The position numbers and the translations under genes were made by a program. Below the pieces are notes generated by a model. The model was given only the letters and a program-made list of their open reading frames with translations. It searched no databases and was not told where the DNA came from. Positions 1 through 64,000 of a stretch of 64,000 nucleotides of DNA are shown here, in pieces. Every line of letters starts with the position of its first letter. Within the stretch, counting starts at the first letter, position 1. This DNA is from Flavisolibacter longurius (GTDB taxonomy: Bacteria; Bacteroidota; Bacteroidia; Chitinophagales; Chitinophagaceae), in the NCBI GenBank assembly GCA_013327885.1, contig JABUMY010000001.1, positions 434,001-498,000 on the forward strand, written 5' to 3'.

Positions 1-1998
1 AGCCCCCGCACGGAGTGAAACCAGGCCCTTGGCTGTAGCCATGAACACTTCGCCTGTGGCACCATTGATTGCGATCTTCCTGACATCGTTGCTCAGCAAA
101 GGGCTGTTGCTTTCGGTATAGTTGGCGATCAATTTATCACCCAGCGGCGAAACAAGGGAAATGCCACCGGATGTAGCCACCCATTTGCGGTTGGCGCCAT
201 CCACGGCAATGCTGCGCACTTCCTGTCCCCGGAAAAGATAATTGGCAAAAGCGCCTTCTTTTACCACCGGCAAAATGGCTTCGCAGGCCGGCGAGAAGAC
301 CTCAGATCCGCATTGAAAAACAGCAATGCCATTGGTGGTGCCAACCCACATGGCGCCTTCTTTGTCTTTCGCCAGGCAAAGCACTTCGCTGGCAGGAAGG
401 TTTCCCTGTCCGGCACCTGTTTGCAACAGTCGCCAGCGGTCGTCGGCAGTCGATGCAAAGGTCCCGTGATCGAAAAGGAGTAGGCCGTTGCCGAGGGGCG
501 ACTGAATCCATTTTATCCCGGCATCGTCCACTACAATTTGTGCTACGGCATTTTCATTGAGGGTAAATGGTGCTGTAAAAGACTGCCAGGTTCCATCGGG
601 TTTGACAACGTGCAACTGCCGTGTTGACCCAAAATTTGAAATCCAGAGATTGGCCTCGGCGTCAAAGGAAAGCCCCGCAACACGGTAGCTGGAAGGATCG
701 CCTACGGTAGGACCGAGGGGTGAACCCTGCTTGAATATTTGCGGTTGTCCATCAACGTTACTATGTATCAGTCCGCCGCCAAAAGAGCCACTCCAAACCG
801 AGCCATCCCGCGGGTCAATAGCGACAGTGATCACATCAAGCACCGAGTCCAGTTGCGGGTAGCTGTACCGATTGAAAGCCGACCATTCTGCACCCTGCAG
901 CCTGAACAAACCGCTCGGATTGTATTGGTAATTCCAACTGCTGTTGACCGCACCAGCGGCAGCCCATAATATGCCGTTCTGTACCGTCATTTCGCCCAGC
1001 ACAATGTTTTGCGGTGAAGAAGGTTTGTAATTTTCGATGCCGCCTGCACTTACCTGCACAAGGCCTTCTGCTGCATCGGCAATCCAATAGCTATTTTGGT
1101 GGTAAATGGCTTTTTGCGGCGAAACGATCCGGCCTGCCTGCTGCAGAACCTGCTGAACAGCCCCGTTAACATCCACCACCGTTACCTGGGCAGGGCCACT
1201 GTTGTTTGCCTGTGACAGCAGCAAGCGATCGTTCGCAACCTGCAGGGAAGTTACCGGCAACCCGTTGGCAAACAAAAACGACCAGGTGTTGCCATTCTCC
1301 ACAAAAAGCGAATCATTTTGCACCACCACGGCTTTGCCGTTTATCGTCACCACGGCTTTGGCCCGCGCCGGTGCATTACTCACAGAAATGGTTTGCCAGG
1401 ACCTGAAATCCCCCGGGTTGGCTGCGTTAACAGGCAAGCGTTTCAAGCCTTCTTCCGTAGCCGCGTAAATATGTGAAGCGGTTTTGGCCACTGCGGTTGT
1501 TTTTACATAGCCGCCGTTATTGCCAATGGCCCAGAGTTCTTTGGCCTCGTACTTTTCTGCGTCCAGCAAAACAATACCAAGTCCGGTAGAAAGATAGGCA
1601 TACCGGCCATCGGGGTAGATGGCATAAATGTTCTTATCGCCTGCAAGGGCAGAGCGTTTGAGGTCGGGAATATTGCGGATGCTTCCGGCGGATAGGATAT
1701 CGATATTGCTGTTGCTATAGGCAACAAAAAGCCGTTGCGAAGCCGCATCAAACTGAATGGCACTGATGCCGGTTTCGCTCAGGCCGGAAACAGCGCTGTA
1801 GCGAGTTGTTTCGCCAGTTTCTGTATCAATACTAAAAAGGCTCAGTGGTGTTGCTGCAAAGATCGTTGTGCCGGAGGCCGTGACATCCAGCGCCACCTGG
1901 TAGGGGAGATGCTCCCGCCACATACCCAATGGTGGAAAGTTGTTTTGCCCGGCTGCAAAAAGGGGAAGGAGAAAAAGAAGGAATACCGCTCTCACCAT
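1..1998 (-). CDS. porZ: PorZ-like type IX secretion beta-propeller protein (partial, C-terminus beyond window)
   Basis: This is an uninterrupted minus-strand frame of 666 codons from an ATG at 1998 to the window edge. Residues 1-17 form a signal peptide (MVRAVFLLFLLPLFAAG). The mature start contains GMWREHLPYQ (about 25-34), then beta-propeller blades with recurring phrases such as AATPLSLFSID, GLSETGISAIQFD and WISNFG. This matches the PorZ N-terminal propeller followed by two-component-regulator-type propeller repeats. In Porphyromonas gingivalis PorZ is a surface component of the type IX system that delivers anionic LPS to the PorU sortase. Whether the protein carries the usual C-terminal sorting domain cannot be seen. 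It is divergent from the MMPL exporter gene, and the spacer is filled with 7-base repeats. Confidence 0.85.
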   Translation of the reverse strand, partial: MVRAVFLLFLLPLFAAGQNNFPPLGMWREHLPYQVALDVTASGTTIFAATPLSLFSIDTETGETTRYSAVSGLSETGISAIQFDAASQRLFVAYSNSNIDILSAGSIRNIPDLKRSALAGDKNIYAIYPDGRYAYLSTGLGIVLLDAEKYEAKELWAIGNNGGYVKTTAVAKTASHIYAATEEGLKRLPVNAANPGDFRSWQTISVSNAPARAKAVVTINGKAVVVQNDSLFVENGNTWSFLFANGLPVTSLQVANDRLLLSQANNSGPAQVTVVDVNGAVQQVLQQAGRIVSPQKAIYHQNSYWIADAAEGLVQVSAGGIENYKPSSPQNIVLGEMTVQNGILWAAAGAVNSSWNYQYNPSGLFRLQGAEWSAFNRYSYPQLDSVLDVITVAIDPRDGSVWSGSFGGGLIHSNVDGQPQIFKQGSPLGPTVGDPSSYRVAGLSFDAEANLWISNFGSTRQLHVVKPDGTWQSFTAPFTLNENAVAQIVVDDAGIKWIQSPLGNGLLLFDHGTFASTADDRWRLLQTGAGQGNLPASEVLCLAKDKEGAMWVGTTNGIAVFQCGSEVFSPACEAILPVVKEGAFANYLFRGQEVRSIAVDGANRKWVATSGGISLVSPLGDKLIANYTESNSPLLSNDVRKIAINGATGEVFMATAKGLVSLRAGA

Positions 1999-2013
1999 TC
2001 AAAGCTAAGAGAG

Positions 2014-2083
2014 TGAAACGAGAAACGTGAAACGATAAACGAAAGACGTGAGACGGGAAATGTGAGACGTAAGATGAGAAACG
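2014..2083. repeat. Heptad array NNRRACG, ten units
   Basis: Ten consecutive 7-base units end in ACG or ATG: TGAAACG, AGAAACG, TGAAACG, ATAAACG, AAAGACG, TGAGACG, GGAAATG, TGAGACG, TAAGATG, AGAAACG. The array starts 15 bases upstream of the porZ start codon, in the porZ/MMPL divergent spacer. The same word family returns at 63202-63285. Confidence 0.85.
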
Positions 2084-2097
2084 TTGAAATGCAACAA

Positions 2098-2132
2098 CCA
2101 ACTCCAAACCACAAACCCCAAACTCCAAACTG
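2098..2132. repeat. Heptad array CCAAACN-type, five units
   Basis: The units are CCAACTC, CAAACCA, CAAACCC, CAAACTC and CAAACTG, ending 4 bases before the TATCTTCG box of the MMPL gene. The same word occurs at 34510-34537 and 37364-37398, each time just upstream of a plus-strand start codon. Confidence 0.8.
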
Positions 2133-2135
2133 CTC

Positions 2136-2143
2136 TATCTTCG
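2136..2143 (+). promoter_or_regulatory. Bacteroidota -7 box (TATCTTCG) for MMPL gene
   Basis: TATCTTCG fits TAnnTTTG with one change. It ends 5 bases before the ATG at 2149, so transcription would begin at or almost at the start codon (a leaderless or nearly leaderless mRNA). No clear -33 TTTG is visible because the heptad array occupies that position. Confidence 0.5.
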
Positions 2144-2148
2144 CCGTC

Positions 2149-4554
2149 ATGTGGAAGTCCATTGCCATTGCCGTACTGCGTTATAAAACCGTTTTACTTA
2201 TACTGCTTTTCCTGGCGACTGCCTTCTTTGGTTATCACGCCAGCCAGGTAAAGTTGGGCTATGATTTTGCAAAGGCTATTCCTACCGACAACCCAAAATA
2301 TCTCCAGTTTGAACGTTTTAAAAAAACCTTTGGCGACAACGGTGGCATGCTGGTCATTGCTGCGCAAACGGACCGGTTTTTTGATTCCAGCTTTTTTAAT
2401 GGATTTACAGCACTTCAAAGAGACCTGAAAAAAGTAAAAGGCATTGAAGGCATCCTGTCGGCGCCGGCGGCCGTTAATCTAGTTCGGGCCGAAAGTTCCG
2501 AACGCCTGCAGGCCGTTCCTATTTTCCCCGATACACTGCTTACGCAAGCGCAGATTGACAGCGGCAAAGCGGTGCTGCTGAACATACCTTTTTACCGCGG
2601 CTTGCTGTACAACCTGCAGTCCAACACCTGGATGATGGCTGCCACCGTGAACAACGCTCTTTTTAATTCGCCGGAACGCACCCAGATCATTGACAAGGTG
2701 ATGGCGTTGACAACAGCGTTTGAGGCGAAGCACAACATTGACCTGCGCATGAGTGGGTTGCCGCTTATCCGCACGATCTTATCCGACCGTATCAAAGCCG
2801 AAATGAAGTTTTTCCTGATTGGCTCCGTGGTGCTTTCGGCGCTAATTCTTTTGCTTTTTTTCCGGTCGGTTGGTGCCATGCTGCTTTCGCTGGTGGTGGT
2901 AGGAATCGGTGTGGTTTGGAGCGTGGGTTTTTTACACCTGATGGGATACAAAATTTCGCTGCTGACGGCGCTGATCCCACCCCTGGTTATCGTGATCGGG
3001 ATTCCCAACTGTATTTATTTCCTGAACAAATTCCATACAAGCTATAAAGAAACAGGCGACAAGCGGGAAGCCATCATACAGATGGTGAGCAAAATGGGAA
3101 TTGTAACCCTGTTTTGCAACATTGCCGCCGCCATTGGCTTTGCCGTGTTTGCGCTGACAAAAAGTGCCATTTTAAAAGAGTTTGGTGCGGTTGCCGGTGT
3201 CAACATCCTGGCCCTGTTCTTTATTTCACTCTTTCTTATTCCTGCGGTATTGAGCATGCTGCCGGCGCCAAAACCGCGTCACATGCGCTACCTGCAAAAT
3301 CACCGGCTGCAGCAATTGCTGGCAGGCGTGGAGCGCTGGTCGCTCCATCACCGGCGGTTAATTTTTGTTGTAACGGCAGTGGTGCTGGCCTTTTCTATTG
3401 TTGGCATTACGCGGTTGAAAAGCGTGGGCTACATTGTTGATGATGTACCGCAAAACGACGTGATCTACACCGACCTGAAATTTTTCGAGGAGAACTTTGG
3501 CGGCGTTATGCCCCTGGAGATTGTGGTGGATACCAAAAAGCGCCAGGGTGTTACCCGCAACCTGCAAAACCTGGTGAAGATCGATTCCTTGGTGCAATTC
3601 CTTTCTGCGCAGGCATACATTGGCAAACCGCTGACACTTACCGAAGGGTTGAAGTTTGCACGGCAGGCCTTTTTTGAAGGCGACAGTGCTTTTTACAGCA
3701 TGCCGGGCGACAACGACCTAATAGCCCTGCGGCCCTATCTATCGCAGAATGCCAGTGCCGATTCCGCCAATGCTGCCGGCGGAAAGGGTTTTACAAAACT
3801 GGTGTCTTCATTTATGGACGAAGAAAAGCAGCAGGCAAGGATTTCAGTCACCATGAAAGATGTGGGCTCGGAACGGTTGCCCTTTATCCTGGACAGCATC
3901 CAGGCGAGGGCAGAGCAGATCTTCAATCGCGACAGCATTGAAGCCTTAACCGCAAGCGCCGAAGAAAAGGAAGCAAACAAGGAAGATTCGCTTTGGGGCA
4001 AACGCAAATTTGAAGTAGAGCTGACCGGTGCATCAGTGACCTTTCTCGAAGGTTCACGCTTTATCATCAACGGGCTAAAGGAAAGCATCTTTTGGGCCTT
4101 TTTACTCATTGCCCTTTGCATGCTTTATCTTTTTCGTTCGCTGCGCATCCTTGTTTGTTCCCTGGTTCCCAATGTAATCCCGCTGATCACTACCGCCGGT
4201 ATCATGGGATGGACCGGTGTGCCGTTAAAACCTTCCACTGTATTGATCTTTAGTGTGGCGCTGGGTATTGCCATTGACATTACCATTCGCTTTCTTGTCA
4301 ACTACAAGCAGCAGCTGAAAGGCAATGAAGACAACGTAGAAAAAACGGTGATTGATACTATCTACTCTACCGGGTTAAGTATTATTTATACGTCTATCGT
4401 CTTAATTGCCGGCTTTGTTATTTTTTGCTTCAGCGGTTTTGGCGGAACAAAGGCATTGGGTTGGTTAACGTCTGTGACACTGGTGGCGGCAACTATAGCC
4501 AACCTGGTGCTGTTGCCGGCATTGCTGTTAGCCGTATACCGTCGCCAAAAATAA
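2149..4554 (+). CDS. RND/MMPL-family exporter
   Basis: An 801-residue membrane protein with the two-half RND layout. There is an N-terminal membrane helix (about 12-30), a large periplasmic loop, a five-helix block (about 230-390), a second helix and loop, and a final block (about 675-795). The first block reads IPPLVIVIGIPNCIYFLNKF, and the later block contains VALGIAIDITIRFL, the acidic motif expected for proton-coupled or hopanoid/lipid-type MMPL exporters. The frame is open further upstream, but those codons are heptad-repeat sequence, so the ATG at 2149 (MWKSIAIAVLRYK) is preferred. The substrate is unknown; hydrophobic molecules or envelope lipids are typical for the family. No membrane-fusion partner or TolC is adjacent. 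Confidence 0.85.
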   Translation: MWKSIAIAVLRYKTVLLILLFLATAFFGYHASQVKLGYDFAKAIPTDNPKYLQFERFKKTFGDNGGMLVIAAQTDRFFDSSFFNGFTALQRDLKKVKGIEGILSAPAAVNLVRAESSERLQAVPIFPDTLLTQAQIDSGKAVLLNIPFYRGLLYNLQSNTWMMAATVNNALFNSPERTQIIDKVMALTTAFEAKHNIDLRMSGLPLIRTILSDRIKAEMKFFLIGSVVLSALILLLFFRSVGAMLLSLVVVGIGVVWSVGFLHLMGYKISLLTALIPPLVIVIGIPNCIYFLNKFHTSYKETGDKREAIIQMVSKMGIVTLFCNIAAAIGFAVFALTKSAILKEFGAVAGVNILALFFISLFLIPAVLSMLPAPKPRHMRYLQNHRLQQLLAGVERWSLHHRRLIFVVTAVVLAFSIVGITRLKSVGYIVDDVPQNDVIYTDLKFFEENFGGVMPLEIVVDTKKRQGVTRNLQNLVKIDSLVQFLSAQAYIGKPLTLTEGLKFARQAFFEGDSAFYSMPGDNDLIALRPYLSQNASADSANAAGGKGFTKLVSSFMDEEKQQARISVTMKDVGSERLPFILDSIQARAEQIFNRDSIEALTASAEEKEANKEDSLWGKRKFEVELTGASVTFLEGSRFIINGLKESIFWAFLLIALCMLYLFRSLRILVCSLVPNVIPLITTAGIMGWTGVPLKPSTVLIFSVALGIAIDITIRFLVNYKQQLKGNEDNVEKTVIDTIYSTGLSIIYTSIVLIAGFVIFCFSGFGGTKALGWLTSVTLVAATIANLVLLPALLLAVYRRQK

Positions 4555-4866
4555 ATTTGCCCTATCCAAAATTCAACGAATTGACTTTCCTCCACCTGGC
4601 CTGAAAAACGCAGTTGCGTTAATGGCACCACATTGTCTGAAGGAATGGAAAAATGCAGGCATTCCATTCAAAAAAATTGAGGATTTGAAAAGAAGACAGG
4701 CCTGGAAGAGACTGCTTTGAACTCACATTGATTTTATTTGTTTATTATAAATGACGGGTTTTAAAAAAAATAGTGATATGCAATGCAGCGAAATGCTTAA
4801 ATATTAAGACTATTTATAACGTTCGTCCTTACAAATTGCACCCCTTCATTTAACAAAACAAAAATC
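4555..4866. other. Intergenic spacer before first SusC gene
   Basis: This 312-base AT-rich spacer holds no gene. An imperfect hairpin lies at about 4642-4664 (GGAATG paired with CATTCC) but has no T-tract. A TATAACGTTCG stretch near 4815-4825 sits where the other SusC genes have TATATTCG, so it may be a degenerate -7 element. An A-rich run precedes the ATG at 4867. Confidence 0.4.
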
Positions 4867-7800
4867 ATGAGAAGAATCCTGACGCTTATGCTCAGTATGC
4901 TGCTACTAAGTGTGCAGCTATTGGCACAAAATCGGACTATCAGCGGAAAAGTAACAGATGCCGCTGGTAATCCAATTGCCGGTGCTTCCGTACAGGTAAA
5001 GGGTACCAGTACCGGTACAGTAACAAAAGATGATGGTACGTTTTCCATCGCAGTTCCAAACACGGCCCGCATATTAACCATTTCGGCTGTGGGCCAGGCT
5101 ACGCAGGAACTAAGCCTTGGCGAAGAGACCAATGTCACTGTTTCGCTGCAGGCTGGTACACAGCAGGCCATGCAGGAAGTAGTGGTGGTTGGTTATAGCA
5201 CCACCACCCGCCAGGCCTTTACCGGTACGGCCAAAGTAGTATCCGGTGAACAATTAACCAATAAAAACGTTTCCAACGTATCGCAGGCTTTGGCTGGTGA
5301 GGTATCAGGTGTACGGGTAATCAATCCATCGGGTCAGCCGGGTACAGCGGCAACCATCCGCATTCGTGGTATTGGTTCGGTAAACGGTAACCGCGATCCG
5401 TTGTATGTAGTGGATGGCGTGCCGTTCACTGGTTTTGTCAGTTCCATCAACCCCAACGACATTGCTACGATGACCGTGCTGAAAGACGCTGCTGCCACGG
5501 CCATCTATGGTTCCAGGGGTGCCAATGGCGTTATTGTCATTACAACCAGGAATGGCCGCGGCAGGCAGTCTTTTATTGAGGCAGATGGCCGCGTGGGCAC
5601 AAATTTCTCCCTGTTGCCCCGCTACGAGGTACTGGAGTCGCCCGAAGAGTTTATTGGTTTGGCCTGGGAAGCCCTGTACAACCAGGGAGTTGCTCGCGGT
5701 AGTGCCAACCCCACCAACTTTGCCAATACAGGATTGTTTTCTACTGCAGGTATCGATCGCCGGAATAACATCTGGAATGCGGCCAATGGTGCTGAACTGA
5801 TTGATCCTGCTACAAGGTCGGTAAGACCCGGTATAACCCGCAAATTTGATCCGGAAGATTGGGAAGATTATGCGTTTCAGAATTCTATCCGCAGAGAAGC
5901 CAATATAAGGCTGGGCGGTGGCGATGCCCGCACCAATTATTACACGTCGTTCGGCTACCTGAAAGACGAAGGTTATTCTATCAACTCTGATTTTCGCCGC
6001 CTGAATGGCCGTATCAACTTAAACCATGAAGTAAAGTCCTGGCTGACCACTTCCTTTAATATCAATTACGCCAACAGTATTACCAATAACAACGGCCAGG
6101 AATCCAATTCCAACAGCGTTTTCTGGTTTGTTGACAACATGCCTCCCATCTACCCACTGTTCATGCGGGATGCATCCGGTGCATTTATGCCTGATCCAAT
6201 CTTTGGCGGCAACCGTTACGATTATGGAGAGACAGGCCGTAAGTTCGGCTCATTGACCAATGCTATAGCCGATGCCACGCTAAACACCCTGCGTTCTAAC
6301 CGTAATGATTTAACCGGTAATGCTTCAATTACCATAAAGTTTACACAAGACCTTTCTTTGGAAAACAGGCTGGGTGTACAGTACTACAACGATAACTACG
6401 TCAACCGCGAGAACAAGTTTTATGGTTCTTCCGCTTCACAAAATGGTTCCTTGTTCCAGCGCAGGCGTGAAATGATCAACACGAACCTGTTGAACATGCT
6501 CCGTTACGTGAAGCGCTTTGGCGAGCACAATGCAGAAATTCTGGCGGCGCATGAAGCTACCGACTGGAAATGGCAGCAATCTGCAGCTTCCGGTTACAAC
6601 CTGGTGGACAACTATGGCACTGAGTTGAGCAATGCCATTGTGATCAACCCTACTGCTAACTCGTATACAGACCGCAACAAGCTGGAAAGCTATTTCGCAC
6701 AGTTGAACTATGATTACAACCGTACCTATTATGTATCCGGAACAATCAGGAGAGACGGTTCTTCCCGCTTTCTTCCCGGTAAAAGATGGGGCACATTTGG
6801 TTCCGTCGGTCTCGGCTGGGTAATGACCAACGAAGACTTTATGCGTAACCTGGGGCCGGTAAACTACCTGAAGCTAAAAGCCAGCTATGGTATTTTGGGC
6901 GATCAGCAAGGTCTTGGCTACTATCCCGGTTATAGCCGTATTGACATTGGTAACCTGAACGACAATCCTTCATTTGGTGTTCCTGTGCCGGGTAATCCTG
7001 AACTGACCTGGGAAACAGCAAAAATGTTCCAGGCTGGCATTGAATTCAGAATGGGTACGTTTCTCACAGGTAATATTGACTACTATATCAAAAACACCGA
7101 TAACCTGATCTTCGATAGGCGAGTAGGGCCGTCAAATGGTTTTGCGCTGATCCAAGTAAACGATGGCCAGTTGCGCAACCAGGGTGTTGAATTTGATCTC
7201 ACCTTTCATTTGCTGAAAAAGCAGAATTACTTTCTTGACCTTGGTATCAATGGCGAGCATTTTACCAACAAGATAACGCAGATGCCAATTGACCCGTCAA
7301 CACAAACCAACAAAATCATTGATGTTCAGGGAAACTATGGCTGGGCGAAAGATCATTCCATCTTTGATTTTTACATGCGCAACTTTGTTGGCGTAGACCC
7401 TGCTGACGGAACAAGCACCTGGACCGTTTTTTACGATGATACCGACAACAACGGTGCCTTTGATGATGGTGAACAAGTGACCAACCTGGAACAATACTAT
7501 AGCGAGAATCCGGGCAAAAGAGGTGCGTTGAAAGAGGGAGTGACAAAAGTCTACTCTCAGGCTACCCAGTACTACATTGGCAAATCCGCCATACCAAAAT
7601 TGCGAGGCGGTATTAACCTTAGTGGAGGTTGGAAAGGCTTTGAGCTTTCTGCTACAATGTTGTACAGCTTTGGTGGATATGGTTACGATGGTGCCTATGC
7701 AGGGCTAATGCACAATGACCTGATTGGGAACAACAACTGGCATGTGAATATTCGTAACAGGTGGCAAAAGGCCGGCGATGTTACTGATGTTCCCCGCTTG

Positions 7801-8085
7801 TCAAATGATGAAGATCAGAATGTAAACTCACTTTCATCCAGGTTTATCACAAAGGCAAATTACCTCGCATTGAACAACATTCGATTGGGTTATACCTTGC
7901 CTGCTAACTGGTTGCAAAAAACGGGTGTGATAGAGTCAGCCTCGTTGTTTGTTGCCGGTGATAACCTTTGGTTGCATTCTGCCCGGAAAGGCTTTAATCC
8001 TTCCACTGCAGAAACAGGTGCTTCAAGCACATACAGATACTCTCCACTTTCAACAATCACTGTTGGTTTAAGAGCAAGATTTTAA
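4867..8085 (+). CDS. SusC/RagA-family TonB-dependent outer-membrane transporter (pair 1)
   Basis: 1072 residues. A signal peptide (1-21, ending LLLSVQLLAQ) is followed by a carboxypeptidase-regulatory-like beta-sandwich (about 24-105, ISGKVTDAAGNPIAGASV), the plug (about 115-225, with DPLYVVDGVPF and IYGSRGANGVIVITT) and a 22-strand-type barrel ending in an aromatic residue (VGLRARF). SusC proteins import oligosaccharides or peptides with TonB energy while the SusD lipoprotein captures ligand. The SusD gene follows after 17 bases, so the two are co-transcribed. No FecR/sigma pair or polymer-degrading enzyme is adjacent, so the substrate is unknown. It is the most divergent of the four SusC proteins in this window. 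Confidence 0.95.
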   Translation: MRRILTLMLSMLLLSVQLLAQNRTISGKVTDAAGNPIAGASVQVKGTSTGTVTKDDGTFSIAVPNTARILTISAVGQATQELSLGEETNVTVSLQAGTQQAMQEVVVVGYSTTTRQAFTGTAKVVSGEQLTNKNVSNVSQALAGEVSGVRVINPSGQPGTAATIRIRGIGSVNGNRDPLYVVDGVPFTGFVSSINPNDIATMTVLKDAAATAIYGSRGANGVIVITTRNGRGRQSFIEADGRVGTNFSLLPRYEVLESPEEFIGLAWEALYNQGVARGSANPTNFANTGLFSTAGIDRRNNIWNAANGAELIDPATRSVRPGITRKFDPEDWEDYAFQNSIRREANIRLGGGDARTNYYTSFGYLKDEGYSINSDFRRLNGRINLNHEVKSWLTTSFNINYANSITNNNGQESNSNSVFWFVDNMPPIYPLFMRDASGAFMPDPIFGGNRYDYGETGRKFGSLTNAIADATLNTLRSNRNDLTGNASITIKFTQDLSLENRLGVQYYNDNYVNRENKFYGSSASQNGSLFQRRREMINTNLLNMLRYVKRFGEHNAEILAAHEATDWKWQQSAASGYNLVDNYGTELSNAIVINPTANSYTDRNKLESYFAQLNYDYNRTYYVSGTIRRDGSSRFLPGKRWGTFGSVGLGWVMTNEDFMRNLGPVNYLKLKASYGILGDQQGLGYYPGYSRIDIGNLNDNPSFGVPVPGNPELTWETAKMFQAGIEFRMGTFLTGNIDYYIKNTDNLIFDRRVGPSNGFALIQVNDGQLRNQGVEFDLTFHLLKKQNYFLDLGINGEHFTNKITQMPIDPSTQTNKIIDVQGNYGWAKDHSIFDFYMRNFVGVDPADGTSTWTVFYDDTDNNGAFDDGEQVTNLEQYYSENPGKRGALKEGVTKVYSQATQYYIGKSAIPKLRGGINLSGGWKGFELSATMLYSFGGYGYDGAYAGLMHNDLIGNNNWHVNIRNRWQKAGDVTDVPRLSNDEDQNVNSLSSRFITKANYLALNNIRLGYTLPANWLQKTGVIESASLFVAGDNLWLHSARKGFNPSTAETGASSTYRYSPLSTITVGLRARF

Positions 8086-8102
8086 TTTTTAAAGAAACAA
8101 GT

Positions 8103-9632
8103 ATGAAAGCAAAATATTTAGTATGCCTTGGTCTTGCCGGTACTACGTTGCTAGCCGGCTGCAAAAAAGATTTCCTGGATGCTGAACCTAACCAATATAC
8201 CACGCCGGAACAATTGGGTGGAGCAGCAAACCAGGATCCAAAGCTGCTCCTGGGTAGCGTTGCCGGGCTGTACACCACTATGTTCACAACAGGCGTTGGA
8301 GGAACAGATTTGAATCATGATGATTTTGGTCAGAAGGGTGTCGATATTTACCTGGACATGTTGCAGTCCGACATGGTATTGGGTGCCCTTAACTATGGCT
8401 GGTACTCCGGTGTGGCCCGTTACCAGGCATCGGTTGATTTCACGCAAATCGAGAATTACATTCCTTGGCGTTATTATTATCGCCAGGTGTTTGGTGCCAA
8501 TACAATTATTGATGTTTTGGGGGGAAATGATGTTGTGCCGACAGACCCAACAGATAAAGCAACAATGGGCCAATCGAAAGCAATGCGTGCATACGCCTAT
8601 TTTTATTTGTCCCAATTATATGCGAAGGAATACGGTACCGGAACCGAAAAGATTTTACCGTTGTATACCCAGCCATCGCCTAAACAGTTGAACCTACCGA
8701 AGAGTACAGCTGCCGAAGTTTGGAACCTGATGGTAAAAGACCTTACAGAAGCGATCTCCTTACTGGATGGCTTTCAAAGAACAAGTAAAGACCAGGTCGA
8801 CCAAAATGTAGCCAAAGGCTTGCTTTCTTATGTACTGGCAGCCCGCGGTACGCAACAGGATTGGCAGCAAGTGGAAACACTGACGGCTGATATTATGGCT
8901 GCTTATCCCAAAACAACTGCCACACAGGCACTGGGTGGCTTTAACAATGTAGCCACTCCAAGCTGGATGTGGGGCGTGGACATCACACTTGCGCAAGGGT
9001 TGGACCTGGTTTCCTGGTGGGGACAGGTTGACCTGTTTACCTATAGCTATGCTTGGGCCGGCGATCCCAAAACAATGGACCAAAAATTGTATGAAGCCAT
9101 TCGTGCCGATGATGTGCGGAAAGGTCAGTTCGATCCGCCAAATGGTGGTTTTGAATCGACGCAGCAAGCTATAGACAATCAATATGCGGACGGCGACTTG
9201 GATTACATGCCAATCAACAAGTTCTATTCTCCGGAACGTATCATTGGTGGTCAACGACAATTGACAACAGACCTCTTGTACATGCGTGCCGATGAATTTT
9301 ACCTGATGAATGCTGAAGCCAAAGCACGGTTGGGAAAAGATGCGGAGGCAAAAGGTGTTTTAACAACGTATCTTGCCGACAGGATCACCAATGCAGCCTA
9401 CATCAATGCATTGTCTGGCCAGGCATTGCTGAGTGAAATTTATTTGCAAACACGGATTGAACTGTGGGGTGAGGGTAAAGCCTACATGGCATTGAAGCGG
9501 AACAAAGCTACAGTGAACAGGGGCGATAATCATTTATCCGAGGTAGGTGTATCAATCCCGTACAACTCCGAGAAGCTGACATTTGTAATCCCACAGGCTG
9601 AAATCCTGAATAACCCGAACTTGAATAAATAA
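8103..9632 (+). CDS. SusD/RagB-family surface lipoprotein (pair 1)
   Basis: 509 residues. The lipoprotein signal has its lipobox at LLAGC, with Cys20 followed by KK. The first third is the TPR-like SusD fold (AMRAYAYFYLSQLYAKEYG), and the C-terminus carries the SusD-type ending IPQAEILNNPNL. It would sit on the cell surface as the lid of the SusC barrel encoded 17 bases upstream. A strong terminator follows 21 bases after the stop, so the pair is a self-contained two-gene operon. Confidence 0.93.
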   Translation: MKAKYLVCLGLAGTTLLAGCKKDFLDAEPNQYTTPEQLGGAANQDPKLLLGSVAGLYTTMFTTGVGGTDLNHDDFGQKGVDIYLDMLQSDMVLGALNYGWYSGVARYQASVDFTQIENYIPWRYYYRQVFGANTIIDVLGGNDVVPTDPTDKATMGQSKAMRAYAYFYLSQLYAKEYGTGTEKILPLYTQPSPKQLNLPKSTAAEVWNLMVKDLTEAISLLDGFQRTSKDQVDQNVAKGLLSYVLAARGTQQDWQQVETLTADIMAAYPKTTATQALGGFNNVATPSWMWGVDITLAQGLDLVSWWGQVDLFTYSYAWAGDPKTMDQKLYEAIRADDVRKGQFDPPNGGFESTQQAIDNQYADGDLDYMPINKFYSPERIIGGQRQLTTDLLYMRADEFYLMNAEAKARLGKDAEAKGVLTTYLADRITNAAYINALSGQALLSEIYLQTRIELWGEGKAYMALKRNKATVNRGDNHLSEVGVSIPYNSEKLTFVIPQAEILNNPNLNK

Positions 9633-9653
9633 AAAAGTCAATCGTTTTTGTAT

Positions 9654-9687
9654 AAAATCACGGCGCTCTATTGCCGTGATTTTTTTT
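9654..9687 (+). terminator. Intrinsic terminator after SusD pair 1
   Basis: An 11-bp perfect stem (AAAATCACGGC / GCCGTGATTTT) with an 8-base loop is followed by a T-run. The rest of the 9633-9933 spacer is AT-rich and holds only the promoter of the next SusC gene. The same stem sequence recurs at 16042. Confidence 0.85.
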
Positions 9688-9861
9688 GCCTGCCATCCGG
9701 TAGATGCGCGACTGTATGTTTTGGTTGCTACAAATAGAGCCATTTTTTAATATCAAATTTTCATAAGAGTATTCCTTTAGTGCATAAGCGATAACTATTC
9801 CGTTTGATGCTTTGAGGTAAATATGATGAACGGATATATATGACCGATAATTGGAAAAAAA

Positions 9862-9893
9862 ATTGTCGAAATAGACGTCTGGCTTTATATTCG
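9862..9893 (+). promoter_or_regulatory. Bacteroidota promoter of SusC pair 2
   Basis: ATTG at 9862-9865, a 20-base spacer and TATATTCG at 9886-9893 fit the TTTG / TAnnTTTG pattern. The leader to the ATG at 9934 is about 35 bases. The same TATATTCG box lies upstream of SusC 3 and SusC 4. Confidence 0.6.
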
Positions 9894-9933
9894 TTCACTT
9901 CTAGACCTAACTCTAAAAAAAGATTTGACTAAC

Positions 9934-12900
9934 ATGAGAAGAATTTTAATGCTTATGCTGGGCATTTTTCTGCTTAGTTCGCAGTTACTTGCCCAAAATC
10001 GCACCATTACAGGTAAAGTTGCTGACGCAAGTGGGCTTCCAATCCCCAATGCGTCTATTACAATCAAAGGGACCGAAATTGGCACGGTTACAAACGGTGA
10101 AGGGAGCTTTACACTTACCATTTCTCCAAGTGCAAAGACCTTAGTGGTTTCATCAATTGGTATGGGAACGAAGGAAGTTGATATTACTTCTGCCAGTACC
10201 TATACAATTGAACTTTCTTCCACGTCACGTGATTTGCAGGAAGTAGTTGTTACCGGTTATCAGCAGAGAAGAAAGAGAGATGAAGCCGGAACCATTTCTA
10301 CGATTCGTGCCGGGGAAATTGATAACCTTCCGGTAGCTTCTTTAGATAAAGCTATGCAAGGTAAAGCAGCCGGTGTGGTTGTGCAATCAAACAACGGTAT
10401 TCCGGGCGGTGCTATTACTGTACGGATCCGTGGTTATGGTTCGATCAACGCTGGTAATGCGCCTTTGTATGTAGTGGATGGTGTGCAGTTGAACACCACT
10501 ACAACCAGCACGTTTACCCAATCAAACCCGTTGGCATTCTTAAACCCTAATGATATTGAGTCTATCGATATCTTAAAGGATGCCGCTACTGCCGCTGTAT
10601 ATGGTGCTGCCGCCTCCAATGGTGTTGTTATTATCACAACCAAAAAAGGCCGGGCAGGCAAAACAAGATTTCAGTTCAATACATATCTCGGACGTCAAAA
10701 TCCTTTGAAAAAATTGGATGTGTTGAACTCGCAGGATTATTTCCAATCCAGAATAGAAGCAACAGGAAACGGAAACAATCTGTCTCCAAACAGCCTTGCC
10801 GTAAAGAGAAGTGTGTTGATCAATGATTTCAGACAACCTTCAGCACTGGTTAATAGCCTTAGCGACAAAGGACTGGATTCACTGGTGGCAACAATCCCTA
10901 CCTATGACTGGCAGGATGCCGCTTTCCGTAACGGAAGGATACAAAATTATGAGTTGAGTGCAAGTGGTGGTAACGAGCGGACTACATTCCGTATCTCTGC
11001 CAACCATAACATTCAGGAAGCCATTATTACAAAGGCTGATTTTGTAAGAAGTGGTTTAAGCTTCAACTTAACCAATAAGGCAACCGACAAATTAACTATT
11101 ACTACAAATCTTAATTTAAGTACGTTTAACCAAAAAGCACCTTTCGGTGGAGCTGGTGGATCTTCTTTGGGTAACTTGTCATTTGCCGCTTCTGGTATTT
11201 TGCCTTTCAACCCTTTTTACACGGCTACCGGATCCTTCTATGGTATCCCTGGTCAAACACCTGCTAACTTATCGGGTGTGTTAAACCAGAATGCGTTGGC
11301 TGTAAACGAATTCAATACCTCGAATCAAAGAACAAACCAAGCCATCGGTAATATTCAGGGCGAGTACAAACTGACAAACTGGTTGAGCTTCCGTTCTTTC
11401 TATGCGTTGGATTATCGTACCGTTGAAGTTAACCAGTTCTGGGATCCGAGAACCAATGATGGTGCACCTAGAGGTGGTTTGGGCCAGGTTGGTAATAACT
11501 GGAATACTAACTTCCTGACTAACCAAATTCTTACGGCCAGGCATACGATTGGCGACAAGCACAACATAGACGGATTGGTTGGTTATGAGTACAGAAAAGA
11601 AGATAGCCGTTCTATTTTTGTTTCTGCTCAAGGCTTCCCCACACCGCAGTTTCGTACACTGAGCTCCGCTGCTACAGCCAGCACGTTTGACGAGCAGGCA
11701 AGCGGATTCCGCCGCCAGGGTGTAATTGCCAACTTCAACTATAACTACGACAGCCGCTACATTATTGGTGTGGTAGGTCGCTACGATGGTTCTTCCCGTT
11801 TTGGCGCTAATACCAAGTATGGTCTTTTCCCTGGTTTAAAGCTGGCCTGGAATATCGACAGAGAAGCCTTTATGGAAAATGCCACGGCGATTAGTGTATT
11901 GCGTCTACGCTTTGGCATTGGTAAAACAGGTAACGACCAGATTGGCAACTTTGCCTCCAGAGGTCTGTATGGCGGTGGCCCAACATATAGCGGCCTAGCC
12001 GGTATCACCTATTCTCAGTTGGCCAATCCTGAATTAACATGGGAAGGTAACACAACAAAAAACCTTGGTGTTGACTTTGGTTTCTTCAGAGACCGTATCA
12101 ATGGTTCGGTAGAAGTGTATGATAAAGTGACCAACGACCTGTTACTGGATCAAACGGTTGCCTGGACGAGCGGCTTTGGTGGCATCACCAGCAACGTGGG
12201 CCGTGTGCAAAACCGTGGTGTTGAATTGACATTGAACGGCAGTATTCTGAAACCGCAACGTGCCGGTGGGTTGACCTGGAATACAACGTTTGTATTTGCC
12301 TACAATAAAAGCAAGCTGCTTGAATTGTTTGGAACTACGCAAAACATCGGTACCGATTATGTTGTAGGAAAACCCTTGCTGCTGGTACAGGCTGCGCCGT
12401 ATGCTGGTGTAAACTCAGCTACCGGACGTGCGATGTGGTACGACAGCACTGGAAATCTTACTTACCAGATCCAAACGCCCCGTGACAACAGAATTCTTGG
12501 CGACCAGCTTCCTGAATACACAGGAGGTTTGACAAATACATTTACCTACAAAGGCTTTAGCCTCGATGTATTCTTCCAATATGAGTATGGCCGTTTGGTA
12601 AGCGATGGTCAGATAAACTTCCTCTCAGAAGCAAGTGGCCGTATCAACTGGTTGAAAGAAGTATACGACAACCGTTGGACAACTCCTGGCCAGGTTACTT
12701 CTGTTCCAAGAATGAACCTGTTTGCAGAGCAAAAGAACTCTGGCGTACAGGGTGGAAGCCGCATGTGGTTCAAAGGTGACTATGTTCGTTTGAAATACGT
12801 AACCCTTTCTTACGATCTGCCTACGAACATTGCCAATCGTTTACGGATGTCTGCTGTTAAATTCTATGTGCAAGGATCGAACCTTTACACGTTTGCTGAC

Positions 12901-12993
12901 GCACCAAGCTACGATCCCGAATTTTTGGGTGCTGGTACCGGACAGATCCCTGTAGCCAAGAACTATACTGTAGGACTTCAAATTGGTTTTTAA
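9934..12993 (+). CDS. SusC/RagA-family TonB-dependent outer-membrane transporter (pair 2)
   Basis: 1019 residues from the ATG at 9934 (MRRILMLMLGIFLLSSQLLAQ signal peptide). A TTG three codons upstream is possible, but the ATG matches the start of the other SusC genes. Order: regulatory-like beta-sandwich (TGKVADASGLPIPNASI), plug (APLYVVDGVQLN, AVYGAAASNGVVIITTKKGR), then the barrel ending LQIGF. It is closely related to SusC 4 at 24020: shared barrel phrases include SSAATAS, DGSSRFGAN and GNDQIGN, and both are followed by a SusD and a small DUF4843-like lipoprotein. The substrate is unknown. Confidence 0.95.
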   Translation: MRRILMLMLGIFLLSSQLLAQNRTITGKVADASGLPIPNASITIKGTEIGTVTNGEGSFTLTISPSAKTLVVSSIGMGTKEVDITSASTYTIELSSTSRDLQEVVVTGYQQRRKRDEAGTISTIRAGEIDNLPVASLDKAMQGKAAGVVVQSNNGIPGGAITVRIRGYGSINAGNAPLYVVDGVQLNTTTTSTFTQSNPLAFLNPNDIESIDILKDAATAAVYGAAASNGVVIITTKKGRAGKTRFQFNTYLGRQNPLKKLDVLNSQDYFQSRIEATGNGNNLSPNSLAVKRSVLINDFRQPSALVNSLSDKGLDSLVATIPTYDWQDAAFRNGRIQNYELSASGGNERTTFRISANHNIQEAIITKADFVRSGLSFNLTNKATDKLTITTNLNLSTFNQKAPFGGAGGSSLGNLSFAASGILPFNPFYTATGSFYGIPGQTPANLSGVLNQNALAVNEFNTSNQRTNQAIGNIQGEYKLTNWLSFRSFYALDYRTVEVNQFWDPRTNDGAPRGGLGQVGNNWNTNFLTNQILTARHTIGDKHNIDGLVGYEYRKEDSRSIFVSAQGFPTPQFRTLSSAATASTFDEQASGFRRQGVIANFNYNYDSRYIIGVVGRYDGSSRFGANTKYGLFPGLKLAWNIDREAFMENATAISVLRLRFGIGKTGNDQIGNFASRGLYGGGPTYSGLAGITYSQLANPELTWEGNTTKNLGVDFGFFRDRINGSVEVYDKVTNDLLLDQTVAWTSGFGGITSNVGRVQNRGVELTLNGSILKPQRAGGLTWNTTFVFAYNKSKLLELFGTTQNIGTDYVVGKPLLLVQAAPYAGVNSATGRAMWYDSTGNLTYQIQTPRDNRILGDQLPEYTGGLTNTFTYKGFSLDVFFQYEYGRLVSDGQINFLSEASGRINWLKEVYDNRWTTPGQVTSVPRMNLFAEQKNSGVQGGSRMWFKGDYVRLKYVTLSYDLPTNIANRLRMSAVKFYVQGSNLYTFADAPSYDPEFLGAGTGQIPVAKNYTVGLQIGF

Positions 12994-13011
12994 TATTCTC
13001 AAAAGAACACA

Positions 13012-14562
13012 ATGAAAAAATACTCGATCATATTCGCACTTTCGGCTTTTTTTGCCGGGAGTGTAATCACAGGATGTAAAAAGGCGCTTGATATTGAGCC
13101 GCAGCAGTCCATTGACGCCAGTACCGCCTTAAATACCAAGGAAGGCATCAATGCAGCATTAGTAGGGATTTATGCAAGACAAAAAAACTTCAGACTTTAT
13201 GGTCGCGACCTTATTGCGCTGCCTGAAGTACTTGCCGATAATGGTTACGCCAACAACAGGTCCGGCCGTTTGCTGGCCGAATCAAACAATGGTAACAGGG
13301 CACACTTCCTGGGCGATACCTGGCAGTTGTCGTACGTCAATATCAACGATGCCAACCTGATTCTTGCTGCTGCAGCGGCCAATACCTCATTGACCGCAGC
13401 TGAGCGGGCATCTATCGAAGGACAAGCCTATTTCCTGCGTGCCTTGAATCATTTTAATCTTGCACTGGTTTACGCATACATTCCAGGCGCAGAAGTGGCC
13501 AGTCAGAACAAAGGCGGTATTCCCCTTATGCTAGAAGGTGTAAATACAACAGAAGGTGCTTTATCCAATTTACCGGCACGGGCTCCAATTGCGGATGTGT
13601 ACAACCAGATCGTAAGTGATTTTGAAGCGGCAAACTCCCGCCTTACAACGGGCGGCGTTTCACCGTTCACCATTTCGGCCACTACACCCAACTTTGCTGC
13701 CAAAGCAGCCACACAAGCTTTCCTGTCACGTGTTAACCTATACAGGAAAAATTATGCAGAAGCAAAACGTTGGTCTGATTCAGCAGTAACTACTGCGGGA
13801 AGCAAATTGACAACAGGCAATGCATATGTAGCTGGCTGGAGAACACCCACCCATCCGGAAACGTTGTTCCAAGTGGCGTTTAACACCAATGCAGAAGGGG
13901 GAAACCCTAACGAGTCGTTGCATACAACGTTCTCTTCGATCAACACACCGGGAAATTCTACTACGGTAGGTTTTGGCGATGTTGTTCCTTCTCTCTATTT
14001 GTTGAATGATTTAGGGATTACCCTTGTTGGCGGAAACACAGTGGCTAATTTCAAAGACAATGCAGGAGCTATTGAAAGCCGTACATCTGACGTACGCAAT
14101 CTTCTCTACGAGCCTGGCGCTGCAGGACGTGGTAAAGTATATGTAGAGGTTACCAAATACCTTGGTAAAAATGGCTTTAACAACCTTGACCACACGCCTG
14201 TCATCAGAATTGCAGAAGTGTTTTTGAACAGGGCTGAAGCCTTGGCTACTCCTGGTTCTTCTGTACTGGATCAAGCGGCTGCACTGGCTGATCTGAATAA
14301 GATCGTTACCGCCAGAGGCCTTCCTGAATTTGTAGGGTTAACGGGAACAGCCCTCTATGAAGAAATTTTAAAGCAAAGAAGAATAGAGCTGGCTTTTGAA
14401 GGACATCGTTTCTGGGACCTGAAGCGATTGGGCAGGGATATTGTTAAAGCACCTTTGTTCAGTGGTGGCGATGTGCCGTTCTCTGAATACAAGATCCTGG
14501 CGCCTTTGCCTACCCGTGAGCTCCAGGCTAACGCTAACCTTGTTCAAAATACCGGTTATTAA
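13012..14562 (+). CDS. SusD/RagB-family surface lipoprotein (pair 2)
   Basis: 516 residues. The lipobox is VITGC with Cys22, followed by KK. It contains the TPR-type SusD core (EGQAYFLRALNHFNLALVYAY) and the motif ILKQRRIELAFEGHRFWDLK near the C-terminus, a hallmark of the SusD/RagB family. It starts 18 bases after SusC 2 and is paralogous to SusD 4 (shared FEGHRF.DLKR, LYGRD and ASQ.KGGI stretches). It would bind ligand above the SusC 2 barrel. Confidence 0.94.
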   Translation: MKKYSIIFALSAFFAGSVITGCKKALDIEPQQSIDASTALNTKEGINAALVGIYARQKNFRLYGRDLIALPEVLADNGYANNRSGRLLAESNNGNRAHFLGDTWQLSYVNINDANLILAAAAANTSLTAAERASIEGQAYFLRALNHFNLALVYAYIPGAEVASQNKGGIPLMLEGVNTTEGALSNLPARAPIADVYNQIVSDFEAANSRLTTGGVSPFTISATTPNFAAKAATQAFLSRVNLYRKNYAEAKRWSDSAVTTAGSKLTTGNAYVAGWRTPTHPETLFQVAFNTNAEGGNPNESLHTTFSSINTPGNSTTVGFGDVVPSLYLLNDLGITLVGGNTVANFKDNAGAIESRTSDVRNLLYEPGAAGRGKVYVEVTKYLGKNGFNNLDHTPVIRIAEVFLNRAEALATPGSSVLDQAAALADLNKIVTARGLPEFVGLTGTALYEEILKQRRIELAFEGHRFWDLKRLGRDIVKAPLFSGGDVPFSEYKILAPLPTRELQANANLVQNTGY

Positions 14563-14573
14563 AAATTACTATA

Positions 14574-15128
14574 ATGAAAAAAAATATTCTGATTCTATTC
14601 TTATTTCTATCATTCGGGTTGATTAGTTGTATAAAAAATCCGGATGTTAAGTTCACCGAAAACCTTGTGGAGTTTGATGCCACTACCTGGAATCCCAATT
14701 CGGCGTACACACCAAAGCCCGATAGCATCACCTTTGCCATTATGTCGAGGGTACCTGTTCCCGGAAGGGCTGCCACAACGGCTGATGCTGTTATTTCCAG
14801 AACATCCGGAAATATCAATTTACGTGTAAACCTTGTAGGCCCGCACCGCAGTACGGATACTGAGATCAACTACACGGTTGTAAATAACTATAGCCTGATT
14901 TCGCCTGTTGCAGGTGTTTCGCCTGCCGTTGCCGGTACACATTATGGTGCATTGGCTGGTAAAGTGACCATTCCCGCCAATAGTAGTTTTGGTACGGTAA
15001 CCATTCCTGTTCTTGACGCCGGAGCAGGCACCGGAACCCGCGAATTAGTGCTTCGCTTACAGGAAACGAACGGTGTGAAGCCAAACTATAATTATAGCAT
15101 CGTTGGCATTCGCATTGCACAGCAATGA
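14574..15128 (+). CDS. DUF4843-like surface lipoprotein (triad 2)
   Basis: 184 residues with a lipoprotein signal (Cys19 in GLISC). Two beta-rich halves follow, with GTHYGALAGKVTIPANSSFG and VTIPVLDAGAGTGTRELVLRL, the Calx-beta-like pattern of Bacteroidota DUF4843/DUF1735-type proteins. It starts 11 bases after SusD 2 and ends just before a terminator, so it is the third gene of a SusC-SusD-DUF4843 operon. It likely joins the surface complex as an accessory binding protein, which is inference. A paralogue lies at 28632 in the same position behind SusD 4. Confidence 0.75.
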   Translation: MKKNILILFLFLSFGLISCIKNPDVKFTENLVEFDATTWNPNSAYTPKPDSITFAIMSRVPVPGRAATTADAVISRTSGNINLRVNLVGPHRSTDTEINYTVVNNYSLISPVAGVSPAVAGTHYGALAGKVTIPANSSFGTVTIPVLDAGAGTGTRELVLRLQETNGVKPNYNYSIVGIRIAQQ

Positions 15129-15148
15129 TGCATTCACCATGCTGCAAA

Positions 15149-15177
15149 AAAAGGTTGCTTATAAAGCAACCTTTTTT
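15149..15177 (+). terminator. Intrinsic terminator ending SusC/D/DUF4843 triad 2
   Basis: A perfect stem AAAAGGTTGCTT / AAGCAACCTTTT with a 3-base loop runs into a T-tract, 20 bases after the DUF4843-like stop codon. Confidence 0.85.
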
Positions 15178-15213
15178 GTATTTTAACGAACCAACGAAAT
15201 ACTAGTCTCTAAT

Positions 15214-15861
15214 ATGAAAACACTTGTTACTCTTTTTTTCTTGTTTTTGTTTCAATTATCGTACGGGCAATTTTTGCAGGACGTAAGCGGTAAGCCCTAT
15301 CTTTTAAAGCCCCAGGAAGAATATGAAGGGTCGACATTCTTGTTTGCATCCTGGATGAAGGCCGACGTTAAAACATCTAACGGAAAAATATACAAGGATA
15401 TGCTGGTAAATGTGGATGTAGTGCAGGATATTCCTGTCTTTTTTCAGGATGAAACCACTTTTGCCTTTTCAGAAAAGATCAACGAGATTGTTGTTGGCGA
15501 TAGCCTTATTAAAACAGTTTACAAGCGCGGAAAATCATTGCATGCAGCCATTCCCAACCATTTCTATGAAGTGATACTAGAGGCGCCACTTTTGGTAAAG
15601 AGAATTGACAAAAATGTAGTAGAACAACCTACCTATGCAAGCAGCGCAAAAAGCTTCCGCTACGTTGAAACCAAAGCTTACTTCAGCCTTGCTGGAAATG
15701 ACTTGCAGAAAATATCGCTCACAAAAGAAAATGCACAGCGCATTTTCGCAGAAAATTGGGAAGCTGTTGAGGCGTTTGCAAAAAAGAATACTATTTCTTT
15801 TAAAACGGAGACAGGTTGGCGTCAGTTGGCAAATTACACCCGGACGACTTCATCAAAATAA
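15214..15861 (+). CDS. Unknown secreted protein
   Basis: 215 residues with a signal peptide (MKTLVTLFFLFLFQLSYG, about 1-18). The remainder is mixed alpha/beta without a motif I recognise; it has a hydrophobic strand FASWMKADVKT, a VDVVQDIPVFF segment and a basic C-terminus. It stands alone between the terminator at 15149 and another at 16042, so it is probably its own transcription unit. It has no lipobox and no sorting tail, so a periplasmic protein is the simplest reading. It may serve the flanking uptake systems, but nothing in the sequence shows this. Confidence 0.65.
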   Translation: MKTLVTLFFLFLFQLSYGQFLQDVSGKPYLLKPQEEYEGSTFLFASWMKADVKTSNGKIYKDMLVNVDVVQDIPVFFQDETTFAFSEKINEIVVGDSLIKTVYKRGKSLHAAIPNHFYEVILEAPLLVKRIDKNVVEQPTYASSAKSFRYVETKAYFSLAGNDLQKISLTKENAQRIFAENWEAVEAFAKKNTISFKTETGWRQLANYTRTTSSK

Positions 15862-16041
15862 CGTTTCTTATAAACCCATTACTTCACTAGAAGGACCACC
15901 TGTTATTCATTCAGCCCGCCCGCCTTGCGGCGTAAAATGCTCTACTTTCATGGATAGGAATCGCAATAACGAAGGTCCAAAGCTGTTGTAAAATCAACCG
16001 TCCCGCAAAACACCGGATACCTCAGATAAAGAGGCATTCTG

Positions 16042-16075
16042 AAAATCACGGCTAAGTATAGCCGTGATTTTTTTG
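16042..16075 (+). terminator. Intrinsic terminator after the unknown secreted protein
   Basis: A 13-bp perfect stem (AAAATCACGGCTA / TAGCCGTGATTTT) with a 4-base loop is followed by T's. It lies 180 bases after the stop of the gene at 15214-15861. The outer 11 bp are identical to the terminator stem at 9654. Confidence 0.85.
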
Positions 16076-16241
16076 CTTTAAAGCCAAATTTCACATGGGA
16101 AGCAATTCTTGACTGAAATATCATCTCACAGGAAAAAAATATTCAAACATTTTTTGATCTTTTTATGCAGTATAACCAATTCAGTTTAAGTCTTCAAAAA
16201 ATATGATAAGTGGAAATATAGTGGGATAAGCGGAAAAAAAA

Positions 16242-16272
16242 TTTGTTAAAATAGTTTAGGGTTTTATATTCG
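16242..16272 (+). promoter_or_regulatory. Bacteroidota promoter of SusC pair 3
   Basis: TTTG at 16242-16245, a 19-base spacer and TATATTCG at 16265-16272 give a near-consensus TTTG / TAnnTTTG promoter. The leader to the ATG at 16314 is about 35 bases. Confidence 0.65.
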
Positions 16273-16313
16273 TTTTCTTCTGGATTTAACTCTTAAAACA
16301 AAGATTAACAAAC

Positions 16314-19300
16314 ATGAGAAAATTTCTGACGCTCTTGCTGGGCGTGCTGCTTTTTAGTGGGCAGCTCCTGGCACAATCCCGCACAGTAACGGGTAAAGTA
16401 ACCGATGCGAACGGAATGCCCATCGCCGGTGCATCCGTCATCATCAGGGGTACCACTACGGGTACCGTTACAGGCAATGATGGTTCCTTCTCCATCAGTG
16501 TTCCTGCCAATTCGAGGCTCATTATTTCGGCCGTAGGCCAAACCACGCAAGAGATTGCCGTTGGTAGCCAAACCAGTTTGAGTGTAAGCCTGCAATCCGG
16601 TGCACAACAAAACATGCAGGAAGTGGTGGTTGTGGGTTATGGTACCCAGCGCCGCCGCGAAGTAACCGGTAGCCTTGCCACTGTTCGTGGTGATGCCGTT
16701 GCCAGCAAGCCTGTGCAAAGCTTTGAGCAAGCACTGGCCGGAAGGGCATCCGGAGTACAGATCACCGTTCCCAACGGTGTATTGAACAACCCACCCGTTT
16801 TCCGTATCCGCGGTACCAACTCTATTTCTTTGAGTTCCTATCCGCTCATCGTAGTGGATGGTGTGATATCGCCGACAGGTGACTTTGGACTGGTGAATGC
16901 ACCAGCCAACCCTTTGGCCAGTATCAACCCCAATGACATTGAAAGCATCGACATTGCAAAAGATGCGGCATCGGCTGCTATCTATGGAAGCCGTGCCGCC
17001 AATGGTGTGGTTTTCATTACTACCAAAAGAGGCCGTTCCGGAAGGGCTCGTGTAAACGTGGAAACCTGGACTGGTTGGACAAAACCTTTCCGCACTCCCG
17101 AAGTAATGGATGCTTTTCAATACACGGAATATAAAAACCTGGCAGCTGCCAACAACCCCGGGGTGAACAGCACAAACCCTGGTTCTCCCAACTATACAAA
17201 GTTTGCCCTGACAAACGATGCAAACGGTAATCCGATAAACACCAACTGGGGTGATTTTATCTACCGTACCGGCTTCCAATACAATACTTCTATCAACGTA
17301 TCAGGTGGCAGCGAAAACACAAGCTACTACCTGTCGGCTGCCTTTACCAACCAGCAAGGCATGATCCGCCGCAACACGTTCCGTCGTGGCAACACCTTGT
17401 TCAACATCGATAGCCGTGTGAATTCCCGTATCACCATCGGTGGTAAAATTTCTTACTCCAATGAATTCAATGGCTCTGCTACAGCGTCCGGATCTCTCCC
17501 GGGTGAGAACTTTGCCACAGCCGGCCTAGGTCGTTTGGCCCTTGTAAATGCACCCAACGTATCGCCTTACAACAACGATGGCTCTTACAACCTGTCACCC
17601 AACAACGTCGTAGGACCCATGGGTAACTCACTGGCACAGGTAGGTTTTTACAACCCAGCGCCAATGTTCGACCACAACCGTTCCAACGCTGAGAACAATC
17701 ACATCCAGTCTAACGTTTATGCACAAGTGAAACCTTTCAACTGGTTGACGCTTCGTTCGCAGTACGGTATCGACTACCTGTTGGTTGATAACGATATCTT
17801 CCAGTCGCCAATCCATGGCGATGGTTTTGCTGCCGTGGGCAGTGCTTCCGGTATCCAGGGTAATTACAAGCGCTGGATCTGGACCAATACAGCAACATTT
17901 GATTACAACATCGAAGAGCGCCACAACTTTAACCTGTTGGTGGGCCAGGAGCAGGACAGAAGAACAAGCCGCTCTTATGGTATCAACCGCCAGACGCTGA
18001 CCGACCCGGCTTATAACGTGGTTCAGGCAGGCTACACCATCAACAACCCAACCGGTATGGGGTATGGTGAAAACTACCTGCTCTCCGGCTTTTCCCGCCT
18101 GAATTACAACTTTAACCGTAAGTATTATTTCAGTGCTAACCTGCGCCAGGACGAATACTCGGCATTGGGTGAAAAGAAGGGTACTTTCTGGGGTGCGTCG
18201 CTTGGCTGGGAAATTACCCGTGAAAACTTTTGGCAAGAAGCTGGGCTGGATAAAGTATTCAGCAGCTTCAAAGTTAGAGGTAGCTATGGTAAAGTAGGTA
18301 ACATCAGTGGTATCGGCGATTATGCCGTTTACTCTACGTTTGGTTCCGGTCTTTACGGTGGCAGTGCCTCGCAGTTGTTTACCGGCGCCGGCAACCCGCA
18401 GATCACCTGGGAAACCAGTAAGAAAACAGACGTGGGCTTTTCTTTTGGAATGTTCCGCGACAGGCTGACAGGTGAATTTGCCTATTACAAAAACGATATC
18501 GATGACCTGATCCTGGGTGTGCCCCAGTCGCCATCTACGGGTCTTCCTTCCTCCGTTTTACAAAACGTAGGTACCATGTATAACAAAGGTGTTGAACTGA
18601 TGTTGTCGGGCGCCGTGATCCAGGGCCGCGAATTCAACTGGAACAGTACCCTGACCGTTTCTACCAATAAAAACATGGTAACAGCACTGGCACCAGGCCT
18701 CACCGAGATCCTAACAGCCACATCTCTTGAAACCGTTAACAGAACACAGCCTGGTTACTCCCTGGGTTACCTGTGGGTAGTGCGTTCTGCAGGAGTTGAT
18801 CCCGCTACAGGCCGCCGGATCTTCCTGAACCAACAGGGCGAAAAAATCCAATACCAGTTTTATGCGCCGACCGGCCAGTTTAACTACACAAAAGAAGACG
18901 GCACCCGCTACAACAACGCAAACGGTTCAGCCCGTACTATAACGCAGGCGGCTGATGCCGTTATGTATGGCAATGTGCTGCCAAAGATGTATGGTGGCTT
19001 TGACAACACTTTCCGTTACAAAGGAGTGGAGCTGAACATCCTGACAACTTTCCAAACTGGTTTTTATGTGTATTATGGCACCAACGCCGGTTTACATGAC
19101 CAACGTTTTTGGAACAACTCTACCGACCTTCTTGGAAACTACTGGACAAAGCCCGGTGATCAAAAGGCCTGGCCGAAGCCTGTATATGGTGACAACGTTT
19201 CCAACGGATCGGCTATTCCCATGGACATTCATGTGTACAAAGGCGACTTCCTGAAAGTAAGAGAAGTAGGCCTGGCGTATAACCTGCCACGTTCTATTCT

Positions 19301-19487
19301 TGACCGTGCAAAACTGAACAGTCTTCGAGTGTTTGCCCGCGGACAGAACCTCGCCATCCTGACCAAATATCCTGGTCCTGATCCGGAAGTTTCTTCCAAT
19401 GGTAACAGCACCACTAGCCAGGGTGTGGACCGGAATACTGTGCCCAATGCCCGTACGTTCATTGTTGGTATCAACGTAGGCTTCTAA
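16314..19487 (+). CDS. SusC/RagA-family TonB-dependent outer-membrane transporter (pair 3)
   Basis: 1057 residues. Signal peptide MRKFLTLLLGVLLFSGQLLAQ, regulatory-like sandwich (TGKVTDANGMPIAGASVI), plug (YPLIVVDGVISP, AIYGSRAANGVVFITTKRGR), then the barrel ending GINVGF. The SusD gene follows after 34 bases. Unlike triads 2 and 4 it has no DUF4843-like third gene. Importer of an unknown oligosaccharide or peptide. Confidence 0.95.
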   Translation: MRKFLTLLLGVLLFSGQLLAQSRTVTGKVTDANGMPIAGASVIIRGTTTGTVTGNDGSFSISVPANSRLIISAVGQTTQEIAVGSQTSLSVSLQSGAQQNMQEVVVVGYGTQRRREVTGSLATVRGDAVASKPVQSFEQALAGRASGVQITVPNGVLNNPPVFRIRGTNSISLSSYPLIVVDGVISPTGDFGLVNAPANPLASINPNDIESIDIAKDAASAAIYGSRAANGVVFITTKRGRSGRARVNVETWTGWTKPFRTPEVMDAFQYTEYKNLAAANNPGVNSTNPGSPNYTKFALTNDANGNPINTNWGDFIYRTGFQYNTSINVSGGSENTSYYLSAAFTNQQGMIRRNTFRRGNTLFNIDSRVNSRITIGGKISYSNEFNGSATASGSLPGENFATAGLGRLALVNAPNVSPYNNDGSYNLSPNNVVGPMGNSLAQVGFYNPAPMFDHNRSNAENNHIQSNVYAQVKPFNWLTLRSQYGIDYLLVDNDIFQSPIHGDGFAAVGSASGIQGNYKRWIWTNTATFDYNIEERHNFNLLVGQEQDRRTSRSYGINRQTLTDPAYNVVQAGYTINNPTGMGYGENYLLSGFSRLNYNFNRKYYFSANLRQDEYSALGEKKGTFWGASLGWEITRENFWQEAGLDKVFSSFKVRGSYGKVGNISGIGDYAVYSTFGSGLYGGSASQLFTGAGNPQITWETSKKTDVGFSFGMFRDRLTGEFAYYKNDIDDLILGVPQSPSTGLPSSVLQNVGTMYNKGVELMLSGAVIQGREFNWNSTLTVSTNKNMVTALAPGLTEILTATSLETVNRTQPGYSLGYLWVVRSAGVDPATGRRIFLNQQGEKIQYQFYAPTGQFNYTKEDGTRYNNANGSARTITQAADAVMYGNVLPKMYGGFDNTFRYKGVELNILTTFQTGFYVYYGTNAGLHDQRFWNNSTDLLGNYWTKPGDQKAWPKPVYGDNVSNGSAIPMDIHVYKGDFLKVREVGLAYNLPRSILDRAKLNSLRVFARGQNLAILTKYPGPDPEVSSNGNSTTSQGVDRNTVPNARTFIVGINVGF

Positions 19488-19521
19488 ACAAAACTTGTTA
19501 TACACTAAATAAGAATCAGGT

Positions 19522-20985
19522 ATGAGAAAGCAATTAAAATATATTCTGGTATTGAGCTGTGTTGGGATGTTCTATACATCTTGCCAGCGTGAGAAACTGG
19601 AGCCCCTGCCGGAAACCTTCATTGCCGATGCCACGGCATTTGATACGCCGGACCGGGTGCTGAACACAGTACGTGGTATGTACACGGCCTTGAAAAATGG
19701 CGCACTCTACGGCGGTCGTGTGGTAGTTTACGGCGACATCCGCGGCGAAGATTTTATCAATGAAACTGGTAACCTGGTAACTGGTGCCGACGTATGGAAC
19801 CATAACGCCACCAACTCTTCTGCCAACTCGGTAGAAGCCTTGTGGTCACAAGCTTATTACGTGATCAACAGCAGCAACGTTTTCCTGGAAGGTATGGATG
19901 CAAAAGGTGAAACCGTTGTAGGACAGGCGTTGGCCAAAAACTACAGGGGCGAAGCCCGCTTGATCCGGGCCTTGTCGTACTGGGCCTTGCTGCAGCATTA
20001 TGCACGTCCATACGCCGATGGCAATGGCAGCCGTCCTGGTGTACCCCTTCGCCTGACAGCGATTAAAGGCCCCGGCTCGTCAAAAATTGCCCGTTCAACC
20101 GTAGCTGAAGTGTACACGCAAATACTGGCGGATCTGGATTTTGCCGAGCAAAACCTGCCGCTGAATTACAGCAGTGCCGCACTCAATACCACCCGTGCCC
20201 ACCGCAACACCGCCATTGCGTTAAAGACAAGGGTTTATCTTGGTATGCAGCGCTACGACAAAGTAGTGGAAGAAGCCAACAAGATCGTTCCGCAAGCGGC
20301 GCCATTCACGGCTTCATCCGGTGTTGCCAATGCCCTGCAGTCAGACATTACCACTGTCTTTACCAGCTACACTACTTCTGAATCTGTATTATCCATGCCC
20401 ATGAGCTCAACAGCCGGCGACTTTCCCGGAACACAAAACCAGTTGGGCTATTACTTTTACCAAAACGGCAGTACGCCAGGGTCGGCCGAATATTCGCTCA
20501 ACCAGAATGGGATCATCGGCAATACAGCCTGGGGAGCTAATGACAAAAGGCGCCAGTTTATTTTCCTGAATACAACATCCAACAAGCGCTACCTGTCAAA
20601 ATACAAAACACCAAGCCCTTATACCGATTATGTACCGGTAATGCGCTGGTCGGAAGTATTGCTGAACCTTGCCGAAGGACTGGCCCGCACTACAGCCGGA
20701 AGTGTCAATGCAAGAGCACTGGAACTGGTAAACGCTGTTCGCCAACGGTCTGATGCTGCCGCCACCGTAACGGCAACCACCCAGCAAGAACTGATCGATG
20801 CCATTTTACTGGAAAGAAGGATTGAGTTTATTGGTGAAGGGCTCCGGGCTTTTGATATTACCCGTCTGCTGCAAACGTTTCCTGCCAAAGGTTCTGCGCA
20901 GGCAAAAGGTCCGCAGGATGGTGGTTATATCTGGCCAATTGCTTCCCGCGAACTTTCGCTGAATACCGATATGGTAGATAACTAA
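19522..20985 (+). CDS. SusD/RagB-family surface lipoprotein (pair 3)
   Basis: 487 residues. The lipobox is MFYTSC (Cys21). The SusD core shows GEARLIRALSYWALLQHYA and, near the C-terminus, AILLERRIEFIGEGLRAFDI, the SusD-type ERR.EF.GEG.R..D motif. Partner of SusC 3, followed directly by a terminator. Confidence 0.93.
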   Translation: MRKQLKYILVLSCVGMFYTSCQREKLEPLPETFIADATAFDTPDRVLNTVRGMYTALKNGALYGGRVVVYGDIRGEDFINETGNLVTGADVWNHNATNSSANSVEALWSQAYYVINSSNVFLEGMDAKGETVVGQALAKNYRGEARLIRALSYWALLQHYARPYADGNGSRPGVPLRLTAIKGPGSSKIARSTVAEVYTQILADLDFAEQNLPLNYSSAALNTTRAHRNTAIALKTRVYLGMQRYDKVVEEANKIVPQAAPFTASSGVANALQSDITTVFTSYTTSESVLSMPMSSTAGDFPGTQNQLGYYFYQNGSTPGSAEYSLNQNGIIGNTAWGANDKRRQFIFLNTTSNKRYLSKYKTPSPYTDYVPVMRWSEVLLNLAEGLARTTAGSVNARALELVNAVRQRSDAAATVTATTQQELIDAILLERRIEFIGEGLRAFDITRLLQTFPAKGSAQAKGPQDGGYIWPIASRELSLNTDMVDN

Positions 20986-21005
20986 AAAGCGTTTTGATTA
21001 CACAT

Positions 21006-21042
21006 AAAAAGCTGCCGTAGAACCATACGGCAGCTTTTTTTT
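21006..21042 (+). terminator. Intrinsic terminator after SusD pair 3
   Basis: A 14-bp stem (AAAAAGCTGCCGTA / TACGGCAGCTTTTT) with a 6-base loop and a long T-run, 20 bases after the stop codon. Confidence 0.9.
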
Positions 21043-21112
21043 GCACATCGGTTGTATTGTTAAACAACGGGAACTGATATACCCTTTTTATGCGGTTGTT
21101 TGGTGTGACGTC

Positions 21113-21182
21113 CGCTGAAAGGATGGCCAGGACTGCTTTTCCTGATTGCCTGTTGCAGGTAGCCCACTGCCAATTGGAATTC
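21113..21182. repeat. Dispersed 70-bp repeat, copy 1
   Basis: From CCGCTGAAAGGATGGCC to CCAATTGGAATT this matches 39017-39086 at about 59 of 70 positions without gaps. Read on the minus strand it begins with about four 7-base units of NNNGCAA/NNNGCAG type and continues into a core containing GGAAAAGCAGTCCTGGCC. It lies downstream of the TlpA-like gene, beyond that gene's terminator. Confidence 0.8.
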
Positions 21183-21210
21183 CTGCCTTGTTATTGCAAT
21201 GGCCAGCAAT

Positions 21211-21236
21211 AAAAAAGGCCGCTCCAGGCGGCCTTT
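21211..21236 (-). terminator. Intrinsic terminator of the TlpA-like gene
   Basis: On the minus strand AAAGGCCGC / GCGGCCTTT forms a 9-bp stem followed by a T-run (plus-strand A's at 21211-21216), 21 bases after the stop codon. Confidence 0.8.
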
Positions 21237-21256
21237 CACTATTCGTTTTAACGTTC

Positions 21257-22372
21257 TCATTTCAACACCCTGCTAAGCGTTTGTTCCAGTTCAGGGCCAT
21301 GCAGGTTTTCTGCAACAATATTGCCCTGCGGGTCCACCAGCACATTGTACGGAATGCTTTGCACGCCGTAAAGCGTGGCGGCTTCGTTGTTCCAGAATTT
21401 AAGATCGCTTACATGCGTCCACGTAAGGTTATCCTGCTGAATGGCAGCTAGCCAGGCATCCCTGTTCTGGTCAAGCGACACACCCAGGATGGTGAAATTT
21501 TTATCCTTGAACTGCTGGTAATTCTTTACAATGTTGGGGTTCTCTTTGCGGCAGGGCTGGCACCAGCTTGCCCAGAAATCAACCAGTACATATTTGCCTT
21601 TGAACTGCGAAAGCGAAACCGGTTTGCCGTTCGCATCGGGTTGGGTAAAATCCGCAGCCTTAGAAGAAGGCAGGTTCTTTTTTACATTCTGCAGGGCGGT
21701 ATGCGATGGAAATTTATCCGCAGCTTTTGTTACCAGGTCGGCGATCTCCGTTTTGCTGAAACCTTTCAGGCCAAGGTTGCTGACGGCATTCTGGTAAGAG
21801 CTGATCACATAAAGACTGAGCACCGGGCTTTTGCTGTCCGCTAAGTAATCTTTTGCCAGGTCCTGCAGGCTTTGCGCAGTTGCCTGTACCTGTGCGTAAG
21901 CAGCACCTACCACGCTGTCTGCCGCGCCGGCCTTTTGCAGGCTGTCTACTTTACTACCCTGGGTAAAGACCTGCATGCCCTTTTCGTAGGTGGCTTTGTC
22001 AAATTGCAGCAGCTTTTCGGTAGCTGCAGAATTTTTTACCGTGTAGGGTTGCGTGGTATTATTCAGGTCAGCATCGACCGTTATTTTAGAAGCATCGTTG
22101 ATAAAAAAAGCAAACGGCACCACCTTGTTTTTCAGCCGCAACTGGTAAAGGCTTTCTTCCCTGTTTTTTGTTTTGAGTGAAAACGAGCCATCTGCATTCA
22201 GCGTGGCCGAATCGAGAATGGTGGGACGGGCTTCTGGTGTATTCTCTTCCAGGTACACCATTTCTGCCGTTGCATTTTTTACTGTTCCTGCTACTTCAAA
22301 ACCCGAACCGCCTTCTTTTGAATTGCAGGAAAATATTCCTGCTATGATCATGAGGCCTAGAATTTTTTGCAT
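21257..22372 (-). CDS. TlpA-like thioredoxin lipoprotein with N-terminal DUF4369-type domain
   Basis: 371 residues. The lipobox is GIFSC (Cys16). Residues about 24-110 form the beta-rich DUF4369-type domain (VAGTVKNATAEMVYLEE). A helical linker leads to a thioredoxin/AhpC-TSA domain (about 238-371) with the redox motif WASWCQPC (CQPC at 271-274) and a cis-proline-type SIPYNVLVDP. It is probably a membrane-anchored periplasmic disulfide reductase. It starts 5 bases after the gatB stop, so the two genes form an operon. Confidence 0.88.
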   Translation of the reverse strand: MQKILGLMIIAGIFSCNSKEGGSGFEVAGTVKNATAEMVYLEENTPEARPTILDSATLNADGSFSLKTKNREESLYQLRLKNKVVPFAFFINDASKITVDADLNNTTQPYTVKNSAATEKLLQFDKATYEKGMQVFTQGSKVDSLQKAGAADSVVGAAYAQVQATAQSLQDLAKDYLADSKSPVLSLYVISSYQNAVSNLGLKGFSKTEIADLVTKAADKFPSHTALQNVKKNLPSSKAADFTQPDANGKPVSLSQFKGKYVLVDFWASWCQPCRKENPNIVKNYQQFKDKNFTILGVSLDQNRDAWLAAIQQDNLTWTHVSDLKFWNNEAATLYGVQSIPYNVLVDPQGNIVAENLHGPELEQTLSRVLK

Positions 22373-22377
22373 GTTTT

Positions 22378-23814
22378 TTATTTCAATTTTTCCTGGATTT
22401 TGCGGGTGACTTCTTCGGCGTTGGCCTTGCCTTTCGAAAGTTTCATCACTTCACCCACAAATAAACTCAACAAACCTTTCTTACCCTTTTTATATTCTGT
22501 TATTTTTTGTGCATGTTTGGTTAAAGATGCTTCAATAAAGGCGTCCACTTCGCTGCCCGATTGCAATTGCAGTCCCTCATCGCGAATAAAAGTGTCCACA
22601 TCGGCCTGCGGATGAAGGAGCAGGTGCGGAAATACCTTTTGCGAAGCAATGCCGTAGCTGATCACGCCTTTCTCGATCAGTGCAATTAGGTGAGCCAACG
22701 CCGTTGGTGCCACCGGCAACCCGTCGTTGTTGCTTTCCTCACCGGACAGGGCATTTTTTACCGGACCGATCACCCAGTTAGCAGCTGCTTTGTACTGCGA
22801 GGTTTCGTTGGCCAGGTCGAAAAAGTAGCGGGCCAGTTCGGTGTCCCCGGCCAGCAGGGTGGCATCGTATTCCGGCAATTGATAGTCTGTCAGTAACCTT
22901 TGCCTGATCTCATTTTGTAGCGGCGGCATGACCCGGCGCACCGTTTCTATTTCTTCATCGCTGATCAAAAAAGGCGGCAGGTCGGGTTCGGGAAAATAGC
23001 GGTAGTCGTCTTCGTCTTCCTTGGTGCGAATAACATAAGTAGAGAAGGTTTCATCATCAAAGCCCTTGGTTTGCTGCAGAATGGTTTCGCCACGTTTGTG
23101 CTTTTCTATCAGGCTTGCACTTTCGGCCTCAATGGCTTTTTTAATGTAACGGATCGAATTTAGGTTTTTGATCTCTACCCGGGTTCCCAGCTTTTCCTCA
23201 CCCTTAGGCCTAACCGAAATATTTACATCGCAGCGCAGGCTTCCTTCTTCCATGTTGCCGTCGCACACACCCAGGTGACGAACCAGCTTGCGCAGGGTGG
23301 TTACATACGCAGCGGCTTCGTCGGCGCTGCGCAGGTCGGGCTCTGTTACAATCTCCAGCAGGGGCGTACCGGCGCGGTTAAAATCAAGTTGGGTATAACC
23401 GCTGCTCCCGGTGTGCACACTTTTGCCTGCGTCTTCTTCAATATGAATGCGATTGAGCCGTACTTCTTTTTTTTCTTTTCCCACCGTAATTTCTACAAAA
23501 CCGCCTTTGCAGATAGGGGTTGTATGCTGCGAGATCTGGTAGCCTTTTGGCAGGTCGGGATAAAAATAATTTTTGCGGGCAAAAAAGTTTCGCTGCACGA
23601 TCTGCGAATGGGTGGCCAGGCCCAGCGTAATGGCCAGGCGAATTGCTTCCCTGTTCAGCCGGGGCAGCGTACCGGGATGCGCTAACGAGATGGCACTCAC
23701 CTGCGTGTTGGGTGCCTGCCCAAAATGCGTGGTGTCGCTGCAAAACAATTTTGTTGCTGTTTGTAACTGGGCATGCACTTCCAGGCCAATAACAACTTCG
23801 TACTGATCATTCAT
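22378..23814 (-). CDS. gatB: Aspartyl/glutamyl-tRNA amidotransferase subunit B
   Basis: 478 residues from MNDQYEVVIGLEVHAQL; the 13 extra upstream codons are not conserved in the family. The cradle/kinase domain contains NYFYPDLPKGYQISQ and DFNRAGTPLLEIVTEPD, and the C-terminal third is the YqeY-like tail. GatB activates the misacylated glutamyl or aspartyl residue on tRNA(Gln)/tRNA(Asn) for transamidation with GatA and GatC, which are not in this window. First gene of the gatB-tlpA-like operon and divergent from SusC 4. Confidence 0.95.
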   Translation of the reverse strand: MNDQYEVVIGLEVHAQLQTATKLFCSDTTHFGQAPNTQVSAISLAHPGTLPRLNREAIRLAITLGLATHSQIVQRNFFARKNYFYPDLPKGYQISQHTTPICKGGFVEITVGKEKKEVRLNRIHIEEDAGKSVHTGSSGYTQLDFNRAGTPLLEIVTEPDLRSADEAAAYVTTLRKLVRHLGVCDGNMEEGSLRCDVNISVRPKGEEKLGTRVEIKNLNSIRYIKKAIEAESASLIEKHKRGETILQQTKGFDDETFSTYVIRTKEDEDDYRYFPEPDLPPFLISDEEIETVRRVMPPLQNEIRQRLLTDYQLPEYDATLLAGDTELARYFFDLANETSQYKAAANWVIGPVKNALSGEESNNDGLPVAPTALAHLIALIEKGVISYGIASQKVFPHLLLHPQADVDTFIRDEGLQLQSGSEVDAFIEASLTKHAQKITEYKKGKKGLLSLFVGEVMKLSKGKANAEEVTRKIQEKLK

Positions 23815-23959
23815 AACTGTTTGTAAAAGTAACCCATCCATATTTGACAACATTTTTTACGCACATATATTAATAAAAACTATAGGCGGTTTTCGCTTAC
23901 GCTAAACCGTTAAAAATTGCCGTTTAACGATTTTGTTAATCTTTTTTTATTGTTTCCCC

Positions 23960-23967
23960 TATATTCG
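23960..23967 (+). promoter_or_regulatory. -7 box of SusC pair 4
   Basis: TATATTCG, the same box as upstream of SusC 2 and SusC 3. TTTG at 23932-23935 is 24 bases away, longer than the usual 19-21, so the -33 assignment is weak. The leader to the ATG at 24020 is about 47 bases. Confidence 0.5.
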
Positions 23968-24019
23968 CCAGCTTTAGAATTGACTGTTGGATTTTTTTCA
24001 CTAAACTCTTATTATTTAC

Positions 24020-27000
24020 ATGAGAAAACTGCTAATGCTCATGCTGGGGGTGTTGTGTTTCAGCGCACAACTCCTGGCACAAAACCGAACAATTTCCGGG
24101 CGAATTACCGACGAAAAGGGGCAGCCCTTGTCAGGTGTTTCCATCCAGGTAAAAGGAACCTCAATTGGATCTGTAACCAATGCTGATGGGAATTATTCCA
24201 TTTCCGTTCCTGCAAATGCAAAAACCTTGGTCTTTACTTCTGTAGGTTTGACCGTACAGGAAGTTGACATCAATGGGCAAACCACCATCTCTACGCAGTT
24301 AAAATCAGAAGACAAGGCGATGGAGGATGTTGTGGTTGTAGGTTATCAAACCGTCCGCAAAAGAGACGTGGCTGCGTCTATCTCCCGAATCAGTGCAGCG
24401 GATATTGAAAACCTGCCTATTCCAAATTTTGCGCAAGCAATGCAGGGAAGAGCTGCCGGTGTAATTGTAGCTGCTGCAAATGGGGTACCCGGCGGTTCTC
24501 TTAGCGTAATTATCCGCGGTGTAGGCTCAATTAATGCAGGTACAACGCCTCTTTATGTTGTTGACGGTGTACAGCTCAATACAAACACAGGTTCTATCAA
24601 TACACAAAACAACCCACTCAATTTTCTTAACCCCGACGATATTGAGTCAATCGAGGTGTTAAAGGATGCTGCTGCGGCTTCTATTTACGGTGCAAGAGCA
24701 GGAAATGGTGTGGTACTGGTAACCACCAAAAAGGGTAGAGCCGGTAAAACAAGATTTACTGTAAATGCATTTGGCGGTGAATCGCAACCATTACGCGTAA
24801 TTGATATGCTTAATTCGCAGGAGTGGTACAATTTGCGCTACGAAGCCCTGGCAAACGCAAACCCAACGTCTTCCGCAACGTCTATTCGCAATACTGTGTT
24901 AAGCAATATGGGATTGCCTTCCTCTACGTCGCAGGGCAAACTCGATAGCCTGCCAACCTTCGACTGGCAAAATGCTGCTTTCAGCAGGGGTAAGTTAATG
25001 AATGTCGAAGCATCCATGCAGGGAGGTTCGCAAAACATGAACTACTATTTTTCCGGGTCGTATTCAAAACAATCTGCATTCATGGCACCAACTGATTTTC
25101 AGCGTGCAGCGATCCTTTCTAAAATCAACTACAAGTTTGGCACAAAGGTTAGCTTAGACAATCAGATCAGCTTAAGCACGATCTCTCAAAACGCTCCTTA
25201 CAGTATCGGAAATACCGGATTTGGTAACGCTGCTTATGCGGCCAGCATGATCTTACCAAATAACCCGATCTATAATGAAGACGGAACGTATTATGGTTTA
25301 CCGGGTTCGGGACAAAACATGGTGGGTAGCTTCAATCACAACATTTTGGCTATTGCCGATTATGTAAAATACAGAACCCGCACCAACCAGTTGGTTGGAA
25401 GTGCTGCGCTGACCTATAACCCTACGCAGAATCTTACCCTTCGTACGCTGATCGGATTAGACTACCGCTTGACGCAGGACCACAGATATCAGGATCCGCG
25501 GGTAAACGACGCGTACGCTGTTGGTGGTCGGTTGTCCAATCAAAACGACTGGAATACGAACCTTATTTCAACAACGACAGCCAATTACCGGACAACTCTC
25601 AATAATGTACATAACCTTAATTTATTGGGTGGTGTAGAATTTAGAAGTGACAACAACCAATGGTTTCAGGCAGATGGGCAGGGCTTCCCAACCTATCAGC
25701 TCCGCTATCTCAGTTCTGCAGCAACCGCTTCAAGTGTAAGTGGTGCATGGAACCAGAGTGCCAACTTCTCACAATTTGCCAAGGTGGGTTATACGTTCAC
25801 GAATCGCTATGTATTGGGTTATTCAATACGGCGTGATGGTTCAAGCCGGTTTGGTGCAAACAACAAGTATGCTGTTTTCCAGTCAATTCAGGCGGCATGG
25901 AACATCATCAATGAATCATTCATGTATCAACTTCCTGTTTTCAGTGATCTGAAACTGCGCTACTCATTTGGCCAGGCAGGAAACGATCAAATCGGTAATA
26001 CGCCTTACCAGCAATTGTACGGCGCATCAAGGATTTATGGAAACAGCGGTGCCTTGAACCCGACACAACTTGCCAACCCTGACCTTCGTTGGGAAACCCG
26101 TGAAGAGAACAATATTGGGTTAGATGTTGCTTTTTTCAAGAATAGGATAGCCCTGACCGTTGATGCCTACCGTAAAGTGAACAAGGATCTGCTTTTAAGC
26201 CGTGCGTTATATTCCACCACCGGTTACAGCAGCATCTTGCAAAATCTGGGTGCAATTGAAAACAAAGGTTTAGAGATTTTACTGGAAGGTACTCCGCTGA
26301 ACGGCGCGTTCAGGTGGAAAACTTCTTTCAACATTGCTTTTCAGAAAAACAAGGTGTTGCGTTTGTATGATGGCTTGGAATCACTGCCAACAGATGCGTC
26401 TATCCGCGTAGGTGAGCCCTTAGGTTCATTCTATACATCCGTTTGGGCTGGTGTGAATCCGGCAACCGGACGTGGAATGTGGTACGATAAAGATGGTAGC
26501 ATCACATATAATCCGTTAGCTGCCGACAGGCAGATAATTGGCAATATTTACCCCACGCATTTCGGCGGATGGAACAATACATTTTCATTCAAGGGTTTCT
26601 CACTGGACGCCTTCTTCCAATATGAATATGGTCGTGTACGTCAGGATGGCCAGTACCAGCAAATGATGCGTATGGGGGGTGCTACAGTAAATGCGCCTAA
26701 AGAAGAATATGATGCCCGCTGGACTACACCCGGTCAAATTACCGATGTGCCTCGCCCGTTCAATGGTATGACGGAATTTAACAGTGTAAGCTGGGCTACT
26801 GGTTCACGGTACCTGTTTAAAACGGATTATGTTCGTTTAAAGCAAATCACACTTTCCTATGATCTTGTGCCTTCGGTAGCGAAAAGATACCATCTTGAAA
26901 ATGTGCGCATTTATGTCCAGGGTGTAAATCTTTGGACATACACCAAATGGAATGGCTACGATCCTGAATTTACCGGGGACAATTTTGGGGTGATTCCGCA

Positions 27001-27040
27001 ATCGAAAAATATCACCGCTGGTGTGCAGGTTAAGTTCTAA
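24020..27040 (+). CDS. SusC/RagA-family TonB-dependent outer-membrane transporter (pair 4)
   Basis: 1006 residues. Signal peptide MRKLLMLMLGVLCFSAQLLAQ, regulatory-like domain (SGRITDEKGQPLSGVSIQVK), plug (TPLYVVDGVQLN, SIYGARAGNGVVLVTTKKGR), barrel ending AGVQVKF. It is clearly paralogous to SusC 2: the plug motif YVVDGVQLN, SSAATAS, RDGSSRFGAN and the GNDQIGN turn occur in the same order. SusD 4 follows after 20 bases. Confidence 0.95.
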   Translation: MRKLLMLMLGVLCFSAQLLAQNRTISGRITDEKGQPLSGVSIQVKGTSIGSVTNADGNYSISVPANAKTLVFTSVGLTVQEVDINGQTTISTQLKSEDKAMEDVVVVGYQTVRKRDVAASISRISAADIENLPIPNFAQAMQGRAAGVIVAAANGVPGGSLSVIIRGVGSINAGTTPLYVVDGVQLNTNTGSINTQNNPLNFLNPDDIESIEVLKDAAAASIYGARAGNGVVLVTTKKGRAGKTRFTVNAFGGESQPLRVIDMLNSQEWYNLRYEALANANPTSSATSIRNTVLSNMGLPSSTSQGKLDSLPTFDWQNAAFSRGKLMNVEASMQGGSQNMNYYFSGSYSKQSAFMAPTDFQRAAILSKINYKFGTKVSLDNQISLSTISQNAPYSIGNTGFGNAAYAASMILPNNPIYNEDGTYYGLPGSGQNMVGSFNHNILAIADYVKYRTRTNQLVGSAALTYNPTQNLTLRTLIGLDYRLTQDHRYQDPRVNDAYAVGGRLSNQNDWNTNLISTTTANYRTTLNNVHNLNLLGGVEFRSDNNQWFQADGQGFPTYQLRYLSSAATASSVSGAWNQSANFSQFAKVGYTFTNRYVLGYSIRRDGSSRFGANNKYAVFQSIQAAWNIINESFMYQLPVFSDLKLRYSFGQAGNDQIGNTPYQQLYGASRIYGNSGALNPTQLANPDLRWETREENNIGLDVAFFKNRIALTVDAYRKVNKDLLLSRALYSTTGYSSILQNLGAIENKGLEILLEGTPLNGAFRWKTSFNIAFQKNKVLRLYDGLESLPTDASIRVGEPLGSFYTSVWAGVNPATGRGMWYDKDGSITYNPLAADRQIIGNIYPTHFGGWNNTFSFKGFSLDAFFQYEYGRVRQDGQYQQMMRMGGATVNAPKEEYDARWTTPGQITDVPRPFNGMTEFNSVSWATGSRYLFKTDYVRLKQITLSYDLVPSVAKRYHLENVRIYVQGVNLWTYTKWNGYDPEFTGDNFGVIPQSKNITAGVQVKF

Positions 27041-27060
27041 GGAAAGAAAACCAAACAAAA

Positions 27061-28611
27061 ATGATTAAAATGAAATTGAAAATATTTGCTCTTACTTTTT
27101 TTGCCGGTGCTCTTCTTCAATCCTGTCAAAAGCAGTTGGATATAGCGCCCCGAAATTCTGTAGATGCCGGCACTGTACTCACAAGTAAAGCTGGTGTTGA
27201 AGCTGCATTGAACTCGGTGTATTCTGTATTAAAAAGCGAACGTCTCTATGGCCGCGATATGTTTTCGGTTGCCGAGGCGATGGCTGATAATACATTTTCC
27301 AATGGTCGGTCAAACCGGCTGGTAACAGAAAACAGGAACACATCAGGGGCCAACATGGCGAGCTGGGTTACGTCATATGGTGCAGTGAATGAAATCAATT
27401 TGATACTGGATGTAATTGACAAAATTCCCGACGGAACAGAAGCCGACAAAGCCCGGTGGGAGGGTGAACTTCGTTTTCTGCGGGCTCTGTATTTCTTCGA
27501 TCTAGTGAAGAATTATGCCTATATCCCCACTTATGTAGTGGCTTCACAAGACAAAGGTGGTATTGTTCTCAATTTGAAGGGCTTTAATAAGCCAGACGAT
27601 GCCATTTCGTATAAACCCGGTCGGGCAAGCATAGCTGAAAGCTATGCACAGATTATGGCAGACATTTATACGGCAATTCCCTTATTACCGGCAAATGGCC
27701 GCGGTGGCAGCAATGCCCGTAACTACGGTAGCCGCCATGCATTGTTGGCATTGGGTTCAAGAGTTGCCTTGTATGAAGGCAATTGGTCTCGTGCCGATTC
27801 GTTTGCAACGGCTGCTATTGCTCTTTCTGGTGGCATTGGTAATATGACAAACACCAGCAACTATGTACAAGGATGGAGAGTTGCAGATCATCCGGAAGGT
27901 ATCTTCCAGGTTTGGTTTTCTACACTGAATGAAAACCTCGGCGTCAATACTTCCCTGGCTGCCACCCATACAACACTGGCTGCACCTGGCTCCTTTGCGG
28001 CTGCCCGGCAGGGGCAGGGCGACTTGGTTCCCAATGCATTTCTTCTAACGGAACTTGGTATTAGCGGATTCCCGGCAGGTTTGTCGGCAAGTTCTAACCT
28101 AACAGCCAATCCGCCGGTAAATCCGCCGGCGCTCACGTATAGCAACGACATTCGTAACCGTTTGTTCGAATGGGGTGCCAATGCAGCCGGTCATTATGTA
28201 GAAGTTACAAAGTGGATGGGAAAAAATGGTTCTCCCAACTGGGACAATACCGTGGTATTCCGTTGGCCGGAACTTTATTTGAACAGAGCCGAAGCCCGTT
28301 ATCACCTGAATGACGAAGCCGGTGCCTGGGCCGATTTGAATGTAATTCGTACTGCCCGTTATGTTGGTTTTACAACACCGGTCAGCCAGGATTTTACAGG
28401 CCAGGCCTTGCTGAATGAGATCCTGCGCCAGCGCATGTTGGAGTTTGCCTTTGAAGGACATCGTTTTTATGATTTAAAACGCTATGGCCTTAGCATCGTA
28501 AAAACTAGCCCCGTGGTAAACTTGCCGGCAACTGATTTTAAATTGCTGCCAGCCATTCCGCAACGGGATATCGATGGCAATCCAAACATGCAACAAAACT
28601 TTGGTTATTAA
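27061..28611 (+). CDS. SusD/RagB-family surface lipoprotein (pair 4)
   Basis: 516 residues (513 if the second ATG at 27070 is used). The lipobox is LLQSC. It shows the SusD core (GELRFLRALYFFDLVKNYAYI) and the C-terminal motif ILRQRMLEFAFEGHRFYDLKR. Paralogue of SusD 2, with matching LYGRD, NRSGR/NGRSNR and ASQDKGGI stretches and the same length. Partner of SusC 4. Confidence 0.94.
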   Translation: MIKMKLKIFALTFFAGALLQSCQKQLDIAPRNSVDAGTVLTSKAGVEAALNSVYSVLKSERLYGRDMFSVAEAMADNTFSNGRSNRLVTENRNTSGANMASWVTSYGAVNEINLILDVIDKIPDGTEADKARWEGELRFLRALYFFDLVKNYAYIPTYVVASQDKGGIVLNLKGFNKPDDAISYKPGRASIAESYAQIMADIYTAIPLLPANGRGGSNARNYGSRHALLALGSRVALYEGNWSRADSFATAAIALSGGIGNMTNTSNYVQGWRVADHPEGIFQVWFSTLNENLGVNTSLAATHTTLAAPGSFAAARQGQGDLVPNAFLLTELGISGFPAGLSASSNLTANPPVNPPALTYSNDIRNRLFEWGANAAGHYVEVTKWMGKNGSPNWDNTVVFRWPELYLNRAEARYHLNDEAGAWADLNVIRTARYVGFTTPVSQDFTGQALLNEILRQRMLEFAFEGHRFYDLKRYGLSIVKTSPVVNLPATDFKLLPAIPQRDIDGNPNMQQNFGY

Positions 28612-28631
28612 TTTAAAAAGCGACTGAGCAA

Positions 28632-29219
28632 ATGAAAAAGAATATTCTATATCTCTCCTGCGCAGCTATCCTGATGACTTCTTGTATCAAGCAGATCGAT
28701 AAAACATACACAGGGAAAACGGTTGTTGAAATTGACGCAGCCCCGTTAAACTCCAACTCCGTTGGCGTAAGCTTTCCCATTTTTACAAGGGTGCTTCCAG
28801 AAGCTCGTCCGATTTCAACCTCTGTTGATTCAACGCTTCGTCGTTTTGCGAAGACGGTGAAAGTTCGTTTGAACCTCGTCGGACCCCAGTCGGGCAAAGA
28901 TGAAACCGTTGGTTACAAGATCGTATCATCGCCTATTGCTTCTATCAGTTTCCCTGCTACTATAAGTGGACAGACACCGTCAAGAGCGGCCGGTACGCTG
29001 ACAGTTACCGATGCAGTTGCTGGCACGCACTATACGGCCCTGACCGGAAAGGCAACCATTCCGGCGAACAAGTCTTTTGGCTATATCGAAATCCAGGTTT
29101 TGGATGCCGGTTCTGCTGCAGGCGAAGGTCGTTATCTGGGTATCCGTCTTGATTCTACCGGGTCTTTACTTCCATCTGCAAACTACTTGCAGATCGGTAT
29201 GGTCATCGACCAGCGATAG
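28632..29219 (+). CDS. DUF4843-like surface lipoprotein (triad 4)
   Basis: 195 residues. Lipoprotein signal with Cys18 (LMTSC). It has the same arrangement as the protein at 14574: a KVRLNLVGPQSG segment, then AGTHYTALTGKATIPANKSF and a C-terminal LGIRLDSTG strand. Third gene of a SusC-SusD-DUF4843 operon, 20 bases after SusD 4, ending just before a terminator. Likely accessory surface component; function not established. Confidence 0.75.
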   Translation: MKKNILYLSCAAILMTSCIKQIDKTYTGKTVVEIDAAPLNSNSVGVSFPIFTRVLPEARPISTSVDSTLRRFAKTVKVRLNLVGPQSGKDETVGYKIVSSPIASISFPATISGQTPSRAAGTLTVTDAVAGTHYTALTGKATIPANKSFGYIEIQVLDAGSAAGEGRYLGIRLDSTGSLLPSANYLQIGMVIDQR

Positions 29220-29243
29220 GCAAATTCATAAATTGATCTTCAT

Positions 29244-29270
29244 AAAGGGCCGCCATCAGCGGCCCTTTAT
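29244..29270 (+). terminator. Intrinsic terminator ending triad 4
   Basis: A 10-bp perfect stem AAAGGGCCGC / GCGGCCCTTT with a 5-base loop, 24 bases after the stop. The T-run after it is short. Confidence 0.75.
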
Positions 29271-29400
29271 CTTGACTTTGTAAGCGGGTATTGCAAACTT
29301 TGGATTACAGGCTTTTGTAAGCAATAGTGTTGATGAAAGAATTTGTACAAGAGACGAAGTAACTGCAAGGGATATCCGTTTTTGACTACGGCACGAAATA

Positions 29401-29427
29401 AAAAAAGCCCCGCCAAAAGGCAGGGCC
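29401..29427 (-). terminator. Intrinsic terminator of the double-PDZ gene
   Basis: On the minus strand GGCCCTGCC TTTT GGCGGGGC is followed by a run of T's (plus-strand A's 29401-29406). It lies 74 bases beyond the stop codon at 29501. No gene is visible in 29280-29400. Confidence 0.75.
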
Positions 29428-29500
29428 ATGAAAGACTGCACAATGAAACAAGTTGCCAGCGGATAACCTTTACCCAGCCACCGCTGTGTTCATTTATTCG

Positions 29501-30505
29501 TTAGAGATCAACTGTTTTTAATTTCCGTGGCACCTTTACTTCAACGGTTTGCTCTTTGCCGTTGCGAAGGATCTTAAAGCTGTGGCTTGCCTGCGTAGCG
29601 CTGCGGGTAACAAGCCGCTTTACATCATCGGCGCCTTTTACTGCTTCACCATTTACATGCGTAATGATATCATCTTCCTTGATGCCGGCCTTGGCGGCGC
29701 TGCTTTCATCATCCACATCCAGCACTTTTACACCTTTGCCATCATCGGTATCCTGTACGGCCATACCCAGTTTGGGGCCACGGCTGGGCGCATATACAGT
29801 AGTGCCCATATCAAAGCCCGGCATGCGTTCAAATACCCGCTCATTCACCCGGTCGCGCCACACCTGCTCGGTCAGTACCCGTGGGGCTGTCACAGCGGTC
29901 ATGTTCACGCCTTTCCAACGATCCAGTTCGGCCGTTGCTTTTTGCTCTTTGCCGTCGCGCAGGTAGGTAATGGCTACTTTATCGCCGGGCTTCTGCGACC
30001 GGATCGCTTCGGTTACATCGCCGGTAGTCTCAATTTTTTTGTTGTTGATCTTTGTGATCACATCGCCTTTTTTCAGGCCGGCTTTTTCAGCCGCACTGGC
30101 TTTTGAAACCGACTGGATCTCGGCGCCCTGGTCATCGCCATCGGTGATAACACCCAGCATGGCGCGGTTGCTGTCCACCCGGAAGATGGAGGGCTGCATG
30201 TGATCGAAATCGAAATTAATATTCTGGTTGGGACCAAAGGCAATGGCACCGGAGCCTTTCAGGTTATGCACCCGCACGTTGATGTCCTTCAGGTCGGCCA
30301 CGTCTTTGCCGTTCACCTTTACCTTGTCGCCATCAATTTCAATGATCGTTTTCTCTTCCTTGTCGCCCGACCGTGTAATCACGATCTGCTGCTTTTCGGC
30401 TTTTTCTTTTGCTCTAGTTTTGCCATCCTGGGCAAATAGGGTAGCGGGAACCATACACACCAGCAGGCCTGCTGCCATCGCACGAGTTAGAAAACGCTGT
30501 TTCAT
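29501..30505 (-). CDS. Periplasmic protein with two PDZ domains
   Basis: 334 residues from MKQRFLTRAMAAG; upstream in-frame codons lack a signal peptide start. The signal peptide ends at ATLFAQ. After a charged region (about 25-100) come a first PDZ domain (about 117-200, AEKAGLKKGDVITKINNKKI) and a second (about 245-325, AAKAGIKEDDIITHVNGEAV). The architecture resembles the PDZ part of DegP/HtrA, but no trypsin-like domain or catalytic GNSGG is present, so it is not a protease by itself. It may act as an envelope-stress sensor or adaptor. The gene forms its own unit, with a terminator behind it. Confidence 0.85.
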   Translation of the reverse strand: MKQRFLTRAMAAGLLVCMVPATLFAQDGKTRAKEKAEKQQIVITRSGDKEEKTIIEIDGDKVKVNGKDVADLKDINVRVHNLKGSGAIAFGPNQNINFDFDHMQPSIFRVDSNRAMLGVITDGDDQGAEIQSVSKASAAEKAGLKKGDVITKINNKKIETTGDVTEAIRSQKPGDKVAITYLRDGKEQKATAELDRWKGVNMTAVTAPRVLTEQVWRDRVNERVFERMPGFDMGTTVYAPSRGPKLGMAVQDTDDGKGVKVLDVDDESSAAKAGIKEDDIITHVNGEAVKGADDVKRLVTRSATQASHSFKILRNGKEQTVEVKVPRKLKTVDL

Positions 30506-30611
30506 AAGCTGAATTATTTTTAAATTTTTACTACGGTTGTTTTCGTAGATCAAATATAGGATGGAATTCCAAATTACGAAACTTTTCGCAATTGTTAAAT
30601 TGGCGAACGGT

Positions 30612-33224
30612 TTAAAGCGCCGCTTTAACGGTTGCCAGCACTTGCCGGAGGTTCGAAACGTCCTGTCCGCCGGCAGTGGCCAGTGTTTTCTGTCCGCCGC
30701 CGCCGCCCCTGATCAGCGGGGCTATTTTTTGCTTGATCAAAGCCCCTGCATCCAGGCCTTTTTCACCCACCAACGCCTCATCTACGGCCACGGCTACGCT
30801 GGCTTTGCCGTCGATGGCGGCCACCAGTATTACAAAAGCTTTGCCCGCCACCGTTTTTAGGTCAAAGGCCAGCTTTTTCAGCGCATCGGCACTGCTCACT
30901 TCCACTTCCTCGCCAATAAACGGCACGCCGTTTACCATTTCTGTTTTCGTGGCCAGGGCATCACGCAGGGTTTTTAACTGCGCCGCTTCAAATTTTTCCA
31001 GCGTTTTTTTAAGGGAAGCATTTTCTTCCTGCAACGCGGCAATGGCTTTTTGAATGTCTTTCGGTGCCTTCAGCGCTTCGCGGATGCTTTTTACCAGGTC
31101 ATATTGCGACTGGATAGCCGTTTCCACTGCCAGCCCGCTGATGGCTTCTACCCGGCGAACACCGGCAGCCACAGCGCCTTCGGATGTGATCTTAAAAAAT
31201 CCCAGTTCACCGGTGGCGCCTACATGGGTGCCGCCACAAAGTTCAACGGAATAGGTTGGGTCAATGGTAACCACCCGGACGATATCGCCGTATTTTTCAC
31301 CGAAAAGGGCCATGGCGCCGCTTTGCACCGCTTCTTCTTTGGGCATGGTGCGAATGACCACGGGAATGTTCTCGCGGATCTTTTCATTCACGATCCTTTC
31401 CACTTCCCGTATCTCTTCATCGGTCATCTTGCTGAAATGCGAAAAGTCGAAACGCAGGTAATCGGCATTCACCAGCGAACCTTTTTGCGCCACGTGGGTG
31501 CCCAGCACTTTGCGCAGGGCGGCATGCAGCAGGTGCGTGGCGCTGTGGTGAATGGCCGTGTGTCTGCGTTTGGTGGTATCTACTTTGGCAATGACTTCTC
31601 CCTCCAGGCTTTCGGGCAGCTTGTCCAGTATATGAATGATCAGGTCATTTTCTTTTTTCGTATCCAGAACTGCATACTGCGTACTGCCTACTGCCAACTG
31701 TCCTGTGTCACCCACTTGTCCGCCGCTTTCGGCATAAAATGGTGTCTTGTCCAGAACGACCTGGTAAGCTTCCTTGCCCTTGGCTTTTACTTTCCTGTAT
31801 TTTAGCACCTGGGCTTTGGCTTCCAGCGAATCGTAACCCACAAATTCATTGCTGCTTCCTTCATTTACCACCACCCAGTCTTCGGTATCAACAGCGCCTG
31901 CTTTTCTTCCCCTTTCCTGTTGCTCTTTTCTTGCTTCGTGAAAACCTTTTTCATCAACCGTCATTCCTCTCTCGGAAGCAATCAGTTGGGTAAGGTCCAG
32001 GGGAAAACCGTAGGTATCGTTTAGTTCAAAAGCATCTCTTCCGTTGATCTCACCTTTTGCGTTTCCGATAATGGTTTCAATGCGTTTCAACCCTTTTTCC
32101 AGTGTCCGCAAAAAAGCCTCTTCTTCTTCGCGGATCACCTTGGCCACGAAAGTTTCCTGGCTTTTCAGCTCGGGGAAAACGGTTTCAAATTGCGCCGCAA
32201 TCGCCGGTAGCAATTGGTGTAGGAGGGGCTGCTGGTAATCCAGGTAAGAATAATAATACCGAACGGCCCTGCGCAGGATTCGCCTGATCACATAACCGGC
32301 ACCGGTGTTCGATGGCAGTTGCCCGTCGGCGATGGTAAAGGAAATGGCACGGATATGATCGGCCAGCACACGAAAGGCAATGTCGCTCTTGGAGTCAGTG
32401 CCACCATATTGCTTTCCGCTAATGGCGGCTATCTTTTCAATAGTTCCGGTAAAAACATCCGTATCGTAATTCGATTGTTTTTCTTGCAGCACTCTTACCA
32501 GCCGCTCAAAGCCCATCCCCGTATCCACGTGCTTGGCGGGCAGGGGCTGCAGGCTGCCGTCTTTCAGGCGGTTGAACTGGATGAACACATTGTTCCAGAT
32601 CTCGATCACTTGTGGGTGGTCGGCATTTACAAGGGTCTTGCCATCTATCTGCTTACGCTCTTCATCCGGTCTTGTGTCCACATGAATTTCTGTGCATGGC
32701 CCGCAAGGACCGGTATCACCCATCTCCCAGAAATTATCTTTTTTGTTGCCCAGCAGGATGCGCTCTTCGGCGATCCACTGCTTCCATTCGGCGGCTGCTT
32801 CTTCATCTTTGGGCAGGCCTTCTTTGGCGTCGCCTTTAAAGACAGTCACATAAAGGCGGTCCTTGGGTATCTTTAAAACTTCGGTCAGCAGTTCCCAGCT
32901 CCAGGCAATGGCTTCTTTTTTAAAATAGTCGCCAAAGCTCCAGTTGCCCAGCATTTCAAACATGGTGTGGTGGTAGGTATCCACACCCACTTCTTCCAGG
33001 TCGTTGTGCTTGCCGCTTACCCGTAGGCATTTTTGCGTATCGGCCACGCGGGGATTGGCCGGCTGCCGGTTTCCCAGGAAAAAATCCTTGAACTGGTTCA
33101 TGCCCGCATTGGTGAACATAAGGGTCGGATCGTTCTTTACAACGATAGGAGCGGAGGGCACGATCTGGTGGCCTTTGCCTGCAAAGAATTCCAAAAAGGC
33201 ACTGCGTATCTCGGCACTGGTCAT
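30612..33224 (-). CDS. alaS: Alanyl-tRNA synthetase with a heptad-repeat insert
   Basis: 870 residues, normal length. The class II catalytic core starts TSAEIRSAFLEFFAGKGH. The editing domain has HHSATHLLH (near 558) and CGGTHV (near 664), and the C-terminal domain has IRGGGGGQKTLATAGG. It charges tRNA(Ala) and edits Ser/Gly mischarges. Between the conserved GGQVGDTG and DTKKENDL the protein reads QLAVGSTQYAV, which is encoded by five 7-base units (31670-31704) of the kind found in intergenic arrays elsewhere in the window. A TATCTTTG -7 box lies 65 bases upstream of the start. Divergent from the M23 peptidase gene. Confidence 0.96.
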   Translation of the reverse strand: MTSAEIRSAFLEFFAGKGHQIVPSAPIVVKNDPTLMFTNAGMNQFKDFFLGNRQPANPRVADTQKCLRVSGKHNDLEEVGVDTYHHTMFEMLGNWSFGDYFKKEAIAWSWELLTEVLKIPKDRLYVTVFKGDAKEGLPKDEEAAAEWKQWIAEERILLGNKKDNFWEMGDTGPCGPCTEIHVDTRPDEERKQIDGKTLVNADHPQVIEIWNNVFIQFNRLKDGSLQPLPAKHVDTGMGFERLVRVLQEKQSNYDTDVFTGTIEKIAAISGKQYGGTDSKSDIAFRVLADHIRAISFTIADGQLPSNTGAGYVIRRILRRAVRYYYSYLDYQQPLLHQLLPAIAAQFETVFPELKSQETFVAKVIREEEEAFLRTLEKGLKRIETIIGNAKGEINGRDAFELNDTYGFPLDLTQLIASERGMTVDEKGFHEARKEQQERGRKAGAVDTEDWVVVNEGSSNEFVGYDSLEAKAQVLKYRKVKAKGKEAYQVVLDKTPFYAESGGQVGDTGQLAVGSTQYAVLDTKKENDLIIHILDKLPESLEGEVIAKVDTTKRRHTAIHHSATHLLHAALRKVLGTHVAQKGSLVNADYLRFDFSHFSKMTDEEIREVERIVNEKIRENIPVVIRTMPKEEAVQSGAMALFGEKYGDIVRVVTIDPTYSVELCGGTHVGATGELGFFKITSEGAVAAGVRRVEAISGLAVETAIQSQYDLVKSIREALKAPKDIQKAIAALQEENASLKKTLEKFEAAQLKTLRDALATKTEMVNGVPFIGEEVEVSSADALKKLAFDLKTVAGKAFVILVAAIDGKASVAVAVDEALVGEKGLDAGALIKQKIAPLIRGGGGGQKTLATAGGQDVSNLRQVLATVKAAL
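31670..31704. repeat. Heptad array CTGCNNA inside alaS, five units
   Basis: Plus-strand units are CTGCATA, CTGCGTA, CTGCCTA, CTGCCAA and CTGTCCT. On the coding strand they give roughly residues 507-518 (QLAVGSTQYAV) without breaking the frame. The location is a variable loop of the editing domain. Confidence 0.85.
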
Positions 33225-33288
33225 TACAATTAAGATGGTTTTTTGCGTTGAATAGACTTATTTTGTCGCACCTCGGTTTGAGGGAGAG

Positions 33289-33296
33289 CAAAGATA
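33289..33296 (-). promoter_or_regulatory. -7 box (TATCTTTG) of alaS
   Basis: Plus-strand CAAAGATA reads TATCTTTG on the minus strand, a perfect TAnnTTTG. It gives alaS a leader of about 58 bases and lies just outside the GTGAGTA heptad array. Confidence 0.6.
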
Positions 33297-33302
33297 AGCA
33301 AG

Positions 33303-33411
33303 GTGAGTGGTGAGTAGTGAATGGTGAGTAGATTACAGCGTTTAGCTCAAAGAAGCGTTCTGTTTGAAGATCGAATGTTTCTTTACTCACCACTGACCAC
33401 ACACCATTCAC
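33303..33411. repeat. Inverted pair of GTGAGTA heptad arrays (33303-33330 and 33384-33411)
   Basis: The left arm has four units, GTGAGTG, GTGAGTA, GTGAATG and GTGAGTA. The right arm is TACTCAC, CACTGAC, CACACAC and CATTCAC, which on the other strand reads GTGAATG, GTGTGTG, GTCAGTG and GTGAGTA. The arms face each other across 53 bases in the alaS/M23 divergent spacer. Confidence 0.85.
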
Positions 33412-33423
33412 GCTGGCGTCGTC

Positions 33424-34395
33424 ATGAAAAAAATCAAGTACTACTATAATACCCATACGCTTCGCTATGAAAAGCTGATCACGCCGCTGCGGGTAAAGCT
33501 GCTGCGGGTATTTGGTTTTTTTGCCGCTGCTTTTGTCACGGCTGCGCTGATCGCCTATTTTGCTTTTCGCTTTGTGGGCTCACCGTACGAAAAACAACTA
33601 AGGGCCGAGAACGAACAACTGGAATACGAGTTGCAACGCCTTAACGAGCAGGTACGGTCCATCAACCAGCAAATGGCCACGCTGGAAAAGCGTGACAATG
33701 AAGTGTACCGCAGCATTTTTGAAGCCTCGCCCATTCCCGACAGCCTTCGCACCGTAGAAGCGGAAAGAGCGCAGGAAATTGCCAAGGTGGAAAGCTTGCC
33801 GGAAGGGCAACTGGTTTACGCCATCGATACTACCGTCCGGCGCATCCGGGCCCGCATCGCCGCCCAGCAAAAATCCTATACCGAACTGGCAAAGCTGGTC
33901 GATAAAAAAGAAGACATCCTGGCCGCCACGCCGGCTATCCAACCCGTGAGCAACAAAGACCTCAACCGCATCGCTTCCGGCTATGGCTACCGCATCGACC
34001 CTGTTTACAAAACCATTAAAATGCATGCGGGGCTTGATTTTGCCGCACCGCAGGGCACGCCCATTTATGCTACCGCCGATGGGGTGGTGAAAACCGCCGG
34101 CCAAAGCAGCGGCGGTTATGGCAACCACGTGGTGATCAACCACGGTTTTGGCTACGAAACGCTTTACGGCCACATGGTGCGCATCAAAGCCCGCAACGGG
34201 CAGCGGGTAAAACGCGGCGAAGTGATTGGGTACGTGGGCAGCACCGGGAAGTCTACCGGCCCGCACTGCCATTACGAAGTGCATAAGAACGGCCAAAAGC
34301 TTGACCCGGTTTATTTCTTTTACAACGACCTTAGTCCCCAGCAGTTTGACCAGTTGCTAAAACAAGCCAGCGCCTCCAACCAAAGCCTGGATTGA
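33424..34395 (+). CDS. M23-family (LytM) cell-wall endopeptidase
   Basis: 323 residues. One membrane helix (about 28-50), a coiled-coil periplasmic region (about 55-95), a linker, and a C-terminal LytM domain (about 175-305). The zinc ligands are visible: His201 and Asp205 in MHAGLDF, and His283 in HCHYEV; His250 lies in LYGHM. All catalytic residues are present, so it probably cleaves peptidoglycan cross-bridges rather than acting only as an activator. Its TGA stop is the first three bases of an 8-base repeat array. Confidence 0.92.
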   Translation: MKKIKYYYNTHTLRYEKLITPLRVKLLRVFGFFAAAFVTAALIAYFAFRFVGSPYEKQLRAENEQLEYELQRLNEQVRSINQQMATLEKRDNEVYRSIFEASPIPDSLRTVEAERAQEIAKVESLPEGQLVYAIDTTVRRIRARIAAQQKSYTELAKLVDKKEDILAATPAIQPVSNKDLNRIASGYGYRIDPVYKTIKMHAGLDFAAPQGTPIYATADGVVKTAGQSSGGYGNHVVINHGFGYETLYGHMVRIKARNGQRVKRGEVIGYVGSTGKSTGPHCHYEVHKNGQKLDPVYFFYNDLSPQQFDQLLKQASASNQSLD

Positions 34396-34472
34396 TGTGC
34401 GGATAGGCGGATGTGCAAATATGCGGATGTGGAAATGTGATAATGTGATAATTCGATAATGTGATAATGGCG
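34393..34472. repeat. Octad array starting in the M23 stop codon, ten units
   Basis: The units are TGATGTGC (its TGA is the stop codon), GGATAGGC, GGATGTGC, AAATATGC, GGATGTGG, AAATGTGA, TAATGTGA, TAATTCGA, TAATGTGA and TAATGGCG. The period is strictly 8 over 80 bases while the word drifts from GGATGTGC to TAATGTGA. Confidence 0.85.
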
Positions 34473-34493
34473 GAAGGATTGAAATAAAGAAAC

Positions 34494-34537
34494 TTCGGCC
34501 TAAACAACCCCAAACGCCTAACGCCAAACCCCAAACC
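34494..34537. repeat. CCAAACN heptad array with conserved lead-in, before the MazG-like gene
   Basis: The lead-in TTCGGCCTAAACAACC is nearly identical to 37348-37363 (TTCGACCTAAATAACC). The units CCAAACG, CCTAACG, CCAAACC and CCAAACC (34510-34537) end 3 bases before the ATG at 34541. Confidence 0.85.
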
Positions 34538-34540
34538 CTT

Positions 34541-34864
34541 ATGACCCTCCAGGAAGCCCAGCAAAAAGTAGATGAATGGATCAACACTACCGGTGTGCGG
34601 TATTTTGGTGAATTGACCAACATGGCCATCCTTACGGAAGAAGTAGGAGAGGTGGCCCGGCTGATGAGCCGACTGTATGGTGAGCAATCGTTCAAGGAAA
34701 GCGACAAGAACAAAGACCTGGGTGATGAACTCGCCGATGTGCTTTGGGTGCTTATTTGCATTGCCAACCAAACCGGCGTAAACCTGACGGAAGCCCTGGA
34801 AAAAAACTTCGAAAAAAAGACCACCCGCGATGGGGACAGGCACCAGCATTTGAAAGATGTCTGA
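34541..34864 (+). CDS. MazG-like nucleotide pyrophosphohydrolase
   Basis: 107 residues, a single all-alpha MazG-type domain. Metal-binding acidic motifs are EEVGE (33-37) and GDELAD (61-66, Asp62 and Asp66). Family members hydrolyse NTPs or dCTP to monophosphate and pyrophosphate (house-cleaning); the exact nucleotide is not readable from the sequence. The TGA stop (34862-34864) is inside the GTCTGAACC end of a dispersed repeat element. Confidence 0.85.
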   Translation: MTLQEAQQKVDEWINTTGVRYFGELTNMAILTEEVGEVARLMSRLYGEQSFKESDKNKDLGDELADVLWVLICIANQTGVNLTEALEKNFEKKTTRDGDRHQHLKDV

Positions 34865-34968
34865 ACCTGGATTTGGGGGGATGGATTGGATTAATGGGAT
34901 AAACTGCCGCTTACCGCGATGTTGAAATCATCCGTTCATCCCTATAATCCCCCCAAATCAAGGTCCTG
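34859..34968. repeat. GTCTGAACC element, copy 1 (inverted arms)
   Basis: The left arm (34859-34900) begins GTCTGAACCTGGATTTGG and carries GGATT words. The right arm (34929-34968) is its imperfect reverse complement; read backwards it gives CTTGATTTGGGGGGAT against CTGGATTTGGGGGGAT on the left (15 of 16). The 28-base centre is unrelated to the centres of the other copies. Confidence 0.8.
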
Positions 34969-35006
34969 TTGGCGATGTTTTTGTAACGCATTGCCAAAGG
35001 GTTTGT

Positions 35007-36152
35007 ATGAAGAAGTTCTCATTTGGCCTCCTGTGGCAATCGCTGAAAGAATCCGTGAAAGAATTTGGCCGTGACAAGATCACAAAGCTGGCGGCTTCGC
35101 TGGCCTATTATACCGTTTTTTCACTGGCACCTTTGCTGGTGCTGATTATCAGCATCAGCGGACTGCTGTTTGGGCAGGATGCCGTGGAAGGAAATATTGC
35201 CGGCCAGATCTCAGCCCTTGTCGGACCCGAAGCGGCCTTGCAGGTGCAAGCCATGATCAAAAATGCATCGCTCACCGGTCAAAGTACCATGGCAACGATA
35301 ATCAGTGCGGCGGTGCTTATCGTCAGCGCCACCACCATCTTTGGTGAGCTGCAGGATTCCATCAACAGTATCTGGGGACTGCGCAAAAAAGAATCGGCCG
35401 GCATTATGGCCATGCTGGTCACCCGCCTGTTGTCGTTCGGGTTAATTGCTTCCCTTGGTTTTATCCTGATGGTTTCCCTTATTGCCACCACGGTGCTCGA
35501 AGGCCTGGGCAACCGGCTGCAGGAAGTTTTTCCCAATGTTTCGTTTGTGCTTTTTTATGTACTGAACCTGGCGCTGACGCTGGGTGTCATCACGGCTCTT
35601 TTTGCCGTGATCTTTAAAGTGTTGCCCGATGCCAAAATGCGGTGGATGGCCGTATTGCCGGGTGCCATTGCCACAGCTATACTTTTTATGCTGGGTAAAA
35701 TGGCCATTTCTTTTTACGTCAGTAAAAGCGACCTGGGTTCCAGCTTCGGCGCAGCCAGCTCACTTGCTATTATATTGGTGTGGGTCTATTATTCTTCCAT
35801 TATTCTTTATTTCGGTGCCGAGTTCACCAAAGTATATGCGACCAACAAAGGAGAAACGATAACTGCAGACCGGTATGCCGAATGGGTGGAAACCCCCGCC
35901 GTGCCAGGTGCTCAACCAAAAAAGACACCACAGGAAAGCACACCTTCTGCCACACCCTCCGGAAGATCGACCCGCAGCCAGGTGCCACCGGCCCCACAAT
36001 TGGCTGTGCAAGGGCAGCCCCTCAGCGGCCGCGACCGTATGCGGGAGTTGGGTGTGAAAATGGAAGACAAAAAGCCGGGGATGGGCAAAACCCTGTTGGG
36101 ACTGGCCCTGTACTTTGCCACAAGGGATAAAAACCGGCAACGGCCACGGTAA
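35007..36152 (+). CDS. YihY/UPF0761-family membrane protein (first of tandem pair)
   Basis: 381 residues. Residues about 1-290 have the YihY fold, with KLAASLAYYTVFSLAPLLVL at the first helix, six predicted membrane helices and the ending YYSSIILYFGAEFTKVYA. A soluble, Pro/Ser/Thr-rich and basic tail of about 90 residues follows, absent from typical members. YihY proteins were once misnamed RNase BN; their role is unknown, and virulence or transport roles have been proposed. Paralogous to the next gene. Confidence 0.88.
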   Translation: MKKFSFGLLWQSLKESVKEFGRDKITKLAASLAYYTVFSLAPLLVLIISISGLLFGQDAVEGNIAGQISALVGPEAALQVQAMIKNASLTGQSTMATIISAAVLIVSATTIFGELQDSINSIWGLRKKESAGIMAMLVTRLLSFGLIASLGFILMVSLIATTVLEGLGNRLQEVFPNVSFVLFYVLNLALTLGVITALFAVIFKVLPDAKMRWMAVLPGAIATAILFMLGKMAISFYVSKSDLGSSFGAASSLAIILVWVYYSSIILYFGAEFTKVYATNKGETITADRYAEWVETPAVPGAQPKKTPQESTPSATPSGRSTRSQVPPAPQLAVQGQPLSGRDRMRELGVKMEDKKPGMGKTLLGLALYFATRDKNRQRPR

Positions 36153-36180
36153 AGCAGGCATTTTGGGGTCCACCCTTTTG

Positions 36181-36208
36181 CGGCTGCATATGGCTGGCCG
36201 CTTTTTTG
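36181..36208 (+). terminator. Possible weak terminator between the two YihY genes
   Basis: GCGGC and GCCGC can pair around an 11-13-base loop and are followed by six T's. The short stem makes partial read-through into the second yihY gene likely. Confidence 0.4.
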
Positions 36209-36231
36209 TACCAGCCTCATAAAAAAAGGAA

Positions 36232-37218
36232 ATGGCGAAAAAGCTTTCCCCGAAAGGCATCTGGAAATTACTCAAGAATACATTCAACGGTTTTATTGAC
36301 GACCGGATCGTAAAGCTTAGTGCCGCACTGGCTTATTACACGGTGTTTTCAATTGGCCCGCTCATTATTATGGTGATTTATCTCGCCGGGATTTTGTACG
36401 GACGAGAAGCCATCGAAGGAACCATCTTTAATGAGTTGCGAAGCCTGGTAGGAGCGCAGCCCGCCGCACAGATACAGGAGATGATCAAAAATGCGGCGCT
36501 TAACCAAAGTGGTCCAGTGGCGGCAACCATTGGTATCGTTACCCTGCTCATTGGTGCCACGGGTGTGTTTGCCGAGATCCAGGATTCCATCAACATGATC
36601 TGGGGCCTCAAGCCAAAGCCTAAAAAAGGCTGGCTGAAAATGATACTCAACCGGCTGCTTTCTTTTTCGGTGATTGTCAGTCTTGGTTTTATCCTGTTGG
36701 TGTCCCTTGTTTTGACAGGCCTGATAGAAGCCTTGATGCAGAGCCTTCAGTCCCGTTTTCCCGATACGGCGGTTGTGGTAATGTACATCGTCAATCTCCT
36801 GATCACGTTTTCCGTGATCTCAGCCCTGTTTGCCGTTATTTTTAAAGTACTGCCCGATGCCGTTATCAAGTGGAAGGACGTGATGGTGGGTGCCATGGTA
36901 ACGGCCGTGCTGTTTATGATCGGTAAATTTGGGATCACCTTCTATATAGGCCAGACCGACGTGGCTTCTACCTATGGCGCGGCCGGTTCGCTGGTGGTGT
37001 TGCTGGTATGGGTCTATTATTCGGCCATTATCCTGTATTTCGGTGCCGAGTTTACCAAGTACTACGCGGCCGAATACGGTTCCCATATTCAGCCCAGTCA
37101 TTACGCCGTTTGGGTAAAGAATGTGGAAGTGGAAGAAGAGAACGGCTCTTTAAAGCAGCAGGAGCAAAAGAAGAAAGACGAGAATGAAAATACCGGCGAC
37201 AATGTGAAAGTAACGTAA
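36232..37218 (+). CDS. YihY/UPF0761-family membrane protein (second of tandem pair)
   Basis: 328 residues. Same fold as the preceding gene: KLSAALAYYTVFSIGPLIIM, EIQDSINMIWGLKP, and YYSAIILYFGAEFTKYYAAE at the end of the membrane region. The tail is short and charged (QQEQKKKDENENTG). Local tandem duplicate of the gene at 35007. Its TAA stop is followed after 4 bases by a heptad array. Confidence 0.88.
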   Translation: MAKKLSPKGIWKLLKNTFNGFIDDRIVKLSAALAYYTVFSIGPLIIMVIYLAGILYGREAIEGTIFNELRSLVGAQPAAQIQEMIKNAALNQSGPVAATIGIVTLLIGATGVFAEIQDSINMIWGLKPKPKKGWLKMILNRLLSFSVIVSLGFILLVSLVLTGLIEALMQSLQSRFPDTAVVVMYIVNLLITFSVISALFAVIFKVLPDAVIKWKDVMVGAMVTAVLFMIGKFGITFYIGQTDVASTYGAAGSLVVLLVWVYYSAIILYFGAEFTKYYAAEYGSHIQPSHYAVWVKNVEVEEENGSLKQQEQKKKDENENTGDNVKVT

Positions 37219-37222
37219 GCCA

Positions 37223-37398
37223 GTTTGGTGTTTGGCGTTTGGGGTTGGCGTAGCTGTTTCATCAGGCGTTTTACTTGGCTTTTTTCACTACAGTAAAATT
37301 AGCAATAGAACTTTCGGTAAGATGTCTGATTGTATCGGCGCAACCTCTTCGACCTAAATAACCCCAAACTCCAAACGCCAAACACCTAACCCCAAACC
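37223..37398. repeat. Inverted pair of GTTTGGN / CCAAACN heptad arrays
   Basis: Left arm 37223-37250: GTTTGGT, GTTTGGC, GTTTGGG, GTTGGCG. Right arm 37364-37398: CCAAACT, CCAAACG, CCAAACA, CCTAACC, CCAAACC. The arms are reverse complements in word and enclose 113 bases in which nothing else is recognised. The right arm is preceded by the TTCGACCTAAATAACC lead-in shared with 34494. Confidence 0.85.
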
Positions 37399-37402
37399 CA
37401 CC

Positions 37403-37410
37403 TATCTTTG
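37403..37410 (+). promoter_or_regulatory. -7 box (TATCTTTG) of glycyl-tRNA synthetase
   Basis: Perfect TAnnTTTG only 8 bases before the ATG at 37419, implying a leaderless or nearly leaderless mRNA. The region where a -33 element would sit is CCAAACN array. Confidence 0.6.
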
Positions 37411-37418
37411 CCGCCATT

Positions 37419-38885
37419 ATGGCAACAGATACTAACCGGTTTCAGGCGATCATTTCGCATTGCAAAGAATATGGCTTTATATTCCCTTCTTCGGAAATAT
37501 ACGACGGCCTTGGTGCCGTGTACGACTACGGCCAGTGGGGCAGTGAGCTAAAGAAAAACATCAAGGATTACTGGTGGAAAAGCATGGTGCAGATGAACGA
37601 GAATATCGTGGGCATCGACGCTGCCATTTTTATGCATCCCACCACCTGGAAGGCCAGTGGTCACGTGGATAATTTCAGCGATCCTATGATCGACAACAAG
37701 GACAGCCAAAAGCGCTACCGTGTTGATCACCTTATAGAAGCAAAGGCCGATGAGTTGGAGAAAGCCGGTCACAAAGAGCAGTCGGATATCCTGCTGCAGC
37801 AAATGGACTCACTGTTAGCCGCAAACGATTTTGCCGGGCTGAAAACACTCATCGAAAACAATAAGATTGTTTGCGCCATCAGCGGCACTTCCAACTGGAC
37901 CGATGTGCGCCAGTTCAACCTTATGTTCTCCACCGAGTTTGGCGCCGTTTCTTCAGAAGAAGGCGAGGAGAACATTGTGTACCTGCGCCCCGAAACGGCC
38001 CAGGGTATTTTTGTCAACTTCCTCAACGTGCAAAAAACCGGGCGGATGAAGATCCCGTTTGGCATTGCGCAGATCGGGAAGGCCTTTCGAAACGAGATTG
38101 TTGCCCGCCAGTTCATCTTCCGCATGCGGGAATTTGAGCAGATGGAAATGCAGTTTTTTATTCGTCCCGGCTCGCAAAAAGAATGGTACGAGCACTGGAA
38201 GGCCGAACGCATGAAATGGCACCTGAGCCTGGGCATTGCTGCCGACAAATACCGCTATCACGACCACGTAAAGCTGGCGCATTATGCCGATGCTGCCTGT
38301 GATATTGAATACAATTTCCCCATCGGTTTTAAAGAAGTGGAAGGCATTCACAGCCGCACCGATTTTGACCTGAAGGCTCACCAGGAATACAGCAAAAAGA
38401 AGATGCAGTATTTTGATGCTGACGTGAACCCGGAAACCGGGAAGCCTTATGGCAATTACATTCCGTACGTAATTGAAACCTCCATTGGTGTAGACCGCAC
38501 CGTGATGATGGTGCTGAGCGAAGCGTATGAAGAGCAGGACCTGAGCACAGAAGAAAAACAGGACAGCCGCGTGGTGCTGAAGTTACCGGCAAAACTGGCG
38601 CCCATTAAACTGGCCGTGTTACCGCTGGTGAAAAAAGACGGCTTACCTGAAATTGCCCGCAGCATTATCGATGAATGCAAGCCACACTTCCGTTGCTTCT
38701 ACGAAGAAAAAGATACCATCGGAAAACGTTACCGCCGGATGGATGCCATTGGTACACCGTTCTGTGTTACTGTTGATCATCAAACCAAAGAAGACAACAT
38801 GGTAACGGTGCGTTACCGCGATACGATGCAACAGGAACGTGTGCCTATCGACGAGGTCAAAAACCTGGTGCTGCAATCTCTTTAA
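37419..38885 (+). CDS. glyS: Glycyl-tRNA synthetase (alpha2, eukaryote-like type)
   Basis: 488 residues. Class II core with FPSSEIYDGLGAVYDYGQWG, motif 2 around GKAFRNEIVARQFIFRMREF and EQMEMQFF, motif 3 IETSIGVDRTVMMVL, and a C-terminal anticodon-binding domain (LAPIKLAVLPLVKKDG). This is the single-chain type, not the alpha/beta GlyQ/GlyS type of proteobacteria. Transcribed from the adjacent TATCTTTG box and ended by the hairpin at 38927. Confidence 0.95.
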   Translation: MATDTNRFQAIISHCKEYGFIFPSSEIYDGLGAVYDYGQWGSELKKNIKDYWWKSMVQMNENIVGIDAAIFMHPTTWKASGHVDNFSDPMIDNKDSQKRYRVDHLIEAKADELEKAGHKEQSDILLQQMDSLLAANDFAGLKTLIENNKIVCAISGTSNWTDVRQFNLMFSTEFGAVSSEEGEENIVYLRPETAQGIFVNFLNVQKTGRMKIPFGIAQIGKAFRNEIVARQFIFRMREFEQMEMQFFIRPGSQKEWYEHWKAERMKWHLSLGIAADKYRYHDHVKLAHYADAACDIEYNFPIGFKEVEGIHSRTDFDLKAHQEYSKKKMQYFDADVNPETGKPYGNYIPYVIETSIGVDRTVMMVLSEAYEEQDLSTEEKQDSRVVLKLPAKLAPIKLAVLPLVKKDGLPEIARSIIDECKPHFRCFYEEKDTIGKRYRRMDAIGTPFCVTVDHQTKEDNMVTVRYRDTMQQERVPIDEVKNLVLQSL

Positions 38886-38926
38886 ACAACGTTGGCACAC
38901 GCCGCAGCGTGTCTTTAAAAAAATAC

Positions 38927-38962
38927 AAAGGCCATTGGTGAAAATTCCAATGGCCTTTTTTT
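38927..38962 (+). terminator. Intrinsic terminator of glycyl-tRNA synthetase gene
   Basis: A 12-bp perfect stem AAAGGCCATTGG / CCAATGGCCTTT with an 8-base loop and a T-run. A smaller hairpin (ACACGC / GCGTGT, 38897-38912) precedes it. Confidence 0.9.
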
Positions 38963-39016
38963 ATGCAGGCTCGTTTTGTTATATCCTTTTTAGTTCTGTT
39001 GAGTGATATACCTTCC

Positions 39017-39086
39017 GCTGAAGGGATTGCCAGGACTACTTTTCCTGCTTGTCTATTGCAGCTTGCCCATTGCAAATTGGTATTAG
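39017..39086. repeat. Dispersed 70-bp repeat, copy 2
   Basis: About 84% identical to 21113-21182. On the minus strand it starts directly at the stop codon of the YdcF-like gene (39083-39085) with 7-base units TTTGCAA, TGGGCAA, GCTGCAA and TAGACAA, then the core GGAAAAGTAGTCCTGGCAAT. Confidence 0.8.
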
Positions 39087-39838
39087 AGTTTGCCCAACAC
39101 CTGGTACACGGCCGTACTCATCACTTCTTTGATCAGGTTTTCCCAACTTGCCAGGGCGCCGGAAGAAGGAATCAAATAGTCTTCAAAAAAATTACTGCCG
39201 CTTCCCCGCGAAAGAAACTGGCAGGGGTAGGGCGAAACCGGTAATCCCGCCTTTTGAAACATCTTTACAGCCCTTGGTATGTGCATGGCCGATGTGATCA
39301 GCAGATAAGGACCGGGCAGGTGCGCCGAGTCGGCCAGGCTTTTGGCCCGTGCCGCATTTTGCACCGTGTTGCGGGAGGTGGTATCGGTAAAGATGTTCTC
39401 TGCCGGAATGCCCATCTTCACCAGGTTGGCCTTGATAAAGCTTGCTTCGCTGTAGGCGGCTTCCGTCATATGACTGCTGCCCGCTGCTACAATAATGTTT
39501 TTGATCTTGCCGGCTTTGTACAAAAGTGCTGTTTGAATAAACCGGTCGGCCACGTTGTTGAAATGCCCGGTGCCGTCTTTTTCGCTGTAAGAAACCAGCC
39601 CGCCAGGCAGGATGCCGGTATGAAAGGTTTGTGTTGGCGCCAGCGTTACAGGTTCGGCTTCATAAGCCTGTAGGGCCCAGGTGCTGAGAGCCGGGTTGGT
39701 GAAAAGCAGCAGCAAGCCAAAGCCTGTGGCAAACGCTGTTTTTTTCCTAGCTAAATTTTTGGTGAAGAAGGCATAGCCAAACAGGAGAACGATCCATAGC
39801 AAAGGTCGGAGAAGCAAGAGGGCCAATTGGATAAGCAT
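39083..39838 (-). CDS. YdcF/SanA-like DUF218 membrane protein
   Basis: 251 residues from MLIQLALLLLRPLLW; the longer open frame upstream overlaps the preceding gene. Two N-terminal helices (about 1-25 and 35-55) anchor a DUF218 domain (about 75-235) with TGILPGGLVSY, IIVAAGSSHMTEAAYSEA, SRNTVQNA and LLITSAMHIPRAVKMF. Members (ElyC, SanA, YdcF) act in envelope integrity; the chemistry is uncertain. The start is 22 bases after the stop of the flavoprotein gene, so the two are probably co-transcribed. Confidence 0.85.
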   Translation of the reverse strand: MLIQLALLLLRPLLWIVLLFGYAFFTKNLARKKTAFATGFGLLLLFTNPALSTWALQAYEAEPVTLAPTQTFHTGILPGGLVSYSEKDGTGHFNNVADRFIQTALLYKAGKIKNIIVAAGSSHMTEAAYSEASFIKANLVKMGIPAENIFTDTTSRNTVQNAARAKSLADSAHLPGPYLLITSAMHIPRAVKMFQKAGLPVSPYPCQFLSRGSGSNFFEDYLIPSSGALASWENLIKEVMSTAVYQVLGKL

Positions 39839-39860
39839 GGCGGCTAAGATAGAAAATTCC

Positions 39861-40595
39861 TTAGCCGTACAACTCCTGGTGAATGGCTTTTCGCTCATAG
39901 CCCAGGCCTTGTATCCGTTGCTTGGCTTCATCCACCATTGCCTTCCAGCCGCAAAGGTAAAATTGCGCAGGCGGCGGCGTGTCCCCGTTCTTTGCTTTTA
40001 CCAGGTCTTCGTAAACATCGTGCACATAACCCTGCCGGCCCTCCCATTTTTCCCGCGACAACGTAGGAACAAAGTGAAACCCTTCCATTTTTTGTTCCAA
40101 TTGTTTCAATTCGTCCACATATAAGAGGTCGCTTTGGGTACGGGTACCAAAAATGAGGTGGATCGGCGGATGCGGAATGCCGTGGCGGTGAATGTGTTGC
40201 ACCATGCTGCGGAACGGGGCGATGCCGGTTCCGGTGCAGATAAAATAAAGTTCTTTTTCAAGCGGTTCGGGAAGGGTGAACACGCCTTGGGGTCCCCGAA
40301 GGGTCAGCTCGGAGCCAACTTTCACTTCATTGAAAAGATAAGGCGTTCCAACGCCATCTTCCAGGAGTACAATCAGGAGTTCAAACACATTGCTGCCATC
40401 GGGCCAGGACGCAATGGAATAGCTGCGCCAGCGTTTTGCCGGCCGTTCGTGAATGGGCAGGTCAAGGGTTACAAACTGGCCCGGCATAAAATCAAACGAA
40501 TCCAGTTCCGGTACCTGTATCCAGAACCGGCGGGTATTGTAGGTTTCATTTTCAATGCGGGTGACAATGCCTTTGCGCCAGGGTTGAAGAGCCAT
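39861..40595 (-). CDS. Ferredoxin-NADP(+) reductase-like flavoprotein
   Basis: 244 residues from MALQPWRKGIVTRIENE. N-terminal FAD-binding barrel with RWRSYSIAS (the RxYS FAD motif) and a C-terminal NAD(P)-binding domain with FICTGTGIAPFRSMVQH and GTRTQSDLLYVDEL, ending in a conserved aromatic region (HQELYG). No 2Fe-2S ferredoxin domain is fused, so it probably uses a separate electron carrier. First gene of the pair with the DUF218 gene. Confidence 0.88.
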   Translation of the reverse strand: MALQPWRKGIVTRIENETYNTRRFWIQVPELDSFDFMPGQFVTLDLPIHERPAKRWRSYSIASWPDGSNVFELLIVLLEDGVGTPYLFNEVKVGSELTLRGPQGVFTLPEPLEKELYFICTGTGIAPFRSMVQHIHRHGIPHPPIHLIFGTRTQSDLLYVDELKQLEQKMEGFHFVPTLSREKWEGRQGYVHDVYEDLVKAKNGDTPPPAQFYLCGWKAMVDEAKQRIQGLGYERKAIHQELYG

Positions 40596-40733
40596 ACTGC
40601 TGATTTTGTTCAATTTACGGAAATGATTTGGCTAAAAAGTTTTCCACAGAAAACCCGACTTGGCACAAATCTTGGAAAGAAAACGGCAGAAATTAACTTC
40701 TCAAAATATTTTTAGTCGGACGGTTTAGGTTAA

Positions 40734-40768
40734 AAGGGCTGGTATTCTTACCGGCCTTTCTCTTTTTT
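40734..40768 (+). terminator. Orphan plus-strand terminator hairpin
   Basis: An 11-bp stem with two G-T pairs (AAGGGCTGGTA / TACCGGCCTTT, TTCT loop) followed by CTCTTTTTT. No plus-strand gene precedes it, so it may end a short RNA. Confidence 0.5.
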
Positions 40769-40964
40769 AGGCATTGATTGTATTGCCCAAGTATTTCTTG
40801 GAAAAAAATACTTCAGAACCTGTTTTGTATTTGAGAACGAATTGCCTTAACCCGCCGCATCATTGGTTACCTAATAGTTACTTGTACGGTAATCCTATTT
40901 CAATTAATCTTTAAAGCTGGTTTGCAGCAAAGCCTTTTTGATGTAAAAAAAGGTTAGTAAAGAA

Positions 40965-40989
40965 AAACCCCTCTGCGGGAAAGGGGTTT
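40965..40989 (-). terminator. Intrinsic terminator of the BNR exoprotein gene
   Basis: On the minus strand AAACCCCT pairs with AGGGGTTT around a 9-base loop and runs into TTTCTTT, 6 bases after the stop codon. Confidence 0.75.
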
Positions 40990-40994
40990 AAAAT

Positions 40995-43900
40995 TTATAA
41001 CCTGACTATTTTTTCTACGTGCCGGTATTTATTGTCCTCGCTGACAATATGGAGAATATAAACGCCTTTTGCCAGTCGCTGCAGCGGAACGGTCCCGCCC
41101 TGGTAACCCCTGGATTCCTGGAACACTACCTGCCCTTTCATGTTGATGACCTGCACCTGTATTTTTTGAATACCGAGCAGGTTCCCAGTTTGGTACCGCA
41201 CATCGGTAGCCGAAGCCGTTGGTAAAACGCTGCGGATAAAGTTGCGGTCGTTGGTAACAGGCGGAATGCTTGTGTTCAGGTTAGGTGTAAAATTGGGTGT
41301 ACCCACGTTGGTGTAATAGATGCCATTACCATGCGTGCCGATAAGCAAAACGTTGTCAGCAGGCCGGTAAGCCATTGACTGCACAACGGCATAATTGAGC
41401 ACCTGTCCCCCTTCCCGCTGCCAGGTAGGCGATTGGTTGGCATCCAGTACGGTTCCGAGGTTAACGGTGCTGTACAATCCAACCGAAGTGCCCACGTAAT
41501 ATTCGGTTACAGGTTGGTTGGCGGCGTCTTTTTTCACCACGATCATACAACTGCGTACAGAGGGTAGCACCAGGTTGCCTTCGGCCGCTTTCCAGGTTGG
41601 TGTGGCCGATTTGCCATTTTTCGTCCACCAGATGCTGGTGACGCCATAATTGGAAACAACCGCCAGCACCTCGTCGTCGTTGTTTGGGTTTACAGCAATG
41701 TCCTGCACATTACCGGTTAAGCCAGTCGGTGTGATATTGATAGGCGCTCTGTTGGCCGGCGCATTCTGCGGATCGTCCAGCCGGAAGATCCTTCCATTGG
41801 TGGTGCCGATATAAAGCACATGACTGGTGGTGTAGGGCCCGCGGCTATAGGCCAAGCCCCGGATGGCAATGTTAGTGCCGGTGGTGGGACTTACCGAGTT
41901 GACGGCAGAAGACACACCGGTCATCTCTGTCCATGTGGCACGGGTAACGGTAGATGCCGCCGTGGTGCGGAAAAGGCGGTTGAAATTGACATAATAAAGG
42001 TTGTCCGAATTGTCGGCCTGAAGGCGGAAATTGGTAACAAACTCACCAAACTCGGTTTCTGACCCGGCTGAAGAAGGGGTAAGGTTATTGGGTGTGATCT
42101 CGGTACCACCGGAAAACGGTGTGGTCAAACGGGCCCGGTACAGCCGTCCCAGTTGAATAGACTCGTAAAGATATTGGGTGCCGTTATTGTCGAGTGAAAT
42201 GCCTACAAAAGCACCATCGGCACTAAAAAGAAGGCGATGATTGTTGCTGTCGGCCGCAGGCGTTCCCAGTAAACCAGTCTTATCGCGAAAGCGAACGCCA
42301 TTGTCCTGTGAACCAGAAGCAAAATTGTTTTTTCCCGTACTGGGGTCGATAGCGACATTGTAGCATTGCAGCGTTTGATAATTGGGTAGCATGCGCCAGG
42401 GAAGCGGGTTGGCAGTTGTAACCGCTGCCATGATATTGGTGGTCTCCTGAATGCCGCCGTCGTTACCGCAAATGGCACGATTGGGATTGGTAGGATGAAA
42501 ACTCAGCCGGTGAATGTCCGCATGGCTGTTGGTGTATTGGGTATAGGTAAAATCCGACCGATACCCACCGATCCAGGCCGTGTTGTTGCTGGTAGCAAAA
42601 CCATCGGTAGAGCGGTAAAGGTTGGTGCCGCCCACAAACACCACGTCGGGATTGTCGGGTTTAACGGCCACTTCCATGTTATAACCGCCCTGCAAACTCA
42701 GGGGATCGGAGTTGCTGAGGTTGTCGCCGGGAAAATCAGGCATATTGGCCGACCGGTTGCTCCACGTAAACGTATTGCCCGCCATTTGAAACCGAAACAG
42801 GTCGGCTTCCGGCTTCAGGTCACCGCCATCAGCTACGGCTTCGCTGCTAAGCCCATTTTCGTAAAAAACATAACCAATGTTATTATTGGAAGGCGCCAGG
42901 GCCAGTATAATGCGTTTGCTTGCATAAATGTTGTTGCCTCCCGATTGCTGTGCGACATCGTACGAATTGCCCCGCCACCCGGCAACGGAATCTACACCCA
43001 GTGTGGACCCGCCTGCAATACGCTTAAATGTTGTTTCTTCACCGGTATCGGAATACCAAACGCCACGGGTGGCAAGATCGGCACCGCCATTCACGGCCAG
43101 GAAAACACGGCCCCCGTTGGTGATGGTAATATCGGTTTGGCCGGTGGAACTGGTGGCCGGACCCGCAACAGCCCGGAAGATCTGGCGGAACGACGTGCCG
43201 CCATTGCTCGACTTCATCGCCAAGACCCAGGAAGCCACATAAACATCGCCATTCACAGGGCTCACGGCAATGTTGTAAACATAATCAAAGGGGTGATCCC
43301 AGGTTTCGTACACATTTGTTCCGGGGTTCGGCAGCTTTGTCCAGGTTTGGCCGTTGTTGGTGGACTTCCAGAGCCCAAAGCCCAAAAACGTAGCGCCAAT
43401 GGCGTTTGCCGTATTGCCGATAGATTCGCCGCTGCCGGCATACCAGGTGTCTTCAAAACCCGGCCGCGGGTCTTGGGCAAGTGCGGTAAGGTTATGAATG
43501 TTTTCGGCAGGTGTTACCAAGGTCCAGGTGTTGCCGCCATCGGCAGAACGCATAATACCGCCACTCACACAACCGGCAATGATCACCTGGTTGGTGGTGC
43601 CGTTAAACCGCTTGTCGTATTTCACCGCACGGGTGCGGCCACCAATGTTATTGGGCCCGGCAGGAAAGTAATTGTTCAGTACCTGGGTGCGGGCCAGGCC
43701 ACCACCCACCGTGGCGTAGGTACTGCGTTCCGGTGCCTGCCTGGCAAAAGCGATTTCTTCTTCCATTATACCCGCGGGAATGGTGCCCGTAACCGGGTTC
43801 TTTACCATGTCAAATTCGTATTGCGACCGGGCTTTTACATACCGTGTTGGTGTTTTGTCTTCTTCGCCTTCTTCGTCCTCTTCTCCTTCCTGCGATACCC

Positions 43901-44006
43901 GCTGGGGTTCAAACGCTCCCTTGGTTTGGGATTTCCTGGGTAAAAAGAAAAACAGGCAGGCAATGGCCAGTACAGCAATCAAAAAGTAAGCAATTCTGAT
44001 CTTCAT
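40995..44006 (-). CDS. Large BNR/sortilin-like exoprotein with type IX sorting domain
   Basis: 1003 residues. An N-terminal hydrophobic segment (about 5-22) is followed by a strongly acidic stretch (EGEEDEEGEED). Then come BNR/Asp-box beta-propeller repeats such as RSADGGNTWTL, KSTNNGQTWTKL and KSSNGGTSFRQI, as in VPS10/sortilin-type proteins. The last 80 or so residues (VQVINMKGQVVFQESRG, LAKGVYILHIVSEDN) form a type A type IX sorting domain, so the protein is probably exported across the outer membrane by the Por system and either released or attached. The substrate is unknown. Single gene with its own terminator, divergent from mfd. Confidence 0.88.
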   Translation of the reverse strand: MKIRIAYFLIAVLAIACLFFFLPRKSQTKGAFEPQRVSQEGEEDEEGEEDKTPTRYVKARSQYEFDMVKNPVTGTIPAGIMEEEIAFARQAPERSTYATVGGGLARTQVLNNYFPAGPNNIGGRTRAVKYDKRFNGTTNQVIIAGCVSGGIMRSADGGNTWTLVTPAENIHNLTALAQDPRPGFEDTWYAGSGESIGNTANAIGATFLGFGLWKSTNNGQTWTKLPNPGTNVYETWDHPFDYVYNIAVSPVNGDVYVASWVLAMKSSNGGTSFRQIFRAVAGPATSSTGQTDITITNGGRVFLAVNGGADLATRGVWYSDTGEETTFKRIAGGSTLGVDSVAGWRGNSYDVAQQSGGNNIYASKRIILALAPSNNNIGYVFYENGLSSEAVADGGDLKPEADLFRFQMAGNTFTWSNRSANMPDFPGDNLSNSDPLSLQGGYNMEVAVKPDNPDVVFVGGTNLYRSTDGFATSNNTAWIGGYRSDFTYTQYTNSHADIHRLSFHPTNPNRAICGNDGGIQETTNIMAAVTTANPLPWRMLPNYQTLQCYNVAIDPSTGKNNFASGSQDNGVRFRDKTGLLGTPAADSNNHRLLFSADGAFVGISLDNNGTQYLYESIQLGRLYRARLTTPFSGGTEITPNNLTPSSAGSETEFGEFVTNFRLQADNSDNLYYVNFNRLFRTTAASTVTRATWTEMTGVSSAVNSVSPTTGTNIAIRGLAYSRGPYTTSHVLYIGTTNGRIFRLDDPQNAPANRAPINITPTGLTGNVQDIAVNPNNDDEVLAVVSNYGVTSIWWTKNGKSATPTWKAAEGNLVLPSVRSCMIVVKKDAANQPVTEYYVGTSVGLYSTVNLGTVLDANQSPTWQREGGQVLNYAVVQSMAYRPADNVLLIGTHGNGIYYTNVGTPNFTPNLNTSIPPVTNDRNFIRSVLPTASATDVRYQTGNLLGIQKIQVQVINMKGQVVFQESRGYQGGTVPLQRLAKGVYILHIVSEDNKYRHVEKIVRL

Positions 44007-44327
44007 CTTTAGGGGTATGTGTTGTTGGATAAGCTCTCTGGTACGCTACTTTTTTACGCGGCGCAGGCACTGCAACAAAAGGCTTATGGGTGATGAATTT
44101 ACAATAAGTTGCCAGTATGATGGTCAACTCTTTGCACGGTTGGCGCTCTTGTTGGATAATTGGTTGCAACGATGCAGTTTTCCTGCACAAAGGCGGTGTT
44201 GCAGGGTTTGTAAAGAGCGTTAAAAATGACTTGGGATGCCCTGCATTGGGGACGCCGGGCCCATTCTAACTGTTTCCCATGTTATCTTTGCAACCTTCAT
44301 CGAAAAGCGTAGAAAGGACGAGAGCTA
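44007..44327. other. Divergent spacer between the exoprotein gene and mfd
   Basis: 321 bases with no convincing gene. It holds the mfd -7 box at 44283-44290 and presumably the exoprotein promoter on the other strand. No short-period array was found here, unlike most other non-Sus spacers. Confidence 0.5.
44283..44290 (+). promoter_or_regulatory. -7 box (TATCTTTG) of mfd
   Basis: Perfect TAnnTTTG, 37 bases before the ATG at 44328, giving a leader of about 30 bases. No TTTG at the expected -33 distance was seen. Confidence 0.5.
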
Positions 44328-47300
44328 ATGAGTGCAGGTGCGTTATTGGAAAAATACAAGGTTGACCCCCGCCTGTTTCAGCTGGCGGACAAGCTCACCT
44401 TTTCCCAACCCGAAAAAGTCATTCTTAAAAACCTGTTTGGCAGTGCATCGCAGTTTGTGGCGGCAGGCATTTTCCTGCACCCATCCTGTGCACAACTCAA
44501 CCACGTTTTTATCTGCAACGATGCGGAGGAGGCGGCTTATTTTCACAACACACTGGAGAACCTTACCGCGGCACTCAACCTGCACTATTTTCCTTCTTCA
44601 TACAAAAACCGGAAGAATTACCGCCTGCTCAATGCATCGCATGTCATGCTGCGCACCGAAGCATTGACAAAGTTCTCGTCGCAAACCGGTAACAGGGTGG
44701 GGGCATTGGTAACCTATCCCGAAGCTGTGTTTGAAAAAGTGGTGATCTCCAAAGCCATTTCAGAGAACATCATTCACCTGAAAGCAGGCGATGAAATTGA
44801 CCCGGACAGCCTCTATGCAAGGCTGGTGGACTACGGCTTTGAGCGAACGGATTTTGTATACGAGCCCGGGCAGTTTGCGGTTCGTGGCGGCATCCTGGAT
44901 ATTTATTCGTTTGGCAACGAAAAGCCTTACCGGGTAGAGTTGTTTGGCAATGATGTGGATTCGATACGGATCATTGACCCCGAAACCCAACTTAGCGAAC
45001 GGCGGCTCCTGCAGGTCAGCATTATCCCTAACGTGGAAACGCAGTTTGAGGAAGAAGAAAAAGTATCGCTGCTGCAGTTTCTGCCGGAGAATACCATTGT
45101 TTGGATACAGGATGAAGAAATGTTGCGGGAAAAATTGCTGACAGCCGAAGAAGACCTGGAGCTGTTTCTTTCCACCGTTCAACCCAATGTAAAAGAAAAG
45201 GAAGAAGAGCAGGAAGACAAGCTGGTAAAAAAAGAAGTAAAGCCGGAAGAATTCATTACAGCGCAAAGCTTTTTTGACGATCTGCCGTCACGGCATGCCG
45301 TTTATTTTGGTTATGAAAAGCCGGAAGCGTTTGACGCCGAAATTAGCTTCAGAACCAAAAGCCAGCCGGCCTTTAACCGCCAGTTCGACCGCCTGATAGC
45401 AGACCTGAAAGCCTGGGAGGCCAAGGGTTTTGAGTTGAACATTTTTGCGGAAAATCCAAAGCAGCTTGAACGTCTTTATACCATCTTCAAAGACCTGAAA
45501 GAAGAAATTACGTTCAATCCCATTGCTACGTCTATCCATGAAGGTTATATCGACGAAGACCTGAAGCTGGTTTGTTATACCGATCACCAGATCTTTCAGC
45601 GCTACCATAAATACCGCGTTAAGCAGGCCTATAATAAAAACAAGGCGTTGACCCTTCGTGCCCTGCGGGAACTGCAGCCAGGCGATTATGTAACGCACAT
45701 CGATCATGGCGTAGGCGTGTACAGCGGCCTGCAAAAAATAGAAGTGGCGGGCAAGATGCAGGAAGCCGTGCGGCTGATTTACAAAGACAAAGACATCCTG
45801 TATGTCAACATCAACTCACTGCACAAAATTGCCAAGTATACCGGCAAGGAAGGCACCGTTCCCAAAGTAAACAAGCTTGGTTCCGATGTGTGGAACCGGT
45901 TAAAGGATAAGACCAAGGCCAAGGTAAAAGAAATAGCCATTGACCTGATCCGGCTTTATGCGCAACGAAAGGCCCAAAATGGTTTTCAGCACACACCCGA
46001 TACTTACCTGCAAACAGAATTGGAAGCGTCTTTTATTTACGAAGACACGCCGGACCAGAGTAAGGCCACGCTGGATGTAAAAAAAGACATGGAATCGCCA
46101 TCGCCGATGGACCGGCTTGTGTGCGGCGATGTGGGCTTTGGTAAAACGGAAATTGCCGTACGGGCCGCGTTCAAAAGCGTGGTGGATGGCAAGCAAGCCG
46201 CGGTGCTGGTGCCTACTACTATCCTTGCCTTTCAGCACTACAAAACCTTTAGCGAACGCTTAAAGGATTTCCCGGTAACGGTGGATTATGTCAACCGCTT
46301 TAAATCGGCAAAAGAGAAAAAAGAGACCTATAAAAAACTCGAAGAAGGAAAGGTTGATATCATCATCGGCACTCATGCCATTTTGGGCAAAGACGTAAAA
46401 TTCAAAAACCTTGGCTTGCTCATTATCGATGAAGAGCAAAAGTTTGGCGTTGCCCATAAAGAAAAGATCAAAACCCTGCGTACCAACGTGGACGCCCTGA
46501 CGCTGACGGCTACCCCGATTCCGCGTACACTGCAGTTTAGTCTGATGGGAGCAAGAGACCTCTCCATCATCAACACACCGCCGCCCAACAGGCAGCCTAT
46601 TCAAACCGAAGTGCGGGTGTTCAACCAGGATTTTATCCGCGAGGCCATCTATTACGAAACAGAAAGAGGTGGACAGGTTTTCTTTATTCATAACCGCGTA
46701 CAGAACCTGGCCGAAATGTCGTCGATCATCCAGGGGCTTTGCCCCGACCTGGGCATCGGCTGGGCACACGGCCAGTTGGAAGGGCACGAGCTGGAAGAGC
46801 GCATCATGGATTTTATCGACAAAAAATATGATGTGCTGGTGTGCACCAACATCGTGGAAAGCGGTGTGGACATTCCGAACGTAAATACCATCCTGGTGAA
46901 CAATGCGCACCAGTTTGGCCTGAGCGACCTGCACCAGTTGCGGGGCCGTGTGGGCCGCAGCAACAAAAAAGCATTTTGTTACCTGCTGGCGCCGCCCATG
47001 AGCACCCTGCCAAACGATTCGCGGAAACGACTGCAAACGCTGGAGCAGCACAGCGAACTGGGGAGCGGCTTTCAGATTGCCATGCGTGATTTGGACATTC
47101 GCGGTGCCGGTAACCTGCTGGGTGGTGAGCAAAGCGGCTTTATGGCGGAGATCGGGTTTGAAATGTACCAGAAGATATTGGCCGAAGCCATTCGTGAATT
47201 GAAACGTACTGAGTTCAAAGACCTGTTCAAGGAAGAGATTTCAAAGCAGGACGATTTTGTACAGGACTGCACCATCGATACCGACCTGGAGATACTGATC

Positions 47301-47741
47301 CCGGACGATTACGTGGAAAATATATCGGAGCGTCTTTCGCTCTATTCCCGACTGGATAATTGCGAGAACGAAGAAGAACTGCAAGCCATGGAAACAGAAC
47401 TGACCGACCGGTTTGGTGCCCTGCCGCCACCGGTGCAGGAATTGTTTGTAACCGTGCGTTGCCGCAGGCTGGCCGTGGAACTGGGCTTTGAAAGACTGAT
47501 CCTGAAGAACGATTCGCTCAAATGCTATTTTATCAACCGTCCCGATTCGCCCTATTTCGAATCGGAACTTTTCAATAATATTCTTCAATACCTGCAAACC
47601 GGTACCAATAAGGCAAAACTGAAACAGGTAGGCAAAATGTTCATGATCGTGGTGGAGCCGGCAAGGGACATGCAGGATGTGCACAGCTTTTTAAAGAGGA
47701 TGCATGCCAACGTTGTGCAGAACGTAGCGGCTGGGTTGTAA
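44328..47741 (+). CDS. mfd: Transcription-repair coupling factor
   Basis: 1137 residues. UvrB-homology region at the N-terminus, RNA-polymerase interaction domain around [20 protein letters not shown], and an SF2 translocase with Walker [11 protein letters not shown] (near 600), DEEQ box (near 700) and GRVGRS motif VI (near 872). The C-terminal TRCF domain begins near [13 protein letters not shown]. It removes RNA polymerase stalled at lesions and recruits UvrA. Full length, monocistronic. Confidence 0.97.
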
Positions 47742-47846
47742 GAAAGGATCAAATTAAATTCTGATAAAATAATTGGCTGTTGGCTATTATTCTATTCCGC
47801 CAAAATGAAACCGGAATAAGACCTTTTCTTTTGTGGCCGGAAGAAT

Positions 47847-47854
47847 TAAATTTG
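47847..47854 (+). promoter_or_regulatory. -7 box (TAAATTTG) of the toxin-antitoxin operon
   Basis: Perfect TAnnTTTG ending 15 bases before the antitoxin ATG at 47870. A TTTG at 47830 is only 13 bases upstream, too close for a standard -33. Confidence 0.5.
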
Positions 47855-47869
47855 TAGAAAGACGGTTTT

Positions 47870-48091
47870 ATGGGTGCTACGCCTTTCGACAAAGAGTTGA
47901 TGCAATATTGGCCCGGCCTAACCGTGGCACAACAGGAAACGGTATTGCGTGTTATCAAATCAATGATTCATCCTGAATTGGATGTGAGTGTTGACCAATA
48001 CAACCGGGAAATTGATGAAGCTGTTGCAAGAGTTAACGCCAGGAAGTTTCAAACCCAGGACCAGGTTAAACAGGCGGCAAAAGATTGGTAA
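47870..48091 (+). CDS. Probable antitoxin of a ParE/RelE-type module
   Basis: 73 residues, small and charged, with a helical pattern (WPGLTVAQQETVLRVIKSMI, then EIDEAVARVNARKF). It resembles the short antitoxin-like proteins that precede ParE/RelE toxins in Bacteroidota; no DNA-binding domain is obvious. The assignment rests mainly on position: its TAA overlaps the ATG of the next gene (TAATG at 48089-48093), which is a RelE/ParE toxin broken by a frameshift. Confidence 0.6.
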   Translation: MGATPFDKELMQYWPGLTVAQQETVLRVIKSMIHPELDVSVDQYNREIDEAVARVNARKFQTQDQVKQAAKDW

Positions 48092-48388
48092 TGCCTGTCC
48101 GGGTAATCAAATGGGATGAAGAAGCAGTAGCAGCTTTCAAGGCTGCCATAACCTATATCCGTAAACGATCGCCGCAAAATGCTGACAGCGTAAAGCAAGA
48201 TATCCTTCAAAAAATAGATAGTCTCGCCACACCCTGAAATGTACCCTCCGGATAAATGGAAGGAAAAGAATCAAAAACAATTTCGTGCTTTTGAATTACA
48301 CCGTTTTCGAATCAGCTATAAGGTAACAAATGACGAGATCATTATTGCCCGGTTTCGTCACGCAAGCCAGCAGCCGGAATCTTATTGA
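48091..48388 (+). pseudogene. RelE/ParE-family toxin, frameshifted
   Basis: The first frame (48091-48237) encodes MPVRVIKWDEEAVAAFKAA and on to IDSLATP, then stops at TGA. The second frame (48239-48388) continues with MYPPDKWKEKNQ, AFELHRFRISYKV and IIIARFRHASQQPESY. Together they make one ParE/RelE toxin of about 98 residues, with the family's PE.YPPDK and RISY motifs split at the junction. The lesion lies at about 48230-48236 and is a 1-base gain or 2-base loss. The C-terminal half, which normally carries the active residues, would not be made in frame. The gene overlaps the antitoxin stop codon. Confidence 0.75.
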
Positions 48389-48420
48389 TTACCGAAATTC
48401 TTAAAACAGGAAACGTCTTT

Positions 48421-48858
48421 TTAACGGTTGGTGGTAGTCGGCACGGCAATGCTGGTGAACGGCAGCAAGAACGAGCTGAGGAACATGATGTAAAACCCGG
48501 TGCCGAATGACTGCAGGGTCTGGCCAACGTTTTCTCCTGCCTGCGTCATGTTGAATATGATAAAAGCAATGATGGCAAAAAACGGGATCAGGTTGAACAG
48601 CACCGTTGTGGTTTTGCGCAGCACAGAAGCAACCAAGAGGTAGATCACACAAACAATAACAATGATCATGCAAATGGTCATCACCAGCGTGGATGTGGGT
48701 TGATTGGCAGCGCCGCGGATATTTTTAAAGCCGCTGGTAAGCAGGGCCCAGGCACTAACCGCCGTATCGTTATACATGGTTTCGGTATACAGCGGCAGGA
48801 AAAAAGCCGCTAAAATGGCGAGACTCAATACAATACGAAGGATATTTTGGTTTTCCAT
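48421..48858 (-). CDS. Small unknown membrane protein
   Basis: 145 residues with four predicted membrane helices (about 8-23, 58-82, 84-105, 116-137). The loop after the first helix is polar (YTETMYNDTAVSAWAL), and the C-terminus is short and soluble. No family recognised. It lies downstream of scpA on the same strand with a 114-base gap and no obvious terminator, so it may be co-transcribed. Confidence 0.65.
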   Translation of the reverse strand: MENQNILRIVLSLAILAAFFLPLYTETMYNDTAVSAWALLTSGFKNIRGAANQPTSTLVMTICMIIVIVCVIYLLVASVLRKTTTVLFNLIPFFAIIAFIIFNMTQAGENVGQTLQSFGTGFYIMFLSSFLLPFTSIAVPTTTNR

Positions 48859-48972
48859 GCTTTCAGAATTTTGCGAAAAGGTAGAAACTGTTGAGCGTAT
48901 TTACAAATATTGCCAAGTCGCTATTGACAAACCTGTGGAAAGGTTTTTTATTGTTAAAACATCATTTCTGCT

Positions 48973-49755
48973 TTACAGAAGCCGCATGTGCTCTTCATCT
49001 GTCAACCCTTCTTCGGTTTCGTTGTACTCCACCAAAAAGTTGTTGCGGCCTTCACCAACAATGATCCGCAGGTATTTTCCCTGTACCAGTTCCAGCATCG
49101 ACAAAAAGGTAAAAATGGCGTGTACCCGGTTCTCTACCTGCTCAAATATTTTTTCAAACGAAAGGGTCCGTTCCCGTTGTGCCAGCGAGATCATATTGGA
49201 GCGACTGGCCTCCATGCTGTAATTGTACCGCACCACGGTGTGGGTGGGTTTGTTCATCCGGTCGTGGTAGCGCTGCATTACCCGTTCAAACGCTTTCATC
49301 AGCTTAAAAATGGTAATGGTTTGCACTTCGGTGCCTTCGCTGGCTTCTTCGCCAATATGCGACAACTCTTTTTGAATGTTGCCCCGCTTTGCCATCAGCA
49401 GGCGCTCGGCTTCCAGCTGCACCATCTCCGCAGAGGCTTCCTTGTACTTTTTGTATTCAAGGATCTTGTCTACCAGTTCCTGCCGTGGGTCAATTTCGTT
49501 GCCCTGAGCATCCAACTCCTTGCGGGGCAGCAGCATTTTGGCCTTGATGCGCATGAGGGTGGAAATAAAAAGAATGAACTCGCTGCTCAATTCAATGTTC
49601 AGCGTTTCCTGCTGGTGAATAAACGCCAGGAAATCGTTGATGATCCTGGTAATTGGAATATTATAAATATCCAGTTCGTCCCGCTCAATAAAGAACAAGA
49701 GCAGGTCAAATGGTCCTTCAAATTGGGGAAGTTTTATCTGGTAGGTTGAACTCAC
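48973..49755 (-). CDS. scpA: Segregation and condensation protein A
   Basis: 260 residues. The N-terminus YQIKLPQFEGPFDLLLFFIERDELDIYNIPI is the conserved ScpA Smc-head-binding helix region, followed by IKAKMLLPRKE. The C-terminal winged-helix part contains FLSMLELVQGKYLRI. ScpA is the kleisin that links Smc and ScpB in chromosome condensation. scpB and smc are not in this window. Confidence 0.93.
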   Translation of the reverse strand: MSSTYQIKLPQFEGPFDLLLFFIERDELDIYNIPITRIINDFLAFIHQQETLNIELSSEFILFISTLMRIKAKMLLPRKELDAQGNEIDPRQELVDKILEYKKYKEASAEMVQLEAERLLMAKRGNIQKELSHIGEEASEGTEVQTITIFKLMKAFERVMQRYHDRMNKPTHTVVRYNYSMEASRSNMISLAQRERTLSFEKIFEQVENRVHAIFTFLSMLELVQGKYLRIIVGEGRNNFLVEYNETEEGLTDEEHMRLL

Positions 49756-49781
49756 AGGAAAGCTTGTTTAAAAAAATGAAA

Positions 49782-49807
49782 AGTCCCGCTTTATTGAAAA
49801 CGGGACT
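49782..49807 (-). terminator. Intrinsic terminator of mscL
   Basis: On the minus strand AGTCCCG / CGGGACT forms a 7-bp stem with a 12-base loop and is followed by TTTCATTTTTTT. It separates mscL from scpA. Confidence 0.75.
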
Positions 49808-49918
49808 GTTCAAAAATAGCGTTTCTTCAGCAAAATCGACAAGGAAGCCTTGCGGGGCAATGATTTCCGTGAAATGTGCCGGAACTCTCTCACCAAATTA
49901 GCCTGCTTTGTTAGCTAC

Positions 49919-50302
49919 TTATCGCTTCAACGAATCGCGGATCTCCATCAGTAACTTTTCCTGCAGGGAATATTCGGGAGCTTTGGGGGCCGCTGCCGGG
50001 TCTTCTTTTTTGCGCTTGAGCCTATTCATGGCTTGTACAATCATAAAAAGAACAAAAGCAATAATTAAGAAACTGATAATGGCCGAAAGGAATTTACCGT
50101 ATTTCACGGCTCCCCACGAGAGTTCTTCTAGGTTTTTGGCACCGGCGGCTTCCAGGGCAGGCGTGAGCAACAACGGTGTGATAATGTGCTCTACCAATGA
50201 TGTGACAATGGCGCCGAAGGCCGCACCAATGATGACGGCGATGGCCAGGTCAACTACATTGCCTTTGAGCGCAAACTCTTTGAATTCCTTTACAAGTCCC
50301 AT
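49919..50302 (-). CDS. mscL: Large-conductance mechanosensitive channel
   Basis: 127 residues, normal length. The N-terminal amphipathic helix LVKEFKEFALKGNVVDLAIA leads into TM1 (AVIIGAAFGAIVTSLVEHII). TM2 is FLIIAFVLFMIVQAM and the C-terminal helix bundle is charged (RLKRKKEDPA). It opens under membrane tension to release osmolytes during hypo-osmotic shock. Single-gene unit with a terminator. Confidence 0.95.
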   Translation of the reverse strand: MGLVKEFKEFALKGNVVDLAIAVIIGAAFGAIVTSLVEHIITPLLLTPALEAAGAKNLEELSWGAVKYGKFLSAIISFLIIAFVLFMIVQAMNRLKRKKEDPAAAPKAPEYSLQEKLLMEIRDSLKR

Positions 50303-50349
50303 GGTATTTTGTTTTTGTTAACAACTAAATTACGAATTCACGGTTCAGA

Positions 50350-51099
50350 TTAATCTGTTTTTTCTTTGGCAGCAGGGTATTGCATGTTTAGCCCTGTCAG
50401 CACGTTCACCAGGGTTTGTGTGATCAGGTATTCTTTGTACCAGTTTTGGTCGGCTGGTACAATGGTCCAGGGAACGGCATTGCAGTTTTCAAACATATCT
50501 TCGTACAGGCTGCGGTAGGTATCCCATAATTGGGCTTCCTTAAAATCGTTAGCATTGTATTTCCACGCTTTCTCGGGGTTGTGCACCCTTTCGTTCAAGC
50601 GTTCCTGTTGCTCTTCCGGTGAAATATGGAGGTAAAACTTCAATATGTGGGTGTTGCTCTGCTCTTCCAGCATCTGCTCAAAATCGTTGATGGCCCGAAA
50701 GCGCTTTTTTGCCATTTCATCATCGCACCAACCTTTTGCCCTTGTTACCAATACGTCTTCGTAATGGCTCCGGTTAAAAACCTGTATCATGCCTTTTGCC
50801 GGCGTGTGGCGGTGAATGCGCCATAAAAAATCATGGCCCGCTTCTTCCTCCGTTGGCACCTTGAACGATTTTACCTGCACACCCTGGGGATTGACACCGC
50901 TGAAAACATTGCGAATGGCGCCGTCCTTGCCGCTGGCATCCATCCCTTGCAGAACAACCAGGATGGCATGTTTACTTTCGGCATAAAGAAGGTTTTGCAG
51001 GGTGTTCAACTGCTCTTTCAGTTGTTCGGTCAGCTCTTTGGTCTTTTTCTTATCGAGGTCTTCCGGGGCCCGGGTAGTGAGGGTTTGGAGTTTTGCCAT
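50350..51099 (-). CDS. Polyphosphate kinase 2 family protein (polyP:nucleotide phosphotransferase)
   Basis: 249 residues, one PPK2 domain. Walker A GMDASGKDG at 52-60, the lid region RIHRHTPAKG, and the Walker B-like FNRSHYEDVLVTR from 108. Family members transfer phosphate between polyphosphate and nucleoside mono- or diphosphates; the single-domain form does not reveal the preferred nucleotide. Its start is 46 bases from the divergent EamA gene. Confidence 0.9.
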   Translation of the reverse strand: MAKLQTLTTRAPEDLDKKKTKELTEQLKEQLNTLQNLLYAESKHAILVVLQGMDASGKDGAIRNVFSGVNPQGVQVKSFKVPTEEEAGHDFLWRIHRHTPAKGMIQVFNRSHYEDVLVTRAKGWCDDEMAKKRFRAINDFEQMLEEQSNTHILKFYLHISPEEQQERLNERVHNPEKAWKYNANDFKEAQLWDTYRSLYEDMFENCNAVPWTIVPADQNWYKEYLITQTLVNVLTGLNMQYPAAKEKTD

Positions 51100-51145
51100 A
51101 AAAAATCTTGTATTTAAACAGGAAGCTACCGCACTTTTGCATCTT

Positions 51146-52006
51146 ATGCAAAATCAAAAGGCCGGCAGCTGGATATTATTTACTGTTTTGGCGCTGTTGT
51201 GGGGAAGTTCTTTTATCCTGATGAAGGAAGGCGCTAAAAACCTAACCGGCTGGCAGATCGGAGGGATTCGCATCCTGGCGGCATCGGTTGTTTTTTTACC
51301 CTTTGCCGTGGCGGCCATCCGTAAGATACCTGCCTCGAAAATTCCGCTTATTGTCTTGACAGGTGTATTGGGCAATCTTTTCCCGGCCTTCCTCTTTGGC
51401 ATTGCCATTCAGCAGCAGATCCAAAGTTCACTGGCCGGCATTCTTAATTCGCTTACACCGCTATTTGTAATCATTATTGGCGCCTTATTTTTTAAAAAGC
51501 TGGTGCCGCGGCAAAAAGTGGTTGGTGTACTCATTGGCTTTGTGGGACTGGTGCTGCTCAGCATTTCCCGTGGACCGGTTACGCTCAGCGAAGTTGGCTT
51601 TACCCTGCTGATCCTGCTGGCTACACTTTTTTATGGGTTGAACGTAAACATCATCACCACGTATCTCAAAGGTGTCGACCCTTTCCGCATGGCAACGGTT
51701 TCCATTGCCTCCCTTTTTCTGCCAACGTTGATTGTGCTGCTTTTGAATCCTGTATCGCTTGCTACGGACGCCGAGCGGCAAAGCGTAGCAGCCTGCGTGG
51801 CCTTGGGAATTCTAAGCAGTTCTGTGGCCACCGCCCTGTATTATATCCTTATTAAAAAAGCAGGAGGTCTGTTTGCATCGCTGGTTACTTACGCGGTGCC
51901 TGTTGTGGCTATTTTCTGGGGATTGTTGTTTGGCGAAGAAATCAGCCTCTTGCAGGTAGGTTGCCTGGGTGTGATTTTGGGTGGGGTTTACCTGGCAAAT
52001 AAATAG
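51146..52006 (+). CDS. EamA-family (DMT superfamily) transporter
   Basis: 286 residues from MQNQKAGSWILFTVLALLW; the longer open frame upstream overlaps the PPK2 gene and lacks family similarity. Ten membrane helices in two EamA repeats (the first from about 8, the second from about 155). Probable metabolite exporter or importer; substrate unknown. The G of its TAG stop is the first base of an 8-base repeat array. Confidence 0.88.
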   Translation: MQNQKAGSWILFTVLALLWGSSFILMKEGAKNLTGWQIGGIRILAASVVFLPFAVAAIRKIPASKIPLIVLTGVLGNLFPAFLFGIAIQQQIQSSLAGILNSLTPLFVIIIGALFFKKLVPRQKVVGVLIGFVGLVLLSISRGPVTLSEVGFTLLILLATLFYGLNVNIITTYLKGVDPFRMATVSIASLFLPTLIVLLLNPVSLATDAERQSVAACVALGILSSSVATALYYILIKKAGGLFASLVTYAVPVVAIFWGLLFGEEISLLQVGCLGVILGGVYLANK

Positions 52007-52128
52007 CTCACTGGTTCACTTGTTCACAAGTTTACAAGTCAATAGAAAAAAGAAAGCCTTTCTGATTTAAAAATTCAGAAAGGCTTTTAAAAACTAGTGA
52101 ACTCGTGAACGAGTGAACTTGTAAACTT
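52006..52128. repeat. Inverted GTGAACTT octad arrays around a terminator
   Basis: Left arm 52006-52037: GCTCACTG, GTTCACTT, GTTCACAA, GTTTACAA. Right arm 52097-52128: GTGAACTC, GTGAACGA, GTGAACTT, GTAAACTT. The period is exactly 8 in both. They lie between the stop codons of two convergent genes, and the terminator at 52045-52091 sits between the arms. Confidence 0.9.
52045..52091. terminator. Bidirectional terminator between the EamA gene and frr
   Basis: A 13-bp perfect stem (AAAGCCTTTCTGA / TCAGAAAGGCTTT) with a 9-base loop, A-rich on its left and T-rich then A-rich on its right, so it can end both convergent transcripts. Confidence 0.85.
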
Positions 52129-52131
52129 ATA

Positions 52132-52698
52132 TTACACCGCCATGATCTCTTTTTCCTTTGCTGCCAGGTGTTTGTCAATCACGTTGATGTAGCGGTTGGT
52201 CAGGTCCTGGATCTCTGTTTCGGCGTCTTTGGCGGCGTCTTCGCTCAGGCCGTTCTTTTGGGCTCTTTTAATGGCTTCAATGGCATCGCGGCGAATGTTA
52301 CGAACCGCCACTTTTGAATGTTCGCCTTCTCCCAGGCAACGCTTTACTAGTTCCTTGCGGCGCTCTTCGGTCAGCGGTGGCAAAAACAGCCGAATGATGT
52401 TCCCGTCGTTTTGCGGGTTGATGCCAATATTTGAGTTGATGATGGCTCTTTCAATGGGTTGCAGCATGTTTTTTTCCCAGGGCTGAATGCTTAATGTGCG
52501 GGCATCCATTACCGTAATGTTGCCTACCTGGCTGATGGGCATGGGAGAGCCGTAATAATCTACGGTGATGCCATCCAGCATTTGCGGGTTCGCTTTGCCG
52601 GCCCTGATCTTCACCAATTCAGCTTCCAGGTGACCGATCGCTTTTTTCATGGAATCTTCCGCAAGTGAAAGGGTTGACGACACGTCTTCTGTTGACAT
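52132..52698 (-). CDS. frr: Ribosome recycling factor
   Basis: 188 residues, normal length. Three-helix-bundle and beta-sandwich signature: KAIGHLEAELVKIRAGKANP, VDYYGSPMPISQVGNI and INPQNDGNIIRLFLPPLTEERR, then DLTNRYINVIDKHLAAKEKE. It splits post-termination ribosomes together with EF-G. It follows the WecA/MraY-type gene by 54 bases, with a TAATTTTG box between them. Confidence 0.96.
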   Translation of the reverse strand: MSTEDVSSTLSLAEDSMKKAIGHLEAELVKIRAGKANPQMLDGITVDYYGSPMPISQVGNITVMDARTLSIQPWEKNMLQPIERAIINSNIGINPQNDGNIIRLFLPPLTEERRKELVKRCLGEGEHSKVAVRNIRRDAIEAIKRAQKNGLSEDAAKDAETEIQDLTNRYINVIDKHLAAKEKEIMAV

Positions 52699-52720
52699 AC
52701 GAAGGAATTTTTTTGTCCCG

Positions 52721-52728
52721 CAAAATTA
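52721..52728 (-). promoter_or_regulatory. -7 box (TAATTTTG) of frr
   Basis: Plus-strand CAAAATTA reads TAATTTTG on the minus strand, a perfect TAnnTTTG, 22 bases upstream of the frr start codon. Confidence 0.55.
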
Positions 52729-52752
52729 AGGAAGAAGCAATGAAAAGAAGGC

Positions 52753-53886
52753 CTATTGCTCGGCAACAGCCGCTTCATCATTCTTAAAAGCTACAATTTT
52801 GCTGGCTTTGTGGTCGGTGACCTGGCCATGGGAAGTGCTTGCCACAACCATCACAGGACGCTTGCGCCAGAATTGCAACAAAACCACCAGCGAATACGAG
52901 GTGCAAACCATGGTGCAAAGCAGGATGGTAGAACCCATCGAGCGGCCGGCGTAAGCCAGGGCAATAAAGCTGGCATTGATCAACAGGCATACAAGGGTAA
53001 CCTGCCTGTGGTTCAGGCCACGGTCGAGCAGGAGGTGATGAATATGATTGCGGTCGGGAGAAAACGGCGACCGGCCCTTGCTGATCCGAACACTGAACAC
53101 CCGCAGGGTATCCAGCAGCGGAACCAGCAAAATAGAAAAGCCAATGGCTACCGATGAGGTGAGCGGGAATGAACCGTTAACGGAATCGGCTACCGTTATG
53201 AATTTGATGACCAATATGGCGTTGACAAGACCCAGCAGCAGCGAACCGCTGTCGCCCATAAAGATTTTTGCCGGGTGATAATTGTAAACAAGAAAAGCGC
53301 AAAGGGCGCCGGTATATGCAAACGAAAGCATGGCGTAGGCAGGCATACCCGCCATGGCAAAGTAAGATCCGAAGACGGCTGTTGTTAAAATGCCAAGGCT
53401 TCCGGCCAGGCCGTCAATCCCGTCAATAAGGTTATACGCATTGACCACCACAACAATGGTCATGTAGGTCAGGGGATAAGAGATCGCATCCGGCAGATCG
53501 GTGATGCCTAAAAAGCCGTGCATGCTGTCGATGCGGATGCCGGCCAGGTGGATGACAATACCGGCGGCCAATAATTGTCCCAGGAATTTTTTGGAAGGCG
53601 AAAGAATAAGGATGTCATCCTTGATGCCCAAAAAGAACATCAAAAAGGCAGCGGCATAAAAATATTGAAACTCAGGATTCAGTTGAAGTGATACGCAGAG
53701 CATGAGGGAAAGCAGGAATCCAATAAAAATTCCAACCCCACCGAGAGAGGCAATTGGCTTGGTATGCAGCTTTCGTGCATCGGGTAAGTCAAATAGCCCT
53801 TTTTCGTCTGCAACACGGATAATAGTTGGTATAGCGATAAATGAGATCACAAATGCTACCGACCCAGTCAACAACATATTCATCAT
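52753..53886 (-). CDS. WecA/MraY-type undecaprenyl-phosphate sugar-1-phosphate transferase
   Basis: 377 residues with about eleven membrane helices. Catalytic motifs: RKLHTKPIASLGG near the N-terminus, NAYNLIDGIDGLAG (Asp-rich, Mg2+), FMGDSGSLLLG, and NHIHHLLLDRGL, which is typical of the WecA/TagO/WbpL group rather than MraY. It would attach the first sugar phosphate to undecaprenyl phosphate for a surface polysaccharide. No other polysaccharide gene is nearby. Confidence 0.88.
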   Translation of the reverse strand: MMNMLLTGSVAFVISFIAIPTIIRVADEKGLFDLPDARKLHTKPIASLGGVGIFIGFLLSLMLCVSLQLNPEFQYFYAAAFLMFFLGIKDDILILSPSKKFLGQLLAAGIVIHLAGIRIDSMHGFLGITDLPDAISYPLTYMTIVVVVNAYNLIDGIDGLAGSLGILTTAVFGSYFAMAGMPAYAMLSFAYTGALCAFLVYNYHPAKIFMGDSGSLLLGLVNAILVIKFITVADSVNGSFPLTSSVAIGFSILLVPLLDTLRVFSVRISKGRSPFSPDRNHIHHLLLDRGLNHRQVTLVCLLINASFIALAYAGRSMGSTILLCTMVCTSYSLVVLLQFWRKRPVMVVASTSHGQVTDHKASKIVAFKNDEAAVAEQ

Positions 53887-54098
53887 ACTGCAGGGTTATG
53901 GGATAAACAATTTGGTTTCATGCGTATCAGTCTTTCATGGTTACAAATACGGATTCTGCATGACAGACGCCATGACTCTTGAGCCGCAAAAGTAATAAGT
54001 AACAATGAGAATTTTTATAATAAAAAAGATTGCACTTTTGCACGGCAATAATTCAGGACCCGTTCTTGAAATCAAGGTTTCAACTCAATTAAAATTTT

Positions 54099-54935
54099 AT
54101 GCCAAGTCTTACGGAGATAGCATCGCAAGTTAGAAGAGACATTGTTCGCATGGTGCACGGATCTGCCAGCGGCCACCCCGGTGGCTCTTTGGGCTGCGCC
54201 GATTTGTTGACCGCCCTGTATTTTAAAGTGATGAACCACACCCCGCAGCCGTTTGACATGGATGCGAAAAACCAGGATGTGTTCATTCTTTCCAACGGGC
54301 ATATATCCCCGGTTTTTTATTCGGTACTGGCCCGCAGCGGTTATTTTGACGTGGCCGAGCTGGCTACTTTCCGGAAGATCAACTCCCGTCTGCAAGGACA
54401 CCCTACTACCCACGAAGGGCTGCCGGGTGTACGGGTGGCTACCGGTTCGTTAGGGCAAGGCATGAGCGTTGCCATTGGCGCGGCGCTGGCCAAAAAGCTG
54501 AACAACGATCAAAGCGTGGTGTATACGCTTCATGGCGATGGCGAGTTGCAGGAAGGACAAAACTGGGAAGCTATCATGTTTGCGCCCAACCACAACGTGG
54601 ACAACCTGGTGGTGACCATTGACTGGAACGGGCAACAGATCGACGGACCTACCTATAAAGTAAATGACCTTGGTAACATCCGCGAAAAATTCAATGCTTT
54701 TGGCTGGCATACCCTGGAAATGAACGGCAACGACATGGACGAAGTAGTGCACACGCTGGAAGAAGCAAAATCATTGGTAGGCAAAGGAAAACCCATTGCC
54801 ATCATTATGCGGACAATCATGGGTAAAGGCGTTGAGTTCATGGAAAACGACCACAACTGGCACGGCGTGGCTCCCAACGACGAGCAACTGGCCAAAGCCC
54901 TGGAGCAATTGCCGGAAACGATGGGAGACTATTAA
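54099..54935 (+). CDS. Transketolase, N-terminal (thiamine-diphosphate-binding) subunit
   Basis: 278 residues, matching only the first third to half of a full transketolase. TPP-binding features are HGSASGHPGGSLGCADLL, TGSLGQGMSVAIGAALA and the motif GDGELQEGQNWEA (GDG at 146-148) with IDWNGQQ (Asn177). It ends in a natural TAA. The partner with the Pyr and C-terminal domains, required for two-carbon transfer in the pentose phosphate pathway, is not adjacent: the next gene is on the other strand and unrelated. Confidence 0.92.
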   Translation: MPSLTEIASQVRRDIVRMVHGSASGHPGGSLGCADLLTALYFKVMNHTPQPFDMDAKNQDVFILSNGHISPVFYSVLARSGYFDVAELATFRKINSRLQGHPTTHEGLPGVRVATGSLGQGMSVAIGAALAKKLNNDQSVVYTLHGDGELQEGQNWEAIMFAPNHNVDNLVVTIDWNGQQIDGPTYKVNDLGNIREKFNAFGWHTLEMNGNDMDEVVHTLEEAKSLVGKGKPIAIIMRTIMGKGVEFMENDHNWHGVAPNDEQLAKALEQLPETMGDY

Positions 54936-55221
54936 AGCCTCCTGTCCCCCGGTGGGGGAATTTAGGCCGGTCACACTTTTTGCTGTTTTATTTTTCTTAC
55001 AGTGAAACGGTTTTGTTCGATTGCTGAATAGTATTACAGAAAGTACAAGAGTGCGACGCAACAAAAGCTTTAAAGTAGCACATCTGCTAAGTACATAAAA
55101 AGAAAAATGCCTGTTTTTGCGACAGGCATTTTTTATTGGTGGAAAGTTATTGGTTAATGAAAGGCTGAAAAAAGAAAAGTGGCAATGACCTAAGTTCCCT
55201 CACCGGGGGACAGGGGGCCGC
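54936..55221. repeat. Inverted GC-rich arms around a terminator, convergent spacer
   Basis: The left arm (54936-54968) contains CCTGTCCCCCGGTGGGGGAA. The right arm (55189-55221) read on the minus strand gives CCTGTCCCCCGGTGAGGGAA. The arms start directly at the stop codons of the two convergent genes. The 220 bases between them contain only the terminator at 55104. Confidence 0.8.
55104..55136. terminator. Bidirectional terminator between transketolase and the LolC/E-type gene
   Basis: An 11-bp perfect stem AAAATGCCTGT / ACAGGCATTTT with a 7-base loop, with T's on the right and A's on the left. Confidence 0.85.
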
Positions 55222-56445
55222 CTACTCACTCCGCAGGATTACCTGTTGCCTGGCGGCTTTCCGAGCAGGGATATACGCTGCCAGCAACGAAATAAAAAGC
55301 ACGGTCCCGCCAACAAGCACAAAATCCCAGGGATTGATCTTTACGGGGAAATAGGCGATCATGAAAGTGTCCCCTTGCAGCGGGATCAATTGAAAATGGA
55401 TCTGCGCCAGCGCAATAAGCAGCGCCAGCAGCATGCCAATGCCGCCACCAATGGTTGCCAGCAACAACCCTTCGGTCAGGAATATACGTTTTATGAACCG
55501 GCCGCTGGCGCCAATGGCATGCAGCACACCGATGTCTTCTTTTTTCTCCAGCACCAGCATGGTGAGTGCACCAACCATATTAAATGCAGCCACCACCAGG
55601 ATTAGCGAAAGAATGGCATAGATCACCCATTTTTCCATCTGCATCACGGCGTAAAGACTGCGGTTTTGCTCGTAACGGGTTTCTACCCGGTAACCTTCTC
55701 CCAAGATCTTTTGCAGGCCGGCCTGTATCCGTTCGGGTTTTGCCGTGGGTGAAAGCGCAATTTCCGCCGCGCCATAAGCGTCGGCGGGCATGTTCAGCAT
55801 GGTCTTTACAAAAGCAAGATTGGTGATCGCATACTTGTTGTCAAAATCCTGTTGAATAACAAACGTACCGGCGGTGTTCACCGTATCTGCCGCCAATGCC
55901 TTCATGGGATCGGAGAGGTCGACTTCTCCTTTGCGGGGCAGGTATAACGTTAGCGGAAAGATGTTGCGGTCGCTGCGAACGGCCACCGCATTTTCAATAC
56001 CGGCGCCCAGCACCAGCAGGGGATCTTCTTCGGAACCCGTATTGAATTCACCGCTCACCACATGTTGTGGCACCGAGGTCACCTGGGCATAAACGCTGTC
56101 CACACCTTTGAGACTTAGCATCGACGACGATTCACCGTTTTTGAGGTAAGCCCTTTCTTCCGCTACCAGCGAAACAGCTTTAACGCCGCCAACAGACCGG
56201 ATCTTTTGCAACTGTTCGGCGGTAAGGGTGATCTGCTTGCCTTTTTCGGGGCCAATGCGCAGGTCGGGGTAGAACGAAGAGTACAAGCCTTTCACCAGGT
56301 CTTCAAATCCATTGAATACGCTCAGCACCAGGATAAGGGCAGCCGTACCAAACAACATAGCCACAATAGAGATCCAGGAGATCACATTGATGGCATTGGT
56401 GGTCTTTTTTGCTTTGAAATAGCGCCAGGCGAAAAGGAAGTTCAC
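55222..56445 (-). CDS. LolC/LolE-type (FtsX-like) ABC transporter permease
   Basis: 407 residues from a GTG at 56445 (first residues NFLFAWRYFKAKKTTNAINV). One N-terminal helix (about 22-45, ending LSVFNGFEDLV), a large periplasmic domain, and three C-terminal FtsX helices (about 270-295, 317-345, 370-395) with GVLHAIGASGRFIKRIF. Members extract lipoproteins from the inner membrane with the LolD ATPase, which is not adjacent. The GTG start lies inside an 8-base repeat unit GTGAACTT. It follows rbfA on the same strand. Confidence 0.88.
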   Translation of the reverse strand: MNFLFAWRYFKAKKTTNAINVISWISIVAMLFGTAALILVLSVFNGFEDLVKGLYSSFYPDLRIGPEKGKQITLTAEQLQKIRSVGGVKAVSLVAEERAYLKNGESSSMLSLKGVDSVYAQVTSVPQHVVSGEFNTGSEEDPLLVLGAGIENAVAVRSDRNIFPLTLYLPRKGEVDLSDPMKALAADTVNTAGTFVIQQDFDNKYAITNLAFVKTMLNMPADAYGAAEIALSPTAKPERIQAGLQKILGEGYRVETRYEQNRSLYAVMQMEKWVIYAILSLILVVAAFNMVGALTMLVLEKKEDIGVLHAIGASGRFIKRIFLTEGLLLATIGGGIGMLLALLIALAQIHFQLIPLQGDTFMIAYFPVKINPWDFVLVGGTVLFISLLAAYIPARKAARQQVILRSE

Positions 56446-56574
56446 AAGTTCACAGTTTACGCGTTTGCGGTGATGTGGTGAAAAGTTGATAGGTTGAGAA
56501 GTTAATAGGTTAATTAGTTAATACGTAGTTAGGTTGTGCCCATCTCACTTATCAACCTATTAACTTATTAACCA
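56438..56574. repeat. GTGAACTT and GTTAATAG octad arrays between rbfA and the LolC/E-type gene
   Basis: At 56438-56459 the minus strand reads GTAAACT, GTGAACTT, GTGAACTT, the last unit including the start codon of the permease gene. At 56485-56540 the plus strand has GTTGATAG, GTTGAGAA, GTTAATAG, GTTAATTA, GTTAATAC, GTAGTTAG, GTTGTGCC. At about 56547-56574 the word returns inverted (CTTATCAA, CCTATTAA, CTTATTAA, CC) and stops next to the rbfA stop codon. Confidence 0.85.
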
Positions 56575-56575
56575 G

Positions 56576-56962
56576 CTACTCCTTCTCCGCTTCATTATCA
56601 TTCTTACCTTCTTCCCGCTTGATCTTATCAAACAGTTCTTCCATCTTGAAAACCTGGTCCAAGGTATCGTCCAGGAAAAATTTCAGTTCGGGAATGCGGC
56701 GAAGCTGGTGCTTTACCCGTGCGGCCAGTTCTTTTTTCACTTCCCAGTGCCTGTCTTCCACTTTTTTAAGCACTTCTTTTTTATCCTGCGCATTGTAGAT
56801 GCTTAAGTAGATGCGGGCTTCCAGCAGGTCGGGAGTGATTTTTACACTGGAAACCGACACCATGCCGCTATTGATAAAACTAAGCCCGAGCCGCTGAAAA
56901 ATGGCATTGATTTCCTCCTGAATAAGCCCGCCGATCTGCTTTTGCCGTTTTCCTTCCTTCAT
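56576..56962 (-). CDS. rbfA: Ribosome-binding factor A
   Basis: 128 residues. KH-like fold with QKQIGGLIQEEINAIFQRLG, SVSSVKITPDLLEARIYLSIYN and IPELKFFLDDTLDQVFKMEEL. It assists 16S rRNA 5' maturation on the 30S subunit, particularly in the cold. Probably co-transcribed with the permease gene downstream across the repeat-filled spacer. Confidence 0.93.
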   Translation of the reverse strand: MKEGKRQKQIGGLIQEEINAIFQRLGLSFINSGMVSVSSVKITPDLLEARIYLSIYNAQDKKEVLKKVEDRHWEVKKELAARVKHQLRRIPELKFFLDDTLDQVFKMEELFDKIKREEGKNDNEAEKE

Positions 56963-57062
56963 AAAGATTGATTAATTGTGACTGTCAGTCCCCGCCGAAG
57001 CCGGGCAGACGGGGTAAAATTACTTACTTTGCGTCTTTCCAAAACAGTGCCGCAGGCCACAC

Positions 57063-58883
57063 ATGAAGAAGTACGCCAGAGTTTTTACCTATTTAAGCCA
57101 GTACAAAGGCGAAGCCGTTCTCTATATTGTCTTTATTCTGTTGTCCATTGTTTTCTCGCTGGTTTCATTCGGGATGCTTCTTCCTTTCCTGGAAATGATC
57201 TTCAACGGCAACCAGTTGGGAGAGGGTGGCGGTATGCTGGGCAACTCTTCCAATCCCGTTGTCAACTATATCCGCAACTTTTTAACGGACAGCATTCAGC
57301 AACGCGGCAGCATTCCTACCCTGGGCATTATTTGTATCCTGATCATTGTTTCTATTTTTTTCAAGAACCTTTTTCTCTACCTCGCTTATTATATTTTAAA
57401 CCCACTAAAGAACAAGATTGTTAACCGGCTGCGTACCGAATTGTACGAAAAAGTGCTGCACCTGCCGATTGGCTTTTTTACAGAAAAGCGAAAAGGTGAT
57501 GTCATCAGCCGTATCACCAATGATGTCAGTGAGGTGGAAACGTCGGTGGTGGGTACACTGGAAGGCTGGGTGAGAGACCCCCTGACGATCCTGGTGACAC
57601 TGGCAACACTTTTCTTTATCAGCTACCAGTTAACCCTGTTTGTGTTGCTCTGTATACCGGTAGTGGGTTTTGTGATTGGCCGCATCAGCCGCAGCCTTAA
57701 AAAAGGTTCGGCAGAAGTGGCGCACCTCAACTCCGAATCGCTGTCGGTGCTGGATGAAACCCTGAGTGGACTGCGGGTCATCAAGGCGTTCAATGCAGAA
57801 CCCTTGCTGCGCAACCGTTTTTTTAGCATCAACGATAACCTGGTAACAGCTAAAAACAAAATTGGCTTTCGCCGCGACTTAGCCTCGCCGGCTTCGGAGC
57901 TGATGGGCGTAATGATCTTTACAGCCATACTTTTTTTTGGTGGCCAATTGGTACTGAGCGATCAGCTTTCCTTAACCGGTTCCCTCTTTATTGTTTACCT
58001 CGGCTTGTTTTACCAACTGATCAATCCTACCAAAACACTTTCGGCTTCATTCAGCAACATGGCCCGCGGTACAGCAGCCATTGAACGTATCGAAGAGATC
58101 CTGAAAACAAAAAGCGCTGTCGATGATAACCCTGCGGGTAAAACGCTGGATAACTTTTCTACCGGCATTGAGCTGCGCAACGTAACGTTTTCGTACGATG
58201 GAACGCCGATTTTAAAGAACATCAACGTCACCGTTCCCAAAGGAAAAACGGTGGCCCTGGTGGGATCTTCGGGTGCCGGCAAAAGTACACTGGCCGACCT
58301 GGTGCCGCGTTTTCATGATGTCAGCGGCGGCGAGCTCCTGATCGATGGGGTGAACATCAAGGATTATTCGCTTCGCTCTGTTCGGGAGCATATCAGCATT
58401 GTAACGCAGGAACCTATTTTGTTTAATGATAGCATTGCGTCCAATATCCTTTTGGGAAAACAGGATGCTACTGAAAAGGATCTGGAAGAAGCAGCCAAGG
58501 TGGCCAATGCGTACAACTTCATTACTAAAAAAGAAAAAGGCTTCCAAACCAATATTGGCGACAGGGGCACAAAGCTGAGCGGCGGCGAACGCCAGCGTCT
58601 CACCATCGCCCGGGCCATCGTCAAAAATCCGCCGATCCTTATTTTGGACGAAGCCACATCTTCCCTCGATACCGAAAGCGAACGCCTGGTGCAGGATGCT
58701 ATCAACAACATGATGCAAAACCGTACATCGATCGTGATTGCCCACCGCCTTTCCACCATCCGCCACGCCGATGAAATTCTCGTGCTGCAAAAAGGTGAGA
58801 TCGTTGAGCGGGGAACGCATGATGAATTGCTGCAAAAGCAGGGTTATTATTATAGATTGGTTCAGATGCAGGAGGTGAAGTAA
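57063..58883 (+). CDS. MsbA-like ABC exporter (fused membrane and ATPase domains)
   Basis: 606 residues. Six-helix transmembrane domain (about 20-320) with the ABC type 1 exporter pattern (FTEKRKGDVISRITNDVSEVE). Nucleotide-binding domain: Walker A VGSSGAGKST (near 400), Q-loop VTQEPILF, signature LSGGERQRL (near 505), Walker B ILILDEATSSLD and H-loop IAHRLSTIRHADEI. Homodimeric exporter of lipid A, other lipids or drugs. The TAA stop is followed immediately by a GTCTGAACC element. Confidence 0.93.
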   Translation: MKKYARVFTYLSQYKGEAVLYIVFILLSIVFSLVSFGMLLPFLEMIFNGNQLGEGGGMLGNSSNPVVNYIRNFLTDSIQQRGSIPTLGIICILIIVSIFFKNLFLYLAYYILNPLKNKIVNRLRTELYEKVLHLPIGFFTEKRKGDVISRITNDVSEVETSVVGTLEGWVRDPLTILVTLATLFFISYQLTLFVLLCIPVVGFVIGRISRSLKKGSAEVAHLNSESLSVLDETLSGLRVIKAFNAEPLLRNRFFSINDNLVTAKNKIGFRRDLASPASELMGVMIFTAILFFGGQLVLSDQLSLTGSLFIVYLGLFYQLINPTKTLSASFSNMARGTAAIERIEEILKTKSAVDDNPAGKTLDNFSTGIELRNVTFSYDGTPILKNINVTVPKGKTVALVGSSGAGKSTLADLVPRFHDVSGGELLIDGVNIKDYSLRSVREHISIVTQEPILFNDSIASNILLGKQDATEKDLEEAAKVANAYNFITKKEKGFQTNIGDRGTKLSGGERQRLTIARAIVKNPPILILDEATSSLDTESERLVQDAINNMMQNRTSIVIAHRLSTIRHADEILVLQKGEIVERGTHDELLQKQGYYYRLVQMQEVK

Positions 58884-58884
58884 G

Positions 58885-59020
58885 TCTGAACCGCGATTTG
58901 TAGGATTTGTAGGATTAGCAGGAGAAAAAGCTATCTGTAAATAGAAACGTCGTTCTGGTTAGGAACGACGTTTTTTATTTCAGGTAAATCATATTAATCC
59001 ACCCTAATCCTGGTTCAGAC
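58885..59020. repeat. GTCTGAACC element, copy 2 (inverted arms around a terminator)
   Basis: The left arm starts GTCTGAACCGC directly after the ABC gene's stop codon and holds 9-base units GATTTGTAG, GATTTGTAG, GATTAGCAG (58895-58921). The right arm (58993-59020) is TTAATCCACCCTAATCC followed by TGGTTCAGAC, reaching the stop codon of the acyl-CoA dehydrogenase gene. The terminator at 58945 sits between them. Confidence 0.85.
58945..58976. terminator. Terminator between ABC exporter and acyl-CoA dehydrogenase
   Basis: An 11-bp perfect stem AAACGTCGTTC / GAACGACGTTT with a 7-base loop and a T-run. Confidence 0.85.
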
Positions 59021-60168
59021 TATTTCAGTATCTCCCGGCTGATCACCACCTTTTGAATTTCGCTGGTGCCTTCACCAATTGTACAGAGTTTGCTGTCGCG
59101 GTAATGTTTTTCCACCGGGTAATCTTTCGTGTAGCCATAACCGCCGAAGATCTGCACAGCATCGTTGGCAACTTTTACCGCTACTTCGCTGGCGTAGTAT
59201 TTGGCCATGGCCGAGACCTTTGTTACCGGTTGCTTTTTTGATTTTAGGTCACAGGCTTCCAGGGTCAATAGTTCTGCCGCCTGGATCTCTGTTGCCATAT
59301 CGGCAAGCTTAAACGAAATGCCCTGGAAAGAAGCAATGGGCTTGTCGAACTGGTGCCGTTCCTGCGCATATTGAAGCGCTGCCTCATAAGCACCTTTGGC
59401 AATACCCAGCGAAAGCGATGCAATGGAAATGCGACCGCCATCCAGAATAACCAGCGATTGCTTGAAGCCTTCGCCTACTTCGCCCAGGCGATTAGCATCG
59501 GGAATAACACAGTTCTCAAAAATCATTTCCGCGGTTTCGGAAGCCCGCATACCCAGCTTGTTTTCTTTTTTGCCGCCGCTAAAACCAGGTGTGCCACGTT
59601 CCACCACAAAAGCGGTGGCGTTGTTCTTTGCACGAGGCTCGCCGGTCCGGCAAATGACAACGGCTATATCACCACTCTTGCCATGGGTAATCCAGTTTTT
59701 AGTACCATTGATCACCCAATTGTCGCCGTCTTTTACTGCCGTACACTGCATGTTGCCGGCATCGGAGCCGGTGTTGGGTTCTGTCAGTCCCCACGCACCA
59801 ATCCATTCGGCTGTAGCCAGTTTTGGCAGCCAGCGCTGTTTTTGCTCGTCATTGCCAAAAGCAAGGATATGGCCGGTGCATAGTGAATTATGCGCCGCCA
59901 CACTCAAGCCGATTGATCCGTCCACTTTGGCAATTTCTTCAATAATAGCTTTGTACTCAAAATACGAAAGACCGGCGCCGCCGTATTGTTCGGGCACCAG
60001 TACACCCATCATTCCAAGGTTGCCGAGTTGTTTAAAAATGTGCAGGGGAAATTCCTGCGTTTCATCCCATTCCATTACATGAGGCTTGATGTTTTGTGTA
60101 GCAAAATCACGGGCTGTCTGCGCCACCTGCGCAGTGATCTCATCCATCTCGAAATTCATATGTAGCAA
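59020..60168 (-). CDS. Acyl-CoA dehydrogenase
   Basis: 382 residues (379 from the second Met, MNFEMDEITAQV). Standard ACAD fold: GAWGLTEPNTGSDAGNMQC for FAD/substrate binding, the middle beta-domain (NGTKNWITHG), and the C-terminal helix bundle with FGGYGYTKDYPVEKHYRD and CTIGEGTSEIQ. The Glu in GEGT is at the position of the catalytic base of short-chain and butyryl-CoA dehydrogenases (YEGT). It performs alpha,beta-oxidation of acyl-CoA with ETF as electron acceptor. No other beta-oxidation gene is adjacent. Repeats of the same family flank it on both sides. Confidence 0.94.
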   Translation of the reverse strand: MLHMNFEMDEITAQVAQTARDFATQNIKPHVMEWDETQEFPLHIFKQLGNLGMMGVLVPEQYGGAGLSYFEYKAIIEEIAKVDGSIGLSVAAHNSLCTGHILAFGNDEQKQRWLPKLATAEWIGAWGLTEPNTGSDAGNMQCTAVKDGDNWVINGTKNWITHGKSGDIAVVICRTGEPRAKNNATAFVVERGTPGFSGGKKENKLGMRASETAEMIFENCVIPDANRLGEVGEGFKQSLVILDGGRISIASLSLGIAKGAYEAALQYAQERHQFDKPIASFQGISFKLADMATEIQAAELLTLEACDLKSKKQPVTKVSAMAKYYASEVAVKVANDAVQIFGGYGYTKDYPVEKHYRDSKLCTIGEGTSEIQKVVISREILK

Positions 60169-60181
60169 TCGTTTTAAGAAG

Positions 60182-60189
60182 TGAAGATA
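60182..60189 (-). promoter_or_regulatory. Possible -7 box (TATCTTCA) of the acyl-CoA dehydrogenase gene
   Basis: Plus-strand TGAAGATA reads TATCTTCA on the minus strand, 13 bases before the start codon at 60168. It differs from TAnnTTTG at two positions. Confidence 0.35.
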
Positions 60190-60191
60190 AT

Positions 60192-60329
60192 GTCGGAACC
60201 AGGATTTGGGTTAATGTGTTAGATTAATGGGATGTAAAAATCGTTATTTCGAAATATCGATTTCAGTAAAGACAAACCTGCCCTATCCTAAAAATCATTT
60301 CTATCCATCCAAATCCTGGTTCAGACAGT
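60192..60329. repeat. GTCTGAACC element, copy 3 (inverted arms)
   Basis: The left arm (60192-60230) is TCGGAACCAGGATTTGGG with TTAATG and GATTAATGG words. The right arm (60303-60329) is ATCCATCCAAATCCTGG followed by TTCAGACAGT. The TGA stop of the metallo-beta-lactamase-fold gene (60321-60323, minus strand) is inside the GTCTGAACC end. The centre is a different sequence from copies 1 and 2. Confidence 0.85.
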
Positions 60330-61094
60330 CAACTTTAATCCATCGTAAGCAAGATGGATGCCCTGCGGCAGGTTTTTTTCCACATCCCCGTGCTTCCCCA
60401 GCTGGTGGGAGATATGTGTGAAGTAGGCTTCCGGAACCTGGAGTTCCTGCACCAGCGCAATGGCTTCGTCGAGCGAAAAATGCGAAATGTGTTTTTCCCT
60501 GCGAAGCGCATTCACCACCAAAACTTTACTGCCCCTGATCTTTTCTTTTTCGCTTTCGTCAATGCGATTGGCATCGGTGATGTAGGTAAAATCGCCAAAG
60601 CGAAACGCAAACACAGGCATTTTCAGGTGCCATACTTCCAGTGGCAAAACAGGTATATCGCCAATGACAAACCGCTCGTTGTCGATAGTGTTCAGGGCAA
60701 TGTTGGGAACACCAGGGTATTTTTTATCGGCAAATGCATAGGCAAATTCACGCATCAGGGCATCGATGGTCATGGAGTTGGCGTACACTTCCATCGCTTG
60801 TTCCTGGAAGTAGTTGAAAGCACGTACATCGTCCAGTCCCGCAATGTGGTCTTTGTGTGGATGGGTAAACAGCACGGCATCGAGCCGCTTTACATTTTCC
60901 CGCAGCATTTGATAGCGAAAATCAGGTGTGGTGTCAACCACCAACGTTGTATTTGCCGATTGCACCATAATGCTGGAACGAAGCCGCTTGTCACGGTTAT
61001 CGGTGGAGGTACATACATTACATTCACATGCGATCATAGGTACGCCGCTGCTGGTGCCGGTGCCGAGAAAGGTGATGGTTAGGGAAGGGTTCAC
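60321..61094 (-). CDS. PhnP-like metallo-beta-lactamase-fold hydrolase
   Basis: 257 residues from a GTG at 61094 (NPSLTITFLGTGTSSGVP); the next in-frame Met is at residue 20, inside the fold. Metal motif HPHKDH at 78-83 (HxHxDH), with further candidate ligands HLKMPVFAFRFGDFTYITDAN and HISHQLG. Four Cys/His near 23-28 (CECNVC) could bind an extra zinc, as in PhnP-type phosphodiesterases. Probably a cyclic phosphodiesterase or RNase Z relative; substrate not determined. Its start codon is 3 bases from an octad array and its stop lies inside a GTCTGAACC element. Confidence 0.85.
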   Translation of the reverse strand: MNPSLTITFLGTGTSSGVPMIACECNVCTSTDNRDKRLRSSIMVQSANTTLVVDTTPDFRYQMLRENVKRLDAVLFTHPHKDHIAGLDDVRAFNYFQEQAMEVYANSMTIDALMREFAYAFADKKYPGVPNIALNTIDNERFVIGDIPVLPLEVWHLKMPVFAFRFGDFTYITDANRIDESEKEKIRGSKVLVVNALRREKHISHFSLDEAIALVQELQVPEAYFTHISHQLGKHGDVEKNLPQGIHLAYDGLKLTV

Positions 61095-61097
61095 GTT

Positions 61098-61193
61098 GTT
61101 GACTGGTTAATGAGTTAATGGGTTGAATGGTTAATAGGTTGATAAGTTGAATGGCTAACCTGTCAACTTATCAACCTATTAACTTATTAACTT
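61098..61193. repeat. GTTAATAG octad array with 20-bp perfect inverted repeat
   Basis: Eight plus-oriented units (GTTGACTG, GTTAATGA, GTTAATGG, GTTGAATG, GTTAATAG, GTTGATAA, GTTGAATG, GCTAACCT) are followed by four inverted ones (GTCAACTT, ATCAACCT, ATTAACTT, ATTAACTT). 61131-61150 and 61163-61182 are perfect reverse complements (20 bp, 12-base loop). The array fills the spacer: it begins 3 bases from one start codon and contains the TAA stop (61187-61189) of the other gene. Confidence 0.92.
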
Positions 61194-61474
61194 TCCCCGC
61201 CTTCCTGTGCGGCACGGTAGCGGCCCATGATGTCTTCAAACCATTTGCGGCTATCGGGTGTAAGGGTTTCCGCATCGATCTTTAATTGGGGCACGAGGTC
61301 AATGAGCGTATTGATGCGGCCTTCAAGCGGGAGAAATTTATTCAGCACCACCACCTTCCTGTCTTCCAAAATGCAAAACCCACTTTGAAAAGAGCCGCGT
61401 TCGTACCGAACGATATAGCCGCTCTCTTCAATCATCTTGTCAATTTTATCAAGTGTGGTTTGTGTGTATTTCAT
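61187..61474 (-). CDS. Small unknown cytoplasmic protein
   Basis: 95 residues from MKYTQTTLDKIDKM; the 11 upstream codons do not look coding. Acidic helices at both ends and a central strand region YIVRYERGSFQSGFCILEDR, then VVVLNKFLPLEGRINTLIDL. No signal peptide or membrane helix. I do not recognise a characterised family. The last codon (AGT) and the stop (TAA) are formed by the repeat array. It lies upstream of the metallo-beta-lactamase-fold gene on the same strand and may be co-transcribed with it. Confidence 0.7.
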   Translation of the reverse strand: MKYTQTTLDKIDKMIEESGYIVRYERGSFQSGFCILEDRKVVVLNKFLPLEGRINTLIDLVPQLKIDAETLTPDSRKWFEDIMGRYRAAQEGGES

Positions 61475-61628
61475 ATTTCGAGCCCTTTCCTTTGGCAGAC
61501 ATATCATCGTATCATTTGTTACCGGAAACTGCTAACAGAATGCCGGTAAATTGCAATGAAAGCCTTTTGCCACTAAGGCCGCAAGATACAAAGAAGACAG
61601 AATTGGCCGAAGTGCCGGCCCCGGGCAG

Positions 61629-63185
61629 TTACTTACTCACCATCTGCACCACCGGAACGATCATTTCTTCCAAACTAACCCCACCATGCTGAAACGTGTT
61701 CTTGTAATAATTCACGTAATGGTTATAGTTGTTCGGGTAGCAAAGAAAAACATCCTCGCCGCCAAAAATGTACGATGAGTTGATGCTGGGTGAGGGCAGC
61801 CCGATCTCTTTCGGGTCGCGAAAGGCCAGCACTTCCTTGGGATCGTAATTCAGGTTGCGGCCATGCTTGTACCGCAGGTTGGTGGTGGTTTGTTTGTCAC
61901 CGATCACCTTTACCGGTGTTTTTACTTTCACGCTGCCATGATCTGTGGCCAATACGATTTTTATGTTTTTATCGGCGATCTTTTTTAGCGCCTGGTGCAG
62001 CGGCGAATGTTCGAACCACGATGTGGTGATGCTGCGGTAACTCGTTTCATCACCGGCCAGCTCTTTCAGCACTTCCATTTCGGTACGGGCATGCGAGAGC
62101 ATATCCACAAAATTGTACACGATCACATTCAGGTCGTTGGTCATCAGGTTGTGTACATTGTTAACCAGGTCAAGACCGGCCTGGTTGTTCACCACTTTGG
62201 TATACGAAACCCGCAGGTTGCTTTCGCCAAGGGTCTTTAACTGGCCGCGTAAAAAATCTTCTTCTGAAAGATTTTTGCCGCCTTCTTCATCATCGTTCTT
62301 CCACTGCTGTGGAAATTTTTTTTCGATGTCGATGGGCAGCATACCGGAGAAAATGGCATTGCGGGCATAATGTGTTGCCGTGGGTAAAATGCTGTAGAAC
62401 GTATCTTCTTCCACCATGCGAAAGCTTTCGAGAAAGATGGGCATGATGCTGCGCCACTGGTCGAAGCGCAGGTTATCGATCAGCACAAAAAAGGTGGGAA
62501 CGCCTTTTTCTACCTGTGGAATGACCTTCTCACGGAAAAGCGTATGCGAAAGTACCGGCTTGTCTTTTACACCGGGTTTTAGCCAGGACGTGTAGTTGCG
62601 TGAAATGAACTTAAAGAACTCTGTGTTGGCTTCACCTTTTTGGGTTTGAAACACTTCCTGCATTTCCGGACTGTCGCTGCGCTGTAGGCTCAGTTCCCAG
62701 TGCACCAGTTCTTTGTAAATACCCATCCATTCGGTGTGATTCGGATTGGAGTTAAGCGCCATAAAAAGATTGCGAAACTGCTGCTGGTAGGCCGTGGTCG
62801 TTTTTTCGGCCACCAGCCGCCGGTTGTCGATGATCTTTTTCAGTGAAAGCCATACCTGGTTTGGGTTTACTGGCTTGATAAGGTAGTCCGAGATCTGGCT
62901 GCCGATGGCTTCATCCATCAGGTTTTCTGTTTCGTTTTTGGTGATGAGCACAACGGGTATCTGCGCATTCACCTCCTTTATTTTTGATAGTGTTTCCAGA
63001 CCTGTGATGCCCGGCATGGTTTCGTCGAGCAACACCACATCAACGGCGTTTTCTTTTACATAATCGATGGCATCAAACCCATTGGTGAGCGTTTGTACAT
63101 CGTATCCTTTATTCTGTAAAAAGATTTTTTGCGATTGCAGGCTTTCTATTTCATCATCTACCCATAAAATCTTGGCAAGGGACAT
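61629..63185 (-). CDS. porX: PorX-type response regulator with PglZ/alkaline phosphatase-like domain
   Basis: 518 residues. An N-terminal receiver domain (about 4-120) has the acidic pair Asp10/Asp11, phospho-acceptor Asp54 in VVLLDETMPG and Lys in DYLIKPVNP. A helical linker leads to a PglZ domain (about 215-518) with FFVLIDNLRFDQWR, the TATHYARNAIFSGMLP segment and metal-binding VLATDHGS, all needed for the phosphodiesterase fold. In Porphyromonas PorX with PorY controls type IX secretion genes through sigma P and cleaves oligonucleotides. porY and porL/M are not in this window. Confidence 0.93.
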   Translation of the reverse strand: MSLAKILWVDDEIESLQSQKIFLQNKGYDVQTLTNGFDAIDYVKENAVDVVLLDETMPGITGLETLSKIKEVNAQIPVVLITKNETENLMDEAIGSQISDYLIKPVNPNQVWLSLKKIIDNRRLVAEKTTTAYQQQFRNLFMALNSNPNHTEWMGIYKELVHWELSLQRSDSPEMQEVFQTQKGEANTEFFKFISRNYTSWLKPGVKDKPVLSHTLFREKVIPQVEKGVPTFFVLIDNLRFDQWRSIMPIFLESFRMVEEDTFYSILPTATHYARNAIFSGMLPIDIEKKFPQQWKNDDEEGGKNLSEEDFLRGQLKTLGESNLRVSYTKVVNNQAGLDLVNNVHNLMTNDLNVIVYNFVDMLSHARTEMEVLKELAGDETSYRSITTSWFEHSPLHQALKKIADKNIKIVLATDHGSVKVKTPVKVIGDKQTTTNLRYKHGRNLNYDPKEVLAFRDPKEIGLPSPSINSSYIFGGEDVFLCYPNNYNHYVNYYKNTFQHGGVSLEEMIVPVVQMVSK

Positions 63186-63201
63186 AGCTTATTCTTTTTG
63201 G

Positions 63202-63285
63202 TGAAACGGCAAACGTCAAACGGGAGATAGGAGAGACCGCTGTTTGAAACGGACTCCGGTTTAACGTCTGACGTTTCACGTTTGT
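63202..63285. repeat. Inverted NNRRACG heptad arrays in the porX / HD divergent spacer
   Basis: The left arm has TGAAACG, GCAAACG, TCAAACG (63202-63222). The right arm (63257-63285) read on the minus strand gives TGAAACG, TCAGACG, TTAAACC. This is the same word family as 2014-2083, 61 kb away. Confidence 0.8.
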
Positions 63286-63371
63286 CTTCAAATGTAACTC
63301 CTGCAAATGAGAAACCAAGAGCGGTTAAAACACTCCCGGCTTATTTTTGAGGCAACTTATCCCTTATTCGC

Positions 63372-64000
63372 ATGGCTTATGTACGCAAGATTATCAACGA
63401 TCCCGTTTATGGCTTTATCACGGTTGATGATCCGCTGATCTTCGAAATCATTTCGCATCCTTACTACCAGCGTCTGCGCCGCATTCACCAGATGGCTTTT
63501 GCCTCGCTGGTTTATCCCGGTGCCGTACACACCCGCCTGCATCATAGCCTGGGTGCTTACCACCTCATGGGCCTGGCACTTTCGGAGTTGCGCGGAAAAG
63601 GCGTGGAGATCACGAAAGACGAAGAGCAGGGTGCCAAAATCGCCATCCTGCTGCACGACATCGGCCATGGGCCCTATTCGCATGCGCTGGAGCGAAAGTT
63701 GATCAAAGGTGTTCACCACGAAGATATTTCCATTCTTATTTTACAACTGCTGAATGAAAAGCTTGGGGGCAAACTGCAAACGGCCATCGACATTTTTACC
63801 GATGTATATCCCAAAAGGTTTTTGCACCAGCTTGTCTCCGGGCAACTCGATGTGGACCGTATGGATTATCTCACCCGCGATTCTTTTTTCACCGGTGTGG
63901 TAGAAGGCGCCATTGGTTACGACCGCATTTTAAAAATGCTTACCGTGCATGAAGGCGAACTGGTAGTGGAAGAGAAAGCCATCTTCACCGTGGAGAAATT
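63372..64000 (+). CDS. HD-superfamily phosphohydrolase (partial, C-terminus beyond window)
   Basis: The first 209 codons from the ATG at 63372 are visible. The HD domain has HTRLHHSLG at 53-61 and HDIGHGPYSH at 95-104 (His95-Asp96), followed by VSGQLDVDRMDYLTRDSFFTGV, which contains the third metal-ligand Asp. This resembles the dGTPase-like/YdhJ group (SAMHD1-related) of nucleotide triphosphohydrolases; the exact nucleotide is unknown. Divergent from porX. Confidence 0.88.
   Translation, partial: MAYVRKIINDPVYGFITVDDPLIFEIISHPYYQRLRRIHQMAFASLVYPGAVHTRLHHSLGAYHLMGLALSELRGKGVEITKDEEQGAKIAILLHDIGHGPYSHALERKLIKGVHHEDISILILQLLNEKLGGKLQTAIDIFTDVYPKRFLHQLVSGQLDVDRMDYLTRDSFFTGVVEGAIGYDRILKMLTVHEGELVVEEKAIFTVEK

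What the first reader, a model, noticed from the sequence alone, without database searches (positions are those of the whole stretch)
2014..63285. Locus-specific 7-, 8- and 9-base tandem arrays fill most non-Sus intergenic spacers
Seen directly: arrays at 2014, 2098, 33303, 33384, 34393, 34510, 37223, 37364, 52006, 52097, 56438, 56485, 58895, 61098, 63202 and 63257 each keep an exact unit length (7, 8 or 9) while the bases drift. Each spacer has its own word (NNRRACG, CCAAACN, GTGAGTA, GGATGTGC, GTGAACTT, GTTAATAG, GATTTGTAG). Many occur as two arms of opposite orientation with a terminator or unrelated centre between. Simple slippage would give identical units; here period and orientation are conserved but sequence is not. 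The SusC/SusD blocks lack them. I have a general, unverified impression that similar words are common in related genomes, but know of no named element or mechanism. They could be long imperfect stem-loops that insulate transcripts, footprints of a small mobile element, or products of an unusual templated synthesis.
Basis: partly seen in the sequence, partly recalled or inferred. Interest (0 to 1): 0.82.

Follow-up and report, generated by a model that had tools for sequence, protein, structure and literature searches.

The report
Paired degenerate-word arrays at gene borders
Between many genes of this bacterium lie pairs of short, imperfectly repeated 7- or 8-letter DNA words that face each other and touch the ends of the neighbouring genes; the pattern is real, also occurs in related and some unrelated bacteria, resembles repeats reported in Xanthomonas, and how it is made is unknown.

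Summary
In 764 spacers (window plus 60 regions picked by position, 1.26 Mb) there are 134 period-7 and 54 period-8 arrays, against 2.6 and 3.2 after resampling. Arrays abut stop codons, are commonest between convergent genes and rarest between divergent ones, and pair as inverted arms: 38 of 47 two-array spacers run G-rich then C-rich, 1 the reverse; arms share a word family in 18 of 38, 3.3 expected. Words are not locus-private: 15 clusters of five or more arrays recur genome-wide, and one word occurs in records of other phyla. At the freest position, adjacent units agree no more than units of different loci in 8 of 12 families, so plain slippage fails as the general cause. Against a sister species (probably Flavisolibacter longurius) some spacers have both arms of another family. 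I found no sign of selection for RNA pairing and none on word cores in anchored arrays. RAYT-like genes carry other palindromes. Closest precedent: convergent GGGANTN heptamers of Xanthomonas (PMC4692102). I file it as a new variant of that kind. Best guess: a DNA-level copying process spreads paired arms; selection limits where they persist.

The parts
2015..2074 (+). left arm, period 7, GARACGN family
2100..2131 (-). right arm, period 7, CCAAACN (GTTTGGN on - strand), different family from the left arm; below the threshold of my own scan, reported by TRF
33302..33331 (+). left arm, period 7, GTGARTR family, between divergent genes
33384..33411 (-). right arm, GTGARTR inverted, contains the GTCAGTG unit; found as inverted partner, not as an array
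34394..34469 (+). left arm, period 8, compound GGATATGC-like then GATAATNN
34506..34538 (-). right arm, period 7, GTTTGGN inverted (different family from the left arm)
37223..37250 (+). left arm, period 7, GTTTGGN, 4 nt after a stop codon
37360..37399 (-). right arm, GTTTGGN inverted, 19 nt before the start of a class II tRNA-synthetase-like gene
52008..52039 (+). left arm, period 8, GTTCACNN, 1 nt after a stop codon
52046..52091 (.). centre: terminator-like hairpin between the arms (limits approximate)
52092..52131 (-). right arm, period 8, GTGAACNN (inverted GTTCACNN), abuts the opposing stop codon
56438..56454 (+). short GTTCACAA array at a gene start, outside the main pair
56485..56523 (+). 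left arm, period 8, GTTRATAR
56547..56572 (-). right arm, GTTRATAR inverted, 3 nt from a stop codon; the pair is not in the orthologous spacers of G006, G009 and G015
58895..58923 (+). period-9 GATTTGTAG array inside a GTCTGAACC...GGTTCAGA repeat; a different kind of element
61098..61158 (+). left arm, period 8, GTTRATAR; turns into the right arm with almost no centre
61160..61193 (-). right arm, GTTRATAR inverted
63202..63222 (+). left arm, period 7, GARACGN
63254..63279 (-). right arm, GARACGN inverted; found as inverted partner, not as an array

Best explanation
These are dispersed short repeats that tend to exist as inverted pairs of quasi-tandem arms. An arm is typically 3 to 8 copies of a degenerate 7- or 8-base word (for example GTTTGGN, GTGARTR, GARACGN, GTGAACNN, GATATTNN, GTTRATAR), read inward from the border of the flanking gene, with an unrelated centre that often holds a terminator. 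A DNA-level process, not yet identified, copies or writes paired arms of one word family into spacers and now and then replaces both arms with another family. Selection against damage to genes and promoters leaves survivors mainly in spacers, tight against stop codons. Once in place, arms decay much like the rest of the spacer, so a host function is not needed. Shown: pairing, polarity, family concordance, family differences between sister species, placement, lack of slippage homogeneity at the freest positions of most families. Inferred: joint arrival of the two arms and the copying process itself.
For: Excess of periods 7 and 8. Polarity G-rich then C-rich 38 of 47, reverse 1; 60 of 72, reverse 1, in the larger sample that includes word-chosen regions; F. 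longurius 9 of 11, reverse 0. Inverted partner on the inner side at score 24 or more: 25 of 108 single arrays and 73 of 133 others, against direct copies 2 and 3, other spacers 3 and 9, and 1 of 115 on the outer side. Same family in both arms 18 of 38, expected 3.3, largest of 5000 permutations 10; 32 of 60 vs 6.3, largest 15, in the larger sample. Of 168 orthologous spacers shared with G006, 23 have arrays in both, 12 and 7 in one only. By eye, both arms belong to a clearly different family in five spacers (52007, 58884, 61095; o1_21, o6_24) and to kin words in three more. 33225-33423 has GTGAGTG arms in two species and GTGAAAC arms in two others. Inner flanks GGCGTA or TTTAGG follow several GTTTGGN arms (by eye). 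Same word and polarity in named records: inverted partner downstream in 33 of 63 Bacteroidota matches and 6 of 19 others, upstream 0 and 1. Anchored cores: 30/423 changed vs 6.9% expected. Convergent 47/145, tandem 83/467, divergent 13/152.
Against: No mobiliser found. Inner flanks of the same family match in 64 of 2145 pairs (outer 21 of 2255, other families 7 of 2217), but the printed examples are mostly the partner arm, so shared centres are not shown for most families. Unit order across loci beats unit shuffling clearly only for GTGARTR (40 pairs share a 24-mer, mean 19, max 37 of 200); for GTTTGGN it equals the shuffle (5 vs 4.1; 26 vs 36 at 18), which sits badly with recent copying of ready-made arms. 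20 of 38 pairs are discordant. Direct copies downstream also occur in named records (12 of 63, 4 of 19). G003 has one reverse-polarity spacer in 5. Target-site duplications were not examined. Unanchored, or set against free positions, cores do look slower (7.3% vs 11.8%, p 8e-5), so weak constraint is possible.
Confidence: 0.5

Rival explanations
1. Templated end synthesis: after a break in a spacer a polymerase adds G-rich 7- or 8-base words with one or two unfixed positions to both 3' ends (as I recall for telomerases with an imprecise template position), and the ends are then joined. Each event would write a new word on both sides.
For: On both sides the G-rich strand points inward. Free positions can be unit-independent (GTTTGGN: adjacent identity 0.28, cross-locus 0.33). 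Arrays absent from the sister are already heterogeneous (all-pairs unit difference 0.258 in 14 arrays), though loss in the sister would explain this too. Arms sometimes meet with almost no centre (61098-61193). Both arms can differ together between species.
Against: No enzyme or template identified; the one RVT_1 gene found has no array near it. The same word occurs in records of several phyla. Some arrays are homogeneous and look like slippage.
Confidence: 0.17
2. Selected bidirectional insulators: the pair with its central terminator forms a long hairpin that stops read-through between neighbours.
For: Most frequent between convergent genes; in two spacers read by eye the central terminator is kept between species (o1_36, o1_78); the four window pairs folded are far more stable than shuffles, z -4.8 to -10.1.
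Against: G.U and A.C mismatches are equal on the transcribed strand (64 vs 63 tandem; 44 vs 36 convergent; 15 vs 10 divergent); arms also lie between divergent genes; cores change like flanks when anchored; 621 of 764 spacers have no array.
Confidence: 0.18
3. Ordinary microsatellites: local slippage with period 7/8 followed by drift.
For: Heptamers are over-represented among longer repeats in many bacteria (stated in PMC4679880 and PMC4692102, passages read). Some arrays are homogeneous (L015 7955, L020 5151, L025 9549). One orthologous arm differs by two whole units (o6_9). Unit similarity falls with distance along arrays. In 4 of 12 families adjacent units agree more than units of different loci at the freest position, by 0.10 to 0.27.
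Against: In 8 of 12 families the difference is 0.05 or less; the same words stand at many loci and in other genera and phyla; inverted pairing and fixed polarity.
Confidence: 0.1

Closest known systems
G-rich heptamer repeats GGGAATC / (GGGANTN)n of Xanthomonas and GGGGA(C/T)T of Nostoc (Rehm et al. 2015, PMC4692102; abstract and found passages seen)
   Same: Heptamers with fixed and free positions; four units preferred; 70 and 75 convergent inverted pairs in two Xanthomonas genomes; within 50 bp of stop codons on the sense strand and upstream of ORFs on the antisense strand; under-represented between divergent genes; generally not tied to IS elements.
   Different: One word type there, studied as quadruplex formers, and few pairs in Nostoc. 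Here some fifteen word clusters in one genome, most without runs of three G, periods 7 and 8, and orthologous spacers that can differ in the word of both arms.
REPINs / REP doublets (Bertels and Rainey 2011, PMC3116915; passages seen)
   Same: Extragenic inverted pairs with a less conserved spacer.
   Different: REPIN ends are conserved 16-mers linked to RAYT genes; here arms are degenerate word arrays and the RAYT-like genes of this genome stand beside other palindromes.
TAACTGA direct repeats of Beggiatoaceae, cyanobacteria and five Bacteroidetes (MacGregor 2015, PMC4679880; passages seen); cyanobacterial STRR heptamers (name recalled; Calothrix heptamers mentioned in PMC4692102)
   Same: Intergenic heptamer arrays of phylogenetically scattered occurrence, often near starts or stops.
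   Different: One fixed word; in the main genome 169 direct sets and one indirect.
Fold-back elements of Drosophila (recalled, nothing read)
   Same: Long inverted arms made of short tandem repeats around a variable centre.
   Different: Different domain of life, far larger; no sequence link tested.

Membership tests
Xanthomonas/Nostoc G-rich heptamer repeats | heptamer units with fixed and free positions | tested here: met
   period 8 also occurs
Xanthomonas/Nostoc G-rich heptamer repeats | convergent pairs; close to stop codons; rare between divergent genes | tested here: met
Xanthomonas/Nostoc G-rich heptamer repeats | G-tracts able to form quadruplexes | tested here: not met
   read from the consensus words: GTGARTR, GARACGN, GTGAACNN, GTTRATAR, GATATTNN lack runs of three G; GTTTGGN has them when N is G. 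No folding assay.
REPIN | inverted pair with variable spacer | tested here: met
REPIN | RAYT gene flanked by the same repeat | tested here: not met
   8 of 8 Y1_Tnp loci have no period-7/8 array within 350 b; 2 of 8 have one farther off (364 b; 851 and 951 b); palindromes beside the genes seen by eye
MITE | conserved internal sequence shared by copies | tested here: inconclusive
   inner flanks match in 64 of 2145 pairs vs 7 of 2217 between families, but mostly through partner arms; L015/L020 share a true flank
MITE | target-site duplication | not tested
   boundaries in presence/absence pairs too divergent to read safely
slippage microsatellite | neighbouring units share variants | tested here: not met
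   not met in 8 of 12 families at the freest position, met in 4; also met in a few homogeneous arrays
known Rfam RNA | match to a curated family | tested here: not met
   0 matches in the window at gathering threshold; other regions not searched

The most novel reading that the evidence does not exclude
A bacterial end-writing activity: a polymerase with a short internal or RNA template, imprecise at one or two positions, writes 7- or 8-base G-rich words onto both ends of broken spacers, so that each paired array is the scar of one repair event, and different templates give the word families, some of them shared across phyla.
Probability: 0.13. Interest if true: 0.93.

Novelty: new variant of a known kind. 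Interest (0 to 1): 0.62.

Why it matters
In this sample 143 of 764 spacers carry such arrays. Because the same placement, pairing and polarity occur with many words that lack G-runs, quadruplex formation, studied for the Xanthomonas repeats, is unlikely to be the general reason for the architecture. Word differences between sister species give a direct way to watch how the arrays are made.

Tried and rejected
Slippage alone: disfavoured by free positions in 8 of 12 families and by word recurrence. RNA hairpin selection: no strand bias. One arm copied from the other with unit order kept: within-spacer similarity of same-family arms is not above cross-spacer similarity (1.25 vs 1.37). Against this, with best-aligned segments, two of four families score higher within a spacer (RAACG 1.31 vs 0.94, TTRATA 1.40 vs 1.09) and two about equal, so it is not excluded for those two. 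Gene-cassette borders: arrays are not commoner where gene adjacency is lost (35/141 kept vs 11/46 lost). RAYT or reverse transcriptase as mobiliser. Purifying selection on cores: a naive count looked strong (39/379 core vs 66/233 free; 35/343 vs 62/211 ungapped); after correcting for array detection it vanished in anchored arrays. Words as paper-search terms: 36 papers held one, 30 were listed, and none of the listed titles concerns bacterial repeats. One search stopped with a script error after two of eight loci; one search did the other six.
Full report
OBSERVATION. The window is G000:C11:434001-498000 of a 5.75-Mb genome. Two contigs of relative G006 measure 177,534 and 138,253 b, the lengths of two records of Flavisolibacter longurius BT320, so G006 is probably that species and the window a sister species in its genus (inference). 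The sequence at all 16 positions is as described; TRF reports 14 of them and the other two are inverted partners. In 764 spacers of 30 b or more (193 kb, from the window plus 60 regions picked by position) I count 134 period-7 and 54 period-8 arrays against 2.6 and 3.2 after resampling each spacer; period 6 gives 16 vs 3.6, other periods are near chance. In the same sample 190 non-overlapping arrays lie in spacers and 25 inside coding sequence. Eight of 36 window spacers carry period-7/8 arrays, so 'most' is an overstatement. Gene calls are my own codon-usage calls; stops are exact, starts approximate.

ANATOMY. Arrays occur in 47 of 145 convergent, 83 of 467 tandem and 13 of 152 divergent spacers. 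Next to a stop codon their edge lies a median 6 nt away (87 of 123 within 10), next to a start 24 nt (67 arrays). At starts some end beside TATCTTTG-like boxes, which I recall as the Bacteroidota -7 element. Of 47 two-array spacers in the position-picked sample, 38 run G-rich then C-rich and 1 the reverse, the rest being 3 C-C, 2 G-G and 3 with a balanced arm; both arms share a family in 18 of 38, 3.3 expected. With the word-chosen regions the figures are 60 of 72, reverse 1, and 32 of 60 vs 6.3. The single reverse case is window 52007-52131 with GTTCACNN/GTGAACNN, a word nearly balanced in G and C; in other printed spacers with this word GTTCACNN also tends to stand on the left (by eye). In relatives the order is 9 of 11 in G006, 1 of 1 in G009, 3 of 5 in G003 with one reverse, 3 of 3 in G015. 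An inverted partner is found almost only on the inner side. Some spacers are nested or compound, with words changing along one array. Four window pairs fold with z-scores of -4.8 to -10.1.

WORDS. Clustering of 276 arrays gives 15 clusters of five or more. In GTTTGGN (31 arrays, 135 units) six positions are 84-100% one base and the seventh is A .30, C .15, G .46, T .10, equal in adjacent units 28% of the time and in units of different loci 33%. At the freest position the adjacent minus cross-locus difference is 0.05 or less in 8 of 12 families; it is 0.10 to 0.27 in the other four (GATATTNN, GGCAATN, GGCAGTA and TTACAGT clusters), and some secondary positions also show adjacent similarity, for example 0.68 vs 0.49 in GARACGN. 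Unit order is shared between loci clearly above unit shuffling only for GTGARTR; the GTTRATAR cluster reaches the shuffle maximum at 18 bases (17 pairs). A few arrays are homogeneous and long, consistent with slippage bursts.

EVOLUTION. Of 168 orthologous spacers shared with G006 (median protein identity of orthologues 88%), 23 have arrays in both, 12 only here, 7 only there, 126 in neither; with G009 (29 spacers) 3, 4, 1 and 21. Flanking genes stay while both arms change: 33225-33423 has GTGAGTG arms here and in G006 and GTGAAAC arms in G009 and G003, with the outer flank still homologous; 37219-37418 has GTTTGGN here and in G006 but CCCCCT...GGGGG arms in G009 and G003. By eye five spacers differ clearly in family between this genome and G006, and three have kin words. 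Central terminators can be kept (o1_36, o1_78). A naive count suggested conserved cores (39/379 vs 66/233). Corrected for detection, and counting each orthologous pair from both sides, cores in flank-anchored arrays (22) change at 30/423 (7.1%) against an expected 6.9%; with looser anchoring (27) 6.6% vs 8.5% (p 0.07), with none (37) 7.3% vs 11.8% (p 8e-5), where register errors intrude. Free positions in the anchored set changed at 22%, half of which is 11%, so weak constraint on cores cannot be excluded.

FUNCTION TESTS. In 152 inverted pairs (3410 of 3865 columns paired) G.U and A.C mismatches on the transcribed strand are 64 vs 63 in tandem spacers, with 44 vs 36 convergent and 15 vs 10 divergent. 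Arrays are not commoner where gene adjacency is lost. The genome has 8 Y1_Tnp genes (RAYT-like, a label I recall) beside palindromes seen by eye; none has a period-7/8 array within 350 b. One RVT_1 gene was found (two hits in one frame). Rfam gave no match in the window.

DISTRIBUTION. GTGARTR three times in a row occurs in 20 of 296 Bacteroidota genomes, 73 times here and 177 times in another genus of the family; the backward control pattern matched 19 times here. By the titles, 44 of the 80 are Chitinophagaceae (genus placement recalled), 19 other or unplaced Bacteroidota and 17 other phyla. Of those 17, 16 are MAG records that may be misbinned; the isolate is Mesorhizobium atlanticum, where the pair starts 3 nt after a TAA. 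In 78 of the 80 loci, 33 of 63 Bacteroidota matches and 6 of 19 others have an inverted partner downstream, 0 and 1 upstream, and 12 and 4 a direct copy downstream. Of six further regions, L281-L283 have intergenic period-7 arrays, L284 and L286 none, L285 one inside coding sequence.

COMPARISON. Rehm et al. 2015 (PMC4692102; abstract and passages) describe the same placement, polarity and convergent pairing for a G-rich heptamer in Xanthomonas, show quadruplex formation in vitro, and state that they could not identify a role in gene regulation. Here the architecture persists with words that lack G-runs. REPINs (PMC3116915, passages) share the inverted pair with a less conserved spacer but are linked to RAYTs. 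MacGregor 2015 (PMC4679880, passages) reports one fixed heptamer. I found no report of multi-word paired arrays in ten searches of this library, which lacks most subscription papers.

CONCLUSION. A real, genome-wide architecture that does not depend on one word, best read as paired short arms spread by a DNA-level process and left where they do least harm. Its generator is unknown. Independent free positions and joint differences between species keep a templated end-writing reading open.

Noticed in passing
window 54936-55221: A CCTCCTGTCCCCCGGTGGGGGAA inverted pair with a terminator-like centre; by eye, parts of the centre recur in orthologous spacers of G006 where this genome has other repeats. 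It resembles the intrastrand-triplex motifs of PMC4666352 (passages seen).
   Followed up: partly
window 55040-55070 (similar), and spacers of the sample: A separate interspersed motif, TTGCGTCGCACACT, occurs in 8 of 954 spacers; a near copy lies in a window spacer centre.
   Followed up: no
window 34865-35006, 58884-59019, 60160-60320: GTCTGAACC/GGATTTGGG...CCAAATCCTGGTTCAGAC-like inverted repeats, another spacer family; at 60160 also in G006 and G009.
   Followed up: no
window 33225-33423; spacer o1_32 of G000:C11: Spacers 97 and 98% identical to those of G006, far above most other spacers compared: recent exchange or real constraint.
   Followed up: no
L025 9549-9682 (end of G000:C8) and start of G000:C21: Contigs end inside long GTTTGGA-type arrays, so the longest arrays may break the assembly.
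   Followed up: no
L015 7955 and L020 5151: Two long homogeneous arrays share about 30 b of inner flank, which looks like a true dispersed copy.
   Followed up: no
L147-L154: Y1_Tnp genes beside inverted sets of palindromes such as CCACCGGTNNNACCGGTGG and AAGCCCGGAGGGCTT; L153 has a stop inside.
   Followed up: partly
L212 (Mesorhizobium atlanticum): The word pair lies between what look like ribosomal protein genes S13 and S11 (gene names from recall, not searched).
   Followed up: no
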